From Membranipora membranacea (lineage: Eukaryota > Bryozoa > Gymnolaemata > Cheilostomatida > Membraniporidae), in the NCBI GenBank assembly GCA_914767715.1, contig OU612075.1, forward strand, positions 3,474,001 to 3,538,000: 64,000 nucleotides of DNA. Direction: 5' to 3'. Below are positions 1-64,000 of this stretch, in pieces; position 1 is the stretch's first letter, and the number at the start of each line of letters is the position of its first letter. The notes under the pieces are model-generated. The model ran no database searches. It saw nothing but the letters and a program-made list of their open reading frames with translations, and was not told the DNA's origin. The translations under genes and the position numbers were made by a program.

Positions 1-1413
1 GATTAAGCAGAGTTGTCTGTGCATATAATTTGTTGCTAGGTTACACAATAGATCTCAAGGAATTAAAAATATATATTTTACCAATTTAAGATTATTCTTA
101 ACATATTTAGCTTAATTATACCAGTATTCATTAAAAACCATAAAGAAAAATATTCTAAGTCATTGTAATTATTTCATTGATATGCTGCTTCAAGGTTACA
201 CCATTTCCGGTTGATAATTCAAGAGGTCAAAATTTTGCATTATTCTGATTCTCTTGATTTCCAATTCAAGCCAGTCAGGCTACTTTGATGTGAAATATAT
301 TTGCTATCATGAATGGGTGAGTGATGGTCTTTATACCATTATATAGTAAAGTTTACAAAATTTGTTATTATTTCCATTTACTGACCATTATCAAGTTATT
401 CTCAGCTTATCTACCTACTTGCTTACTTACTACAATATAATATGTTATCTACTTCATCATGTCTAGTTCATTGATCTAATCCTGCTCTAGCTGGAACTTC
501 CTTGTGCTGTGGTGGTGTTTTTGCCGTCAATTAGTCTTCATTCTCACTTCAATCCGCCCAACAAATGAATGTTATGCCAATGAATGGGTAGAGTTATTAT
601 AATTATTATTATGTCTGTCTGTTAATTAATGTATTTATTACAAATCCTCAGACTGTCACTTGACTTGACTTACAGCTTCGACACACTCACAGCAAGGAGT
701 TAGGGTCTCTCTAGCAGCTGAATCACACAAATCATTTCCTATGTAAAAAAAATGGGTAGCAAGGGTATTCCCTAAGAGTGCCCGGGCTCTTGGTATACTT
801 GCCTTCATCAGCCCTCCTCTTAGCATTGCTCTTATCTTTGCCAGTAGAGCTCCCTTCTTAGTTCAGAATAGACATGTTCTGATAAGTGAACGGATTGTAA
901 TAGGCCGATCTGATGGTAGCAATGTCAGTAGGCCTTCGTTGGATGTCTTGTTCGTTTGCTTTGCGTGGTGGTATGAATATTTAGACACAAGCCTCTGAAC
1001 TAAACATTTCGGAATGCACAGTTAAAACAGAGTATCATGTTGAGATATCATACTAAGGCCGTTGACCCTTTTGAAGAAGCCAATTTTAACTTTAATCTTC
1101 CCTCTATCAATTCTCTCAGCATAGATTACCATTAATTTCCATTTCACCCTTCAGTTGACCTCTACACTTAACAGCTCTGCAAAGATCATTTGCTCAATCT
1201 CCATAGTAGGTTAGGCTGAAATATAAATAAGAAATAAACTAGTTATCCACACAAAGCATATGGTCAAAGAATAACTGGGTACCTAAACTCCTGAGTAGAA
1301 AGGTACGTAGCAGAACAGTCTGTCTAGGTGGAGAGGGAGTGTTTGGTAATCAGAGAAAACCCATCATCGTGTCATAATCATTGAAAGTTCCCAATCTCAT
1401 TTAGAATCTGTCA

Positions 1414-1451
1414 TTCATTTCACCCTTCATCTTAAATGAGGGTGTTCATTT
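1414..1451. mobile_element. Micro-palindromic insertion (24 bp) with 7-bp direct repeats
   Basis: The core 1421-1444 begins CACCCTTCAT and ends ATGAGGGTG, an imperfect inverted repeat with one base missing on the right arm. It is bracketed exactly by the direct repeat ttcattt (1414-1420 and 1445-1451), which looks like a target-site duplication. It starts with CA and ends with TG, as do the other members of this set. Confidence 0.55.
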
Positions 1452-3034
1452 AAACCTAAATTTCAGATTGTAATTCATAGAAATTCTATCATGTTTTGTC
1501 ATCAAAAGTCTCATCACAAAGCGTATTTTTCCTAACTACTCCTGACCTAACTATCATAATTATAAAAATTACCCATTATAATACAAGATAACTTTTTTAC
1601 ATGATAGTGGTCATTAATGTTGCTATAATATTTACTCTAAATGAGTTAATTGATGTATATACTATTGTTGCTAATAATTCACCAAAGATTGTTGGAATTG
1701 GTTTATTCATAATCTATTCCAAGGAGAGAACTGAGAGGTTAACTTGTACATTATAATGCTGCCCTAGATTTAAACCTTTACACATTGGTAAGATAATTTA
1801 AACTTGATCTCCATCATCACCCCAGCAGCGGAAAGGAATGTGTTATAATTTACATGAATTTGTGTGTCATGTAAGTTTGTAAGCTGATGTCGGTCAGTAC
1901 ACAAAGCTAATGAGCTGCGAAGAAGCGCTTTATTTTTTCAGCTTCTTTTACATCTGTTGTCATTTACCAACTCATGCAATCTTGTTTACAATCTGCCTAC
2001 TTAACATGAGTAATCCAATATGCACCTCATTGAGTACAACTCATTAGTACCAACCTTGAGTTGTCTTCTCTCCCTTCTGTCTTCTCTTTGCAATCTGGAA
2101 TCATCATATCTTGGCACTGTGCATATTATCGCCATATGATCCGATTGACTTCTAGCACCTTGTTTGGGTATTTTCTGTTGAGAAAAGAAAATAGAAATGA
2201 TAATTATTTGTTAGTGGATAGGTTAATTAGTTATAGTTTAGGGTAGGCCACAGCTGCTCTGGTAATTCTTTGTGTTTTGAAAATAATAATGGTAATCTAA
2301 TGATTAGTGAACACAAGCTCTTGATTTTTGACTCGGTGTATACTTTTGCTTCAGTTCCTCTCCTACACAGTTGGCTAGGTGGATATATCTGTAACACAAT
2401 GATATAGGCACTGTCCTGGATATTCTTATTCGTGTATAGAGTCCTAAATAGTTATTAATTATCAATCTCATTATTGATATTAAATATCAAACTCACCTGT
2501 TTGCGTCCCTGAGATCTACCAGCCACCATCTAAGATTTAGTAGATCCTTACTCTGTCGTACAATCCACACACCAGGGCCCCTTGTGACCATTTGAATGTC
2601 CTACAACACTCCTTATAATGACTATAGAATTGAAATTGGATAAGGCTTGTGTTGTTTTTAGTGTTGTCAAAGTGACAACTTGTAACAGTTATTGTGTCCT
2701 TTGTTTTACAGTATAAAAAATGTCTCTAGACAATTTAAGTTAACTTAATTTGACTTGGACTTCAGTGACAGAATAATAAAAGGTGAATGGAACTAGCCTG
2801 TGCGTGAATGTAAATGTCAACAATTATATTGAATATACATAATAACCATGTACAATAGTTTGCCTGGGGTATCACTATTCAAATACCAGTGTATTATAAT
2901 ACGCTGGTCACAATAGCTACTGCGTTTATAATAGGTCTAAGATATTTAGTCTGTTATTTCAAGTGGGAGGGGTTAATAAAATTTCATGTTAGGTCACAGA
3001 ACTGCTATCGGTATTTACGAGTTCCAAATTCACT

Positions 3035-3072
3035 GTTCACTCAATGAATGAGAGGGAGTTCATTGGTTCACT
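3035..3072. mobile_element. Micro-palindromic insertion (24 bp) with 7-bp direct repeats
   Basis: The core 3042-3065 has ends CAATGAA and TTCATTG around a 10-base centre. It is bracketed exactly by gttcact (3035-3041 and 3066-3072). The terminal motif is shared with the element at 61543-61568 (CAATGAAC), so these look like two copies of one family. Confidence 0.65.
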
Positions 3073-3417
3073 AGCTTGAGTGGTCTTATCTTCAAGTTTC
3101 AAGACTGAAGGATAAGTTGAGTTGCTCGCTTCTGCCAAGAGTCTTATCTCCAAACTTCTACATCTTCAATAGCATCACGTCAGGTTGAGCCACATCTATG
3201 ATAAACTATTGGAGTATCAATTATTGCTATTGTTACCTCAAACATTTGGACATTTGTATAGCTTTGAAAAAAACAGATACATAATTGTCTTAACTGATAG
3301 TATCTGTTATTGGATATCGATACCTGATACATATACTGCTCTGCTGCATCGAGGATTTTACGACCCGTGTTATCTGGATACTACAAACTCAAAGAGCGCA
3401 GCTGTCTAAACAGAACG

Positions 3418-6400
3418 ATGTCATCGACTCTGTCAGTGCCTTCTCCGCCTCTCGGCCCTCTGCAGGCTCTTGATGACCTCAATCAGAGCCCTCTGTTCAG
3501 GAGACGAGCGAATACCCGGGAGAGGGAACATCTCAGGCTCATACAAGCTAAACAACACGCTGACAGAGAGGCAGCAGCGGCGGGAGCCATGTCGTCAGGA
3601 GCGGAGTATGTACCGAGACCAGCTAAGCCAGGAGGGCATGTTAATAACAACATAGGGGATAGTGTTGATCTCAATGTGTAAGTCAGCTGTGAACTATGAA
3701 GTTGTGCAAAAATTGTCACACGGGTTTAGAGGTTATTACTTTGTACCTCCTTTTTTGTGTTGTTTGTTTTCTGCTCAGTACCTCCTTTGGATTAGCTGAT
3801 AACTCATGTCAGTGTTGTGCTGGAAATGAGTAACTCGTGCATTCATTGTGGCTGTCAGGTATAGTTGGGTTGTACTCGTTGCACTTAAAATGGGAAATAT
3901 TTTGCAAAGCATCATCATTTCAACAAAATTCTTTTTTAGTTCTCAATGTAGGTCAGCCTTTATTAAGAGTGAATGACTATCATATCACCGAGGGAGGTGT
4001 CCGTTACTCTCAAGGCTCTATACTACTCTACACTATGTTTACACTCTTATCTAAATCCTACTCAATCCTCACTGATAAAACATGAGCAACAGTGTGATAT
4101 GATGCCAGCTGCGGCCTTGGTTACAAACGCAAATTTTTGCAGAGCTCTTGTCGCGGCTGCATTGAAAGCTATATTTAGAAATGTGCATCAACTTGTCGCT
4201 GCCCCAAAGCTTAATGTCTATGGTTTTAGCTCTGATAATGACTGGCAATATATTTTGTGGCGACATTTAGCTTCATGCGCACAGGTACATGCATTTGTAC
4301 TTTAGTAACCTGTCTGCATCATTTGGTATATCTCACGTAGAGGACTGTGATGCTACCCAAAAAGTAGTTTCTGTTCACATGTAAGCCCTAGTCTCCGAAT
4401 GTTGAGTTCAGAGTTTGAGCCCATAAAAGAATTGAGTACATAAGGACCAACGACCTGTAATCGAGATAAAAGCAACCGCCACCAGTTAGCAATCACTGAC
4501 CACAGGACTGATATTCCCATTCAATATTATAAAAATACACTCCGACATTTTAACTGGGAGTCTGACATGACTTATTGGATTTTTTCATCTCTTGACACTG
4601 TACACCAGAGAATTGATAGGTTAATTCATATGACTGTCTGTACACTAGTAATTGGCTGGACTGTATAATAACATACCACTGTCATTGTCACCTGTCCTGA
4701 AATGTCACTCTCTGAAGCATTCCAGAGCATCTATCAACTTCTGAGCTCCATCAGAAAAAGTCACGCTAATTGTTATCTAGATAGAAGATAGGAATATAAT
4801 TATATCTACCTTTCACTTTTAAATGTGCAGAATGTCAAAACAGGCTCTGCAAAGGTGGATGGCAGGTCAAATTCCCTTAATTTGGTTCATGATCACCTTT
4901 CATATTGTCACTCAGTGCCTCGCCACCTTCATACCTCTCCACCACTTGTTCATCCATGGCCTCTTAAAGGCTAATCCTTCACAGTTTTTAGTATCCTCGG
5001 TAGTGTTGCCGTAGCTGTCAAGGCTCATTCATTATTCACCTTTAAATTGGGTATTTAACCAGGGAGAATTCCATTCTCCCTGGTTAAACTAAGTTCAATA
5101 AAAGTCATGTTTCTTTTGTCTTTGCATTGTAAGTTTTATTTGATTGTTTGGTGATATATCATTCATCATAAAATTTGGGGCTTTACATTGTTAACTTTGG
5201 TAGTACTTTCTGCATAAAGAAATTCAAAGTTTTTGTTGCGCAGGCAGAGTAAGTGCCTGTATGTCTATTTCGTTAGGGCCATTACAGGTTTGTGATACTG
5301 TTATTGTTGTTGTAGGGATATGCAGCTTGCTCCAGATGGCTCTCTAGCCATCTGTGCTCGTTGTAATGAAGGATTTGGACCTACAGATAAGATAGTTAAC
5401 TCAGGTGGTGAAGTGTGGCATCCGCGATGCTTTGTGTAAGTACAATTCTGCAGTTTAAATGAGGATGCTTCAGCTGTGAACTTACATCAGTACAAACTTT
5501 TTTTATAGTCATTATGTAGGCAAGAATATGGTCGTGTAATGCTTGAATTCATACCACTAACCAAAATACATCACCACACTGAAAATACAGAGCACTCCCG
5601 TTTAATTCTGGGGACCACAAAGTTAATCTGAATCAAGCGATGGCGGGAAAGGGATAAAATTGTCACAACTTTCAGCCAAAATAGAGGACAGATTTGCCCC
5701 CTCTTGTATTAACTTGCCATGCAACTGTTAGCTGATATAATCTCTGCCGTATTTTGCTGACATGTTTTGATGATGTGTGCCCAGGTCTCCACACTACTGT
5801 TACCATTGTCAGGGTGCAATCGACGCCAAATCACAGAAAATGGTCAATTATAACGGGCGTGTGTGGCACCCCCACTGTTTTGTGTAAGTATAAGTCCAGC
5901 GGCAATGACAGCATGCGCCGGCAGCCAGTCAGCGGGATGCTAGACTTAATTGTCTATTCTATGGATGCTTATTATGTCACAAACCTTTACCAAGCTATCT
6001 CAGTGTATCGTCAATTTAACCCATCTATGAACGCGCCATGGTTATGACATTCTCAGGGTGTTTTGCTTGGCGGTTTGAGCTGACTGAGTTGATGTGCGAT
6101 GTTGGGAGTTATCAGTGTAGCCCTCCCCTTTACGTGGCCCTTACCTCCGCTGACGCTGTTTGAATAATGGATTGTTGAAATTACTTCTTGCATTTAAATA
6201 CAGCCGGACCCCTTTCTCTTTGATTGGTCTGGAATGCTCAGACAATATAAGTTATCTTGTCTGAGTAACCAGACTTTCCTTCCATACAACTCCAACAAAA
6301 TTTATGATATAATTGTCCTGAGTCTCAGACCCCAACCAATATCCATCATCATTTTAAATTATAATTATGATATCTAGCCTCAGTTGGGCATGGTTCCAAC

Positions 6401-9400
6401 ACTCCCATAATGCAACTGCAGTCTGGAATTCCCAGCAAGATCAGATCATTGACCAGATCTAACCTGGATAACCAGAAAGTTCCATTGTGAGATACTTATC
6501 ACGATTCCCAATTGGCTGTGAGAAGCAGTTCCTCTTCTTTTGTTGGTGAATGAAACAATGAAGCTTCTTTGTCCTAATGATGGTTTTGGATGCCTCTGCT
6601 AGCCTCTTCCTACTCCGGGGATCGATGTTGGCGCTGTGTCAGACTTTGCAGGCTCTTTGGGTGCCCAGGTATCGATGTGGGTGGTGTTAGCCTAAGTGAT
6701 GTGTTGTGAACGAAAGTGGATGGTGAGAAAACAGACCAAAGTTTTTTGTACCACAGAAGCCGGGTCTTGCTTTTTATTTTGAGTCTTACTGATCTTGAAT
6801 GGCTCATCATGACTCTTGAGGCACTAACCTATTAGAATCTGTTGATGTATTATATGCTAACATTCATTGTTTATTTTACAGGTGTGCCCAGTGTTTTCAG
6901 CCTTTCCCTGATGGTGTATTTTATGAGGTAAGTCAGGCTATCCAACCAGATCAGTTAGACATGATGTATATCGGCAGTAGGTATAAAGATGAAATATTAG
7001 TGAGCATGCCATTCTTATATTTAGGTACATTCACAGTCATATCCACTAGTGATGAGCTCAATCAAAGCCTGCTGCTGAGACGGAGGGTCTTTACTTTCGG
7101 AACCTAGGTCCCCGGCAATTCCTTATAACAGAAAAAGCTTAACTTCAATACCCACTAAAAAGCAAACATCTCTCCAACTGGTGCCAAATAGCTTTTGTAG
7201 CGCCCAATGTTGTTATTCACAGTTGTTATACGAAACCTCTATCAAGTTTGATCCAATTGCCTTCATTCCGGTTTCTCCCTTCCACAAAGGCCTGCAGCGT
7301 GACATGTGGATCGGGAGCAACTCCGAATGCAGGCCAATGGACCAAACTAGGTCTATTTTAAACCCTTATTTATGTGAATGAATCTTTGTTTTACAGTTTG
7401 AAGGCAGAAAGTATTGCGAGCACGATTTCCATGTACTGTATGCCCCGTGTTGTAATAAGTGTGGTGAGTTTGTGATTGGCCGAGTGATTAAAGCTATGAA
7501 CACATCGTGGCATCCGGACTGCTTCCACTGTCAGATATGTGATACCGCACTCGCTGATACGGGATTCGTCAGAAATATGGGCAGGTTAGTCTTACTTAGG
7601 GGAAAATAAGACTATAGATATAGCTTGGGAACAGTTCTGGATATGATTGCTTCTGCAGCTGCTTTCCAATTGCAGTGTCCATGAGCCGCAGGACATGTCT
7701 GCAAACTAACACCAAACAACCAATATCATGCCAGTATCCACACCTGTGTATGCCATAGGACTTTTGGTATGTAAAAGATATCAACGGAAAATTTTATACT
7801 AGACATTTAAAAACACAGTGACAGTGTGACATAAGCTATTGTAGCGTTTTTGCTTTGAGTGGCAAACTCATAGGTTGAGGGTACAAAAGGCCTGGGTGAG
7901 GTGTTCCAGACCGCAATGCCGCAAACCCCAATAAAAATTGATTTTGATTAGCGCTATTCTATAAAACACCTGGCTTTGTATACAAATTATATAATAGTAT
8001 TCATGCATGTAGAGTTCAGTCAATGAACAAATTTACCAAAGTTGTCTCCCTCTGGAGATAAAGAGCGCAACTCCTGACTATTTTCATGACCGACTATGAA
8101 CTAATATTAAGAAGTTAAATTATGTATCTGTTCTGCTTACAATTAATTACGTAAGTGTAGGTCAAGCACCTGAAAGGGTTTGTGACATTTTTGATCAAAT
8201 CAAACATTTATTGGAGGGAAGGATGTTTGACAATTTAATGTCAAAAGAGTTTCCAACTGTTTGAACCTACAAAGACACCAATATTGTCCTTTTGATGCAT
8301 ATATATATATATATATGTCTCCTTTTAACATAATGATCATATGATTCACTATGATAGAGCGGGAATTACTTAATGCAGCCTTAGTATCAACATTTCTTAA
8401 TTGAGGGTGGCCAAAAGAGCCCCTGGTTGGATTAGAGCATACCAAGGCTACAAGAAAAGAATCCCCCTTCAACCATCTAAGATGCACTCATGATATAATC
8501 TAAATATCAGCCCAGGTGGCCTTAGTTTGCTGCTTGTATCGACCTGACTGATTGTTTGTTTGTTTGTTTTCAGGGCTCTATGTCGAGAATGTAACGCCAG
8601 AGAAAAGGCTTCAGGGAGCGGGAAATATGTCTGCCATAAATGCCAGTAAGTGTGGCTACATACCTTTGTGATAATGGCTTCTTGTTATCCTCAATCACAA
8701 AGCGACGCTGCATGCAACATTGAGGTGTTTCACTGGTACCGAATACCTCCAACACACTACAGGCGCAAAATATGATAGTCTCAATGTAACTTTTTAATAT
8801 TATATTGGAAATCGTAGCAAATAGTCAATTTGACTTTAAAACCATTAAAACTCCAATCTGTTTAACATTGAGTCACAATACCTCAGAAATTGATAGAGAC
8901 TGACCTGACTGTTGAATTATTCTGCTAGTTCTGAACTTTTTTCTTGCGCTCTACTCTAGTGTTGACAATATATGGCACATACCTCCTCTCGAGCGGTGAG
9001 AACACCTTGAGCTGTACTTAAATGCCTGGTGCTTCATTTGGCGGCCATATTAATATTTTTGATTTAGGTATTTTGTTCAACACCCACTGCTCAGACTAGC
9101 CTAGTTGTCAGAAATGTTCTCATTTCATCAGAGTTGGGTATTCTGCATAGACTTGATTAATAATCCCCATTTTGCTCATCATAGCTTAACGGTGATCCAT
9201 GCTTACTCTTTTTTTTCTACTTCCGGCCGAGGGATGCTGCGCTCAAATTATTGTTTCAATTGATGAGGCTTATTTTGAGGATTTCTTAACTAGCATTGAA
9301 GTTACCATAAATTTGTGGATAAGAAAACAAGTGTTAATCTGTTTATTGAAGTTACCTACCCTAGAGGAGTGAATATTATTAGCTAGAGTTAAGTTTAGCT

Positions 9401-12400
9401 AGTGGGGGAGAGGTGACTTAATGTTAGCTAGCATCGATAGCTTGCAGAAATGTAAATGTTAGCTAGCCATGAATTACTCTATTTCAAGCTGGTACAAAGT
9501 TTACTCCTCTAGGGTACTGCATCACAGGCAAAGAGAACATGCAACCTTCCAGTCACAATCAAAATAAATACTGTGATCACTGATTTTCTTTTGCAGTACG
9601 ATAATAGATGAAGGACATATCAAATATCGGGGTGAGGTGTACCACCCGTATCACTTTAACTGTGGGTCATGTGGATCTGAGCTTACAGCTGACGCCCGAG
9701 AGAAGAATGGAGAGTTATTATGTCTGAGATGTCACGATAAGGCCGGAGTACCAATATGTGGAGCCTGTAGACGACCGATAGAAGGCAGAGTCGTCAACGC
9801 TCTAGGTATGATATCTATTACTGATGACCAGTTGTTGTCAGACATTTTTGTTGTGGTTTTGGCTATTATCAAAAATAAACAGCAACATTCTCATCGTTTA
9901 TGATAGTCTTTAAAATGTCATAATGATAATAATATAAGACGGTGCGGATATGGCAGTAATATTATGAGCATAATGGTGATAGGTCTATATACTAGGATAC
10001 AACGCAGCTCTGAATCATCTCTCTTTTAACATATATCTTATAAACAATAATGTTGATTTTTGGAACAGCTTATGTGTGCAACACATAGACTTTATATAAT
10101 ATATTATAGTATATTAAGTCTATGGTGTAACATTAGAATTGCACTAATCAGAGTCTCTTTATTTTCCAATATCAATGAGAGAGTAACTCCATAATAGTAT
10201 TTCAACTAATGTTAATTGTTTCCAAAAAGAAAAGAGCAGCAAACTATTATGCTCTACTAACGAGTAGTATAAGCTATTACTTCTTGGGCCCTCCTGGTGG
10301 CAAACTGTTGACTAAAAAGACTATGTATCTATCACATATTTTCAATTGCAGGTAAAACGTGGCATCCTGAGCACTTTGTGTGCGCTAAGTGTGAGAAGCC
10401 GTTCCACGGATCACGTCATTATGAGAGGCGGGGCTTAGCGTACTGTGAGATACATTATCATCAGCTGTTCGGAGATCTCTGCTTTGTCTGTAATAAAGTG
10501 ATACCAGGAGATGGTGAGTTGTAATTGTCTCCCTTTTATCACCTGTTGAATTTGATCCTATAAACTAAGGCTAGGCCTCACCAATAACATTACTTGGTCT
10601 AGCTGTCCCTCTGTCCACATAAAAATTCGGCCATGAGACAAACTTGCACTTTCATATAGCATCGTTACATCCAAAAAAGAGACCAATTGAGGACCTATCG
10701 CTTTCACTATGTTTTGGAAATGGAACACCTGCAACCCTATGTAGACCAATTGTGAAATTAAATTGAACATTTATTTAGTACATGAAGGATAGTTCAGTGA
10801 TAGGCCTGTATGCTTTATAACTGACTTAAATAAATGTTCAGTTTGCATCCTCAATAGTGATCACCGCAAAAATACACTTATACTTTAGATAAATACCTAG
10901 CCTGTCTCAGCAAAAATTTGCAATTCGTTGTACAGTTTCTATCGTCTATTGGCAGGTTGGTCGGCTACCCCACAAACTATTGTAAATAGAAATCCTCATA
11001 AAGTTAACAAGCTATATTCACCATGTTTCCATGCGAGTTTCGAGGTTGGCCTAGATCGAGCTGAGTTGTCACCTCTTGACTCGATCTCGAAATATGGAGT
11101 CATTCCCATGTTAGAGCTGAGAAAAAAAAACATCAAAAAAATTTGCCGCCTCCGGCCACTCGAGCTCGCTGTAGTGCAAGCCGAAATGTGCAAGCTGAAC
11201 CTTGGAGCTCAGGGCGATCTCGGAGGCAGTTCCATAGCTCGAAGCTAAGGCTAATTAGCCTCAGGTCGACCTCAAAACTACCATGGAAATGCAGTGAATG
11301 TTCCAAGTTCCATATTCAATACCTGAGATAACACATTGAGTAATCATGCTGTTCTTCTTTATTTTTACAGTATGTAAAGCTCTGAATAAATGCTGGTGTT
11401 TTGAACATTTCTCATGTTCTGTTTGTGATCGACAGCTAACCGAAAAGTAAGTGTTGTCTCAGACATGGATACATCTAATCTAGACTCAGACATGGATACA
11501 TCTAATCTAGACATGGATACATCTTATCTAGACTGATACTCAGACATGGATACATCTAATCTAGACTGACATTACATGGATACATCTAATCTAGACTGAC
11601 ATGGATACATCTTATCTAGACTGATATTACTAGCTGTCCAAACAGTAGAGCCTACATCCTACCCCCCCCCCCCTGTTACTGGATCATTATGTGTTTTGGC
11701 CTGACCTCTTCTCATCTGCTATGTTAGGTTATATATGACCTGTTGGATGCAGTCTGTCAGCCCAGGCTACATCTGGTACACGGGGTCACTGATTTGTTGG
11801 CTTCTGAAGTAGCTTCCCTTAACTTGCACATGAAATGACAGACATGCCAATGGTGAATGTAGAAGAAATGATTAATAATCCTCTGGTGTTTGGCTGATAA
11901 GCACCATATAGGTACTACATCAGGATCCATCAGAGCTTAGCAGATGATTATTTGGGCCCCGTTGATCTACTTTTCCCATGCTTCTCATTCTGATGTACAG
12001 TTTATTTAAGCAAGAACGTGTGTGGCCAGCGGCAAACAGAGGTAAAGGGTCACTACCCCATACCTTAGCTAAAGTGAGCAAATAAGACCACTGGAGTGTA
12101 AACAGGAGATTTAATACCCCATAGTATACTGATTCTGTTAATCTCGAGTTTCAATGATAGATTTCATGAATTCAATAATTACTGGCTAGGGCGCAAAATT
12201 TAAATCTGTGAATAGTACAGTAGGGTAGTGTTGTCTATTTCAAATTTTTTAGTGGCACGTTTAGGTTTTAATGATTATGCCATGTAATGTAGGTTTTTAT
12301 TAAAAAAAATTTATTATATAATATTTTATTATATATATTTTGTATTATTATCTTTGCAGGACGAAGTTTTTTGTTATGGATGTAAAGCCTGTATGTAAGC

Positions 12401-12471
12401 ACTGCTTTGAGAAATTTCCTGGAGAATTACAGAGGAGATTGAAGAAAGCTTCCGACGCAGGATTGGGTTAA
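3418..12471 (+). CDS. LIMS1: PINCH/LIMS-family adaptor with five LIM domains
   Basis: Nine coding exons join in phase: 3418-3677, 5316-5435, 6882-6927, 7397-7584, 8574-8645, 9597-9805, 10352-10513, 11371-11446 and 12360-12471 (414 aa). Five LIM zinc-binding modules follow an N-terminal extension of about 95 residues, much longer than in vertebrate PINCH. LIM1 is at about residues 100-152, starting CARC with WHPRC; LIM2 starts CNKC; LIM3 CHKC; LIM4 [20 protein letters not shown]5 CFVC. The basic tail [15 protein letters not shown] is typical of PINCH. In known systems PINCH binds ILK through LIM1 and, with parvin, links integrins to actin at focal adhesions. The start at 3418 is the first ATG of the open frame. 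A duplicate of exon 2 lies at 5785-5883. Identity is near certain; the LIMS1/LIMS2 distinction probably does not apply outside vertebrates. Confidence 0.95.
5053..5089. repeat. Perfect hairpin, possible degenerate micro-palindromic insertion
   Basis: A perfect 16-bp stem (5054-5069 with 5073-5088) surrounds a 3-base loop. Read as an insertion, the core 5060-5082 has ends CAGGGAGAAT and ATTCTCCCTG, with flanks atttaac and gttaaac that match at 5 of 7 positions. The terminal CAGGGAG resembles the element at 59829-59849. It lies in the first PINCH intron. The target-duplication reading is weak here. Confidence 0.35.
5785..5883 (+). CDS. LIMS1: Duplicated alternative exon for the first zinc finger of PINCH LIM1
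   Basis: This 99-nt segment has acceptor gtgcccag, donor gtaagt and the same phase (2 in, 2 out) as exon 5316-5435. It encodes a zinc finger with CYHC and WHPHC as ligands, ending HPHCFV where the main exon ends HPRCFV. Both share the pattern K-x-V-N-x-x-G-x-V-W-H-P-x-C-F-V. Either exon splices in frame to 6882, which supplies the second zinc finger. Using this exon instead would give a 407-aa protein; including both also stays open. Mutually exclusive use is inferred, not seen. Confidence 0.8.
6401..6496. repeat. Dispersed inverted-repeat element, copy 1
   Basis: The left part (actcccataatgcaa, then ggaattcccag) resembles 48043-48125 and the reverse complement of 25555-25645. The right end (about 6472-6496, ccagaaagttccattg) is roughly the inverse of the left end, as in a MITE. 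The three copies are diverged; boundaries are approximate and no coding capacity is seen. Confidence 0.4.
7242..7355. repeat. Inverted-repeat (MITE-like) element related to 36433-36544
   Basis: The left arm tttgatccaattgcct and the right arm, read inverted (tttggtccattggcct), form an imperfect inverted repeat within PINCH intron 3. The same gatccaattg...gcattcc...gctccc core occurs at about 36470-36500 inside the element in the GEF gene, so this is a dispersed family. Limits are approximate. Confidence 0.4.
9357..9516. repeat. 160-bp element with 14-bp perfect terminal inverted repeats
   Basis: taccctagaggagt at 9357-9370 is exactly inverted at 9503-9516. The interior carries several ttagctag repeats. 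This looks like a small non-autonomous DNA element in PINCH intron 5. I could not find a flanking target duplication. Confidence 0.45.
10076..10132. mobile_element. Micro-palindromic insertion (41 bp) of the CATAGACTT family, 8-bp direct repeats
   Basis: The core 10084-10124 begins CATAGACTT and ends AAGTCTATG with an AT-only centre. The flanks gtgcaaca (10076-10083) and gtgtaaca (10125-10132) match at 7 of 8 bases. The same ends occur at 32169-32199, also with 8-bp flanking repeats. Confidence 0.6.
11019..11305. repeat. MITE-like element with imperfect ~27-bp inverted ends
   Basis: The left end contains tttccatgcgagtttcgagg (11027 onward); the right end, read inverted, contains tttccatggtagttttgagg. 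They agree at about 22 of 27 positions, and the match may extend outward through attcac. The interior holds no convincing gene; the open frame at 10928-11248 merely reads through it. No clean target duplication was found. It lies in the intron before the last two PINCH exons. Confidence 0.45.
11470..11630. repeat. Minisatellite, unit about 23-30 bp
   Basis: About six copies of a unit built on acatggatacatctaatcta, some with tctta for tctaa and with variable linkers (ctga, ctgatactcag), lie just inside the PINCH intron that starts at 11447. A run of C follows at about 11660. A tandem array this close to a splice donor is likely to vary in length between individuals. Confidence 0.85.
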
Positions 12472-12484
12472 ACTTTCTACTCAT

Positions 12485-12490
12485 AATAAA
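12485..12490 (+). terminator. LIMS1: Possible poly(A) signal of PINCH
   Basis: AATAAA lies 14 bases after the PINCH stop codon. This would give a very short 3' untranslated region, so a signal further right may be the one used. Confidence 0.35.
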
Positions 12491-12938
12491 TAGGTAATAA
12501 TTGTAGTTTCATAGTCTACAATTCTTCGGCCATCTTCATGAGATACGCATGCATTGTCCAAAATGAGGCTGAATAAGCCGTAGAAAGGATACAGCTCCAA
12601 AAGTAGGTTGAGTTCGCAGAAGAGATACAAAAAATTTAAACTAACTGAATGAATTTTTTGGAATAGAATTGTAGACATTAATGTATGAAGATTAAAAAGG
12701 TGTAGAGGAACTTTTCATTAAACTGTACCACGTTTAATTTTCATTTCTGTTTTTAATGGTACTATTTGAGGATAACTAGAAGACATTTTTGTGTAGACTA
12801 CTCACAAGACATGACAAGCTACAATAATTCGGTATTAAAATAGACAGGCAAGAATATTATTTTTTTCAGATTATGTTTTACTTTACTGAGCTTCTAAACT
12901 CCTATTTCTGCTCTCGACTAACTCTATCGTTGTGAAAT

Positions 12939-12948
12939 GCTCATTAAT
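12939..12948 (+). promoter_or_regulatory. Match to the Brn3-class DNA consensus
   Basis: gctcattaat fits the published Brn3 consensus (A/G)CTCATTAA(T/C) exactly. It lies 3.3 kb upstream of the POU4 start codon, so autoregulation is possible. One such match is about what chance would give in a window this size. Confidence 0.2.
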
Positions 12949-14403
12949 GGAATAACTAATTTTTCTTGTCAATAATTTTGGCTATCTGCGATATCAGGGA
13001 CGTTTTTCGGACGGGCAGTTTTTAGGCATGTGGCCAGAAACTGTTTTCTTCTTAATTTTCAAACTATTTCATTGTTTTGAGCTTTTATTCTGAGTATTAT
13101 GATGCTGATATTGAAAGTAGTGTAGGAAGCTTTTGTGCTAGGTTTTGATATTCACTTATATATATTATTATGTTAGCTTGATGTTGATCTGTATTTATTA
13201 GAGCGCCGCTCGCTCGTTTAGCTCGGCATTGCTAGATTAACCCCTTGTTGTTATTATACGATAAAGTCCTTCTGAAAACTGTTCTTTTGTATTTATGAAA
13301 TTTAAGGCATGAATTAGTTATGATCTACGCTATACATTTTTGTTTCACGAAATCCCTGGTGAAATTCTAACAAATATAATATTCTTTTGACAAAATTTAA
13401 TGTACGTGATTTGGTGTGGCCTTCTTGTCAGACATATAAAGCGGTGCATACTAAGTAAGGCAGGTAAATTCTGTATCTCAAGTTTAACTGTTGTGACTTT
13501 ACCTACATTTATAAGGAAAGCTGACTATGACTTTCAGTCTTTGTGCCTCCCTCAAACAATCATTATCTGAGACCATCTGTTGAGCACATTGATACAATCA
13601 CAGCTCCACCTGTGCTGAAATATCAAAGACCAGATCGCTAAGATCATGCCACGCGACCAAACATCTCTCAAAGTTAAGATTGTGAGATGTTGATATGGAA
13701 GACAATACAACACAAAGACGGTATACATTAAATATAAATGAGCTCTGAAACTGTCGTGTGCCGTCATTATGTAATTATCTCATGATAAAACTCTTGTAGA
13801 AACACCTAGCTTATAGAGAGAAGTGAGATGATTCTATTAATTACACTCCATTACCATTCATACCCTACCTATAATACTGTATCTACCCCAACTATACATA
13901 TCTTAGTGGCAGTTAATGTGATGCATTCATCTCTATCAAAAGTATGAACAGCTTCTCGGAAACGCAGGGAATCGTGTAAATTTGAGAAATGTTATAATTG
14001 TGTTTTGATGCCGGGTTTTTGCAGCAAGCTCATATATGTTATGGTCTGGGATTTGACTTTGCAATGAGGGTTGGCAGCATCTTTTTTCATGAAAAGAAAT
14101 TCTCCTTTTATATATATGTGGTCATCATTATTCGTCGACAATCCTCCAACAACATATATAAGTTTGGCTGGCACTTGATTACAACACATAGCCATACTGT
14201 TTATCCCATAGCAGCACAGTATTGTTCCATATTGAAATGCATGATTCTGCTGAGCACTGAGTTATTTTCTGATTTATTGCACTCCCTGCTATATAGTTTA
14301 GAAAAATACAATTTTGGAAGGAAAAATACCCAGGGTGAACACTACGCCCCCCCCCCCTTCAGCCAACCAGAGCTACTACTAGTATAACCTTCCAGTTGCC
14401 AGC

Positions 14404-14451
14404 TTCAGACCAAAGAGTTAGAGAGAAGAGTCTCTAACTCCTCGTTCAGAC
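14404..14451. mobile_element. Micro-palindromic insertion (34 bp) with 7-bp direct repeats
   Basis: The core 14411-14444 begins CAAAGAGTTAGAGA and ends TCTCTAACTCCTCG. The arms match at 12 of 14 positions around a 6-base centre. It is bracketed exactly by ttcagac (14404-14410 and 14445-14451). Confidence 0.6.
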
Positions 14452-16131
14452 AGAAGCTCAGGGGCAGAGACAAAGCTGGTCTAAGTTTGACTTCTTACTC
14501 TATAATTATATCTCTGATCAGTCAATCGATCGGAGAAGACAACTTTCTGCTGTATACATGAGGTTAGGGGGTGTGCAGCTAATTGGTTATTTATCTCACT
14601 TATTGGGAGATTATCACTGATAATGAGAGACTTCTCCACCAGCTAATCATCGACTGATTGTTAGAGGGAAGTGGATCTGTTACCAGCCAGTCAGTGCAGG
14701 AGACAGAGTATGACCGGAGCACATCTGTGATGGTAAATTCATATACTGATATATGATTTAATTTCATTTTCAAGATTGTAAAAGAGTAGGGTTGAGGGGG
14801 AGGGCTAAAGTTAGAGGGCTCGGAGTTCTCTGAGTTCTCAATCAATTAACGGGCTACATCTTCTAATTCACAGGATGCCTCATACTCAGTTTGCCTGGAC
14901 CAATACATAGAAATTAGCTGATTTGGTATTAATAAAACCTTTCCCTGCTGCTGGGAAGATAAGAAAGTTTGACTTCTTTTGCACAAATATCATGAAGACA
15001 CGAGATATTGGTACAATACAAACTATTTCTGCAGTAACATTGTGCTTTTTAATTATTGTAAAATAAAGCCAAATACTGGAAGCGGACGCGATTTATATTT
15101 TTATTTTCCCCTGTAAATAAGTTTTGCTGGTGTTTATTTCAGGATATCTACTGTCACTGAATCATCACTTTTTAAAACATATTTCACGACACAAAATTTA
15201 ACTTCACAAAGTTTTAACAAAGCTGAGAATGTCTCCAAAAGTAAACACAAGCTCTCGATGCTGACAGAGCTTTTTGTGACATTTTATCCTCAGGGAGAGT
15301 AGCGGCAGCATTTCGATGTCAAATTCTCACAAAACACTAAAATCTGACACACCATTTGGCAGCACTCGGCTGCCTCAGTGTAGATCAGTACACAATGGCT
15401 ACATGTGCTGTCACAGCGGACTTATTGTGTGAGGCCCTCAGCTCATCAAACATTTACAGGTCTGTTAGATGTCATATAGGCAGAGTTAAGGTCCCCTGAG
15501 TATACGGATATGAGTAGGTTGTGTATTACTGTCACGCTATCAATGTTGTGACAAGATCGCATTGTTCTCTAAGTGTGATGATTGTCATATAAGAGTGTAT
15601 TGAAATTGACAAGTTTAAAAATTCAGTGGGGTGGAAGAAATTTGACAGAATAAACAAAGAGGCTGTGTTAGGAGAAATTATTGCAAAATGTTTTTCTGGC
15701 AAGGAATCCAACTTGAAAAATGAAAAATTAAATTCTGTTTTTATTTTGAATCACCTTTACTTTCATTCTAAAAAATGTTTCTCAGGAATAATTTTTAAAT
15801 CTTCTCTGATAATATAGATAGTCTGCGATCTGTTTGAGTTAACCGCTGGCTACTTTTTCTTTTACAGGCTAGACATTTAGAACTTTGGAGACCCCACCAC
15901 ATAATCTCTAATCAGATTTAATTGGTGGATAATAATTATTTCCATTATGTTTCCAATAAAATTTAATTACCAGTATTGGTTTCAGTCCTAGCCGTATTAT
16001 TGTGGATGATACGTTTGTGTAAACTGACCAATCACACCTGACGTGGCCCCTTCTGCTCATCATTCCATTGTTATTGTTTATGACCACAGCCTATGATTAT
16101 GAGTATCATGTCCATATCTATATCTCATACC

Positions 16132-16139
16132 ATATAAAA
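16132..16139 (+). promoter_or_regulatory. TATA-like box upstream of POU4 exon 1a
   Basis: atataaaa lies 108 bases before the first POU4 ATG at 16247, a plausible distance for a core promoter with a short 5' leader. It is a prediction from sequence alone. Confidence 0.3.
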
Positions 16140-16246
16140 TCACACAGGCAACCAAATCTAATTTAGTATTCATCTCAAAGCTCAACAATTCAAGAGGTGG
16201 AAAATTTAACAAAATTCATCTTATTCGCGAAGAAAATTATTTTGAG

Positions 16247-19200
16247 ATGCAGTCGGCGATGAGTTCAAAGTTTCATCCTTACGGAATGTATCCCCAGCAT
16301 AGTCACGGATCTCACGCCGTCCACCAGGTAAATAATACATCAGCAGACTGTAAATTAGCAACATCACAGCTCAAAAACTATTATTTTATTTATGTATTCA
16401 TTATTGTATTGTACGCTGTAGCACCCTCTGTCTCATATTTTAGTAGAATAAAAGAATTATTTATTTACTTATCTTAGTTTACTTTTGTTTGTATGTTGGG
16501 AAAAAAATTAGTGATTCACAACCCCCATGAAAAATTCAAAAATGTTTGGCTGCGTAATCTCAACATGCTCTCAGTAATTGAGAAAAACATAAAAAATTCA
16601 TTTCCCTTCTCCCAATAAAAGTCTTGGTGATCTGGGATTCGCTTTCATTAGATACGGCATATCCAAGAGGAAATAAAACAAAATAATTTTGTTGCTTTAA
16701 TGGAATCGATATTCTGCTATCTTTCCATTCTGTTTGGCCCTTATGGTTTCTCAACAATTGTAAATACGAGTTATTGCATTTAGTTATATTTCAAAGTTAT
16801 TTTGACTTAATTCGATTAAATAAAGGCAACACTTTTGAGACCAGGATCATATCTCTGACATTTCATTCCAATGTTATTCCACTGCATCATTATAAATTAA
16901 CTTTTAATTGCTTAGTTTTAGGAATTGTTCATCCTCTTATAATCTCTGTTAGTGGGCATATTATTCTTTGAATAGGAGTTGCCTTTGCTTTGCGATATCA
17001 ATTTCAACAATCATAGACAACTCCCAAGTATAAGAAATTATCATCATTTATGCTAATGTCACATTCTATGACAAGGGAATATGAGTAGGTTTGGATGTAG
17101 ATTTGGACATTGCCGGATGTCGTGACTCAGAGTTGTTAGGTTAATTTTCTGAATACTGCAGCATTCATCTGTCAGAGAACCTGAATCAAAGTTCAAACAC
17201 CGATCATTGAACTTATACGTTCATATCACTTCAGCCTGCGTTATGTTTTTTAAAAGACTCATCTCATATATTCAACATGATGTAGTGATATCTCACAGCG
17301 GAGATCATTATAAATTAACCATGATACAAGCTTTTCTGTTTCCTCTGCTGTAAAACGGTGTGGCATTTTTTAAAAACCCTCTGATTTTTACAAAAAAGCT
17401 TTTAAATTTGTCCCTTTGTATTTAGTATGCTGGGATATTTTGACAGTTGGTACTTGACAGCCATGTTTATATTGACATTGTATGGAGGGTGCCCTAGTTA
17501 TGTCAACCATATGTAATTAGAGGATAATGAATGGAGTTCACTTATTGGATTCTTACAGTGGCTTTACATTGTGCAGCTATTCTTGTAATGTTAACATTTC
17601 AAGTATCGGTCCGTCTTGATTCATAAGACAATAGAGATATCGACCAAGCACAGGTGATGCATTGCTAGTTTTTCCCAGCATTATAAATCAATGACCAAAA
17701 GCCTTCAGCTAATATCGCATCGCATTCATCACACTGCCTTCTGGCTTTTAACATCAGTTTGGACATTTGTGTCATTAAAAAAGTTTGTTTAAAAATGATG
17801 GCCGGACACAATTCTCGGATCTCTCACGGTTTTGGCGCCCCTTACACCCCTGCGGGGGGTTACAGGGCCGACCCGCGCCACTCGGGGCAGGTGGGTTTCT
17901 TAGGCAGCACCGTCATCAATTATTCTCTAGAATTAGGATAAATGTCATTAAATATACATGCGCTTATTGTTGATGGATAATAATGGTGCTGGTAGATCTG
18001 CATGACTTTCTTTGACTGGAGTAATAATTAACGCTGTAAATTATGTATGTAAGTTATTTATCATGATGTGTGATTTTCTGTGATTGTAAATTTTTGATGA
18101 TCTGAGTATTTGGTACTAAAAGAAAAACAATAATTGTCTGTTTTGAGATAAACAAAGGGTTTTTCTTCATAAACTCTATATTGATAAGAAATATTATTGC
18201 TTTAATTTATATAGGACCCCGTAAAAAAAGAGCAGAAAAATTTTAAAATGCAGTAACAAAGCTGAAATAAATTATATCAGGTCTTATTCGTTTATCACCT
18301 TTAATAATTTTTAGAAGTAAAAATATAAACATATATTAAATTCTATAATAACAGCTTTATATATAATAACTATTAATGTTATATTATTATTATATATCTC
18401 AAGTTGTATAATGTTTAACAAGTTATATAATGTTTCCTTTATTCTTTTTGATTACAGGGTAACATGTTTGGTACGATGGAGGAGTCTATGCTAGCGAGAG
18501 TTGAGGCATCTCTCGCTGCCGTCGCTGATATTAAGAGTCATCAGATGCAGCAGGCCCATCATCAGCCTCAGTTCAAGCCTGATCTCTACCCACATGATAT
18601 GTCTTATATGAACAACGCTGCCGCGGCAGCAAAACCTCACTTCTCATTCAATAGTAAGTTAAACACTGTATACTTACACTTAAACTTAATTATGATGAAA
18701 AGAAAAACCTTACAGGAAAATCAACAACAAATGTTATAAAATAATGTATGGAGATTGCGCATGATCAATTTTTAGTATTCTTTGTTTTGCACCAAAGAAA
18801 ATAAATTTTTCAGAAGAAATTCAATTTGCAAATACATATTTTTAAAGTGCTATAAATTAAAGAGTACTGAAAATTGTAATTATATTATGATATTAATCAT
18901 ATCTTTGTATTGTGTATTACAGCTGGTGATGGAATGATGGACCACATGTCAAATAATCCCCCCTCGTCAGCCGGTCTTATGTCAGCCGGCAGCGCAGGTA
19001 ATCACTTCACATCATCGCTGACTCAGCTAACCAATATGAGCTCACATCACAACCCCGCTGCCGTAGGAGGGATGATGGATCAGCAGCACAGTAATAATTA
19101 CCCTGTATCAGCGGCAGCAATGTACTCTCACAGTACGGCAGCGAGTATGCTGCCTCAGATGTCTATGTCACATCCCGTCATGCACAGTCTACAAGAGGTA

Positions 19201-19920
19201 TGTGTGTATATCTTATATCGTACAGTTAGCTCTATTCTCATAGTTTTAAATTATACCCACCTGTCCAATGCTGTTAGGATTGGATAAATATTCAGATCAA
19301 AAGAGCATCTTGTCTTTGCCAATGACATGAATGAACGATTTCTTTTTCCCAGCGTAAAGTTTAAATATATAGGATGTGGATTCCCATCGTAGAACCATTA
19401 ATAACTGGTTTTTTTCTTTCTATGTTAGGTGGATTGTGATCCGAGAGAACTGGAAGGGTTTGCTGAGCGTTTCAAACAGAGAAGAATAAAACTGGGAGTC
19501 ACCCAGGCCGATGTCGGGAAAGCTCTGGGAAATCTAAAGTTACCGGGAGTCGGCTCCCTCAGTCAGAGTACTATCTGCAGATTCGAGTCACTAACATTGT
19601 CACATAACAACATGATAGCATTGAAACCTGTCCTATCAGCCTGGCTCGACGACGCTGAGAGGATAGCACGAGAAAAACACTCCAGTATGATGTTAGACGG
19701 CATTTCTCTTGATAAAAAGAGAAAACGTACGAGCATTGCTGCTCCAGAAAAGAGAAGTCTGGAGGCGTACTTTGCTATTCAGCCGAGGCCCTCGGGTGAG
19801 AAGATTGCTCAGATAGCCGACAAACTGGATCTGAAGAAAAATGTCGTACGGGTTTGGTTTTGTAATCAGAGGCAAAAACAAAAGAGAATGAAGTTTGCCG
19901 CCACAGGTCAAGGCCATTAA
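16247..19920 (+). CDS. POU4: POU class 4 (Brn3-type) homeodomain transcription factor
   Basis: Exons 16247-16327, 18458-18653, 18923-19197 and 19429-19920 join in phase (347 aa). The N-terminal segment MFGTMEESMLARVEASLAAV corresponds to the POU-IV box, which marks this class. A His/Ser/Met/Ala-rich middle follows. The last exon carries the whole DNA-binding region: the POU-specific domain at about residues 189-263 (starting DPRELEGFAERFKQRRIKLG), then the homeodomain at about 281-340 with recognition helix RVWFCNQRQKQKRMK and the POU-type Cys at position 50. It is a nuclear DNA-binding activator; in other animals class 4 factors specify sensory neurons. A second candidate first exon is at 17795-17890. 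A POU-domain exon without introns is usual in this class. Identity is very secure. Confidence 0.96.
17795..17890 (+). CDS. POU4: Candidate alternative first exon of POU4
   Basis: Two adjacent ATGs (17795, 17798) open a 32-codon frame (MMAGHNSRISHGFGAPY...) ending ggcag at a gtgggt donor, phase 0, which fits exon 18458. It is more GC-rich than its surroundings. It cannot be internal in this phase from the acceptor at 17757, because a stop would follow, so I read it as an alternative start inside intron 1. The product would be 352 aa with the same POU-IV box and DNA-binding domain. Confidence 0.55.
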
Positions 19921-20411
19921 TCTATTCTATATTTTCATCAAATTTATATACATGTCTATAAAAGTTATATATTTTCTTATATTTCAATTCAGTTTTAATT
20001 TATTGTTCTCTTTTTTCAATGGGTCCATTTCAAACACCAAAACTTTTATTTGTCGAATCTCAAGACTTGAGTTTTATTTCACCGGTACTGGTTGTGATGC
20101 ACACATCATCATTTGCAGCAATTACCTCATGCAGCCCTTATAATTTCATTTTCTCACAATTTTACCCAAAATTTATGAGTGCACGGTTTTCTAAACAGTT
20201 TTCCCAGATCTCATTCCATCCATTTACCTCATTTGGTAATTGTACATAGACAACGTATATTTATTTGGCAATCATTATGTTTATTTTTCAAGAGAGCGCT
20301 TCTTTTTGGTTGCTGTTCTTGCAATCATTTCTCAAATTCTAGTCAGAATTCTTCATTCTTACTGCAATATTTAAAGTTTATAACATGCAATGATTATGTG
20401 AGAATATAAGA

Positions 20412-20417
20412 AATAAA
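20412..20417 (+). terminator. POU4: Likely poly(A) signal of POU4
   Basis: AATAAA lies 492 bases after the POU4 stop codon. This gives an AT-rich 3' untranslated region of ordinary length. Confidence 0.5.
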
Positions 20418-20559
20418 TCGTCCATCAAAATTAAAGCTATTCGTTATTGTTACAATGGTTATCAACAACATTGAAATATTATTTTCTAAGCCAACTCCAC
20501 ACCACGTTTTAACATCAAAATCGACTTCATACATTTTGATTAAAAAATCCGATGTCATT

Positions 20560-20790
20560 TCACTCGCCCATCCCGAGGCATGGGCGGTGAAATATTAATG
20601 CCTTAATGACGAGGCCGCAATATCTGCCCCAATTTGCTCTCAGTTTGCAAGCAGGTCGGAGCACACCTAGGGGCCTACCAATCCCCAGTAGAAGGTGGAC
20701 TGCAGTGGGATTCGAACCCACGAACTTCAACACTTGCGTGTTGAAGTCCGGCACTCTAACCAACTGAGCCACCTCCTACTCCTACTCCTA
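20560..20790 (-). mobile_element. tRNA-derived SINE-like element
   Basis: Read on the minus strand, it has a perfect Pol III A box TGGCTCAGTTGG (20771-20760) and B box GGTTCGAATCC (20718-20708), preceded by a (GTAGGA)n run. In place of an anticodon arm it has a 10-bp stem closed by GCAA. The 7 bases upstream of the A box do not pair with those after the T arm, so it is not a working tRNA gene. The body extends left to about 20560. Confidence 0.65.
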
Positions 20791-23700
20791 CTTTGGTTGA
20801 CAATCTATGCTGGATTTGAAAGATGAAATGATCAATTATTTTTCCGCCATTGGTCAGCGACATTGCGTGAACATTGTGTCCCTCACAAAAAGTAAATGTT
20901 ATACAAGTTTGTATCAGCTTTGAAATACAACACTCATGTTATTTTTCACACAAAACATCCCTTTCATTGTCACATTCAAAACATTAATAAATGTTTAGTG
21001 TTTAGTTATTGTTCTCAATTATCTAAGTATAACTGGTTCATCGCATCATCTAGGCTAATTGCTCTGCGGTATTCGAGCTTTTATCAATACAAGAAAACAC
21101 TTTAAGCATGAACGAATTATTACCGCCTTGTCATGAATTTCGGATGCTACAACTTCACGGCTGATAAAGAAGGATAACTCCATAAACTAGCACTTAAATG
21201 AAAATAGTCTACATATAATATATAATAAAAATAATAGGTTCTAATTTGACTAAATTTGTTCCAAATAATAATTTGCAGTCTGATCATTTTTTGCTTCTGA
21301 TGCTGGGAATTATTTGTGAGGCGTGTATTTCTTGACAATATTTGCTTAGTGCATTTGTTTGCTTTATTATTTGTACGTGAAAAGGCTCTTGTAGAATTTC
21401 ATCGGACTAAGACTACTTTAGACCATCATATGAGAAATTAATCGATAAGCTATTTGAGGTGGCACGCGACAAAGCACACATCCGATGTCAAATAGACACC
21501 GTGTAAACTCCTGCCTGTTCACCTAACCATTATCATTCCGGCCTCTCGGCTACCAGAATTCCTGAACACGATCTCATTTCCTCCACACTTACATTTCCTC
21601 ATTCCTGGACGGTCATCGTAAGAATGAAAAAAAAGAATAACAATGAGAATATATAATTGATAGACTCACATTGTCATGTATGATAAATCATATATATTAT
21701 TCATGCCAAATTCGCAAGTCTTTTATTATAATGGTCATGCATATTTTATAAGAATTGCTTGTCTTCACTATAAAAGAAAGATGGCATGTTTTCGACATAG
21801 TCATTTTGTTTTCTAGCGTTCACATCAGAGGGGTACACATTTGTTATCTTAGATGAGGAGGCGACGCCCTCCTCACAGCCACCATCGATGAGAAGTAAAC
21901 TGCATCTCCTCTTTATGCAACAATCTGCAGCAGAACTTCATGGGGCTGGAGGTAGGTTTTTATTATTTCTGAACAGATTGATTTTTAGAATGGAAGTAAC
22001 TGCATGTTGCTTTGCTTGCTTCTCTATCTCTGATAAATCTCCATTTATTGTTAGATCGACTTGCTTGTATGTAGTATGACAGCGAAACTTGCTAGTTGTG
22101 ATCGATGCTATAGACATCACAAATAAAACACAAATTGATGCAAAAATTGAAAACTTTGCTGGTAGCTTTGTTCTCCAAATTATATACTATCACACAATCT
22201 TTCCTTGTATTTTTAGGCCCTGACGGTTAGCTGCCATTATGAGCGGACAGACAGACAGACATGCAGACTGACGTGACAGCAGCCAGCGGCAGCAGTATTG
22301 GAATTCTCTCTAATTCTCCTCTGCAGCAGTAGGCAGCAGCTGAGCTTATACGACAAGTATAAGTATACATAAGATGTCTTCTTCTCACCTAGCCTTAGAT
22401 CCTCGCAGGGAGGAGATGGGTAGGCAAGCTTTTGGAGAGGATGTGTACAATTTGTGGCTGTACAAAACACCATAATATTACTTTTTGGATGAGGAATGAC
22501 TGCATAGAGGATAACTAGGTTGACTGGATGCTGCTATACCATCAACCACCCATCAAAGTCTGAATTCTCTGCTGCATACACCCCATTCATCTGTTAGCAT
22601 CGCAGCTCTGAGGCTATTTATTGTTTGTCTAGCATTCTAGAAGATATTGATTGGAGAGATATAAGATTATTTACCGATAATATTGCACAGGTATGGATTA
22701 CCACGTATCAACAATGTGACATGACGAAATGGCAGCACATCTAATTACTTCGGCAGCATAATCTTAGTCAAAGTCAGCGTTAAAACAAACGATGTGACAT
22801 CTTTTCTCCTTCACTGACATCTGATGCTATGCTGCCGATTTAGACATATAATCCTCTTGTTTGTGATGCGCAGCTACTCAATAATACAAAGAGAGAGTGA
22901 CAGCTCAGTTTTATCGTTTGGTGACATCTTATCCAAGCTAGAATTCTTTGTCATTGAGACTTTTACAACAGTGTTCTCAAGTGCACAATTAATAAGAAAA
23001 CTTAAAGACAAAAGTGGGGACTCTATATATATGGTCGTCAAAAGGTATTTTAACTTTTTCGCTAGTACCTTCTCAGATACAAGCCTGTATCATCAAACAC
23101 AATTTATAGCGATCCGAACCTTTGTGGCTTTACAAGATTTATTTGGGTCATCCTTTATGCAATTAATGAGCAAGCAAAAAATTGTGTTACTTGCTTACTT
23201 ACTTGTTTTTTCAATACAAGTTATATCATTACATACAAACAAGCCCAGATTGCATAATGCTAAAATGGCACAACTTACCTACCCACCATTCCGCTGATAA
23301 ATATCTCCTCTTGGGAACTGGTTTTGAATGAAGAAGGCCAAGTCATTTATGAATTAGATTCACATTTTTTTCACACAATGCCCTCAACACTATTAGGGAG
23401 ATTGCGTGCGATGTGAATATCATTTGGTTCTCTACCCATACACAATGTATGTATATTTTCAACGTGTTTCTATTGAGATAGATTTTTACCTCACCTCCAC
23501 CCCTGCCTCTACCTGCCTGCCTGCAAACTACCTGTCTCACAAGTTGTAAGTCTGTAATTTGCGCATAAATTAGGAGTTGTTTCCTCATAAGACATGGGCA
23601 AACAACTCATTTTATTGTCTTTTATTTGATCAATTGTTACCCTCCTTGTTGTTACAAAGTAAAAACTGCCAACTCATATTTACAGATGGAAAACTAACCC

Positions 23701-25554
23701 AATCTAGAACAGAGGGCTTTGCATCACCCATTGTAAACATCAAACTAATGATAAAACATTGCTATACCCCCATCTCTCTATTATAAAGGTAACAAAGATG
23801 GATCTCAATCAAATTATTCTTCTAATAATACGTCCAGGGAGAATATACGATACGTCCTCCGATCTACCAACAATGATAGGTCATCGGTGGTACCAAAGGC
23901 TGGTGACACCTAAATGCCAAGATTCGTCCTTAACACTTTATAAATATATGTTATGCAACATCGATAAAATTAATCTGAAATAATATGTGAGAAAAAGATT
24001 TCTTGCAACAAGATCGAAGTCGCTGATATACAACTGCCTGAGGCCAGAGACAGACTTCTGATTAATAGTCTGAAAACAGATATCTGCCTCATGTCAGTGT
24101 TTCAGTAGCAGATAATTGTGATATTATAAAGTGCTTGAGGAAAATTAACTCCAAGACTCTTCTGATTTATTCTAATGATAATATTACTAATCAACACCTT
24201 GGTTTCCAAGCCCAGTAACCATGGCGATAAAATATGAGATATTGTTAAAGTAACCAAAGCATCGCTAAGCTACATTAGGCGGGTATAAGTGTACCTACCC
24301 GACTTGTGACTGATTGTTACTTAGGGGACACTGTGGGTTGTATCTGAGGTGACACATACACTAGTAGGTAGATTAGTGGACGGCTTATTAATCACACTGT
24401 TATTCTTCTGTCTGTCATACACTGATTGAAGGTTTGTCACATTTTGGGAAAGCCTGAAATGGTGCAAGCTTAGCTCCTCAGTGAACAAGGTGGATCTTAG
24501 TGAAGGACTCGGATAAGGATTATAAAATCTGGATCTAAACTCATAGTGAAACCTAAGGTAAGAAGGAAGAAAAATTGGTAAAGAATATACAGCGTCTTTA
24601 AAATGTCAGATTCATCAAAGTTGAAGCACCTAGATTTGTAGTCAAGTGAAACAGAGGCGCACAAACTTGTTCGCTGATCTTAGAAGTTCAGCACTTCTGT
24701 CAGTATCATCATCAAAACTTTAGGGCATCAGGAGCCTCAACTGCGACTGTGGGTCTCATCGACAAAGGGTAACAACAACCATATCATGTCACTCATAAGC
24801 AGTCGCTGGCCTGTTATAATGTGCAGTATTCAAATTTGAGTGCTCTGGCAATCAGTATGTTCATGTGGGGTTTGGGACCTCCGAAATGAGGGCGCTTACA
24901 ATCATTACGTCTGAAGAACTCAGACTTCATCTATGTACTTGTTACACTTCACAATAGCTTACAGTCGGCAGTAAAGCTACAATAGTTATCACACTTTTCA
25001 CTGACTGAGCCGGATTAGCAGACATGCAGTTAACTGGTTGTTCACACAGTTATCTTTTTTTGGCACTGAACCTACAGTATAGGCACTGACCTCTGGTCAA
25101 TTATTGAATGAGACTGATTCATAATTATTTGACTTGATAGTCTTCAATGACCAGGATATATCCTATCTAGTGTTAATATGATTAGGATTAATCATATCTC
25201 CACTTCCTCTGCTTCTATGGTGGTCAGTTATTACTGAGATGTTCTGGCGCTTTGAAAAAACAATCAATCACTCAAAATCCCCACATAGGAAGTATTACAG
25301 AGGTATTAAATCTTCACATCTCTGTTCCTATCATATCATAATAAGCGCCCTAATTAAAATAAATGACAGGCTTGACGATTGCCCTTGGCTAAAAAAACCC
25401 GTTGGACATTGAGATAATGTTAGCCGCTTTGATATTGTGACCATTGGGTCACCATGTGTTGGATGGTAAGAAAACCTTTTTGTGATTGTAAGCCCTAAGA
25501 TTGTGGTGATTTAGGAGATGTTTACAACTTCACACAAAGCAAACTTGAGCAAGC

Positions 25555-25645
25555 AAAGCCCAGGTAGATCGGACCAATCCAATATGTTTTCATTGACCTG
25601 ATCACATTGGAAATTTCTGAAAAATTGCATTGTGGGATACTGATT
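25555..25645 (-). repeat. Dispersed repeat, copy 2
   Basis: The reverse complement (gtatcccacaatgcaatttt, then tcaggtcaatg) aligns with 48043-48125 and, more weakly, with 6401-6460. It is non-coding. Limits are approximate. Confidence 0.4.
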
Positions 25646-28600
25646 TGCATGCTCTCATACATCAGCGTTGTCACACAACCATTTTTGTGGCAGCCTGACA
25701 AGGCTACTTATACATCATAGAAAGTTGTGCCTGTGTGCAAATCTGATATCTATTCTAATCGAGTTCAATATTCTGATATCTACTCCCAACGTGTATTGTA
25801 TGTTCTCAAATCTAAATATCATGTATTTGATCTATGTAGCTGCGTTGTGATATGTAATAGGCGTAATGCGACCATCTCCATCTGGAACTTTCCTCTCTGC
25901 TGTATCAGAATAAAAAAAGCCTCTTAATATGGATGACAAATGTTGCCTTTTGATGTTTAGCTTCCTCAAGAAGGAATGAATATTATTCATAAGGTGTTTT
26001 AAGCTGATTACCATTTTTATAATATGTAGAGTAGTGAGTGGCGGTTTGCCACTTTCTACTAACCGATGTGATACCCACCCACCGGCAACTTTGTATAAGC
26101 TACAATCTTTTGCATTTTTTAGTCAATCAGATCAGACTCTCAATTTCAAACATTTTCTCTCTCATATTATGTAGGCCTAAGTTTTGACTCCCTCATTGTT
26201 ATGAACACCAGCGCAGTATGTAGCAGACAGACAGACAGACCGACATCATTTGCCCTCAGTGGGAAACATTCAAAATCATTTTCAAAGGTTGCTGTTACAT
26301 GTTGAGAAGGCAAAACTTAACATCGAGAGAGTTTGTGTGAATGGAGTTTAGGGTTTTGAGTTTGACGTACATGGATATACGTCAGTTACACGTATGCTTG
26401 TATACATAATGTTTGCATAAATGGATACAAAATGCGTATATACATGATACATCCACTGACTGCCTCATCATACCTTTCAATATTGAAGCTAATTTTCATT
26501 CTCCATACTTGAGTCATTGCTGTATGGTATCTGAGAATTCTCATTAGAAATTAATTGCCATTGTGAATAGATCAGATTTTCTCAGTCTCTGATCTTACAT
26601 TCCTTGTAGGAATTCTTACTGTAAGGTATAAAGATCTAGAGTTTCAAGAACTTTACATAATAAGCTGGGCGTTCTACGTTTGAACAAGGCTAGGTATTGT
26701 CAATATAAGCCCTAGTATCCTGATTTAATCCTTTCACTTCCATTCAAACAAGGTAATAATACAGTCCTTGTTTGTGTAAATGCCAGTGTGAGGAACTTAA
26801 GCTATGCCTATGGGATAACAAGTGCAGCATTCACGTCGTTCATGCTTGCATATAATTCACAATAATAATGTGTGCTGTGCGAGTTCTAAGTCACTCTACG
26901 CTGTTGGGTTGACACTCGCAATGTGAGGTTTCTTCAAAATAATGTGGAAATCACTTTCTCAATCAGTGTAACCGTCTCCTGGGTGGAAATTTGCATGGGA
27001 AACTCTTCGACTTGGCTAGGTGGTCTGCCACGTGTATAATCCATACATATCAGTATCACACATCCTCAAGTCGACTTCTACAGCAACTAGACCAAGGTAG
27101 GTCGATTCAGGGTTCGTAGCGGGGGGAGGGGGGAACAAGGAGGCGCAGCTGGACAGCAAAGCATGTTTTACCATCATCTTGTCGTTAGCACCATCTTAAC
27201 AATCTAGTATGTGTTTGAATGACATGTTACCAATAAGTTTGTTTGAGTAAGATCTCCTTATCAAGGAACGGACAGTCAGATGTATCTCATCTAGAATACT
27301 AATTAGCAGGACACATACACCTTGCTGTGATGGTGATGGTAGCAGAGACGATGTATCATATAGACATAGGCCCTGATGGTAGATCAATCAAATTCATTTA
27401 GGGAGTGTTAGCATAGCATTTCAATGCAATTATTTGAAAGTTATGTAGAGTTTTATCTCCAAAATCTGATAAAAGCGCTTGTTATGCGGTTAACAGAATT
27501 CCAATAAATATCATGCTACAGTAGATCTTTCATCTAACGAGTCTTTTCAGTAAAGCAACTCAAACCCACATTCTGATGAGTAAAACTTTCTCTCTCAGGC
27601 CTGAGTTTGAGGCGATAAATCCAGCAGCTTATTAGCAGGATATAATAGAGCGTTATTCATTCTATTCATAACTCTTCAAAGGCGATTGTGTATTATTTAG
27701 GTGTCATAATGATACTATCTAACTTTGATGATATCTCTTATGTTTTTAAATACCTGCCTAAGGTTCACATGAAAGTATCGCAAATTGAGACATGTAGAAT
27801 TTGACAGGCTTTGACAAGCTTTGCGATTCCTTGAGAAAGTTTTGAGACGTAAATACTTCCTAGCAAAACAAGTTTTCATCTTGATTTTTAGTTGCCATGA
27901 AAACAATGTGGAACGAATGACTCTTCAGCCAACGCTCGCCTTCATAGTAACCACGCCTCAGTAGACTAGAGAATCCAGTCATCTCTCCCAAATCTAAACT
28001 ATAATTATTAAATTGATTAAATGTTTGCAATAGAAACACTATAGTAAAGGTTCGCACTACAAAACCGACTATTACCGAAGGCGAAATTGGTTTCATGCCT
28101 AAATCATAGGCTAGACTTGACATTGGTCTCAGATTTCCCAAAGATATCATGTGGATAGCATAAATCATGGCAATACCTGATGCTTTCAGCTTGTATTCAA
28201 AAGCTAATCATAATGCAGTGTTATTATGAATGCAGGCTTTGATATATTGTTGTTTTATTCATCAACATGCTATAAAGGAGGCTAGACTAGGTACTGACTT
28301 GCTATATAGTGTATTTAGTACACATAATACTACCTGTTAGTAATCTAAACTTTCACAGCAGTCTGAGCTGTTTACACTCAATCTGAACTCAGGTGAGTCT
28401 GACATCCAATGAATCAGTTACATGTCTAGGCTACCTGCTGGTATAGACTACTACTGGATGGTCTGCTACTCAGTACTCATTTTCCAGGAACAGGTCTTCT
28501 CTGTCTCAGTTGGGAATGCTACGAGCTGTGTGGCTTTGTAGTAAAGCAATCGTATAATGCAAGAAGGGATTCTTTACTACACAAAATACTCGCTAAAATA

Positions 28601-29893
28601 TCTACGGCTACGTTCCTATATGCTCCGGGGGGCCGTCGGACAGGGGGCAAAGTCTGGGGGGCTCAGACTATGTTAAGATAGTTATGGCCACCAGGTCTTG
28701 GCTATTTGTGCTCATTATTTTGGAGTAGGAAGCAGAAGAGTTCATATAGAATGAAAACCTCTGTTCCAATATGGAAAGTGAATTACCCTTGAGAAGAAGT
28801 CACCAGTTGCATGATAATGCTGGTCTGCGTCATGCAGTGCTGATTGGCTACTCAATAGAGGTTTTTACCACCACTGTTTGTGAGTTGCAGTCATAATGAT
28901 GCTGAAAACAAATCAGTATTGACTATTAAAATCTGATTAAAATAAATCAGAACAAAGCTTATTGAATAATGAATAGTGGGTTTGTCAACGCCCAGATCAT
29001 TCATTCACAAAATACAATTAAAAAAGTTGATTAAAACAATTTCAAAGTTAGTAGTCATTAGGTATGCCATTGTGTCTGTCAAAGTTCATGATGTTCTGTT
29101 TTCATGGTGAATTTTTGACCCGTTGCATAAATATAATGACAAATTAAAAAGCAAACCAAACTGACCCTTGACACATAGAGCACATTATGACCTCTGTGCT
29201 GACTTGTTTACCTTTGCACTGTTTTCATCATATGATCCCATCGTACGGTATGTGCCATGGGTATAGTCATGCATATCGGTTTCAAATGATGTAGATCACT
29301 TTCTATTTCTGGATCCCTTGGTAGGCTACTCAGGGCTACAAATCTATATTGGTAACGAGTAACTAGATATAAATAAACCGGTGGCTTGGCATTTGCTGCA
29401 CTGCGAGTAAAAGTCTCCATTTAACTTGATCTCTGTATTTGTATTTATATTGGCATCAAACCGTGTTAGAGCTGAAACATTGAGCAGGCTCCAGTCACTC
29501 TTTTGCAACCACCTATCAGGCTACCAGTTCCTGATGAGGAAGAGCACATTAATTAATGCTCTGATTGGCTTCATGACGTACAGAGACTCATGGGGATACA
29601 TGTGTGTTGACTTCCTATCGTACAATCTCATTCCTCATCTTGGAAACCCAGTCATGTAAATCATGTCATGTTTATTATCTTTTTTCCTCTTATTACAGAG
29701 ATCGTATTACCAAACAGAACCAAAGATTGACGACTCAACTAAGACCAACCGAAACACAATACAACACTTGCTCTCTCGGATTACTCCATAATATCGCTAT
29801 CTGAGAGCATGACTACACACCTCGAAGTCTCCTCGTAGCTGATCTGGTTTTCTGAGGACACACACGGCACACAGAACACACATACTACAGACA

Positions 29894-32800
29894 ATGGCCT
29901 CTATGGGTCCGAGATACAGCAAGGATAGTACAAAAGATGTGACAATCTCAGACGTAGCGTCTATACTCAAAAATGGTTTCTTCCTTGTCACAGGTAAGAG
30001 CTCAACATTGCTTGGGGAAAAAAAGACTATCAGGTGTTGACTACCACTACAAGCAAAAATCATCACTGAACCTTGATTCTATGGTGCTTACACCTTGCCC
30101 ATGTCGCTGTTAGTGGTGGATTATGTTATGCTGAAATCAGAGAATTGGCCAAAATTTCAACAACTCTTCACCCTTACCCATTGAGCTTCATCCTCAACCA
30201 CAATTCCATGCTACCAAATTGTAAATCATTCAGATTAGATGCCAGTAGTCTAATTAGCCATTAGTCATATAATCTCCGATCAGAGCTATCATTGAACTCT
30301 GAACCATTCATTAACGATATAACCATATGCACCAGTGTGAGAACTTTTATAATCAATTTAAAATAATTACAGTGCCTCAAACTTTGTGACACAAGATTTG
30401 ATATAGCAATCGGAATGTAGTTATTTACCTATAGAATTCATAAAGTTGCCCAATCTCAATGCAGTAGAGAACACTCAACAATGAGGACAGTGAAGTACAA
30501 TCAGGACTGGCCAGGACTGGGTCCTGAAGAGTATCACAGACAGTAGGCACCAGTGAGCCCTCAATTATGAGTCAAAGCAGAAGCGCCACTGCCAACACAG
30601 CGTTATCATAGAAAATCTGCCATCCAAGCCAGCTTCCACCATCTAAACTTTCTGTCAACAATTATCTGCAAGGCCCGGACTCATCAGAGCCACCAAGCCT
30701 CAATATAAAGAACCCTGGCTATTCTTCGCATTGCAAGAGCTCGCAAATCTGCTGTTGCGGTTACAGCGATAAATAGCTTTCGAATATGACTAGAACATGT
30801 TACATGTGTTTGAAGCTGTATTTTCAGGGTTTTTTCCGTAGCCACTTTCATATTGGCTTTCCTCAAACACTATATTCTGCAAAACAACTCAAAGTATGGA
30901 AAGGGATCAGCTTTATATTCTCTGTGTTGTTGTTGTAGGGAGTACCTCCGCTGAAGGATCTCCTCTTGTTTTCTCACTGGATGGGATAACTCCTGAGCCC
31001 GATGAGGACACACAGAGAAATGCTCTTATATATATAGCAAGTCTCCCAACGTAAGTAACCTGCTGCCCATAATACACAGCATCATCTTATATAAAGCATT
31101 GTAGTTACTCCTGTGTTCATCACATAGAATCTGTATTACAATTATTCTCTGCAAGATAGTACCCCACCCACCCCCTTAGCGACCGCATATGGATGCGATC
31201 ACCATCCTGAATGACACTAAAGGCTGGTTTAAGACAGTACATGGAGGTTGCAAGTTTACTGGATACAATGTTGACTTCTGAGGCAATGCACTATTCTCTT
31301 CTGATATTTCTGATTGGTAATGAAACGTGAAATCATCATTATAGTATTATATAATATCGCTGATACTGTTTAGACAACCTTGTATAATGTCAAATATCTA
31401 TCCCCAGACCCCACGCCACACCTTCCCACCCTAAACTGAGCCACCACATTTTAGTCAAACGGTTCCGTGCATTACATAACACACTGTTGTCAAGTCATAC
31501 CACAAACTCTGTACCCTTCATAGCACCCTCTCATTGGTACTGCAGTAATCCTGTGCACAGTCTTCAGTAACCATATGCTTGGATCAAAAGCCCAAAACCT
31601 CACATTTACTCCAAATCTTTGGTGAAGGACTATTATTTAAATTATACACCCTGCGGTGTCCAGCCTATGTGCGGCAAAGGAATGTAGCGACTCTCCCACG
31701 AGATGCCATGTCTCTGATCTATTACTATATACCATGTGAAGGTGGGAAGAGGACTCGCTAGACTAAATCCTAAAAACAATGCTGATACCCACAAACCCCA
31801 TAAACCAAGATACTTAAAATAATCTCTACACTAAGGCTAAGTTAACACATAGACCAGGAACCCCACTGAGGTATAATATCCATAATCTGTGAAGAAACTC
31901 TTGCTTCAGACTAGATAGTCGTTTTAAGTAAGGTAGTTAGGTACGGAGGTATGGAGTAGGGTTAATATTGAAGATCCCGTTTTTTGACTGATAAAAGATG
32001 GATAATAATCATTACACCAGTTGCTCTGTGAGGCAGAAGACTATTATGAAAGCTTTGTATAATTTGTTAGCAGCTCCTATGATTTCCTACTTTAGAGTCA
32101 AGGATGCAGCAAAACGGTATATCAATTATACATCGTAAAAAGCCTTCAAAATTATACTAACTCATACCCATAGACTTAATATACTATATTAAGTCTATGC
32201 TCATACCTATGTAGAGTTTTGGCATGTTTGGATGGCTAGTTGCTGGATACTGACTAACATCATGTATTGCCTTGCTCTGCAGCATGTTTTGTCTTGTACC
32301 CAAACCTGACTTTACGAATTATTGCATCTCTGTAAACATTGTGAGATTCTTGGTAGGCAGCCATATTTAATTATTCTGCAGCCCCACTTCTTTTTTCCAT
32401 TTCAAGGTTTTCGGCTGAGTTGTTAAGATGAATAACATTTTTCCCATTTTGCCGAAGTCGTCCAGTCGTGGCTTGCAAAAATTTTATAACACGGGGAAGC
32501 TTTGGTGCTGATAATTTGCCATTGAGCGATATTTAAATAGGAGGCTATAATATCTGCTATTCCTCCTAGTTTTTTCTGGTCACATGCACATACAGACTAT
32601 GGCCTTGGGCTTGTTGCATGGCTTTATTGTCTTGCAAAGACGCAGATGTCATCCTGGCCACGTTACTGCACTCACGTATTTCAAGTAATTGTCTCCACAT
32701 AACTTTCATTAACCTTTTTTGTTGTTGTATAGTTTCTCGACAGACAAGAACTTGGATTATTGTTTTGTGGTGGATCGAAGGAAATCCTCTTGGACATGTG

Positions 32801-35800
32801 TTAGAAAACTGATCACACTTATCGCAGTAAGTAGAGACCACTGATTTATATTATATGGATCAGGGGTACATATCTGATCCTGAGAAAGCTTATGGTTATT
32901 TATGTACGTCTTTGATTGGTCCTCAAGTTCAGAATCTAAATTAGCGGTCTCATGTAAACTTTTTTTGAAAGTTTTTGAAACTTGTTACTGGACGTCAACC
33001 AATGTATAACATAAAAGCTGCCAGATTTATTTAGATCCTGACACAAAAGCTTTGTACTAATGGTGTATCTCCGCAAACAGCCTCGCTATGTATTTTACCA
33101 CTGATCCATAAATTCATATCAATGCAACCAATTGACACAACAAGTGCAGCCTCTAAAAAGCTGACATCAGCTTTCAGATGGTCAGTTGCTATGGCTAAAT
33201 TCATCACAACTTCATCTTTTGTCTCTAGCATAATGCTACGCAACATACAAATTATGATGCATTAGAGTGCAATTTTAGTGTCTTCAGACTGCGTTAATAG
33301 TTGATAACCAAAATACAGGGTGGGTTATTATTCTAGACCAATCAACGACAATAGCATCTAAATGATGTCTGTGGAGCAGTCTGATGTTTTGGCCTATTAT
33401 CATAACATCCAGTAATCAGAGCTTTAAAACATAGAGAATAACAACATCACAGACAATAATGACTGTATTACATAACGGAGGAAAAGCAAAACAATGAGGT
33501 TCTAATCAAAAGCAGAGCCAAAACAACACACAAACAGGACGGAATAATTATCATGATTAGGCCTAGGTGTTTTCAGTATTTTGTTGGTCTGCCAAGCAGT
33601 GTGCACCTAATTTACCCGAGTTTGCATCACATTCAGCAAAGCAAGGTTCTATAGCTTATAGGGGGAAGGGAGTCGCTGACCTATCAATCAAAATTTGATT
33701 TCATTCATCTCATCATTATATTAAGACCAAAAGGTTAGCTTGCACCAGTTCATCATTGCGGACTTCATATCGATGGACTTGTGGACCTTGATATAACAAT
33801 GTGCGAAGGGGTCACCGTGAGCTAACTCCCTCCTAAAGTATCCCTCTGTGATGTCTATGTCTGGAGAGGTATACACCCTAGGGTGCTGGGGGGCTGGAAC
33901 AATCAACATTGAAAGCTCCCCCAGTGGGGCTCGAACCCACAACTCCTGCGGCACTAATCGCCTGGCAGTGAATAGCAAGCGCGCTAACCGATTGCGCCAT
34001 CTCACCATCCCCAAAAAAGAATGGGTCGATGGCGCTAATTAGATAGCCCGCTATTCACTACTCGGAGTTGTATTCTCTCATCCCACAGCACATTCCAATC
34101 CACCATTGCCACCCTATGAAACACAGCGTACGTGTTAGGGTTATTGGCCTTACATGGCCCATTGCTGGGACCCCTTGTAGTAGGTTTAGCTGTCTTTCCA
34201 GCTTGTCAGCATGTCTTTCCATGCTGTCACATGTCTTTCCATGAGTCAGTCAGTAGACAAGTACACAGGAGAGGTATACACCCTAGGGTGCTGGGGGCTG
34301 GAACAATCAACATTGAAAGCTCCCCCAGTGGGGCTCGAACCCACAACTCCTGCGGCACTAATCGCCTGGCAGTGAATAGCAAGCGCGCTAACCGATTGCG
34401 CCATCTCACCATCCCCAAAAAAGAATGGGTCGATGGCGCTAATTAGATAGCCCGCTATTCACTACTCGGAGTTGTATTCTCTCATCCCACAGCACATTCC
34501 AATCCACCATTGCCACCCTATGAAACACAGCGTACGTGTTAGGGTTATTGGCCTTACATGGCCCATTGCTGGGACCCCTTGTAGTAGGTTTAGCTGTCTT
34601 TCCAGCTTGTCAGCATGTCTTTCCATGCTGTCACATGTCTTTCCATGAGTCAGTCAGTAGACAAGTACACAGGAGAGGTATACACCCTAGGGTGCTGGGG
34701 GCTGGAACAATCAACATTGAAAGCTCCCCCAGTGGGGCTCGAACCCACAACTCCTGCGGCACTAATCGCCTGGCAGTGAATAGCAAGCGCGCTAACCGAT
34801 TGCGCCATCTCACCATCCCCAAAAAAGAATGGGTCGATGGCGCTAATTAGATAGCCCGCTATTCACTACTCGGAGTTGTATTCTCTCATCCCACAGCACA
34901 TTCCAATCCACCATTGCCACCCTATGAAACACAGCGTACGTGTTAGGGTTATTGGCCTTACATGGCCCATTGCTGGGACCCCTTGTAGTAGGTTTAGCTG
35001 TCTTTCCAGCTTGTCAGCATGTCTTTCCATGCTGTCACATGTCTTTCCATGAGTCAGTCAGTAGACAAGTACACAGGAGAGGTATACACCCTAGGGTGCT
35101 GGGGGCTGGAACAATCAACATTGAAAGCTCCCCCAGTGGGGCTCGAACCCACAACTCCTGCGGCACTAATCGCCTGGCAGTGAATAGCAAGCGCGCTAAC
35201 CGATTGCGCCATCTCACCATCCCCAAAAAAGAATGGGTCGATGGCGCTAATTAGATAGCCCGCTATTCACTACTCGGAGTTGTATTCTCTCATCCCACAG
35301 CACATTCCAATCCACCATTGCCACCCTATGAAACACAGCGTACGTGTTAGGGTTATTGGCCTTACATGGCCCATTGCTGGGACCCCTTGTAGTAGGTTTA
35401 GCTGTCTTTCCAGCTTGTCAGCATGTCTTTCCATGCTGTCACATGTCTTTCCATGAGTCAGTCAGTAGACAAGTACACAGGAGAGGTATACACCCTAGGG
35501 TGCTGGGGGCTGGAACAATCAACATTGAAAGCTCCCCCAGTGGGGCTCGAACCCACAACTCCTGCGGCACTAATCGCCTGGCAGTGAATAGCAAGCGCGC
35601 TAACCGATTGCGCCATCTCACCATCCCCAAAAAAGAATGGGTCGATGGCGCTAATTAGATAGCCCGCTATTCACTACTCGGAGTTGTATTCTCTCATCCC
35701 ACAGCACATTCCAATCCACCATTGCCACCCTATGAAACACAGCGTACGTGTTAGGGTTATTGGCCTTACATGGCCCATTGCTGGGACCCCTTGTAGTAGG

Positions 35801-38800
35801 TTTAGCTGTCTTTCCAGCTTGTCAGCATGTCTTTCCATGCTGTCACATGTCTTTCCATGAGTCAGTCAGTAGACAAGTACACAGGAGAGGTATACACCCT
35901 AGGGTGCTGGGGGCTGGAACAATCAACATTGAAAGCTCCCCCAGTGGGGCTCGAACCCACAACTCCTGCGGCACTAATCGCCTGGCAGTGAATAGCAAGC
36001 GCGCTAACCGATTGCGCCATCTCACCATCCCCAAAAAAGAATGGGTCGATGGCGCTAATTAGATAGCCCGCTATTCACTATGTCTATTAATGTGATATGA
36101 TGCCATATAACATTTCCAAGTACCCTGTATAATTTCAGTTTTGTGACAGTCATTGACTTTGGTCATTTGTTACTTTACTTTTCTTTCCTGCCTCCAGGAT
36201 AATGATTGGGAGCGCCATGTTGCTGAATTTTAAAGAACTATTTTTCACTTTGTAGACATCCTTTAACAGACCTGTGAAAGAGATAGTGTTACTTCAGCCT
36301 AGCGGGTTTATACAGAGACGATGGAGCTCCAGCGAGACCATCAAACTACAACAAGATTTCCCTAAATTACAAGTAAGGCCATCAGGGGATAACTCCTAAA
36401 TATTCTCTAACAGTCCTGAGTGAGTGTGCCAACAGGGAGGGGGACACCCTCCTACTAGACCAACTTTGATCCAATTGACTGCATTCCAGTTGCTCCCGAT
36501 CGGACCAAATGGACCAAACTTGGTCTCCCCTCCCACCCTCCTTGTTGCCAACAGTGGCGGCCAACCGACCTAAAGACCAAAAGATTTGATACTTTCAGAT
36601 TCGATTGCAGATCCAAAGAGGTGCCAGGTCGGTATTACCATGCCTAATTAGTCATGCAAACTGGAAGTTCACTTTCATTGATGAGTAGTTTTTAATTCTC
36701 AAATATTATAACTTGGGGCAGACTGTATCAATCAGGGGTGATAATTGGAAAATAGTAGTAGTTGGCGAAGCTCTGAATTACTAATGAGGAGACAGGTTCA
36801 CTTGTGGCACATGTATAAATTATAAACTGTGACTCACTATTAGTGTGGGCAACACCTTATCTTTTGGAGACCAGCCATTTGATGCCACCACTTGATATTG
36901 ACAGGATCTGAAGTAGAATTAAATTAGAAAACAACAAAAAAGGAAACTGTACAATCTCTTACCAGCGCATGACAATGTTGTGAACCAACAGGTCAAAGTT
37001 CCCATCAGATTTTTTGTGATTTAACTTATTATATTATGAGTATTGTTATGGTTAATTATGAATATGACGCTCGTTGATATCGTCCCCTAAACCCCCCCCC
37101 CTCCCATCTTTATTGATTCTAAATATGCTGCATTATTTTGTTGTACTTTTGTGACTTGTATTAGGTATCATTCTGTCTGAAGCGCTATCATTGCATAACA
37201 TTGATATGAATTCAATAATATATATCAGTGTTGCACAATTAAAGATCCAGTATTCATACAATATATACCATATATCCCCCAGTATATTGAGCATACCGCT
37301 CTTAATTTTTCCCACCAGGTGGTAATAATGGATGACACTGAATCTCTAGTGAGAAAATTTGGAGAAGAGTCTCTAAGTTCTCAGCTGGGAGGAAGTTTAG
37401 ATCTGAATGTGGACAGTTTTATACAACAGAGAATGGTGAGTGTACTCTAAATGTACTCTGAGAATCCACATCCTTTTGGGAATGCTGTCATCAATGAATA
37501 TATGCGACAATATATATACATATATATTTATATGCTGTAGTTCAATGACGCTATAGCCTATAATGATAAAAAATGTTTAATATACAATGCAAAGGAAATA
37601 GTATAATAGCAACATGATGCTAAATATAATGCATGTATTTGCGGAGATTCCAGATACGATGCAAAGCTTTTCTATAGAGTTTATTTTTGTTTTGTTGGCT
37701 ATGATAAACCTATTAGCACTCATGATCTCATGATGAGGATGACGCATTATGGAGTTATGGAAGTGTTTCTGACTCATGGGGACAAACTGTAACATAATGA
37801 TATAAAAAATAAAATTAATTATAAACTTGTATATATATAAATAAATCTGTCTAACAAGTTACCATAGATAACCTATCTATCAAGCTTTGTACTGTTTTTG
37901 GAGTTTCCAAGCAATTGACGCACCTTTATTACTGGTCTTTGCCCTCAGTAGGTTCAAATAAACGTAAAGTTAATCATGCCAAGAAGCTAGTACAGAGTCA
38001 ATATCCTTAATCGTCACCGCTTCTCACGGATACAATGTCCAGCTTGGGTAACAAATTCCCAGACAAACTCCACTAAAGCTACACCAAACTAATGATACGA
38101 CACCAGCGTTCCCTAGTCTGAGCGCCTCAGACTGTTGCCCCTGCTCGACGGTCCCCCGGTAGTGTAATATTGATTGTTTCCTACAGTCTATAGATAGTCT
38201 GGAGACAAACTGTGTAGACTTAGAGGAGAGAGTGAAGGAGTTGATACTGGATGACGCACAGAGTGATTTCGATATTCCTAACGACGTCGCATCCACTGAG
38301 GCATTACTCAATGAGCATGCGGTATGTCGAACTATAGTTTACTTGTAATTTAGAAAGGCCCTGCATGATAATCATCTAGGAAGTCGATGTGCCTAACAAA
38401 TCTGAGAGCAAGACTATTTTGCTGTTAATCCACACCACATTCAGTTGGCTCGGAGTTTTTTGCAAGGGCGTTGCTGGTGGTTGTTTGTTGGTGTGGTCTT
38501 AGCCCACCCCCATTCCTTACCAACAAACAAAGCTTACCAAGACAGGCTACAAAGTGAACTAGATGGAAGTCAGTACTAAATTATATTCACATTTTACAGA
38601 ATTATCTACTATTTTGTATGGTGCATACCGTTTATAGACCAATATTTCGGAAGCACACTTATCCTCCTAGTAATTCTCGGAAATTTATTGAGCCAGAAAC
38701 AAATCACAAGCTAAACAAAGCTGGTGCAAGGTGGTAAAATGTATAGTCCTAATAGATCGCGCAGCGATTAGTAGATGAGTTATAGACATCATGATGGTTT

Positions 38801-41800
38801 TTTTTTAGGAAACGAAGAACAATTTATCGGATGAGATAACAAACATTAAGAATCAAGGAGAGATTGTTCTTCAGTGTTTTAAAGATGAGGTAAAGAATCT
38901 GCCAGCCACTCAACAGATGTTACATATACAGGAAGTACAAAAGTGAGTAACGGTCAAATAGTAAGGCAAAGCGTTACGGCAAAGAAATAGAAACATTTAT
39001 AATAATCTCATTTTCAATCATTCAGCTCACTGGTATTCGCTCATGTGAATTCTGTGGTTCAATTCATGTCGACTAATTTCCCGGCATATATCATAAATTG
39101 AGGTTTAAAAGTTACGCAGTTAGGTGACCTAAAATTAATACATTGTCAGATGTAGCATCGGTATTCCGCTCATAACTCACACTTTCTGCTCGTATACCAA
39201 AAAATGACATATTTGTTTGATTACCATCCAGTTTGGAGATCTCCCTGTGGGAGGACAGTTATGACATGTTGTCACACCAGCTTTAGTGATTCAATAAACC
39301 AGAATATGCATTCTGTAACAGGTTGCAAAATTAATGTGCGACCCAGCAACATTTTTGATTTCCTCTGCGAGAGTTATGCTCTCACACCAATCCTTGGATT
39401 TTCATTTATTTCTGCATCATGTTTGATGTGAAATCAGAGCTGCGATGTTAAACAAAACCTCATATTTGTACTTTCAATGCCATTTGTCATGACCTTCAAT
39501 ACATGGATAGAAGTATTAAGGAACATGAAATAAAGGAAATACAGGAAGTGTTAGGTCTTGATATCTGGTTCAAGACCGTAGTTTATTATTTGGGATGCTT
39601 TGAACCCCTAGAATTTAATACAGGCTATTTGAGGCTATGTAGATGAACTGTCACCAACTTGGTGGTCGCGTTGCTTGGTGCACCAGTGTGCCTCGATATG
39701 TCACAACTTCTATCAAACAACATACATGTAAGGTCAACGCCATATCCCTCCTCACAAACAAAGAGGAACTCAGTCAACTACCGAACAGTTAGTCGAATTT
39801 GGTCAGAGAGAAGGGTAAGAGCTCTTTGTGCGTTAGATCTGCAATAGAACGGCGGGTAGCTACATATACTCATACATATACACATACATATATATATATG
39901 TAGATATATACATATATCAGACATTGTTGTTATCTTGTTCAGGTTGACAGCTCGACTGGAGGATTTAGAGGAAGCCATCAGAGATTACTGGGAGAAGGAG
40001 GAGAGTAAACTACAGGAGTGTATGAGGCTCAGAGAATTCCACGAAGAGTTCAAATCTGTAAGTTGTGATTAAAAGTTGCCTGAAGATTATTGGTGGCATC
40101 CACACACTCTATTTTTCTTCAACAAATGGTTGAATGGGCATATCATAGTACCGTTTTGTTCCCAATTTATTTACCTATGTGTTTTTGTTTTGCCTACTTT
40201 GAATAAGATTTGTGCCTCTTTATAACAGCCTCAGTCCAACAGGTACAGGCAAATCTGAATTCATATGAATTCCTCAGTGTTTTGTGTTAGAAGGTGGGGG
40301 GGGGGGGAGGAGATGGCAGCCAAACCTCTCCTCCCTACACAATAAACTCTATAAGTCTGAAGCCACATAACTGAATACAGAATGAGATCATCAGAGATAG
40401 TCATCACTATGTGAATAATTTACAGTAATAACATACTTTAAACCACCAGCACTGATAAGTGTAATTATCAAAATAACAATCTCTTGTGTCCAGTTTTGGT
40501 CATCTTCCCAAATGTGTGATAGCACAGTTAGTCAGGGTTAATGTTGGGATGTTGTAAGGCTTGAAGACAGACACGGTGTCACGCAGACTTACCATGACAT
40601 GTGAATTCTTTCAGAGATCATGAAAATTTTTCCAACATGAAGTGTTAGAATAATCCCACCATGACAACTTGAATCAACTAACATCACTATTCACCGAATA
40701 AATATAAATTTTATGCAATAATTTGTGTCGGGTGATAATGATGACAAATGGCAGTTGTCCCCTCTTGTGAGTTCGATTATTCTGTCTATCCAACTATTTG
40801 ATTGCCGATGTTATTGAGCTCGACTTGACAGTTTTGTTCAATTTTTTTAATAGCTGCAGCAGAATCTGAACAAGCTAAGCGACGCTTTGGTCAGCGTAAG
40901 AGATTTTATCAGCAGTGTGGAGGAGGCGACCAACAACGTGAGAATACTCTCTAAAATCGACATCGAATCTCAGGTAATAAGCATTTATTATTAGATCTAG
41001 CTGCAATAATGCACAATTAATTTTGCACAACCGTTTTCCAGATATTTCACTCATAATTCAGCAATGATAATGTTAAGTTTGTGATAACATCACTCTATGT
41101 TGGACGAAGTAAACCACATTGCCAGTTTGGGGAGTTGATAGGCGGACTCAGCTTAAAAAGATAATCACTAAAATCACATAATCAGCTGAAATCAGTTGAT
41201 AGCTACTATATTTTAGATGCTTTGGAGAATTTGTAGGCACTAGTCAAAGACGCATGTGTACTTTGCAGAAGATGCAGATTTCATTTTTGTCAACAGTAAA
41301 ACTATAAACAAGAGAATTGTGTCATCCGTCATGTCAACTTTATGAGTAAGACAGAACATGACCTCATTTTGAGATGACACACAATGAAAGCTGACAAATA
41401 GGGGAAATTTTGAATATAATGCTAAAAAGCTGAATCTATTTCAATCATGTAATCCGCCTCATCGCCATCCTATAGAGATACACAGTGATCACATTGTAGT
41501 GAAAGACATAGCCTTCTTCAAAAAGAAGGGCAAAATGACAGATTTTTCATTATGTTTTATTACCACAAGATCAAACAACTTTCTCATATAAATTTGTCCT
41601 CTTCCATGTTTGTGTTGTGATGCCATAAGAATAGACACGCCATTAAACACCCTATCCGCAGTACAGCAAGGGGATGCGAGGGAGAAAGGAAATGCGCTAT
41701 ACCAAAATCTGCTTTCCATTGTATTTATCAGGTCTCTCTGAATTTTTGATTGTTAATTCATCTCAATATAGGACATATCCAAAACGAGTGAAAGTTATCT

Positions 41801-44800
41801 ATAAATTTTGAATGTAAAAGTAGACGATGATTAAAAAATTGTCACTTTTTATTTCAGAGTTTATTAGCGCGAGCTAACACAGTAGCTAAAGAGTGGGGAG
41901 GTAAGCTGACCACCACCGATGAGATCACAGTGAACACTGTCACTCCTAAATGTGAGGAGCTCGTCAGACTACATGGTCTGTGTACAGAATCTCTAACTTA
42001 TAAACAGATGCTGGCAGATAAACAATCTACACTCTACGTCCATATCGACGCTGTGAGTAACACTTATCTATATTCACAAGTTTGATACGTTTTTGTGTAT
42101 AAGGACTGGTCAAGCGAGTGGGAGCAACTCCAAATAAACGCGAAGTTGACTAACTTTCATCCAGAGTAATGCTTGTGGAAGTTAGAGATGCAAATATGCC
42201 TGTGTAACAAAATTAAAATATGCTCAGTGCAGATAGTAAGAAGCATGAAGTGGCGTTTTGTAGTTGTGCCGTCTTACAACAATATTTCTGACTCAGAATC
42301 ATGGGCTGCGCTAACCTCTGATCTTTATCTTTGACAATCATTAGGTATTCTCTCAAGCAACATTTTTTATATGATGTACCAGTACATTAAAAAGTGATTT
42401 ATTATTTGATGATTTTGAATTTTAATCCTGTGCTGGATTATTGTGAGAATCATGGCTCTATGCGTAATTAGGTGGTATTGGTAGGCTATAGGTCAGACAC
42501 CAAACTGGGTTGGTCTCACTCCAACACCGTCAACTGACAACCTGCTACTTTACATAATGTGGCATTGCATTGATGTGGAAGTAATGTTTGGTAGGATTAA
42601 CACAATAAAGCAAGTTAGACACGCCATGCTGTCTGGGTGGCCGTCTCGTGTCGCTGTGTGGGTGGTCTTCTCATGTCACTATCTGGGTGGTCCGCCAGTT
42701 CGTGGTTTGACAGTATTATACAGTGACTGTTGATATTTTTTTCTGGCTTGGCATCTAACATGTCAAACATAGACATATCTGTACATTATACATGTCTTAC
42801 CAAACATAGACATAGTGACTATATATATGTCAGTGAAAATAATGAGAAAACAGCTGTCCATATTGAATGGAAACAATCTTGCTGTTGAAATGCTGTTGAA
42901 TGTTAAGTCCTGTGATTTTCCCCAGGGATTAGATTATTCTCTGGTCTGTTTACAACAGCTTTCAGACTTGACTCATCATGAGTGACTCAACATTATACCC
43001 AGTATTCAGACATAAACAATCCCCATACATGGATGTTTGACCCAGACAAAAGCCAACTCATTGAGGACAATGCTCTGATTTTTGTGAATCATATGCCCCA
43101 AGAAAGCCAATGTAGAAAACCACAGAGTTTGAGCAAGGAGTTCAAGTCTTTAACTCCCTGGTTTGAGTCATCCGAAGATTCAGAACCATAACTTTCAGTA
43201 GAAGGGGGGACCTCACACCCAATCAACTTCAGGCTAGGTCCGTAGACTAGGTTAACCCTGAAAATACGACACGAGAGTTTTTGGATCAATATCAAAGACT
43301 TTCCTCTTCCGAATAACGACGAGTTGGCATTGAGTTAGGGAAGAGGTTATGTTTTGAGTACTTTCTCTGTTTTATCTTCCTTTATTACGACATGTAAAAG
43401 GGAAATGCCTAACGTCACATAAATTCTGATCTCTTAATCTATTTCTGAATCCACTTTGGGATTGTTGGTAAATTTATGGACGTCTTTTAACCAAAATTTT
43501 CATCGCTTGATCCGAGCTTCCAGGGTGGAGGATGAGATTATGCAAACATTTGCGGTGAATTTTGAAAGTTAATAATTGTAAACTGATTTGTTGGTTAGAA
43601 TATATCTAATCAGATTTGCTACCTACATCACATTACGTATTATGACATGTCCGTAAAATCAGCTTATTGTTTTTTATAAGCGAGTATTGGTAAATTTGAT
43701 CCGATGTAAACCCTTCTACGCTATTGTATCCATAGCAACACTTCTCTCAAAAGAGATTGTGAGTAATTAATAATTGTCGCATTGACAACACGATGATTCA
43801 AGCACTTCACTTGTTCATGTCATCTCAAGTCAAGTCATTTTAATGCGAGGGCATTGAAGAGGAAGTTGACTGTCCTATTTCACAGGATAAGAATATTCAG
43901 TACAATTTTATTTTGTTTCCTACAAAGGCAAGGCAGTGGTTAGCCGATGAAGATACCAGCCTGTTTGAGCCTTTACCCGAAGGTTTAGAAATAGACGACG
44001 TTACATCACTGGACGGTCAGCTTAAACAGATAGACTGTCAGCTGGCTATTGGGAAGTTTCTGGATATTCTGAGCTTTGATAGTTTTATGCTGACGTACTC
44101 GACTGCGCTGAATGAAGATTCTACTGTAAGTTAATCAGCGATGTACTTACTGATCCAATATCATATGTTACCAACTCATTACCAACTCATTACTTATGTG
44201 TATATAGCATTAACATTTAATAATTGAATTAAGTAAATGTTATCAACAAATAGGCTACATCTATCTTATCATTTTCATTGTCAGCTTCATTTTATTCGCT
44301 ACATGAAAATTTTTTCAAGCACAGTTCGTAGCTCGGCTTTCTTTCCACCATGAACTAATTTTATTTACACCATTGCTTGCTATGAGTTAAATCATTACAC
44401 AACACAGGGAGAGTGTAGTATAAATCATTGTTTACAAGTGGTTTGGTACATAACAAGGGAACTGAATTTTGTTGTTCATGTGGATTTCTCGGAAATTGAA
44501 ACAACTATTTTATTTCTTATTTGAACAGGACTCGGTTATCTAGAATTTAGGCATTCTTTAATAATAACACTATGTTGTTTCCTAATTGTCCAATCATTAG
44601 GGGTATATGGCCTACTGTTCTTTTGGCACTCTCCATTAACTTTCCTCTACAACCAGGAAAATACATCCTGGCACTCTAAGAGGAGCCAAAACTATACTAT
44701 TGGTTTGTTGAGGGTCTGTTTGTACCAACCAGTCCATTTCCTAATAGATGATAGATGAATATAAGATTACCTCATCTTTGTTAGCATATTCTGCATGTGT

Positions 44801-47800
44801 TGGCGACACATATATGAATAGGACCTACCAGGGAACTCATTTAGGTTGAGGGTGGTGGGCACTGCAAACATACTGGTTTCGGCAAAGAAACCTGGCGCTT
44901 TCAGCTGGAATTTTTAAATCATCTTGCCTTATTTAATTTGACATTATGGCCGACAAGATTGCCATTGTAGGTGTTTGTAGTTAGTGTAGGTGTCTGTAAA
45001 TGTAGAGTGTAGAACATTATCCTTGTGTGATAATGACAGGCTTTCTGATTCTCTGTGATTGTCTGTGTGTTGAGAGCAGGTGGTGTGCTGTGCTCCACCC
45101 TACACTCTACATGCTCTCAACAATGCACAGATTCACCGGTTTTCAGAGACAGATATGATACTGTATATTGTAGTGTAGGTGCCACTGTAGATTGTTCCGC
45201 TTCCGATTACAGACTGTCACAGGTGACAGTACACACTTGAAGTATTCTTATCCTGTAGATGATCTCTTGTGTTGGCATGTAGTTCGTTTGTGGAGTACTG
45301 ATTTTTGGTATGTTATGTTGACAGGTTAAAGTGAAGGAAGTTTACGAACAAGTTATGGAGTTGATGGCAAGATATGAGCTCCGCAGGTCTTTATTATACG
45401 AAGAGATAGCTCGATTAACAGCGCCCATAAGGCATGCTAAGGTAAGAAAAGCCGGCATACACAACACGTCACAAATGGAGGTTAGGTTAAAGAAAGCTAA
45501 GGTAAAGAAAAGCTAAGGTTAGGAAAAGCTAAGGTTCGCAAACAGAAGTTATAGATAGCACTGTGAAGCTTAGAAGAGCAGATTTCATGGCTTGAGATAG
45601 ATGGTTATCCTGCTATTCAATATGATGAACAAAGAGAGGAATTACTAAATACTACCGTCAACTCAATAAATGATTTGTTTGGTGAAAGTTAAATTTTACA
45701 CCAATCTAGACAGCACAACACTAGAATTTGTGGCGAGCGTTTATGCATATTAAATTGATATATCCAACTTTTGATGTTAGACGAAGGAAATTGGTCTTGC
45801 AGACACAGATGCAAATTTCCCATACTGCATAAACATAATAGCAGTGTCATAATTTTTGGTGCAACACTAAAATTTGCGCACTGGAAATTCCCACTCAATA
45901 AAAAGATCAACGGCCCTGCGATCACAAAATCTTGGTATGCTTCTGAACCAACAGAAGTGAGTTGGGTTTTCTGTCAAATTTCCTGTCACTAAAGAGTTTC
46001 AAGAACCCTGAATAGTAAGACTTCAACTATTTTCAAGTGCACATGGAAGTTGAGAAAGTGTTTATTCATCTCACCTTATATGCAACCTGTTTTAAATATT
46101 AAAGTATATGAATATAGATGAAGTTACAAAAGGATGTTGTTTTATTCATGTTTCCTGTCATTTTTCAGTCCATAAAAGGGAGATCTAAAGCCAAACTTAG
46201 CAGTATAAAAGACAAGCTGCTCCCAACTGTCACAGTAACAACAGGAGACAATAAAAAATCTCCTGAGTCCGATGGATTCTCAGTAGATGGTCCCAGCTTC
46301 AAGGTAAGGGAGACGATACGCTCCTGCTCTGAGATGGGAGTGCAATGTTTAAATTCTTTATTCCAACCGCATATTTATTGAGTTCAAATTTTAATATTAA
46401 AAGAACTGCATATGGGGACCAATAATCAACTTAGTATATACTCTAGAGTATATAATAACTCTATGGGACCAACTCATTGAACATTTCTGACATAATATAA
46501 ACTTTTAAACATACTTTACAAATCTTTGAGATCTTCGGCTAGAGCCAAACACTTTCACTTTTCTTACTCAGAATAATCGACTGAGACACTCATCGAAGAG
46601 ATCAGTGAATGGGGGCACATCAGATAGTACGAGTATCTACTCAGAGTGCTCAACGATATCTACTCCTGTAACTGAGGCTAGACATCTACACCGCACCACT
46701 CAAAGATCGGTAAGACCTAGACAGATTGTGGAAGCAAATAAAACTATATCTTCTGTTGATGTTGAAAACCAAAAATAAAACCAGCTCTAACATGATAATT
46801 ATTAATAAATATTGTATGTGCACTATGTAATTTCAGCGCTATGTATCATTACATAATTGGAATAATAGTTATTTGATTTTTCTACAGATGTCCATAACAT
46901 CGGTAAATACTATGGTTTCTACCTGAATAACCCGCCCTGCAGATATAAATCAAATTTTGTATAGCTTCAGTATAATATAACCTAAACCTGTTTTCTTTCA
47001 CTTCCGTTCCCACCACTTTGCCCCCGACAGCGCTTCAACCCTGGTGGCTAAAAAAACCACACTGTGTGGAAACAGGCACAAATCTCCAACACTGCAATAA
47101 GATACAATCACTGTCCGCACCCCTCCGCACCCTCTGCGGTTCGATTGACTATTCTCACCTATGAAGATGCTGAGCAATTTTAGTTATTTTTGAAGATTTT
47201 TATTTATAACCGCAGCTGATCCAATGATACTTTATTAGCGAGCTAGAGAATCTGATGCATGTGACTGATTGTTGATTTGTAAAATGTTACAACCCACATA
47301 GCGCTTCGATCAACAGGGTTGTCCTGTTATGTATTTTGATAAGACAACTCCAACACCCCTTCTCTGGTGATTTTCACACTTTGCCATCACTATAACATTA
47401 GTATTACCTGTAATTGACAGGACGGTATGTCTCCTATTTCCTTCCTGGCTGATGATATGAGATCGCAGACTGATGATCAGCACAGTGAAAGTAGTGAATT
47501 AGCCTCAGAATCTAGTGATCAAGTTACCGAAATGACTCGAGTATGCTTTACTTACCTCTCTCTACTCCTTTAAATAGATTAGAGTCTTCTCCTTTGTCTC
47601 AGGGTGACATTCAATAAGGTTTATCTGTTATTATTTGGTGAAGTGTTAGTCAAAGTTCCCCACGGACGTAATATGGTGAGATTTAACTGCAAGAACCTGA
47701 GACAAAAATCCCAAATTGAATTACTACTCTGGCGCCTCCTCTAAGCAGCTTAATTAGAACACATTCATAGTGAACAAACGTAATTGGATAATAGAATCAC

Positions 47801-50800
47801 TTGATCTATCATCTTTTTGGTATGTTATCTATTCCCTATCACCTCCTCACTTGCTTTGGTGACTGCCGCCTTCCGATTCCTATTAGACCTGTTTCAGTAT
47901 TTTTTCAATGTTGGAAACAGGATGCAAACCTCAATTAGATTGTTTGGAGAGGGCTCATTCCGGTTTTGCCCAAATTCCATTATCCGTTTTGCCACAATTC
48001 CACATACCAATTACACTAGTAAGTAGGCAACAAATTTACTGAGTATCCCACAATGCAATTTTTTGGAATTCCCAGTTGGATCAAGTCAATGATAAAATAT
48101 GTCAGCAACCTGATCTTCCTCGCAAATCTATTTAAAAGTTGTGTTGTGGACGTGCTGTTTCTCGAAAAATGTTATGGATGCAAATAAAGTAAAAACACAC
48201 TTTTTGAAGTCATTGTAAAATTTTCATTTATGTGTGTCATTGAGTGTCAACATAAACCATAATATCATTGCCTCTGAATCCTGACTGTTTATAAGCCATT
48301 ACTCTCTCTATATACAGCAAATAACTGAAATGAGTATGGACTCTGGATTTGCAGAGAAGTCATCAGAAAATCGTAAGAGGAAAGGCAGTATCAAAGCAAT
48401 CAAGGTGTGTACTATATCAGCTTCTATTTATATACTAACATTTAAAGTTCGGACAGCTGGGTCTTGCTTGGTCTAGAGCGGACCTTAGACCGACATCATA
48501 ACTAATCAAAACTACACTCAACATGATATCCAAATCAATTATACTTGAATGATGAGTAAAACGAATTTGGTGAAAGGCCCCATTGCAGAGTGGTTCCCGA
48601 AAAGATTGACAACCATCACAAAGAACAATTCCCTTGCCTCACACCAAATTTTGACCTGGGATAGGGCAGCGGTGTAACACATTGTGCCCATCATTCGCTG
48701 CACACATTCAGGATCCTCTCTTTCATTAGCCGTGTAGAGGTTATTAACATTGATATGCATGAGGTCACATCGCACTTAACCGCTTCCATTCGTAATCACA
48801 CAGAGGGTATCATTTTTCCACCTTTTGCATCAGTAGCCAATAGCTGTAAACATTAGATCAAACCGTAAACATGTATCGAGTCTATTATATACTTGGAAGC
48901 TGTCATGCTGTGATGATTAATAATGAGCGTCAAACTGGAAACATCTCAATTGTTTCACCATTCCGCCTGGTCACCCATCCTCTTATGTCATGGTGTGTGG
49001 TATACCTTCTCTCATCTCAACCAAACCATCACTGCGATCCTAAATAAGTACAAGCAAAGTAGGGTGGGTATGCTGAAGGTATAATTAATGGTTGCAAGGA
49101 ACTGAGGCTTGAAGTGTTCAGCAGCCGTTTAGTTGATGTTGTCATGCGAAGGTGTTTTATCACTTAGATATCTCGTACTTACGTTGATTGGTCAGCATAA
49201 TTGATTGATGTAATGAGTCTGTGTCCAAAACTCCTCATCAAATTACTATATTTATGTCATACCAATTTGGGAATTAGAAATGGAAGCAACAAGAAACAGG
49301 AACAGTTAGAAATCGAACTTCACGAGGCACGGGAGGGAAGCAGCTTCAGGCACAACAACACATCAGTTAACTGTAGATTATATGAAAGACAAGCCACATA
49401 GTTCTCTCAGGATAACCAGATATGGCAAAAAAATGTAGGCTGAAGCGTTTCTGGAGGCGTTTATTTTCATCTCACCCCTGTATGGATGATTTACAGGGGA
49501 TGTTCTCTAGAAGGAGCTCGTCAGCTAAGAAGGGAAGCAGCACACTGTCAGCTATGAGAGACGATACGAGCTCACTCGCTAGTCTTACTGTAAATAAGGG
49601 AGTGTTCCAGAAATCTCTAACAATGGAGGAGGAGACAAACATGGCAAAAGTCAGAAGGTGAGTCAGACAAATATATCTACACACTAGTAGCAAATATAAT
49701 ATCTGCTCAGGAGTACATATCTAGATTAATCAATGTTGCGGGTAGAGTTTCAGGCATATAAATTTACACACTACATCAAGAGGCACACTTTGGGAGGATT
49801 AGGGAAAAATAGTTTTAGGCCTCAATCCTGACCACTTTTGATTGCACAGTATACTCTCCTTTGGCATTGGTGGACATTGTTATTCTATATTACCTTTATA
49901 AAAAGTCTGTCCAAATAATTTGGGTCACTTTAATGTCAGTACTGGACTGAAATTGTTTTCCTGTAAAAAGCTTTGCACAGATTTGGAAATGGAAGAGTAA
50001 AGGAAATAAGCAAAGCAGACATACTCGTGTTGGGTGAGCAGATCAGATCAGAGTGTTGGATTGCTTCCCACCTGTTTATATTGTAATTTATTCATGTAAT
50101 TGCCGTGTTCCCTAGCTATAAATGATAACATCTCTCTCTTGACAAGCTGTTATTAAATTTTGAGATTCAAAATTTCCCTCAGTTCAGAGTGGCGGCTCTT
50201 TGGTTTCTTTTTCACAGGGATTAGAGGTGGTTGTATTTCTTTCTTAACCTGATTGGCAATATTTCAATTTTTTGCCAACTCCCCAAAATTACCTCAACTA
50301 GATGTGATTCAAATTTAATAATTGAAATCAGATTGATTTCTAGCAGCGATGGCATCACACTTCTAAGTCTGAATTATCTACTCTTTATTTATAATCATTT
50401 TTTTTGTTGCAGCAATCTAGTCAATGAGCTGATAGCCACAGAAGAAGAATATATCTCTAACCTAAATCACATTATAGAGGTTTGTCTTAGTCTCCCTGTT
50501 TATCAGCCAGCGAAGGCCAGATTGAGCAGGATGTGGTAAAGCATGGCCGCTGCTTAAAATTGGAAATATTTTTATGTATCATGGCAAACTACGTACATGT
50601 ATAAATGCCCCGCCCTGAACCATTTGACGATAATAAGTATATTTTATAATAATATAACATTTTGAGTCACATGGACGATACCTATAAGGCTAACTCAGTA
50701 GTTCTTATTCCTTTTCTTATAACAGCCCTATATTTTATAGTTTTACATGCGTCCAATAGCAGAAGATGATGACTCCGTACCAATAGACCTCTACGCAAAC

Positions 50801-53800
50801 CAGTCAATGATATTCTCTAATTTGGAAGAGATCAGTGATTTCAGTTCACAGATTTTCTTGCATGAACTACAAGAGAGTATGAACAGCGCATCTATGATTG
50901 CATCAGTCTTCAAATCAAGAGTGAGTCCTGCCACTCTAGTCACCATTGAAGTGTTCATTCTTTCTGCACCTTAATTTTAATTGATGGAGGAAGTCCCACA
51001 CGGTTTTTATGCTGTTTCACTTTTGCTTCAATCGTATTGCATTCAGATTTTTAAGAACAAAGGGAGTTGTTTATTCTGTTACATTGTTTTGTTCTTGATT
51101 TTTCCTAGTGTACCAGTTTGCAAAAGTACAAAACATTTTGTACGAGTCGTTCCAAGGCTGATGTATTACTGAGGAAGCTGGCGGACGAGCCTTTCCTGGC
51201 TGAAAGATACAGACAGCAGGGTCATCAGAAAAGCCTGTGTGATCAGCTTGTTTTACCTGCTAGACGTGTTGTTTATTACAACCATTTTCTTCAGGTAAGT
51301 GTTCAAACTTGCATTCATGAGGAATTACAGATATGATTTCCCTAAAAGAGACTGATTAAAAGAACCCCAATCATCACATCCCTTAGATTTTTCTGATTGA
51401 TATCAATATGAAAAACTACATAATTCTACCTGGCTAGTTTCAAGTAATTATATCATTATTATCCGGTAACGCACAGTATGCCCTTATATGGTGGTCTTGA
51501 ATCAAATACAGTTTAATGATCTCCATTATGAGACATTTCTTTGAGTTATTCCCTCTTGTTAGCACTTGGTGACTCCTAAATGTAGAGTTATTTGATTATT
51601 ACAGGCAATGTTTAAGAATCTGAAGGATGATGAGGAGGCTCAGCGTGACATATCTCTAGTCATCAAAGAGCTGACAGATACAGTACAGACAGCTGACAAT
51701 CTACTACACCAGGTCAACATAGACGGATATAATGTAAGTGTTACATATTCCGCACGTTAGCCATTTCAAACTTTTTGAAAGGTCTTGAACTCAATTATAG
51801 AATATGGACACACCTTTAGGCCTTTCTGTCTGTCTATTTAATTGCGTAGTATCTAGTTGTTGTGTGTGGAGGGGGTATTGTGATTACTTAGAGTTTCTTT
51901 CAGACTTTATTGAACGTTAAACTTTGTAAATGTACTCTTTATTTCTGGTGTATTTTCTATTACTGTTTTATGTAAGATACTTCTTTTTCAGAATCTAATC
52001 ACATATCTATATCAGGTAGTTAGCTCCACGCTTCACTGCTTTCACAGCTATTCAAGCTATAAGATTTTTCAACAGTCTGAGATGTGTAATGCATGATTGT
52101 ATCTTGATTGTGTGAGATAGAAAATGCTTTGTTCTCTTTACCACCAAGGAGTAGCCGGGAGGTATACTCCCTATTTCTCCTCGGTTTTGCCAATTCAGGC
52201 TTGAAACTTCTGAAAGCTCAACAAACTTTGAATATTGCACTCTTTTGATGGTTTATCGGGATCTTAATTACGCTTTCATTCTTTTCATCACAGAAATTAT
52301 TTTTCAGTCTTCACTGATTAATCTCTACTTTCTCATCTTGTATTAGTAGCCTCCAGCTGGTAGGCTTCAGACTCCAAATGTAAAGTGCTGCTTATTATGT
52401 GCTTATGCTTTGTTGCTGCTCACATATACGCTACATTGTGTTACTGTGAACAACAAATTGTATATATTTATCTCACTAGGTTGACCTCTCCACACACGGT
52501 AGTCTGCTCCATCAGGGTCGAGTTCTTGTAGCACACGATAAGAAATCTCATCACCGAAAGGCATCAGACTTCAGCTCGAAGCTCAAACCACGACACGTTT
52601 TCCTGTATGAGAAGGCTCTGGTGTTCTGTCGGGTGCATGAAGACAAGAGTCATCACCGTCCTTACAGCTACATGCATGCAATCAAGGTGAGTCACAAAGA
52701 AAACAGTGTGTAGGCTCTGATTGGTTGTCTTAGGGTGGGAACCACCAATCACATTCTCTGACTGAGTCACAATTATAATCTATAATGGGACAGGAATATA
52801 AAATAAATCAATTTCAGAAGATACAGAGCGAAAATAGTTATGCCGAAAATATGAATTCGATACAAGAAAACAGCCTGTGCATAAGTTGATCAAGAGAGCC
52901 CTAGTGATCATGAGATCAAGTGATCATGTAATCGAGTTGATAACAGCAGACCTAGTCTAAACTATAAATTACTTTTAGCATGAATTTCATTGTAAGGAAA
53001 AAACCCTCCAGATTTACCTAATTTCTAACGGAGTCATAAATGATCTGTATTGTAGCTGTCCGAGACACGTCTGGAGACGCAAGCAGAATCCTCATCTAAC
53101 AAGTTTATATTCCGCTCAAACAACGAGTCCATTCTATTACATTGTGAGATGTCCGCACAGCAGGCCTGGATGGAGAATATCATATGCTCACTGGATAGCT
53201 GTAACGAGGATGCGGATGAGGATTTCTCCTCACCTCTGCACCAGTCCAGCTTTAATACACCCAGTTCACAATCAAGCACTAGTCAAAAACAAAAGTATGT
53301 TGAATAATGAGATTGCAACAATCACACCTAGACACTGTCAGCCCCTTTCAGTATATTGTTGATTGTGATATTACGTATGCTTGTAAATGCACACCCCAAT
53401 TAGAAGTCATCTCAAACTGTAAAGTACCATACTGCCCATTTCCGTGGTACACTGTTGACGTGATAGCTATTGCTTGCATATCTCTGATCGATAGAGAGTG
53501 AATTACTAATTAGAGGCAGGTACATGTTAGGTAAACTTTCTAAATTGACTCTAACAATCAAATATACACATGATAATAGTGTAGTGTCTCCGTGGTACAT
53601 TGAGCTATCATGTTTTGTAGCACCAACGTAAGATTAACTCCAAATTAGATAGTTTCAAATACAAAATCTTTTCTCTCTAATTTTAGACATTCTATGCACA
53701 TGGATGACGATGACATCATACTAGAACAGGATCCAGATATCGACATGTTTAATCTGGATGATGATCTTCTGGATCAGCTCTCACCAAGCGGCAAAGAAGT

Positions 53801-54281
53801 AAGTTTGCATAAATTATTTCCAAGACAAAGGAACAGAGCGTTGGTGCTAGGCCTGCTTGTTATCTGTATATCTGATGATCAAAGTCGAATATACTGCCAT
53901 ATACTAGATGTGAGCTCAGGCATGTTCCAGATATGACAAGTTTTAAGGTTGAGAGTAAAACAATAATGAAATATTTGTAAAAAATTAAATTTCAAATCTG
54001 AAATTTGGTACATATTTGCCAATTGTCTTCCCCTGCAAAATGTTTAGATAACTCCAGATAAACTGTTTGTAACAAATTTTTGGTTTGTTTCTCAGATAAA
54101 CCACAACACATCGATATTAGACCAGTACATGCTGAAGGAGGATTATGATAATGATCTGATGTTAGATAGAGGAGATGTAGTGGAGTGTGTGGAGATTAGG
54201 AAGGATATGATGAAGGTACAGATCCCAGGTACAGGGATCACCAGCTGGATGCCTACCGATGTACTCTTACCTTACGACTGA
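29894..54281 (+). CDS. MCF2L: MCF2L/DBS-type Rho guanine-nucleotide exchange factor
   Basis: Twenty-five exons join in one frame (1166 aa): 29894-29993, 30939-31050, 32733-32826, 36256-36372, 37319-37435, 38187-38321, 38809-38942, 39943-40057, 40854-40973, 41858-42052, 43928-44125, 45325-45441, 46169-46303, 46572-46709, 47421-47540, 48318-48404, 49497-49657, 50413-50479, 50741-50920, 51109-51294, 51605-51733, 52480-52686, 53056-53294, 53687-53798 and 54096-54281. Domains in order: CRAL-TRIO/Sec14 (about 20-180, with FVVDRRKSSW and ending SQLGGSLDLNVDSFI), spectrin-like coiled region (230-520), Ser-rich linker, DH (about 732-925, starting NELIATEEEYISNL), PH (about 935-1060), acidic stretch, and C-terminal SH3 (about 1110-1165). 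This order is that of MCF2L/DBS, which activates Rho/Cdc42. Length matches the family. The DH core motif is diverged (see findings). The start ATG may follow a 5' untranslated intron. Confidence 0.93.
32161..32207. mobile_element. Micro-palindromic insertion (31 bp) of the CATAGACTT family, 8-bp direct repeats
   Basis: The core 32169-32199 has perfect 15-base arms starting CATAGACTTAATATA around one central base. It is bracketed exactly by ctcatacc (32161-32168 and 32200-32207). It is the second copy of the family seen at 10084-10124, in GEF intron 2. Confidence 0.7.
33863..36080 (-). repeat. Tandem array of a 404-bp unit with tRNA-like Pol III promoters
   Basis: The array has the form S-(spacer-S)x5, with S about 198 bp and spacer about 206 bp, inside the GEF intron 32827-36255. 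The first S has one extra G; the other copies look identical. On the minus strand each S carries an exact A box TGGCGCAATCGG (33999-33988 in copy 1) and B box GGTTCGAGCCC (33937-33927). The acceptor ends do not pair, so these are tRNA-like, not tRNA genes. tatgtct lies directly before the array (33856-33862) and at its right end (36079-36085), like a target duplication. The 104-aa and 63-aa frames repeated through it are by-products of the repeat. Confidence 0.9.
36426..36551. mobile_element. 112-bp inverted-repeat element with CAGGGAGGG / CCCTCCTTG ends
   Basis: The core 36433-36544 starts CAGGGAGGG and ends CCCTCCTTG. The flanks gtgccaa (36426-36432) and ttgccaa (36545-36551) match at 6 of 7. 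The interior shares the gatccaattg...gcattcc core with 7242-7355. The ends resemble those of the CAAGGAGT micro-palindromes, so this may be a longer relative. Confidence 0.5.
43127..43167. mobile_element. Micro-palindromic insertion (27 bp) of the CAAGGAGT family, 7-bp direct repeats
   Basis: The core 43134-43160 has ends CAAGGAGTT and AACTCCCTG (8 of 9 inverted match). It is bracketed exactly by gtttgag (43127-43133 and 43161-43167). The same end motif occurs at 61489-61506 and 61581-61596. It lies in a GEF intron. Confidence 0.65.
46888..46902 (+). CDS. MCF2L: Candidate 15-nt microexon of the Rho GEF
   Basis: tctacag, then atgtccataacatcg, then gtaaat. This is an in-phase five-codon segment (MSITS) between the phase-0 exons ending at 46709 and starting at 47421. 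It lies in the Ser-rich linker, where small insertions are harmless. Phase and both splice dinucleotides fit, but a chance match is possible. Confidence 0.3.
48043..48125 (+). repeat. Dispersed repeat, copy 3
   Basis: gtatcccacaatgcaatttt followed by ggaattcccag and tcaagtcaatg matches the inverse of 25555-25645 and part of 6401-6460. It lies in a GEF intron and is non-coding. Confidence 0.4.
49422..49496 (+). CDS. MCF2L: Candidate alternative start of the Rho GEF (DH-PH-SH3 only)
   Basis: An ATG at 49422, with an in-frame stop just before it at 49413, opens 25 codons (MAKKCRLKRFWRRLF...). The frame runs without a break into the exon that otherwise begins at acceptor 49496. A transcript starting here would encode about 513 aa: linker, DH, PH and SH3, without the CRAL-TRIO and spectrin-like parts. 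The leader is rich in Lys/Arg and has two Cys. Short Dbl-family forms of this kind are known in vertebrates. Confidence 0.35.
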
Positions 54282-54767
54282 TAAACAGCTATTCTCATTT
54301 CAACTTTTTTTTCAAGGTCATTTGCTTTTTTATTCTATGCTCAAAATCATATCCCTTCATTGCGTACACCAAACGGCCGGATACTTTACGGCTATTTTCT
54401 GCTATACCCTCCCCCTTTTCCTCAAATGATATTCTGCGTCCTGGGTTTGATCTATTATACAATGCAAATGATAAATGTTCGAAGTATTTTGTTGTTGATA
54501 TGTTTCACCCGGCATGAGATTTCTATGCAAGATGAGTTCTTCCTTTGTTATTATACTTTTCCCATACATATTCTTCCCAATATTGTACATATTTATGAAC
54601 TGTTTGGTGCTATCCACTGAATTTACTCTGTCTGGTCAAAGTCGGACCAGACCGAGTTATTATAGACATATTCAAGGTTGTTTTGTTTGTGCAAGTTTTA
54701 TATATTTTCTTACATTTGTTAGAAATAGTACATCTCATTAATTTATTTCAAATGTAATTATCAGATG

Positions 54768-54773
54768 AATAAA
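54768..54773 (+). terminator. MCF2L: Likely poly(A) signal of the Rho GEF
   Basis: AATAAA lies 486 bases after the GEF stop codon, at the end of an AT-rich, otherwise featureless stretch. Confidence 0.55.
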
Positions 54774-55607
54774 AAATATGGCTTTAACAGTTTAGAAAGT
54801 GTGCCAAGTGTAAGTAAATAATTATTTGCTGCAGGTCTACAGCTTTGATGTTAAGGCAGTAGTAGATTGGTAGTTATGTCCACATTCTCATTCACTGCAG
54901 CGCTCTCAACTCATAACATGCATTCATACACAAGAGCTAAGGGTTAATTACCGAATGGCAGCACAGCATAAGCAGCTTATGATGATGAGAACATGTCAGC
55001 GTTATCAGGAGCAGCTCCGCTAAATCTATAATCTCTATAATTATATCTACTGTACTGAATAATAGAAACACAGGGAGGTAGACCCAAGGTCAACACAAGG
55101 TCAACGCATCAACATTCAAGCCTGATAATAATGTAACATATCTATTACCCAGAAACAGTTAGAGCTCGAAAATACATGAAACTTCGATTTAATTTCAACA
55201 TATATGAAGCAAGAAGTTGTACAATATACAACTTCTTGCACAGAGCATGATATGATGAGTTACCAGTCATTCCACCTAATCTGAATCTGTAGAAACATAG
55301 AAATAGAAACAGAAATAAGATTTATAAGTGACAGGGTAAGCTGATATATAAAATTTATGAATAAGAAAAAAAATCATAATAAAACAGTATATCAAGTGTC
55401 AACATGAGCAAAGTAATGAGAGACTGTTCAGGTAGTGCATAACGTAACTGTGCGTAACATAATGACAACAAAAACTGTCTGCCACCGCGTCACATGTAGC
55501 TCATGGAAAGACAATTCCAAAACATATCTTATTTTAGCTCTTTTCTCAATGAGTAGTATTTCGGGCCCTTGAGTCTAGTAATATGTATCACAAAGTTAGT
55601 GAGAGAT
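54774..55607. other. Interval between the convergent GEF and scramblase genes
   Basis: No exon was seen. It probably holds the scramblase 3' untranslated region (read leftward). It includes a perfect palindrome with 13-base arms (55209-55239, centre caata) for which I found no flanking direct repeat. Confidence 0.5.
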
Positions 55608-58600
55608 TTATCCGAGCATACCTGGTCCATCATTCTCCTCATTCTGTTTTTTCTCAAAGAACATAAAATCCTAAAAAAAATATATTATATATAAAGTTTA
55701 CTGGGATTTTACCATACTTGATTATCCATGGATAGTTGATTTCATTAAGTAGTTGCTTGAGTTTTCTAATTTGGAGTGGATCACTTTAACATCCCCCAGA
55801 GTAATAGAACATTTTTTTATATTACACTCGGAAGCAACTTCTGTCCTGACAAGCAAATCATTGCGCATCAAATCATGATGAAAACTCATATTCTTCAGAG
55901 TGATAATACCAGCAGTATAATTAAACCATTTCAACCCACACGGCCCTAAAAGCCTTGTGTATTGTGTCAACACTAAAATGCCATAATCTTTACAGCGAAT
56001 GATGGTCTGATCTGCTTTGCCAACACTTACACAACTCTGATTGGATTGAACACACAAGTAACTTCATGTGACCAACAAAAATTAAAAAAATATTTGAGGC
56101 GACCAACTTTGTATTTATGATGTTTAGGATTTGGTATGAAGGTTGAGCTGACTCCATCATTCAAAGATACACACGGTCACAGCATTCTGCCTACAATATA
56201 CTATTTGGACATAGACTATCTCTTACAGAATGATGGGGTTCTCTAGTTTTCCAGTTTTTTAACTACGACTAAGGAAATTCAGGACACTCACTATAGAGAA
56301 AAACATAAGCCTCAGAGCACTTACAATTAAGAAGGTGGCGGCTAGAGTAGTTGCTTTTACTTTAACATCCAGATCCATTGGGAAAACGACTCCGAAATTA
56401 TCAGCATCAGTAAACATTTCCTTTACTAGTCCTGACCATTGCTTAGATATCCTCCCTACTTGAGCTGATCCGTCCTTAGATGACACCTGAAGTACAAAAT
56501 ATAATCTGAAGCTGGATCAAGAGTGGTTTTTTTCATAAATGATGTAGTCTGTATGTTTGTGTCTTGCCAATAGACAACGGGTAAAGTTTGGAAGTGTTTT
56601 AGTGTTAATACTAATATTTCAGGTATTGAAGTTAATTTCCCGATTTTTATGCAAAATATCAAGTCTGACGAAAAAGCACACAGAATCATGATGTTGTTAA
56701 CTCCCAAATATGAAATATCTATCCTCAAAACAAAATTTATACGTCTGTCAATTTGCTCAAAAAGCTTGTTCACACTGAATGTGACGTTCGATCCAGTGTG
56801 ATTTATCACTATCAAGGCGTCCACACCATCCATATGTGTGCCTTGGACTACACAGTCATTAAGTTCTTCAGAGACCACATATGATTGTAGATATTGACTA
56901 CTTACATCAAACTCGACATCTCCACACATACTACAGGTGAAGCATGGGCCATCTATCCTGAGGATATCCTCTCCAGCGGCGTTCTGTACCCAGAACTTAG
57001 GTTTACAGATACTCCAGCCCTGCTTCACATATCCTATCACCTCTCCGGGAGGGGACTGTACCTCAACTCTCTATAATATTATATGTATGTATGGATGTAC
57101 ACATATCAATACATGTATGAACACATATAGATGTGTGTACACTGATGTATTGTACGTGTGAATATTATTGCAGTTGATGAATAAAATGGTCTGAAAGAAG
57201 TCTCATACAAAATCTAGATATAAATCCGATCTGTGCAAGCTGATCTGTGCAAGCTCGCACAACCTGTCGAACGACTTATGAATTTCTGTGGCGTATTAAA
57301 ACGATTAGCAAACCATAATCAGTATTTTTAGGGATCTGATTTCTGTAATGTCTAAATTTAGACTGCCTGTGTAGCAGGTTAAACTGTTCCAGCTAATCTC
57401 ATCAGATTGGCAAAAGTTACAAACTCAATTACTATCATGCTATGAACTTAACTTTCCACTACATTTAGGTGAAGCACATGCATAAATCCCTCCAGATATT
57501 GTTTACATTTGGGGCTATAACATTTTAATTTGGCATATCTGGCAAAACGCATTGCATTGCATTGCCTTTGATAATGTGATCAGTTATGGAAAACAAATAC
57601 AGATACAGCGAGTGGTGAGTAATTGCAAACACTAAACATGCGCTGATAACGGATAATGTATCATGTATATGTGTGCGGTTAAGAGGTAAGCCAGCAGGTA
57701 CAGTTGTGAAGTTATAGGAATTTGGTTAGCATAAATTAGCAATTAATCATGGCAGACTAAAACTAGGAAATTTTAGAATAACTAGTGAGATTTATACAGA
57801 TTACTAACAGATATTTGTTTGGAAAGACCGAGCCCAATTTCTGGAATGGTGTTGTGATGGTGTGATTTGTTAGGTTGATGGAACGGGAGAGGGAGTTCAT
57901 AGGATGGAAGGGGGGATCATAATGAGTAAGAGATTTCAGTTTGTGACTACGATATTAACATGTCTACACGATTAAGCCTCTCAGTGAGATAATGTGTTGA
58001 GAAAAAGATTTACAGTGATAATGCATCATGCCAGCTAATGATGATTACAACTAGCTGTCTACACAAGTTTATAGGAAACACTTCGTTCATTCTCAGGCTG
58101 ACACAAAGAGGAAAGGATTTGCAAAAGCAGCACCGACATCTGCAAAGCTGGAGGAAAGATTTAGACATCCACCATAACCTCATGCTTAGATGTTGTGATC
58201 ATAACGTATGGTACAAGAATTAAAGGCATGCAGAGAGAACATGAGCCCGACACCGCAAGCACATATATAATAAAGGGCACCGGGTTGTGTATATACGTAA
58301 ATTACCTGCATGAAGCATGGGCACCAACATGTGCTACATCTGAGAGGACGACTAAGGTGCATCACCTCACGCTGGTTATTATCCAGTATCTTGATGTCAA
58401 AGGGACGACTAGGTCCACAGCAATTCCTAGTGCAGCAATCATTATCTGTACAAACAGGCAAGGTACTATAAAGCCTATATCGACATGCTTTGCTAGGGGA
58501 GGTAGGGGAGCCCACCCTGTGTTTCACAAAGCTTGCCAAAACAGAAAACTATTGGCGAGGTTGGAATATAGACTTAGAGGACAAGATATAGACACCAACC

Positions 58601-60594
58601 TATCCTGGATAGTACAAAGACAAACTATGTGACTGAGATCAGCAAGCGACTAGTGACAGTGATAACCTCAAAGGGTCGTAAAGCAACAGCAGCACAAATG
58701 AGCCATGAGAGCTCCTACAAACAAGTCAACAATCAATCAGCAGATGTGGAAGCATAAGCTTGCAAAACCTCCTCTGCACAATACAAAGATAAACTGTGTG
58801 ACTGAGATCAGCAAGAGAGATACACTGCAGCAGGACACAAGGTATTTGTATGAGCATCAACAATCAGCAGCAGATGAGGAAACGATGCCAGTAAATGGTG
58901 TCAAAAACAAATCAACAGTCTTAGGTCTGCCTGATGCCTGTGTATGGTTAGATGAAGGACTGACAACGCATAGGTAAGAAACCATCAGACAAAGTAGACA
59001 GGGCAAAAATCCCTACCGATTGGCTTGTTGATATGCAGTAGCAGACCTGTAACGTCATGTTTATAAGTCGTTGAGTGGAAAAATTACTGTGAAAACTGAT
59101 ATCTGGTGATTAGAACGGACACACAGCGGTGAGAAAACTACAAATCATACTATTAACTACCAAACAACTACTAGGGGAGAAAATCACCCGTTCTTCACAC
59201 CTGGAGACAACATGGACACCAGCAAGTAGTACATCGCATAGGTCGCTCTAGTCGGATAACTTCTCTATTTGTGTTGTCCACTATGTTTATTGTGAACGCA
59301 CGCTGCGGACCACAGATGTTCCTTGTGCAACAGTTTGTATCTAAATGTAGAATCGGTCATTTTAAAATGATCAGTTTTTTAAGATAAGCCAGGCTACAGT
59401 ACAAAATATCATGTTTACTTTGATAACAGGATTTGCAATATTGATTGGGTAAAATATCATTATGTTATCAACTTCTCTTGCAGTGGGTAAGCAGAAGATG
59501 TAGCAGCTCCAACAATTTTTCAAAGGGATCAAAATTGACTTGATTAGGACTTCTTGTTTCTTTGATTTAATACCCAATAGAATTGTTGAAAATCCTCAAT
59601 GGACAGTCGTTACCATTAATATGCAGATACTGATATGATGATTTGATCACATGACTAACCTTCAGCAGCATAGTACACTCTCTGTCCCAGGCTGTTCTTT
59701 ATCTCATATTTATTATTTGTCTCGAAGCCAATAAATGCTAAAATTTAGAAAATTAGTTAGTTGATGAGAGTTATCCTATCTATTGTCTACACCTCACAGC
59801 TCTAGATCCTAAAACCTATTACTCAGAGCAGGGAGTCCCAAACTCCCTGCTCTGAGTGACATATTATATGTAACACAGTGAGCACATGAGGTTAATCCTT
59901 GAACATTTGTAAATGCATCATGGGATGCCAGCAGCATAAAAATCATAAACTTTGGTGTCAGCACACACTTCCCATGGACATTTGATCGATAACGAACAAC
60001 GATGTTGTGATGACTCACCTTCTACGAGCTCAGTTTTCTGCTGGACAAGAAGCTGATCAACTAAAGCAAGATACTCCAGACCTGGTGGGCAGTTAGGTGG
60101 GGCCTGTGGAGCGGCCATCCATTGGGCAGCTGAATTAGAAAACCAGGTTGTGATAATAATCTGGATAAAGTTTCTTATTTAGCAATGTTGGCTTACAGCA
60201 GTAATGTATTGTATATTTTTCATGAATAATGATAAGTTATGCTTTATATCTGTGTCCAAAAATAGAACAAAGATTATATGCTCCAAAATGTGTTACAGAG
60301 TAAACAAATTTAAAAACTGCAAACATCCTTATATTATCATTCCTTACATAAGGTACGAGACGAGACGTGTCAGATGCAGCATTTCGAAATCTGCCACTAC
60401 TTGATGGAATAACTACATTATCTGAGTGATCGATCGGAGGTCGATTTGGCTTATTTGAAAGACCAATGGATTTTTGCAAAACAATAGCAGAGTGGGGTCC
60501 AGCTCACCAGTTCTATTCAAAGCATCAGCTAAAAAAAGCACAATTAAAATATAAGACACTCACCCTGAGGCTGGTTCTGTACTGGTTGAGCCAT
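55608..60594 (-). CDS. PLSCR: Phospholipid scramblase
   Basis: Minus-strand exons 60594-60564, 60129-60019, 59737-59660, 58445-58306, 57070-56906, 56486-56325 and 55670-55608 join in phase (249 aa). The N-terminus is short and Pro-containing ([15 protein letters not shown]). The scramblase core follows: [20 protein letters not shown], then the Cys clusters DCCTRNCCG (about 76-84) and CSTCWCPC (110-117), which in this family are palmitoylated. Next come [14 protein letters not shown] and the Ca2+-binding loop [16 protein letters not shown] (about 201-216). A hydrophobic segment reading [13 protein letters not shown] (about 222-234) lies next to a hydrophilic tail. It is expected to be a Ca2+-dependent membrane protein that mixes phospholipids between leaflets. 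An acceptor at 60642 shows an untranslated upstream exon is likely. It is convergent with the Rho GEF. Confidence 0.94.
59822..59856. mobile_element. Micro-palindromic insertion (21 bp), CAGGGAGT ends
   Basis: The core 59829-59849 has perfect 8-base ends CAGGGAGT and ACTCCCTG around five bases. The flanks ctcagag (59822-59828) and ctctgag (59850-59856) match at 6 of 7. Because ctcNgag is itself nearly symmetrical, the whole also reads as a 16-bp hairpin. It lies in a scramblase intron. Confidence 0.5.
60508..60528 (-). CDS. PLSCR: Candidate 21-nt microexon of the scramblase
   Basis: On the minus strand tttttttag precedes and gtgagc follows a 21-nt segment that keeps phase 1 in and out. It would add seven residues (ADALNRT) between exon 1 and the CPPGLEYL exon, in the variable N-terminus. 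Splice sites and phase fit; use is unproven. Confidence 0.35.
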
Positions 60595-61481
60595 TATATT
60601 ATTGCGTTAGATTATCCCTGACTAGCTAGTTAGTATGATACCTGAAAACAGAAAAAATGTAATCATTACAGAGAGTAAGTGTAATTTGCTCCGTCTGACA
60701 TCAAAACATACGCTGATTCACTTCATGGTAGTAGACTGATACGCAATGTCATATCAGCGTTCAACTACCAGCAGGCCATGTTGTAAAGCTTTCACTACCT
60801 GCAAGTAGCTGACACAACGAGTTGTCAGATGTCCCTTCAGCTGTCATAACCAGCAAAGGCATATATTTGGCTCAGTCATCAATTGGCAACAAAAAAGATG
60901 TATTACCAATTTACAAAATCCGTTAATGTAATAAATGTATGAAATATCAACACTTTACATTTTCAATTAGGATACTAGAGCCTACCCTATTTAACTTTAT
61001 CAAGATTTTGACGTTCAACAACCTGATCATGTATTGACACATCAAATAGGTCTAACTTTGGTTGTGGGCTAAAAATCTATACTCAAAATGCATGTGCAAG
61101 ACCTAGCCGAACGCCCAAGTTGGCCTACAAGTCTGCTTCCAAACAAACTTTGACCAAACATGAGCTAAAGCTACAGCTTCGTGAGTTGGAGCTATGGTAA
61201 GTGTCCGTCTTATTGAAGATTGGTTATGAATATCAGTCACCTATTGGGCACACGACATGAGTGATCAAGAGTAGCGGATAATAACATCAACTCAAACTAA
61301 GTAAAACGATTCAATCACTGGAATTGTCACTGCTCATGCGTGCGATATACGACCACAACAGCAGTTGTAACGGGTAGAACATTTTCAACGCATTCGAGAA
61401 AAATGTTGTGGGTGTGACTGTGACTTCATCAAAGTTGACTCACAAGAGAATGACATGATGACTGGTTGGAAGAAACTGCCA

Positions 61482-61513
61482 GTCAGCCCAAGGAGTTAAC
61501 TCCTTGGTCAGCC
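61482..61513. mobile_element. Micro-palindromic insertion (18 bp), CAAGGAGT family
   Basis: The core 61489-61506 is a perfect palindrome, CAAGGAGTT then AACTCCTTG. It is bracketed exactly by gtcagcc (61482-61488 and 61507-61513). It is the first of three such insertions within 125 bp. Confidence 0.7.
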
Positions 61514-61535
61514 CATACATTCGATTTTAATAGAT

Positions 61536-61575
61536 ATAAGATCAATGAACTAAACCTTTAGTTCATTGATAAGAT
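61536..61575. mobile_element. Micro-palindromic insertion (26 bp), CAATGAAC family
   Basis: The core 61543-61568 has perfect 12-base arms starting CAATGAACTAAA around two bases. It is bracketed exactly by ataagat (61536-61542 and 61569-61575). The end motif is shared with 3042-3065. Confidence 0.7.
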
Positions 61576-61603
61576 ACCACCAAGGAGTACTCCTTGATAC
61601 CAC
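61574..61603. mobile_element. Micro-palindromic insertion (16 bp), CAAGGAGT family
   Basis: The core 61581-61596 is the perfect palindrome CAAGGAGTACTCCTTG. It is bracketed exactly by ataccac (61574-61580 and 61597-61603). This is the shortest member: two 8-base ends joined directly. Confidence 0.7.
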
Positions 61604-61680
61604 TGTGTCAGTACCCCTTGTGTGAGACCAATAATCAAATGACATTGAAGAGCAATTGTAGACCTATAGATGGCAAAATG

Positions 61681-62680
61681 CTACCTGAACTGAAGCTACA
61701 AAAAATAGAAAAATACACCTGTGACCTAGCCTTTTATATTAAGGTAGGTGTGCACTGTGCAGGGAGCACTTGCTAGAAGCTGCCAGTCTAGCAGGTGCCT
61801 CCCACAAGGCTGACATGATACATCTTTAGCTTACCTGACAGGTGGATGCCTTGTAATGTTCTGTGGCACTCCCAGCAGATAAGATAAAGTAGTCCTATAA
61901 GTGGGACCAGTCTAAATAGTCAATGTGTCACACTCCTAGTTTAGTTTACTACCTGTACTATCATTTCCTTACTGTTTACACTGGGAAATTAGGTCAAAGA
62001 CCTTAGAAAACCGGTTGGTCACGTGACAATTGATAATTTAGATACAGAGTTGTGCCCACATTTATTAACCATGTAGAACAGTTATTGGTTGGGGCCATAA
62101 CAGCTGAAATAATGCAGTAGTTGTGATTAATTGCAAATGACGAAAAGAAAAGGCTGATAAATAATTGTGAGATGAGCAGCTATTCATGTACAGATACACT
62201 CTTCAAATGGTGCTATAGATAAATCCCAATTTCAAGAACAGTAATTCCCGTTTTAAAACGAAGTAACGGAATTTTCAAATGAGCACCATCAAAAATTGAA
62301 TTTAAATGATAGGGGTGAAACACACATGATAAGGCTCCATATATGGTAGTATGTTGCCCTTCCATTGTGAGGGTCCCGGCAACCCTGTAAGCCTCCTATT
62401 TCGGATCGAGAGATGCCCGAGCCACTGTAGAACGTGGTGCATATCGTGTAACCCAGGAGCTCTTAGGTGCAAAAGTTGGGTGGGTGTAGGGTCATCCGGT
62501 CATATAGGGAAACTAGCTCAAATATCTGGTCTTACCCTACCAAAAAGGGATTCTTGTCATGTATGTATGGGGTGGATATGGGCAGATTAATTATGATACA
62601 AATTACAGCTCACCTGTGATTCTATTTCAGCTTTCCTAAAACTCATCCACTCCATTACTGAACCTGCATCGGATGGGAAC
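61681..62680 (-). other. Three phase-compatible exon-like segments, product unrecognised
   Basis: On the minus strand, 62680-62614 (acceptor ctgacag, donor gtgagc; only frame open reads FPSDAGSVMEWMSFRKAEI...), 61894-61835 (acceptor cttatag, donor gtaagc; DYFILSAGSATEHYKASTCQ) and 61695-61681 (acceptor ttttgtag; LQFR then stop) join in phase. They could be the 3' end of a small gene whose start I cannot find, or a 38-aa micropeptide starting at MEWMSF. Alternatively they are untranslated 5' exons of the scramblase: splicing 61835 to the acceptor at 60642 would end this frame as VSY-stop before the scramblase ATG. I do not recognise the peptide. Confidence 0.3.
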
Positions 62681-62887
62681 CTGTCAGAAAAAATGACAAA
62701 TTGTTAAGCAATGTCTCCATCATCCTTCTTTGTTTGGGATATAGTCATATTTTTGCTTTGTTCACTAGCTTTGCAATACAAGAGCATAAAACATGAACTT
62801 ATTTTTAAGCTGTGCTGTGGCTCTAGTCATCATGATACATACGGTGGCCGGTATAGTAACGTACGAGTTAACCAGCATCCAATGAAA

Positions 62888-62925
62888 GTCGAGCCAAGGG
62901 TAACAGGATTACTCCTTGGTTGGAC
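62888..62925. repeat. Degenerate CAAGGAGT-type palindrome
   Basis: The core 62895-62918 starts CAAGGGTAA and ends TTACTCCTTG, an inverted match with one base missing. The flanks gtcgagc and gttggac match at only 4 of 7. It looks like an old member of the CAAGGAGT family. Confidence 0.3.
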
Positions 62926-63207
62926 AACCCTAATACTTACTATTCCATTATATGTGACAGATAAGGATACTGGCTGTAGACTGTTGATGACAAGTGTGAA
63001 TGTGTCTCATTTGCCGAAAACTATTACTAGCAAAAGCCTCAAAGAAAGGAAAGATAACTCACATAATTAGTAAATAAATTCTAAGTAAGCGATCCTGACA
63101 CAATTTATAGGAGGGAAGATCGACTTGTGAATATGGCTATAGACAGATAAAAGTCTTCATGAAAATTTATTCATAGCGATAGAACAATAACAATATCTAC
63201 AAACCAT

Positions 63208-63213
63208 TTTATT
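63208..63213 (-). terminator. MSL2: Possible poly(A) signal of MSL2
   Basis: The minus strand reads AATAAA about 380 bases after the MSL2 stop codon. A second AATAAA lies at 63166-63171. Confidence 0.4.
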
Positions 63214-63591
63214 ATAGACAAGGATAGAAATAACAGGTGAAGGCAAAAATGTCAACTGTAACAAAGGGTCAATGTAAAGGATAGGACTAAATATCATCAT
63301 GATATAACTGTTGACTTGTTAATAGAGTAACCAAAAGTCTGCAGTGACAAAATAACCAGGGTAACAAAATCATCCAATATAGTGGCATGTCATAACAGGT
63401 GGCATGTCATAACAGGAAGTAATCATTGTCATTTGAAGGTTAAATGAAGACTTTTAAGATATTTGTATCTGAGTTTCCTTGAAATCAATACGTTTGTATC
63501 TGAATACCTTCTTTGTATGGGCAGAAGGTAACTTTACATCAACGTCCGACTAAACTGTCTCCAGTCATTGGAGATATTATTTGATACCTGA

Positions 63592-63829
63592 TCACTCTAC
63601 ATTAATCTCGTCTCCGTCCGTGTCCTCGGAGGCTTGCTCTATTTTTACTACCTTGTTAGGATTTCTGCAGCCCTTACACCGACAGTCCAGACACGGGTTA
63701 TGGCTGCTGTAACACGGGCAACGCTGTCCGTAACAAGTCAGCTTACCAGGGGTGGAGGCAGCATTACCACAACCACACCCCTTCTTCTCTATCTTATTCC
63801 TATCCACCCTCTTAACTCGTTTCTTCATA
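63592..63829 (-). CDS. MSL2: MSL2 E3 ubiquitin ligase, last exon (CXC domain), partial
   Basis: The exon begins after acceptor ttttcag with one base finishing a split codon, and encodes 78 residues to a stop at 63592. After a basic run (MKKRVKRVDRNKIEKK) comes a nine-cysteine CXC domain: GCGCGNAASTPGKLTC, then GQRCPC, CLDCRCKGCRNP. This is the pattern of the MSL2 CXC domain, which binds DNA using three zinc ions. It ends with an acidic tail (EDTDGDEINVE). MSL2 is the RING-type ligase of the MSL chromatin complex, which acetylates histone H4K16; it acts in the nucleus. The RING and the rest of the gene lie beyond the right edge, so the assignment rests on the CXC domain alone. Tesmin/LIN54-type CXC proteins carry two such repeats and fit less well. 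Confidence 0.85.
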
Positions 63830-64000
63830 CTGAAAAAGAAATGAGACATCACAGAATTAATTAGGTATGGAAATTGGTAAAAAACATAGATAACAAGAAA
63901 TCCACCAAAAACCTTGTGTCCAAGAATTCAACTCATCTTTTTTATATAAATTAATTTGATGTTGAATCTTTCAATTCATATTTATTGCTCAATAATAACC
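63830..64000. other. MSL2: MSL2 intron, running off the window
   Basis: AT-rich sequence upstream (on the minus strand) of the MSL2 last exon. No further exon is seen before the edge. Confidence 0.6.

What the first reader, a model, noticed from the sequence alone, without database searches (positions are those of the whole stretch)
1414..61603. A set of ultra-short palindromic insertions, each bracketed by an exact 7-8 bp direct repeat
At 1414, 3035, 10076, 14404, 32161, 43127, 61482, 61536 and 61574 a palindrome of only 16-41 bp starts with CA, ends with TG (CG once), and is flanked immediately on both sides by the same 7 or 8 bases. One of the nine, 10076, has a single mismatch in its 8-bp repeat. 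Another copy, 59822, has 6 of 7 matching. A 7-bp match exactly at both edges has about a 1 in 16,000 chance per palindrome, so this repetition is not accidental. The structure is that of a transposon reduced to its two terminal inverted repeats. Excision scars of hAT-type elements can leave palindromes, but those copy local flanking bases, whereas here end motifs recur at distant loci. Known MITEs are usually several times longer. This may be an undescribed class of minimal mobile element, or a recurrent collapse of longer ones.
Basis: seen in the sequence. Interest (0 to 1): 0.88.

Follow-up and report, generated by a model that had tools for sequence, protein, structure and literature searches.

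The report
Excision scars of P-element transposons
The tiny palindromes look like stumps left where jumping genes of the fruit-fly P-element kind were cut out and the break was glued shut; this bryozoan genome carries many of them, and they record how the cutting and the repair work.

Summary
The palindromes are best explained as excision scars of P-superfamily DNA transposons, not as a new minimal mobile element. P transposase cuts 17 nt inside each element end, so both flanks keep a terminal inverted repeat (TIR) stump; joining the stumps gives duplication + stump + inverted stump + duplication. Evidence: 134 P-transposase matches in the genome. Two P families with CATAGAC ends and 8-bp duplications were read; the 6.4-kb one shares 18 nt of its end with the window's two 8-bp scars. 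For the 4.9-kb one, 89 of 90 listed scar ends keep 22 nt or fewer, although its intact ends agree for 35 nt. For the 7-bp CAAGGAGTT class, none of 20 sampled 17-nt ends runs on into shared sequence; 11 are 17+10 joints and 7 are 17+1 joints, which have lost one arm but keep the duplication. Joining two 17-nt stumps at microhomologies of 3 nt or more predicts four products; all four occur, and two of them lead a separate listing of 76 sites. No intact parent of the 7-bp class was found. Strict density: 10-11 per 200 kb.

The parts
1414..1451 (.). Probable scar: TTCATTT + 24-bp insert (1421-1444) + TTCATTT; arms match for the first 6 bp
   Evidence: its end type (CACCCTTCAT) was not seen in the 200-kb sample and not searched genome-wide, so the weakest exact case
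3035..3072 (.). Scar, CAATGAACT-type end: GTTCACT + 24 bp (3042-3065) + GTTCACT
   Evidence: right arm CAATGAACTCCCTCT also in L016 at 8033
10076..10132 (.). Scar, CATAGACTT family, 8-bp duplication with 1 mismatch (GTGCAACA/GTGTAACA), 41-bp insert (10084-10124)
   Evidence: right arm shares 18 nt with the end of the P elements, left arm 9 nt
14404..14451 (.). Scar, CAAAGAGTTAGAGA-type end: TTCAGAC + 34 bp (14411-14444, ends CG) + TTCAGAC
32161..32207 (.). Scar, CATAGACTT family: CTCATACC + 31-bp palindrome (32169-32199) + CTCATACC
   Evidence: left arm shares 18 nt with the P-element end, right arm 15 nt
43127..43167 (.). Scar, CAAGGAGTT class: GTTTGAG + 27 bp (43134-43160) + GTTTGAG; length and make-up of the 17+10 product with two differences
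59822..59856 (.). Probable scar: CTCAGAG + CAGGGAGT-type 21-bp insert (59829-59849) + CTCTGAG (6/7); the flanks also pair as an inverted repeat
61482..61513 (.). Scar, CAAGGAGTT class: GTCAGCC + CAAGGAGTTAACTCCTTG (61489-61506) + GTCAGCC; the TTAA product
61536..61575 (.). Scar, CAATGAACTAAA end: ATAAGAT + 26 bp (61543-61568) + ATAAGAT
   Evidence: similar ends at L021 6453 and L019 3205
61574..61603 (.). Scar, CAAGGAGTA end: ATACCAC + 16-bp palindrome (61581-61596) + ATACCAC; its duplication overlaps that of the previous scar by 2 bases
62888..62925 (.). Possible decayed scar (24 bp, CAAGGGTAAC..ATTACTCCTTG), flanks 4/7; not counted
   Evidence: weak
55203..55245 (.). Possible decayed scar: 29-bp palindrome CAAGAAGTTGTAC..TACAACTTCTTG, flanks only 3/7; not counted
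   Evidence: weak
5053..5089 (.). Possible scar: CAGGGAGA..TCTCCCTG hairpin with nearly self-complementary flanks (5/7); not counted
   Evidence: weak

Best explanation
Each palindrome is a repair scar. A P-superfamily transposon inserted and duplicated 7 or 8 bp of target. Its transposase later cut each end with a long stagger: about 17 nt inside the element for the CAAGGAGTT class (18 is possible if the unknown next base is T), and about 20-21 nt, blurred by short matches at the joints, for the CATAGACCTACTA family. Both broken flanks kept a 3' single-stranded stump of TIR sequence. The two stumps, copies of one sequence, were joined by microhomology-mediated end joining (polymerase-theta type), sometimes with short inserts. 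The result is target duplication + stump + inverted stump + target duplication, 16 to 77 bp in the cases seen, with intact outer edges and a varying centre. Shown: the anatomy, the bounded retention, P-element parents for the 8-bp class, the positions of the commonest joints. Inferred: that the cut was made by the P transposase, that polymerase theta joined the ends, and that the 7-bp class has a P-superfamily parent.
For: P elements are abundant: PF21787 gives 134 matches at E 0.001 or better (150 of 211 candidates scored; some matches are pieces of one copy), 0 of 14 control genomes. L047/L048: 4933 bp, 99.86% identical at two sites, different exact 8-bp duplications, TIR CATAGACCTACTAATAATAAACC; the protein has THAP, P-type HTH, RNase H and GTP-binding domains and matches Drosophila P transposase 6p5a at 6.7e-13. 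A second family (6419 and 6373 bp, exact duplications GTTGATAA and GGATATAT, 96.5% identical over the 5.6 kb compared) has end CATAGACTTAATATACTACC; one arm of each of the window scars 32169 and 10084 shares its first 18 nt. CATAGACCTA palindromes of 20-50 bp: 150, control 0. Of the 50 listed, 45 are of this subfamily (5 others left out); 89 of their 90 ends keep 22 nt or fewer. In the 20 of 50-80 bp, 38 of 40 ends do; the intact ends agree for 35 nt. Of 20 of the 50 read with flanks, 16 have 8/8 and 4 have 7/8 duplications. CAAGGAGTT class: of 20 sites with the 17-mer (of 201), 11 are 17+10, 7 are 17+1, 1 has an insert, 1 is unresolved; 19 of 20 keep a 7/7 (10) or 6/7 (9) duplication. Joins of two 17-nt stumps at 3 nt or more give four products, all found: the 18-bp TTAA form 165 times, the 27-bp form and 17+G, and the 21-bp form; in 76 sites merged from the 100 listed rows the 21-bp (21) and 27-bp (16) forms lead. 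Experimental P scars have this form (PMC2895639 Table 1, section 7 read in full); the '17 nt staggered cleavage' is called unusually long (PMC7776569, one passage).
Against: No intact parent was found for the 7-bp class: 0 of 20 sampled 17-mers run on into a shared sequence, and one further P locus (5 kb, L097) showed no convincing TIR pair. The third commonest product (24 bp, 8 of 76 sites) is not among the four predicted. The 8-bp family's retention peaks at 18-21 nt, not 17. One of 20 long palindromes keeps 41 nt on one side and one keeps 25. By extrapolation, scars outnumber P-transposase matches about a hundredfold, which is not explained. The samples are not all independent: six of the 20 long forms are near-identical 63-mers on C7, two pairs of the 50 are identical and close together on C2, and L094/L095 have identical flanks. 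The 17-mer sites were chosen by their 17 nt and those by 13 nt, and only the first listed rows were seen. The gap limit (50 bp in all) caps how much could be seen. Many other short hairpins in the window have no duplication.
Confidence: 0.92

Rival explanations
1. A minimal mobile element: 16-40 bp palindromes that themselves transpose, mobilised in trans.
For: One 18-mer occurs at 165 places, with an exact 7-bp duplication of its own at 14 of 20 sampled; a 30-mer with one difference at two sites.
Against: Centres vary within one end family; 7 of 20 sites have one arm reduced to a single base yet keep a 6/7 or 7/7 duplication; the frequent forms are mostly those predicted by stump joining; Drosophila P needs at least 138 and 216 bp at its ends, and mosquito P-MITEs keep P-derived ends of under 100 bp, read there as a need for about 100 bp (PMC1562414 passage).
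Confidence: 0.03
2. Internal deletion or abortive gap repair that left very short remnants, with no fixed cut position.
For: One of 20 palindromes of 50-80 bp keeps 41 nt of one end; incomplete repair products are known for P elements (PMC2895639, passages).
Against: Retention is cut off near nt 17-22 although the intact ends of the CATAGACC family agree for 35 nt; counts fall from 150 (20-50 bp, 10-nt anchors) to 20 (50-80 bp, 13-nt anchors); no excess of 7-bp-flanked pairs of 61-9000 bp in the window (3 against 1.55) or of 61-6000 bp in the 200-kb sample (3 against 1-3).
Confidence: 0.03
3. Scars or MITEs of another superfamily (hAT, Dada, Mutator).
For: CA ends and 8-bp duplications also occur in hAT elements (recalled).
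Against: hAT scars copy flanking bases and do not keep long TIR stumps (recalled); Dada-U6 and Dada-U1 elements have no TIRs and target RNA genes (PMC3706591 passages); the 8-bp parents encode P transposase; both classes share a G-T start of the duplication.
Confidence: 0.02

Closest known systems
Drosophila P-element excision repair junctions (PMC2895639 Table 1)
   Same: Target duplication + up to 17 nt TIR + microhomology or insert + TIR + target duplication; identical joints recur
   Different: There induced in flies with a marked element; here natural and at many sites of a bryozoan genome; one family keeps about 20-21 nt
Galileo (P superfamily)
   Same: 7- or 8-bp duplications, consensus GTATTAC (PMC4168063, abstract passage); here 7 and 8 bp, most often starting G-T
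   Different: Galileo copies with two TIRs vary widely in TIR length (765/757 bp in the most complete copy); the passages read describe no bare-stump scars
P-MITEs of Anopheles gambiae (PMC1562414)
   Same: Non-autonomous P relatives with 8-bp duplications (passages)
   Different: Elements with P-derived ends (under 100 bp) and unrelated centres; not bare stumps
Zebrafish Pdre2 (PMC10983969)
   Same: CATACC-type end, 8-bp duplication, P-type (THAP9) transposase (passages)
   Different: There excision of fly P elements by zebrafish THAP9 in cell assays gave larger flanking deletions

Membership tests
P superfamily (the 8-bp-class parents) | P-type transposase: THAP, HTH, RNase H with GTP-binding insertion | tested here: met
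   (L047); for the 6.4-kb family only the RNase H match was seen
P superfamily (the 8-bp-class parents) | CA..TG TIRs with 8-bp target duplication at independent sites | tested here: met
   two sites; two sites
P superfamily (7-bp CAAGGAGTT class) | Intact element with these ends encoding a P transposase | tested here: inconclusive
   none found:
P-type excision scar | Target duplication on both sides | tested here: met
P-type excision scar | TIR stump bounded near nt 17 | tested here: met
   7-bp class: (nt 18 ambiguous where it is T); for the CATAGACCTACTA family the bound is about 20-22
P-type excision scar | Microhomology or insert joints | tested here: met
P-type excision scar | Made by transposase cleavage in this animal | not testable with these tools
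   needs biochemistry or haplotype data
MITE (mobile) | Copies share their interior as well as their ends | tested here: inconclusive
   centres vary within end families, but some forms recur exactly
hAT scar | Scar built from flanking bases (recalled) | tested here: not met
   TIR bases are retained:
Dada | No TIR, insertion into small-RNA genes (PMC3706591 passages) | tested here: not met
   inverted ends at dispersed sites; no Rfam match at the window's scars

The most novel reading that the evidence does not exclude
The scars are not only fossils of past jumps: P-type elements, above all the 7-bp class whose intact parent is missing from the samples read, are cut out in bulk on a developmental schedule (germ line keeps them, soma of the colony carries scars), much as ciliates remove internal sequences.
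Probability: 0.05. Interest if true: 0.93.

Novelty: new member of a known kind. Interest (0 to 1): 0.62.

Why it matters
A natural archive of P-type excisions would let one read, from an assembly alone, where a transposase cuts, which microhomologies the repair uses, and how often gap repair fails. Strict sites number 11 in 200 kb (10 if one doubtful site is left out), which extrapolates to roughly 17,000-19,000 in 339 Mb. It also warns that short palindromes with direct repeats should not be annotated as MITEs, and suggests that stagger length differs between P families (about 17 against about 20-21 nt), which is testable.

Tried and rejected
Considered in thought only: non-canonical or tiny introns and ciliate-type internal sequences; dropped once the window proved animal (POU4; LIM, RhoGEF below its cut-off, scramblase twice, MSL2) and P parents were found. 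Dada was checked in print and dropped. Long-range pairs of CA..TG ends in the window and 200 kb: no excess at 7 bp. A search for the 7-bp parent at P loci L045/L046 (TIR over 1.1 kb, outer end not reached), L071/L072 (right end not reached) and L097 gave none. The CATAGACTTAATA genome-wide count did not complete.

Literature: 10 searches. The listings, which looked for earlier accounts, showed none of such palindromes as natural P scars; only titles and abstract starts were seen there, and only open-licence papers are held.
Full report
Observation. The repeat is 7 bp in seven cases and 8 bp in the two with CATAGACTT ends. With CA..TG ends and exact repeats the shuffled controls give none; a laxer scan gives 26 against 3-9. 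Twenty ten-kb stretches elsewhere gave 7 more sites with 7 bp and 4 with 8 bp and none in shuffles; one of the four (CATTAATG) looks like another palindromic element. Allowing one mismatch in the repeat, window and sample together (264 kb) give 20 and 12 against shuffle means of 3.6 and 0.6. So the phenomenon is genome-wide. Left unexplained: an excess of 6-bp-flanked pairs of 61-9000 bp in the window (13 against 6.0), and a general excess of short hairpins.

Organism. The best named relative of the POU4 exon is an annelid. The genome behind the window has 339,339,785 bp; contig C1 is 41,072,641 bp and C5 29,963,023 bp, which equal the longest scaffold and N50 of Membranipora membranacea in PMC10290214 (passages).

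Parents of the 8-bp class. A search for the P-transposase RNase H domain gave 134 matches, none in 14 control genomes. Two loci hold a 4933-bp element, 99.86% identical, with TIR CATAGACCTACTAATAATAAACC and exact 8-bp duplications; its ORF carries the P-transposase domains and matches the solved Drosophila enzyme. Two more loci hold a 6.4-kb element with end CATAGACTTAATATACTACC. One arm of each of the window's 8-bp scars (32169, 10084) shares 18 nt with that end; the other arms share 15 and 9.

Bounded stumps. 150 palindromes of 20-50 bp carry the CATAGACCTA end, control 0. Of the 50 listed, 45 belong to the subfamily of the 4933-bp element; of their 90 ends, 63 keep 18-21 nt of the TIR, 24 keep less, 3 keep 22-24. 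A further search for 50-80 bp forms found 20; 38 of 40 ends keep 22 nt or fewer, one 25 and one 41, and by eye the extra length is mostly AT-rich or copied TIR fragments. Six of these 20 are near-identical 63-mers on C7 and may be copies of one event. The intact ends agree for 35 nt, so a collapse without a fixed cut should often have left more. Twenty of the 50 were read with flanks: 16 have 8/8 and 4 have 7/8 duplications.

The 7-bp class. The 18-mer CAAGGAGTTAACTCCTTG has 165 copies; of 20 read, 14 have 7/7, 4 have 6/7, 1 has 5/7 and 1 has 2/7 duplications. The 17-mer CAAGGAGTTAAAGACTT has 201 places, control 0. Of 20 read, none runs on into a shared sequence: 11 continue as TAACTCCTTG or a near variant (27-bp scar), 7 continue with one G and then the duplication (18-bp scar with a single arm), 1 has an insert, 1 is unresolved; L094 and L095 have identical flanks. 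If two 17-nt 3' stumps anneal at 3 nt or more, four products are possible: CAAGGAGTTAACTCCTTG, the 27-mer, the 21-mer CAAGGAGTTAAAGACTCCTTG and 17+G. All four are present; the last base of the stump, nt 17, is needed for two of them. Among 76 sites merged from the 100 listed rows (279 forward and 295 reverse matches in all, reversed control 0), the 21-mer (21) and the 27-mer (16) lead; a 24-mer (8) is not predicted, and 31 sites have other forms.

Mechanism. In Drosophila, P excision leaves 17-nt 3' tails, and repair joints have the same anatomy, including identical joints recovered many times (PMC2895639: passages; section 7). The 17-nt stagger is described as unusually long for a cut-and-paste transposon (PMC7776569 passage). 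The duplications most often start G-T (7 bp: 48% G, 74% T; 8 bp: 62% G, 59% T; both strands counted, so the A-C end is its mirror; 29 and 16 duplications), which resembles Galileo's GTATTAC at 7 or 8 bp (PMC4168063 passage). Steps shown: anatomy, bound, parents of the 8-bp class, joint positions. Steps inferred: the enzyme for the 7-bp class, polymerase theta, and germ-line timing.

Open points. No intact 7-bp parent was seen; scars look far more numerous than P-transposase matches; whether all scars are inherited events or some reflect developmental excision cannot be told from one assembly.

Noticed in passing
window 33863-36080: Tandem array of a 404-bp unit, 5.5 copies at 99%, with six tRNA-like matches on the minus strand (30.1 bits, cut-off 29); ARAGORN found none.
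   Followed up: no
window 61482-61603: Three scars within 122 bp; the duplications of the second and third overlap by 2 bases, so one element landed at the edge of the other.
   Followed up: partly
window 5054-5088 and 59821-59857: Nearly perfect hairpins in which a near-palindromic 7-bp flank pairs as an inverted repeat; possibly scars whose flank mismatch was corrected by template switching.
   Followed up: partly
L045/L046 (C11 7.31 Mb, C3 34.6 Mb): P-transposase ORF of 762 aa, 99.4% identical over 5 kb at two loci; L045 lies between inverted repeats longer than 1.1 kb, outer ends not reached, which recalls Galileo.
   Followed up: partly
L070/L074 (C11 3.77 Mb): A 6373-bp P element sits inside what looks like a CACAGAGTAAGGATATATCC palindrome, i.e. 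inserted into an older scar.
   Followed up: partly
L019 293 and L021 5985: Another palindromic family (CATTGCTGCGAAACC..., flanked by CATTAATG) at 178 and 56 bp, probably unrelated.
   Followed up: no
window 6445, 25582, 48042: Dispersed repeat of about 60 bp, 77-83% identical between copies.
   Followed up: no
window 9577-63924: Gene pieces: LIM domain, POU4, a RhoGEF match below its cut-off, two scramblase exons, MSL2 CXC.
   Followed up: partly
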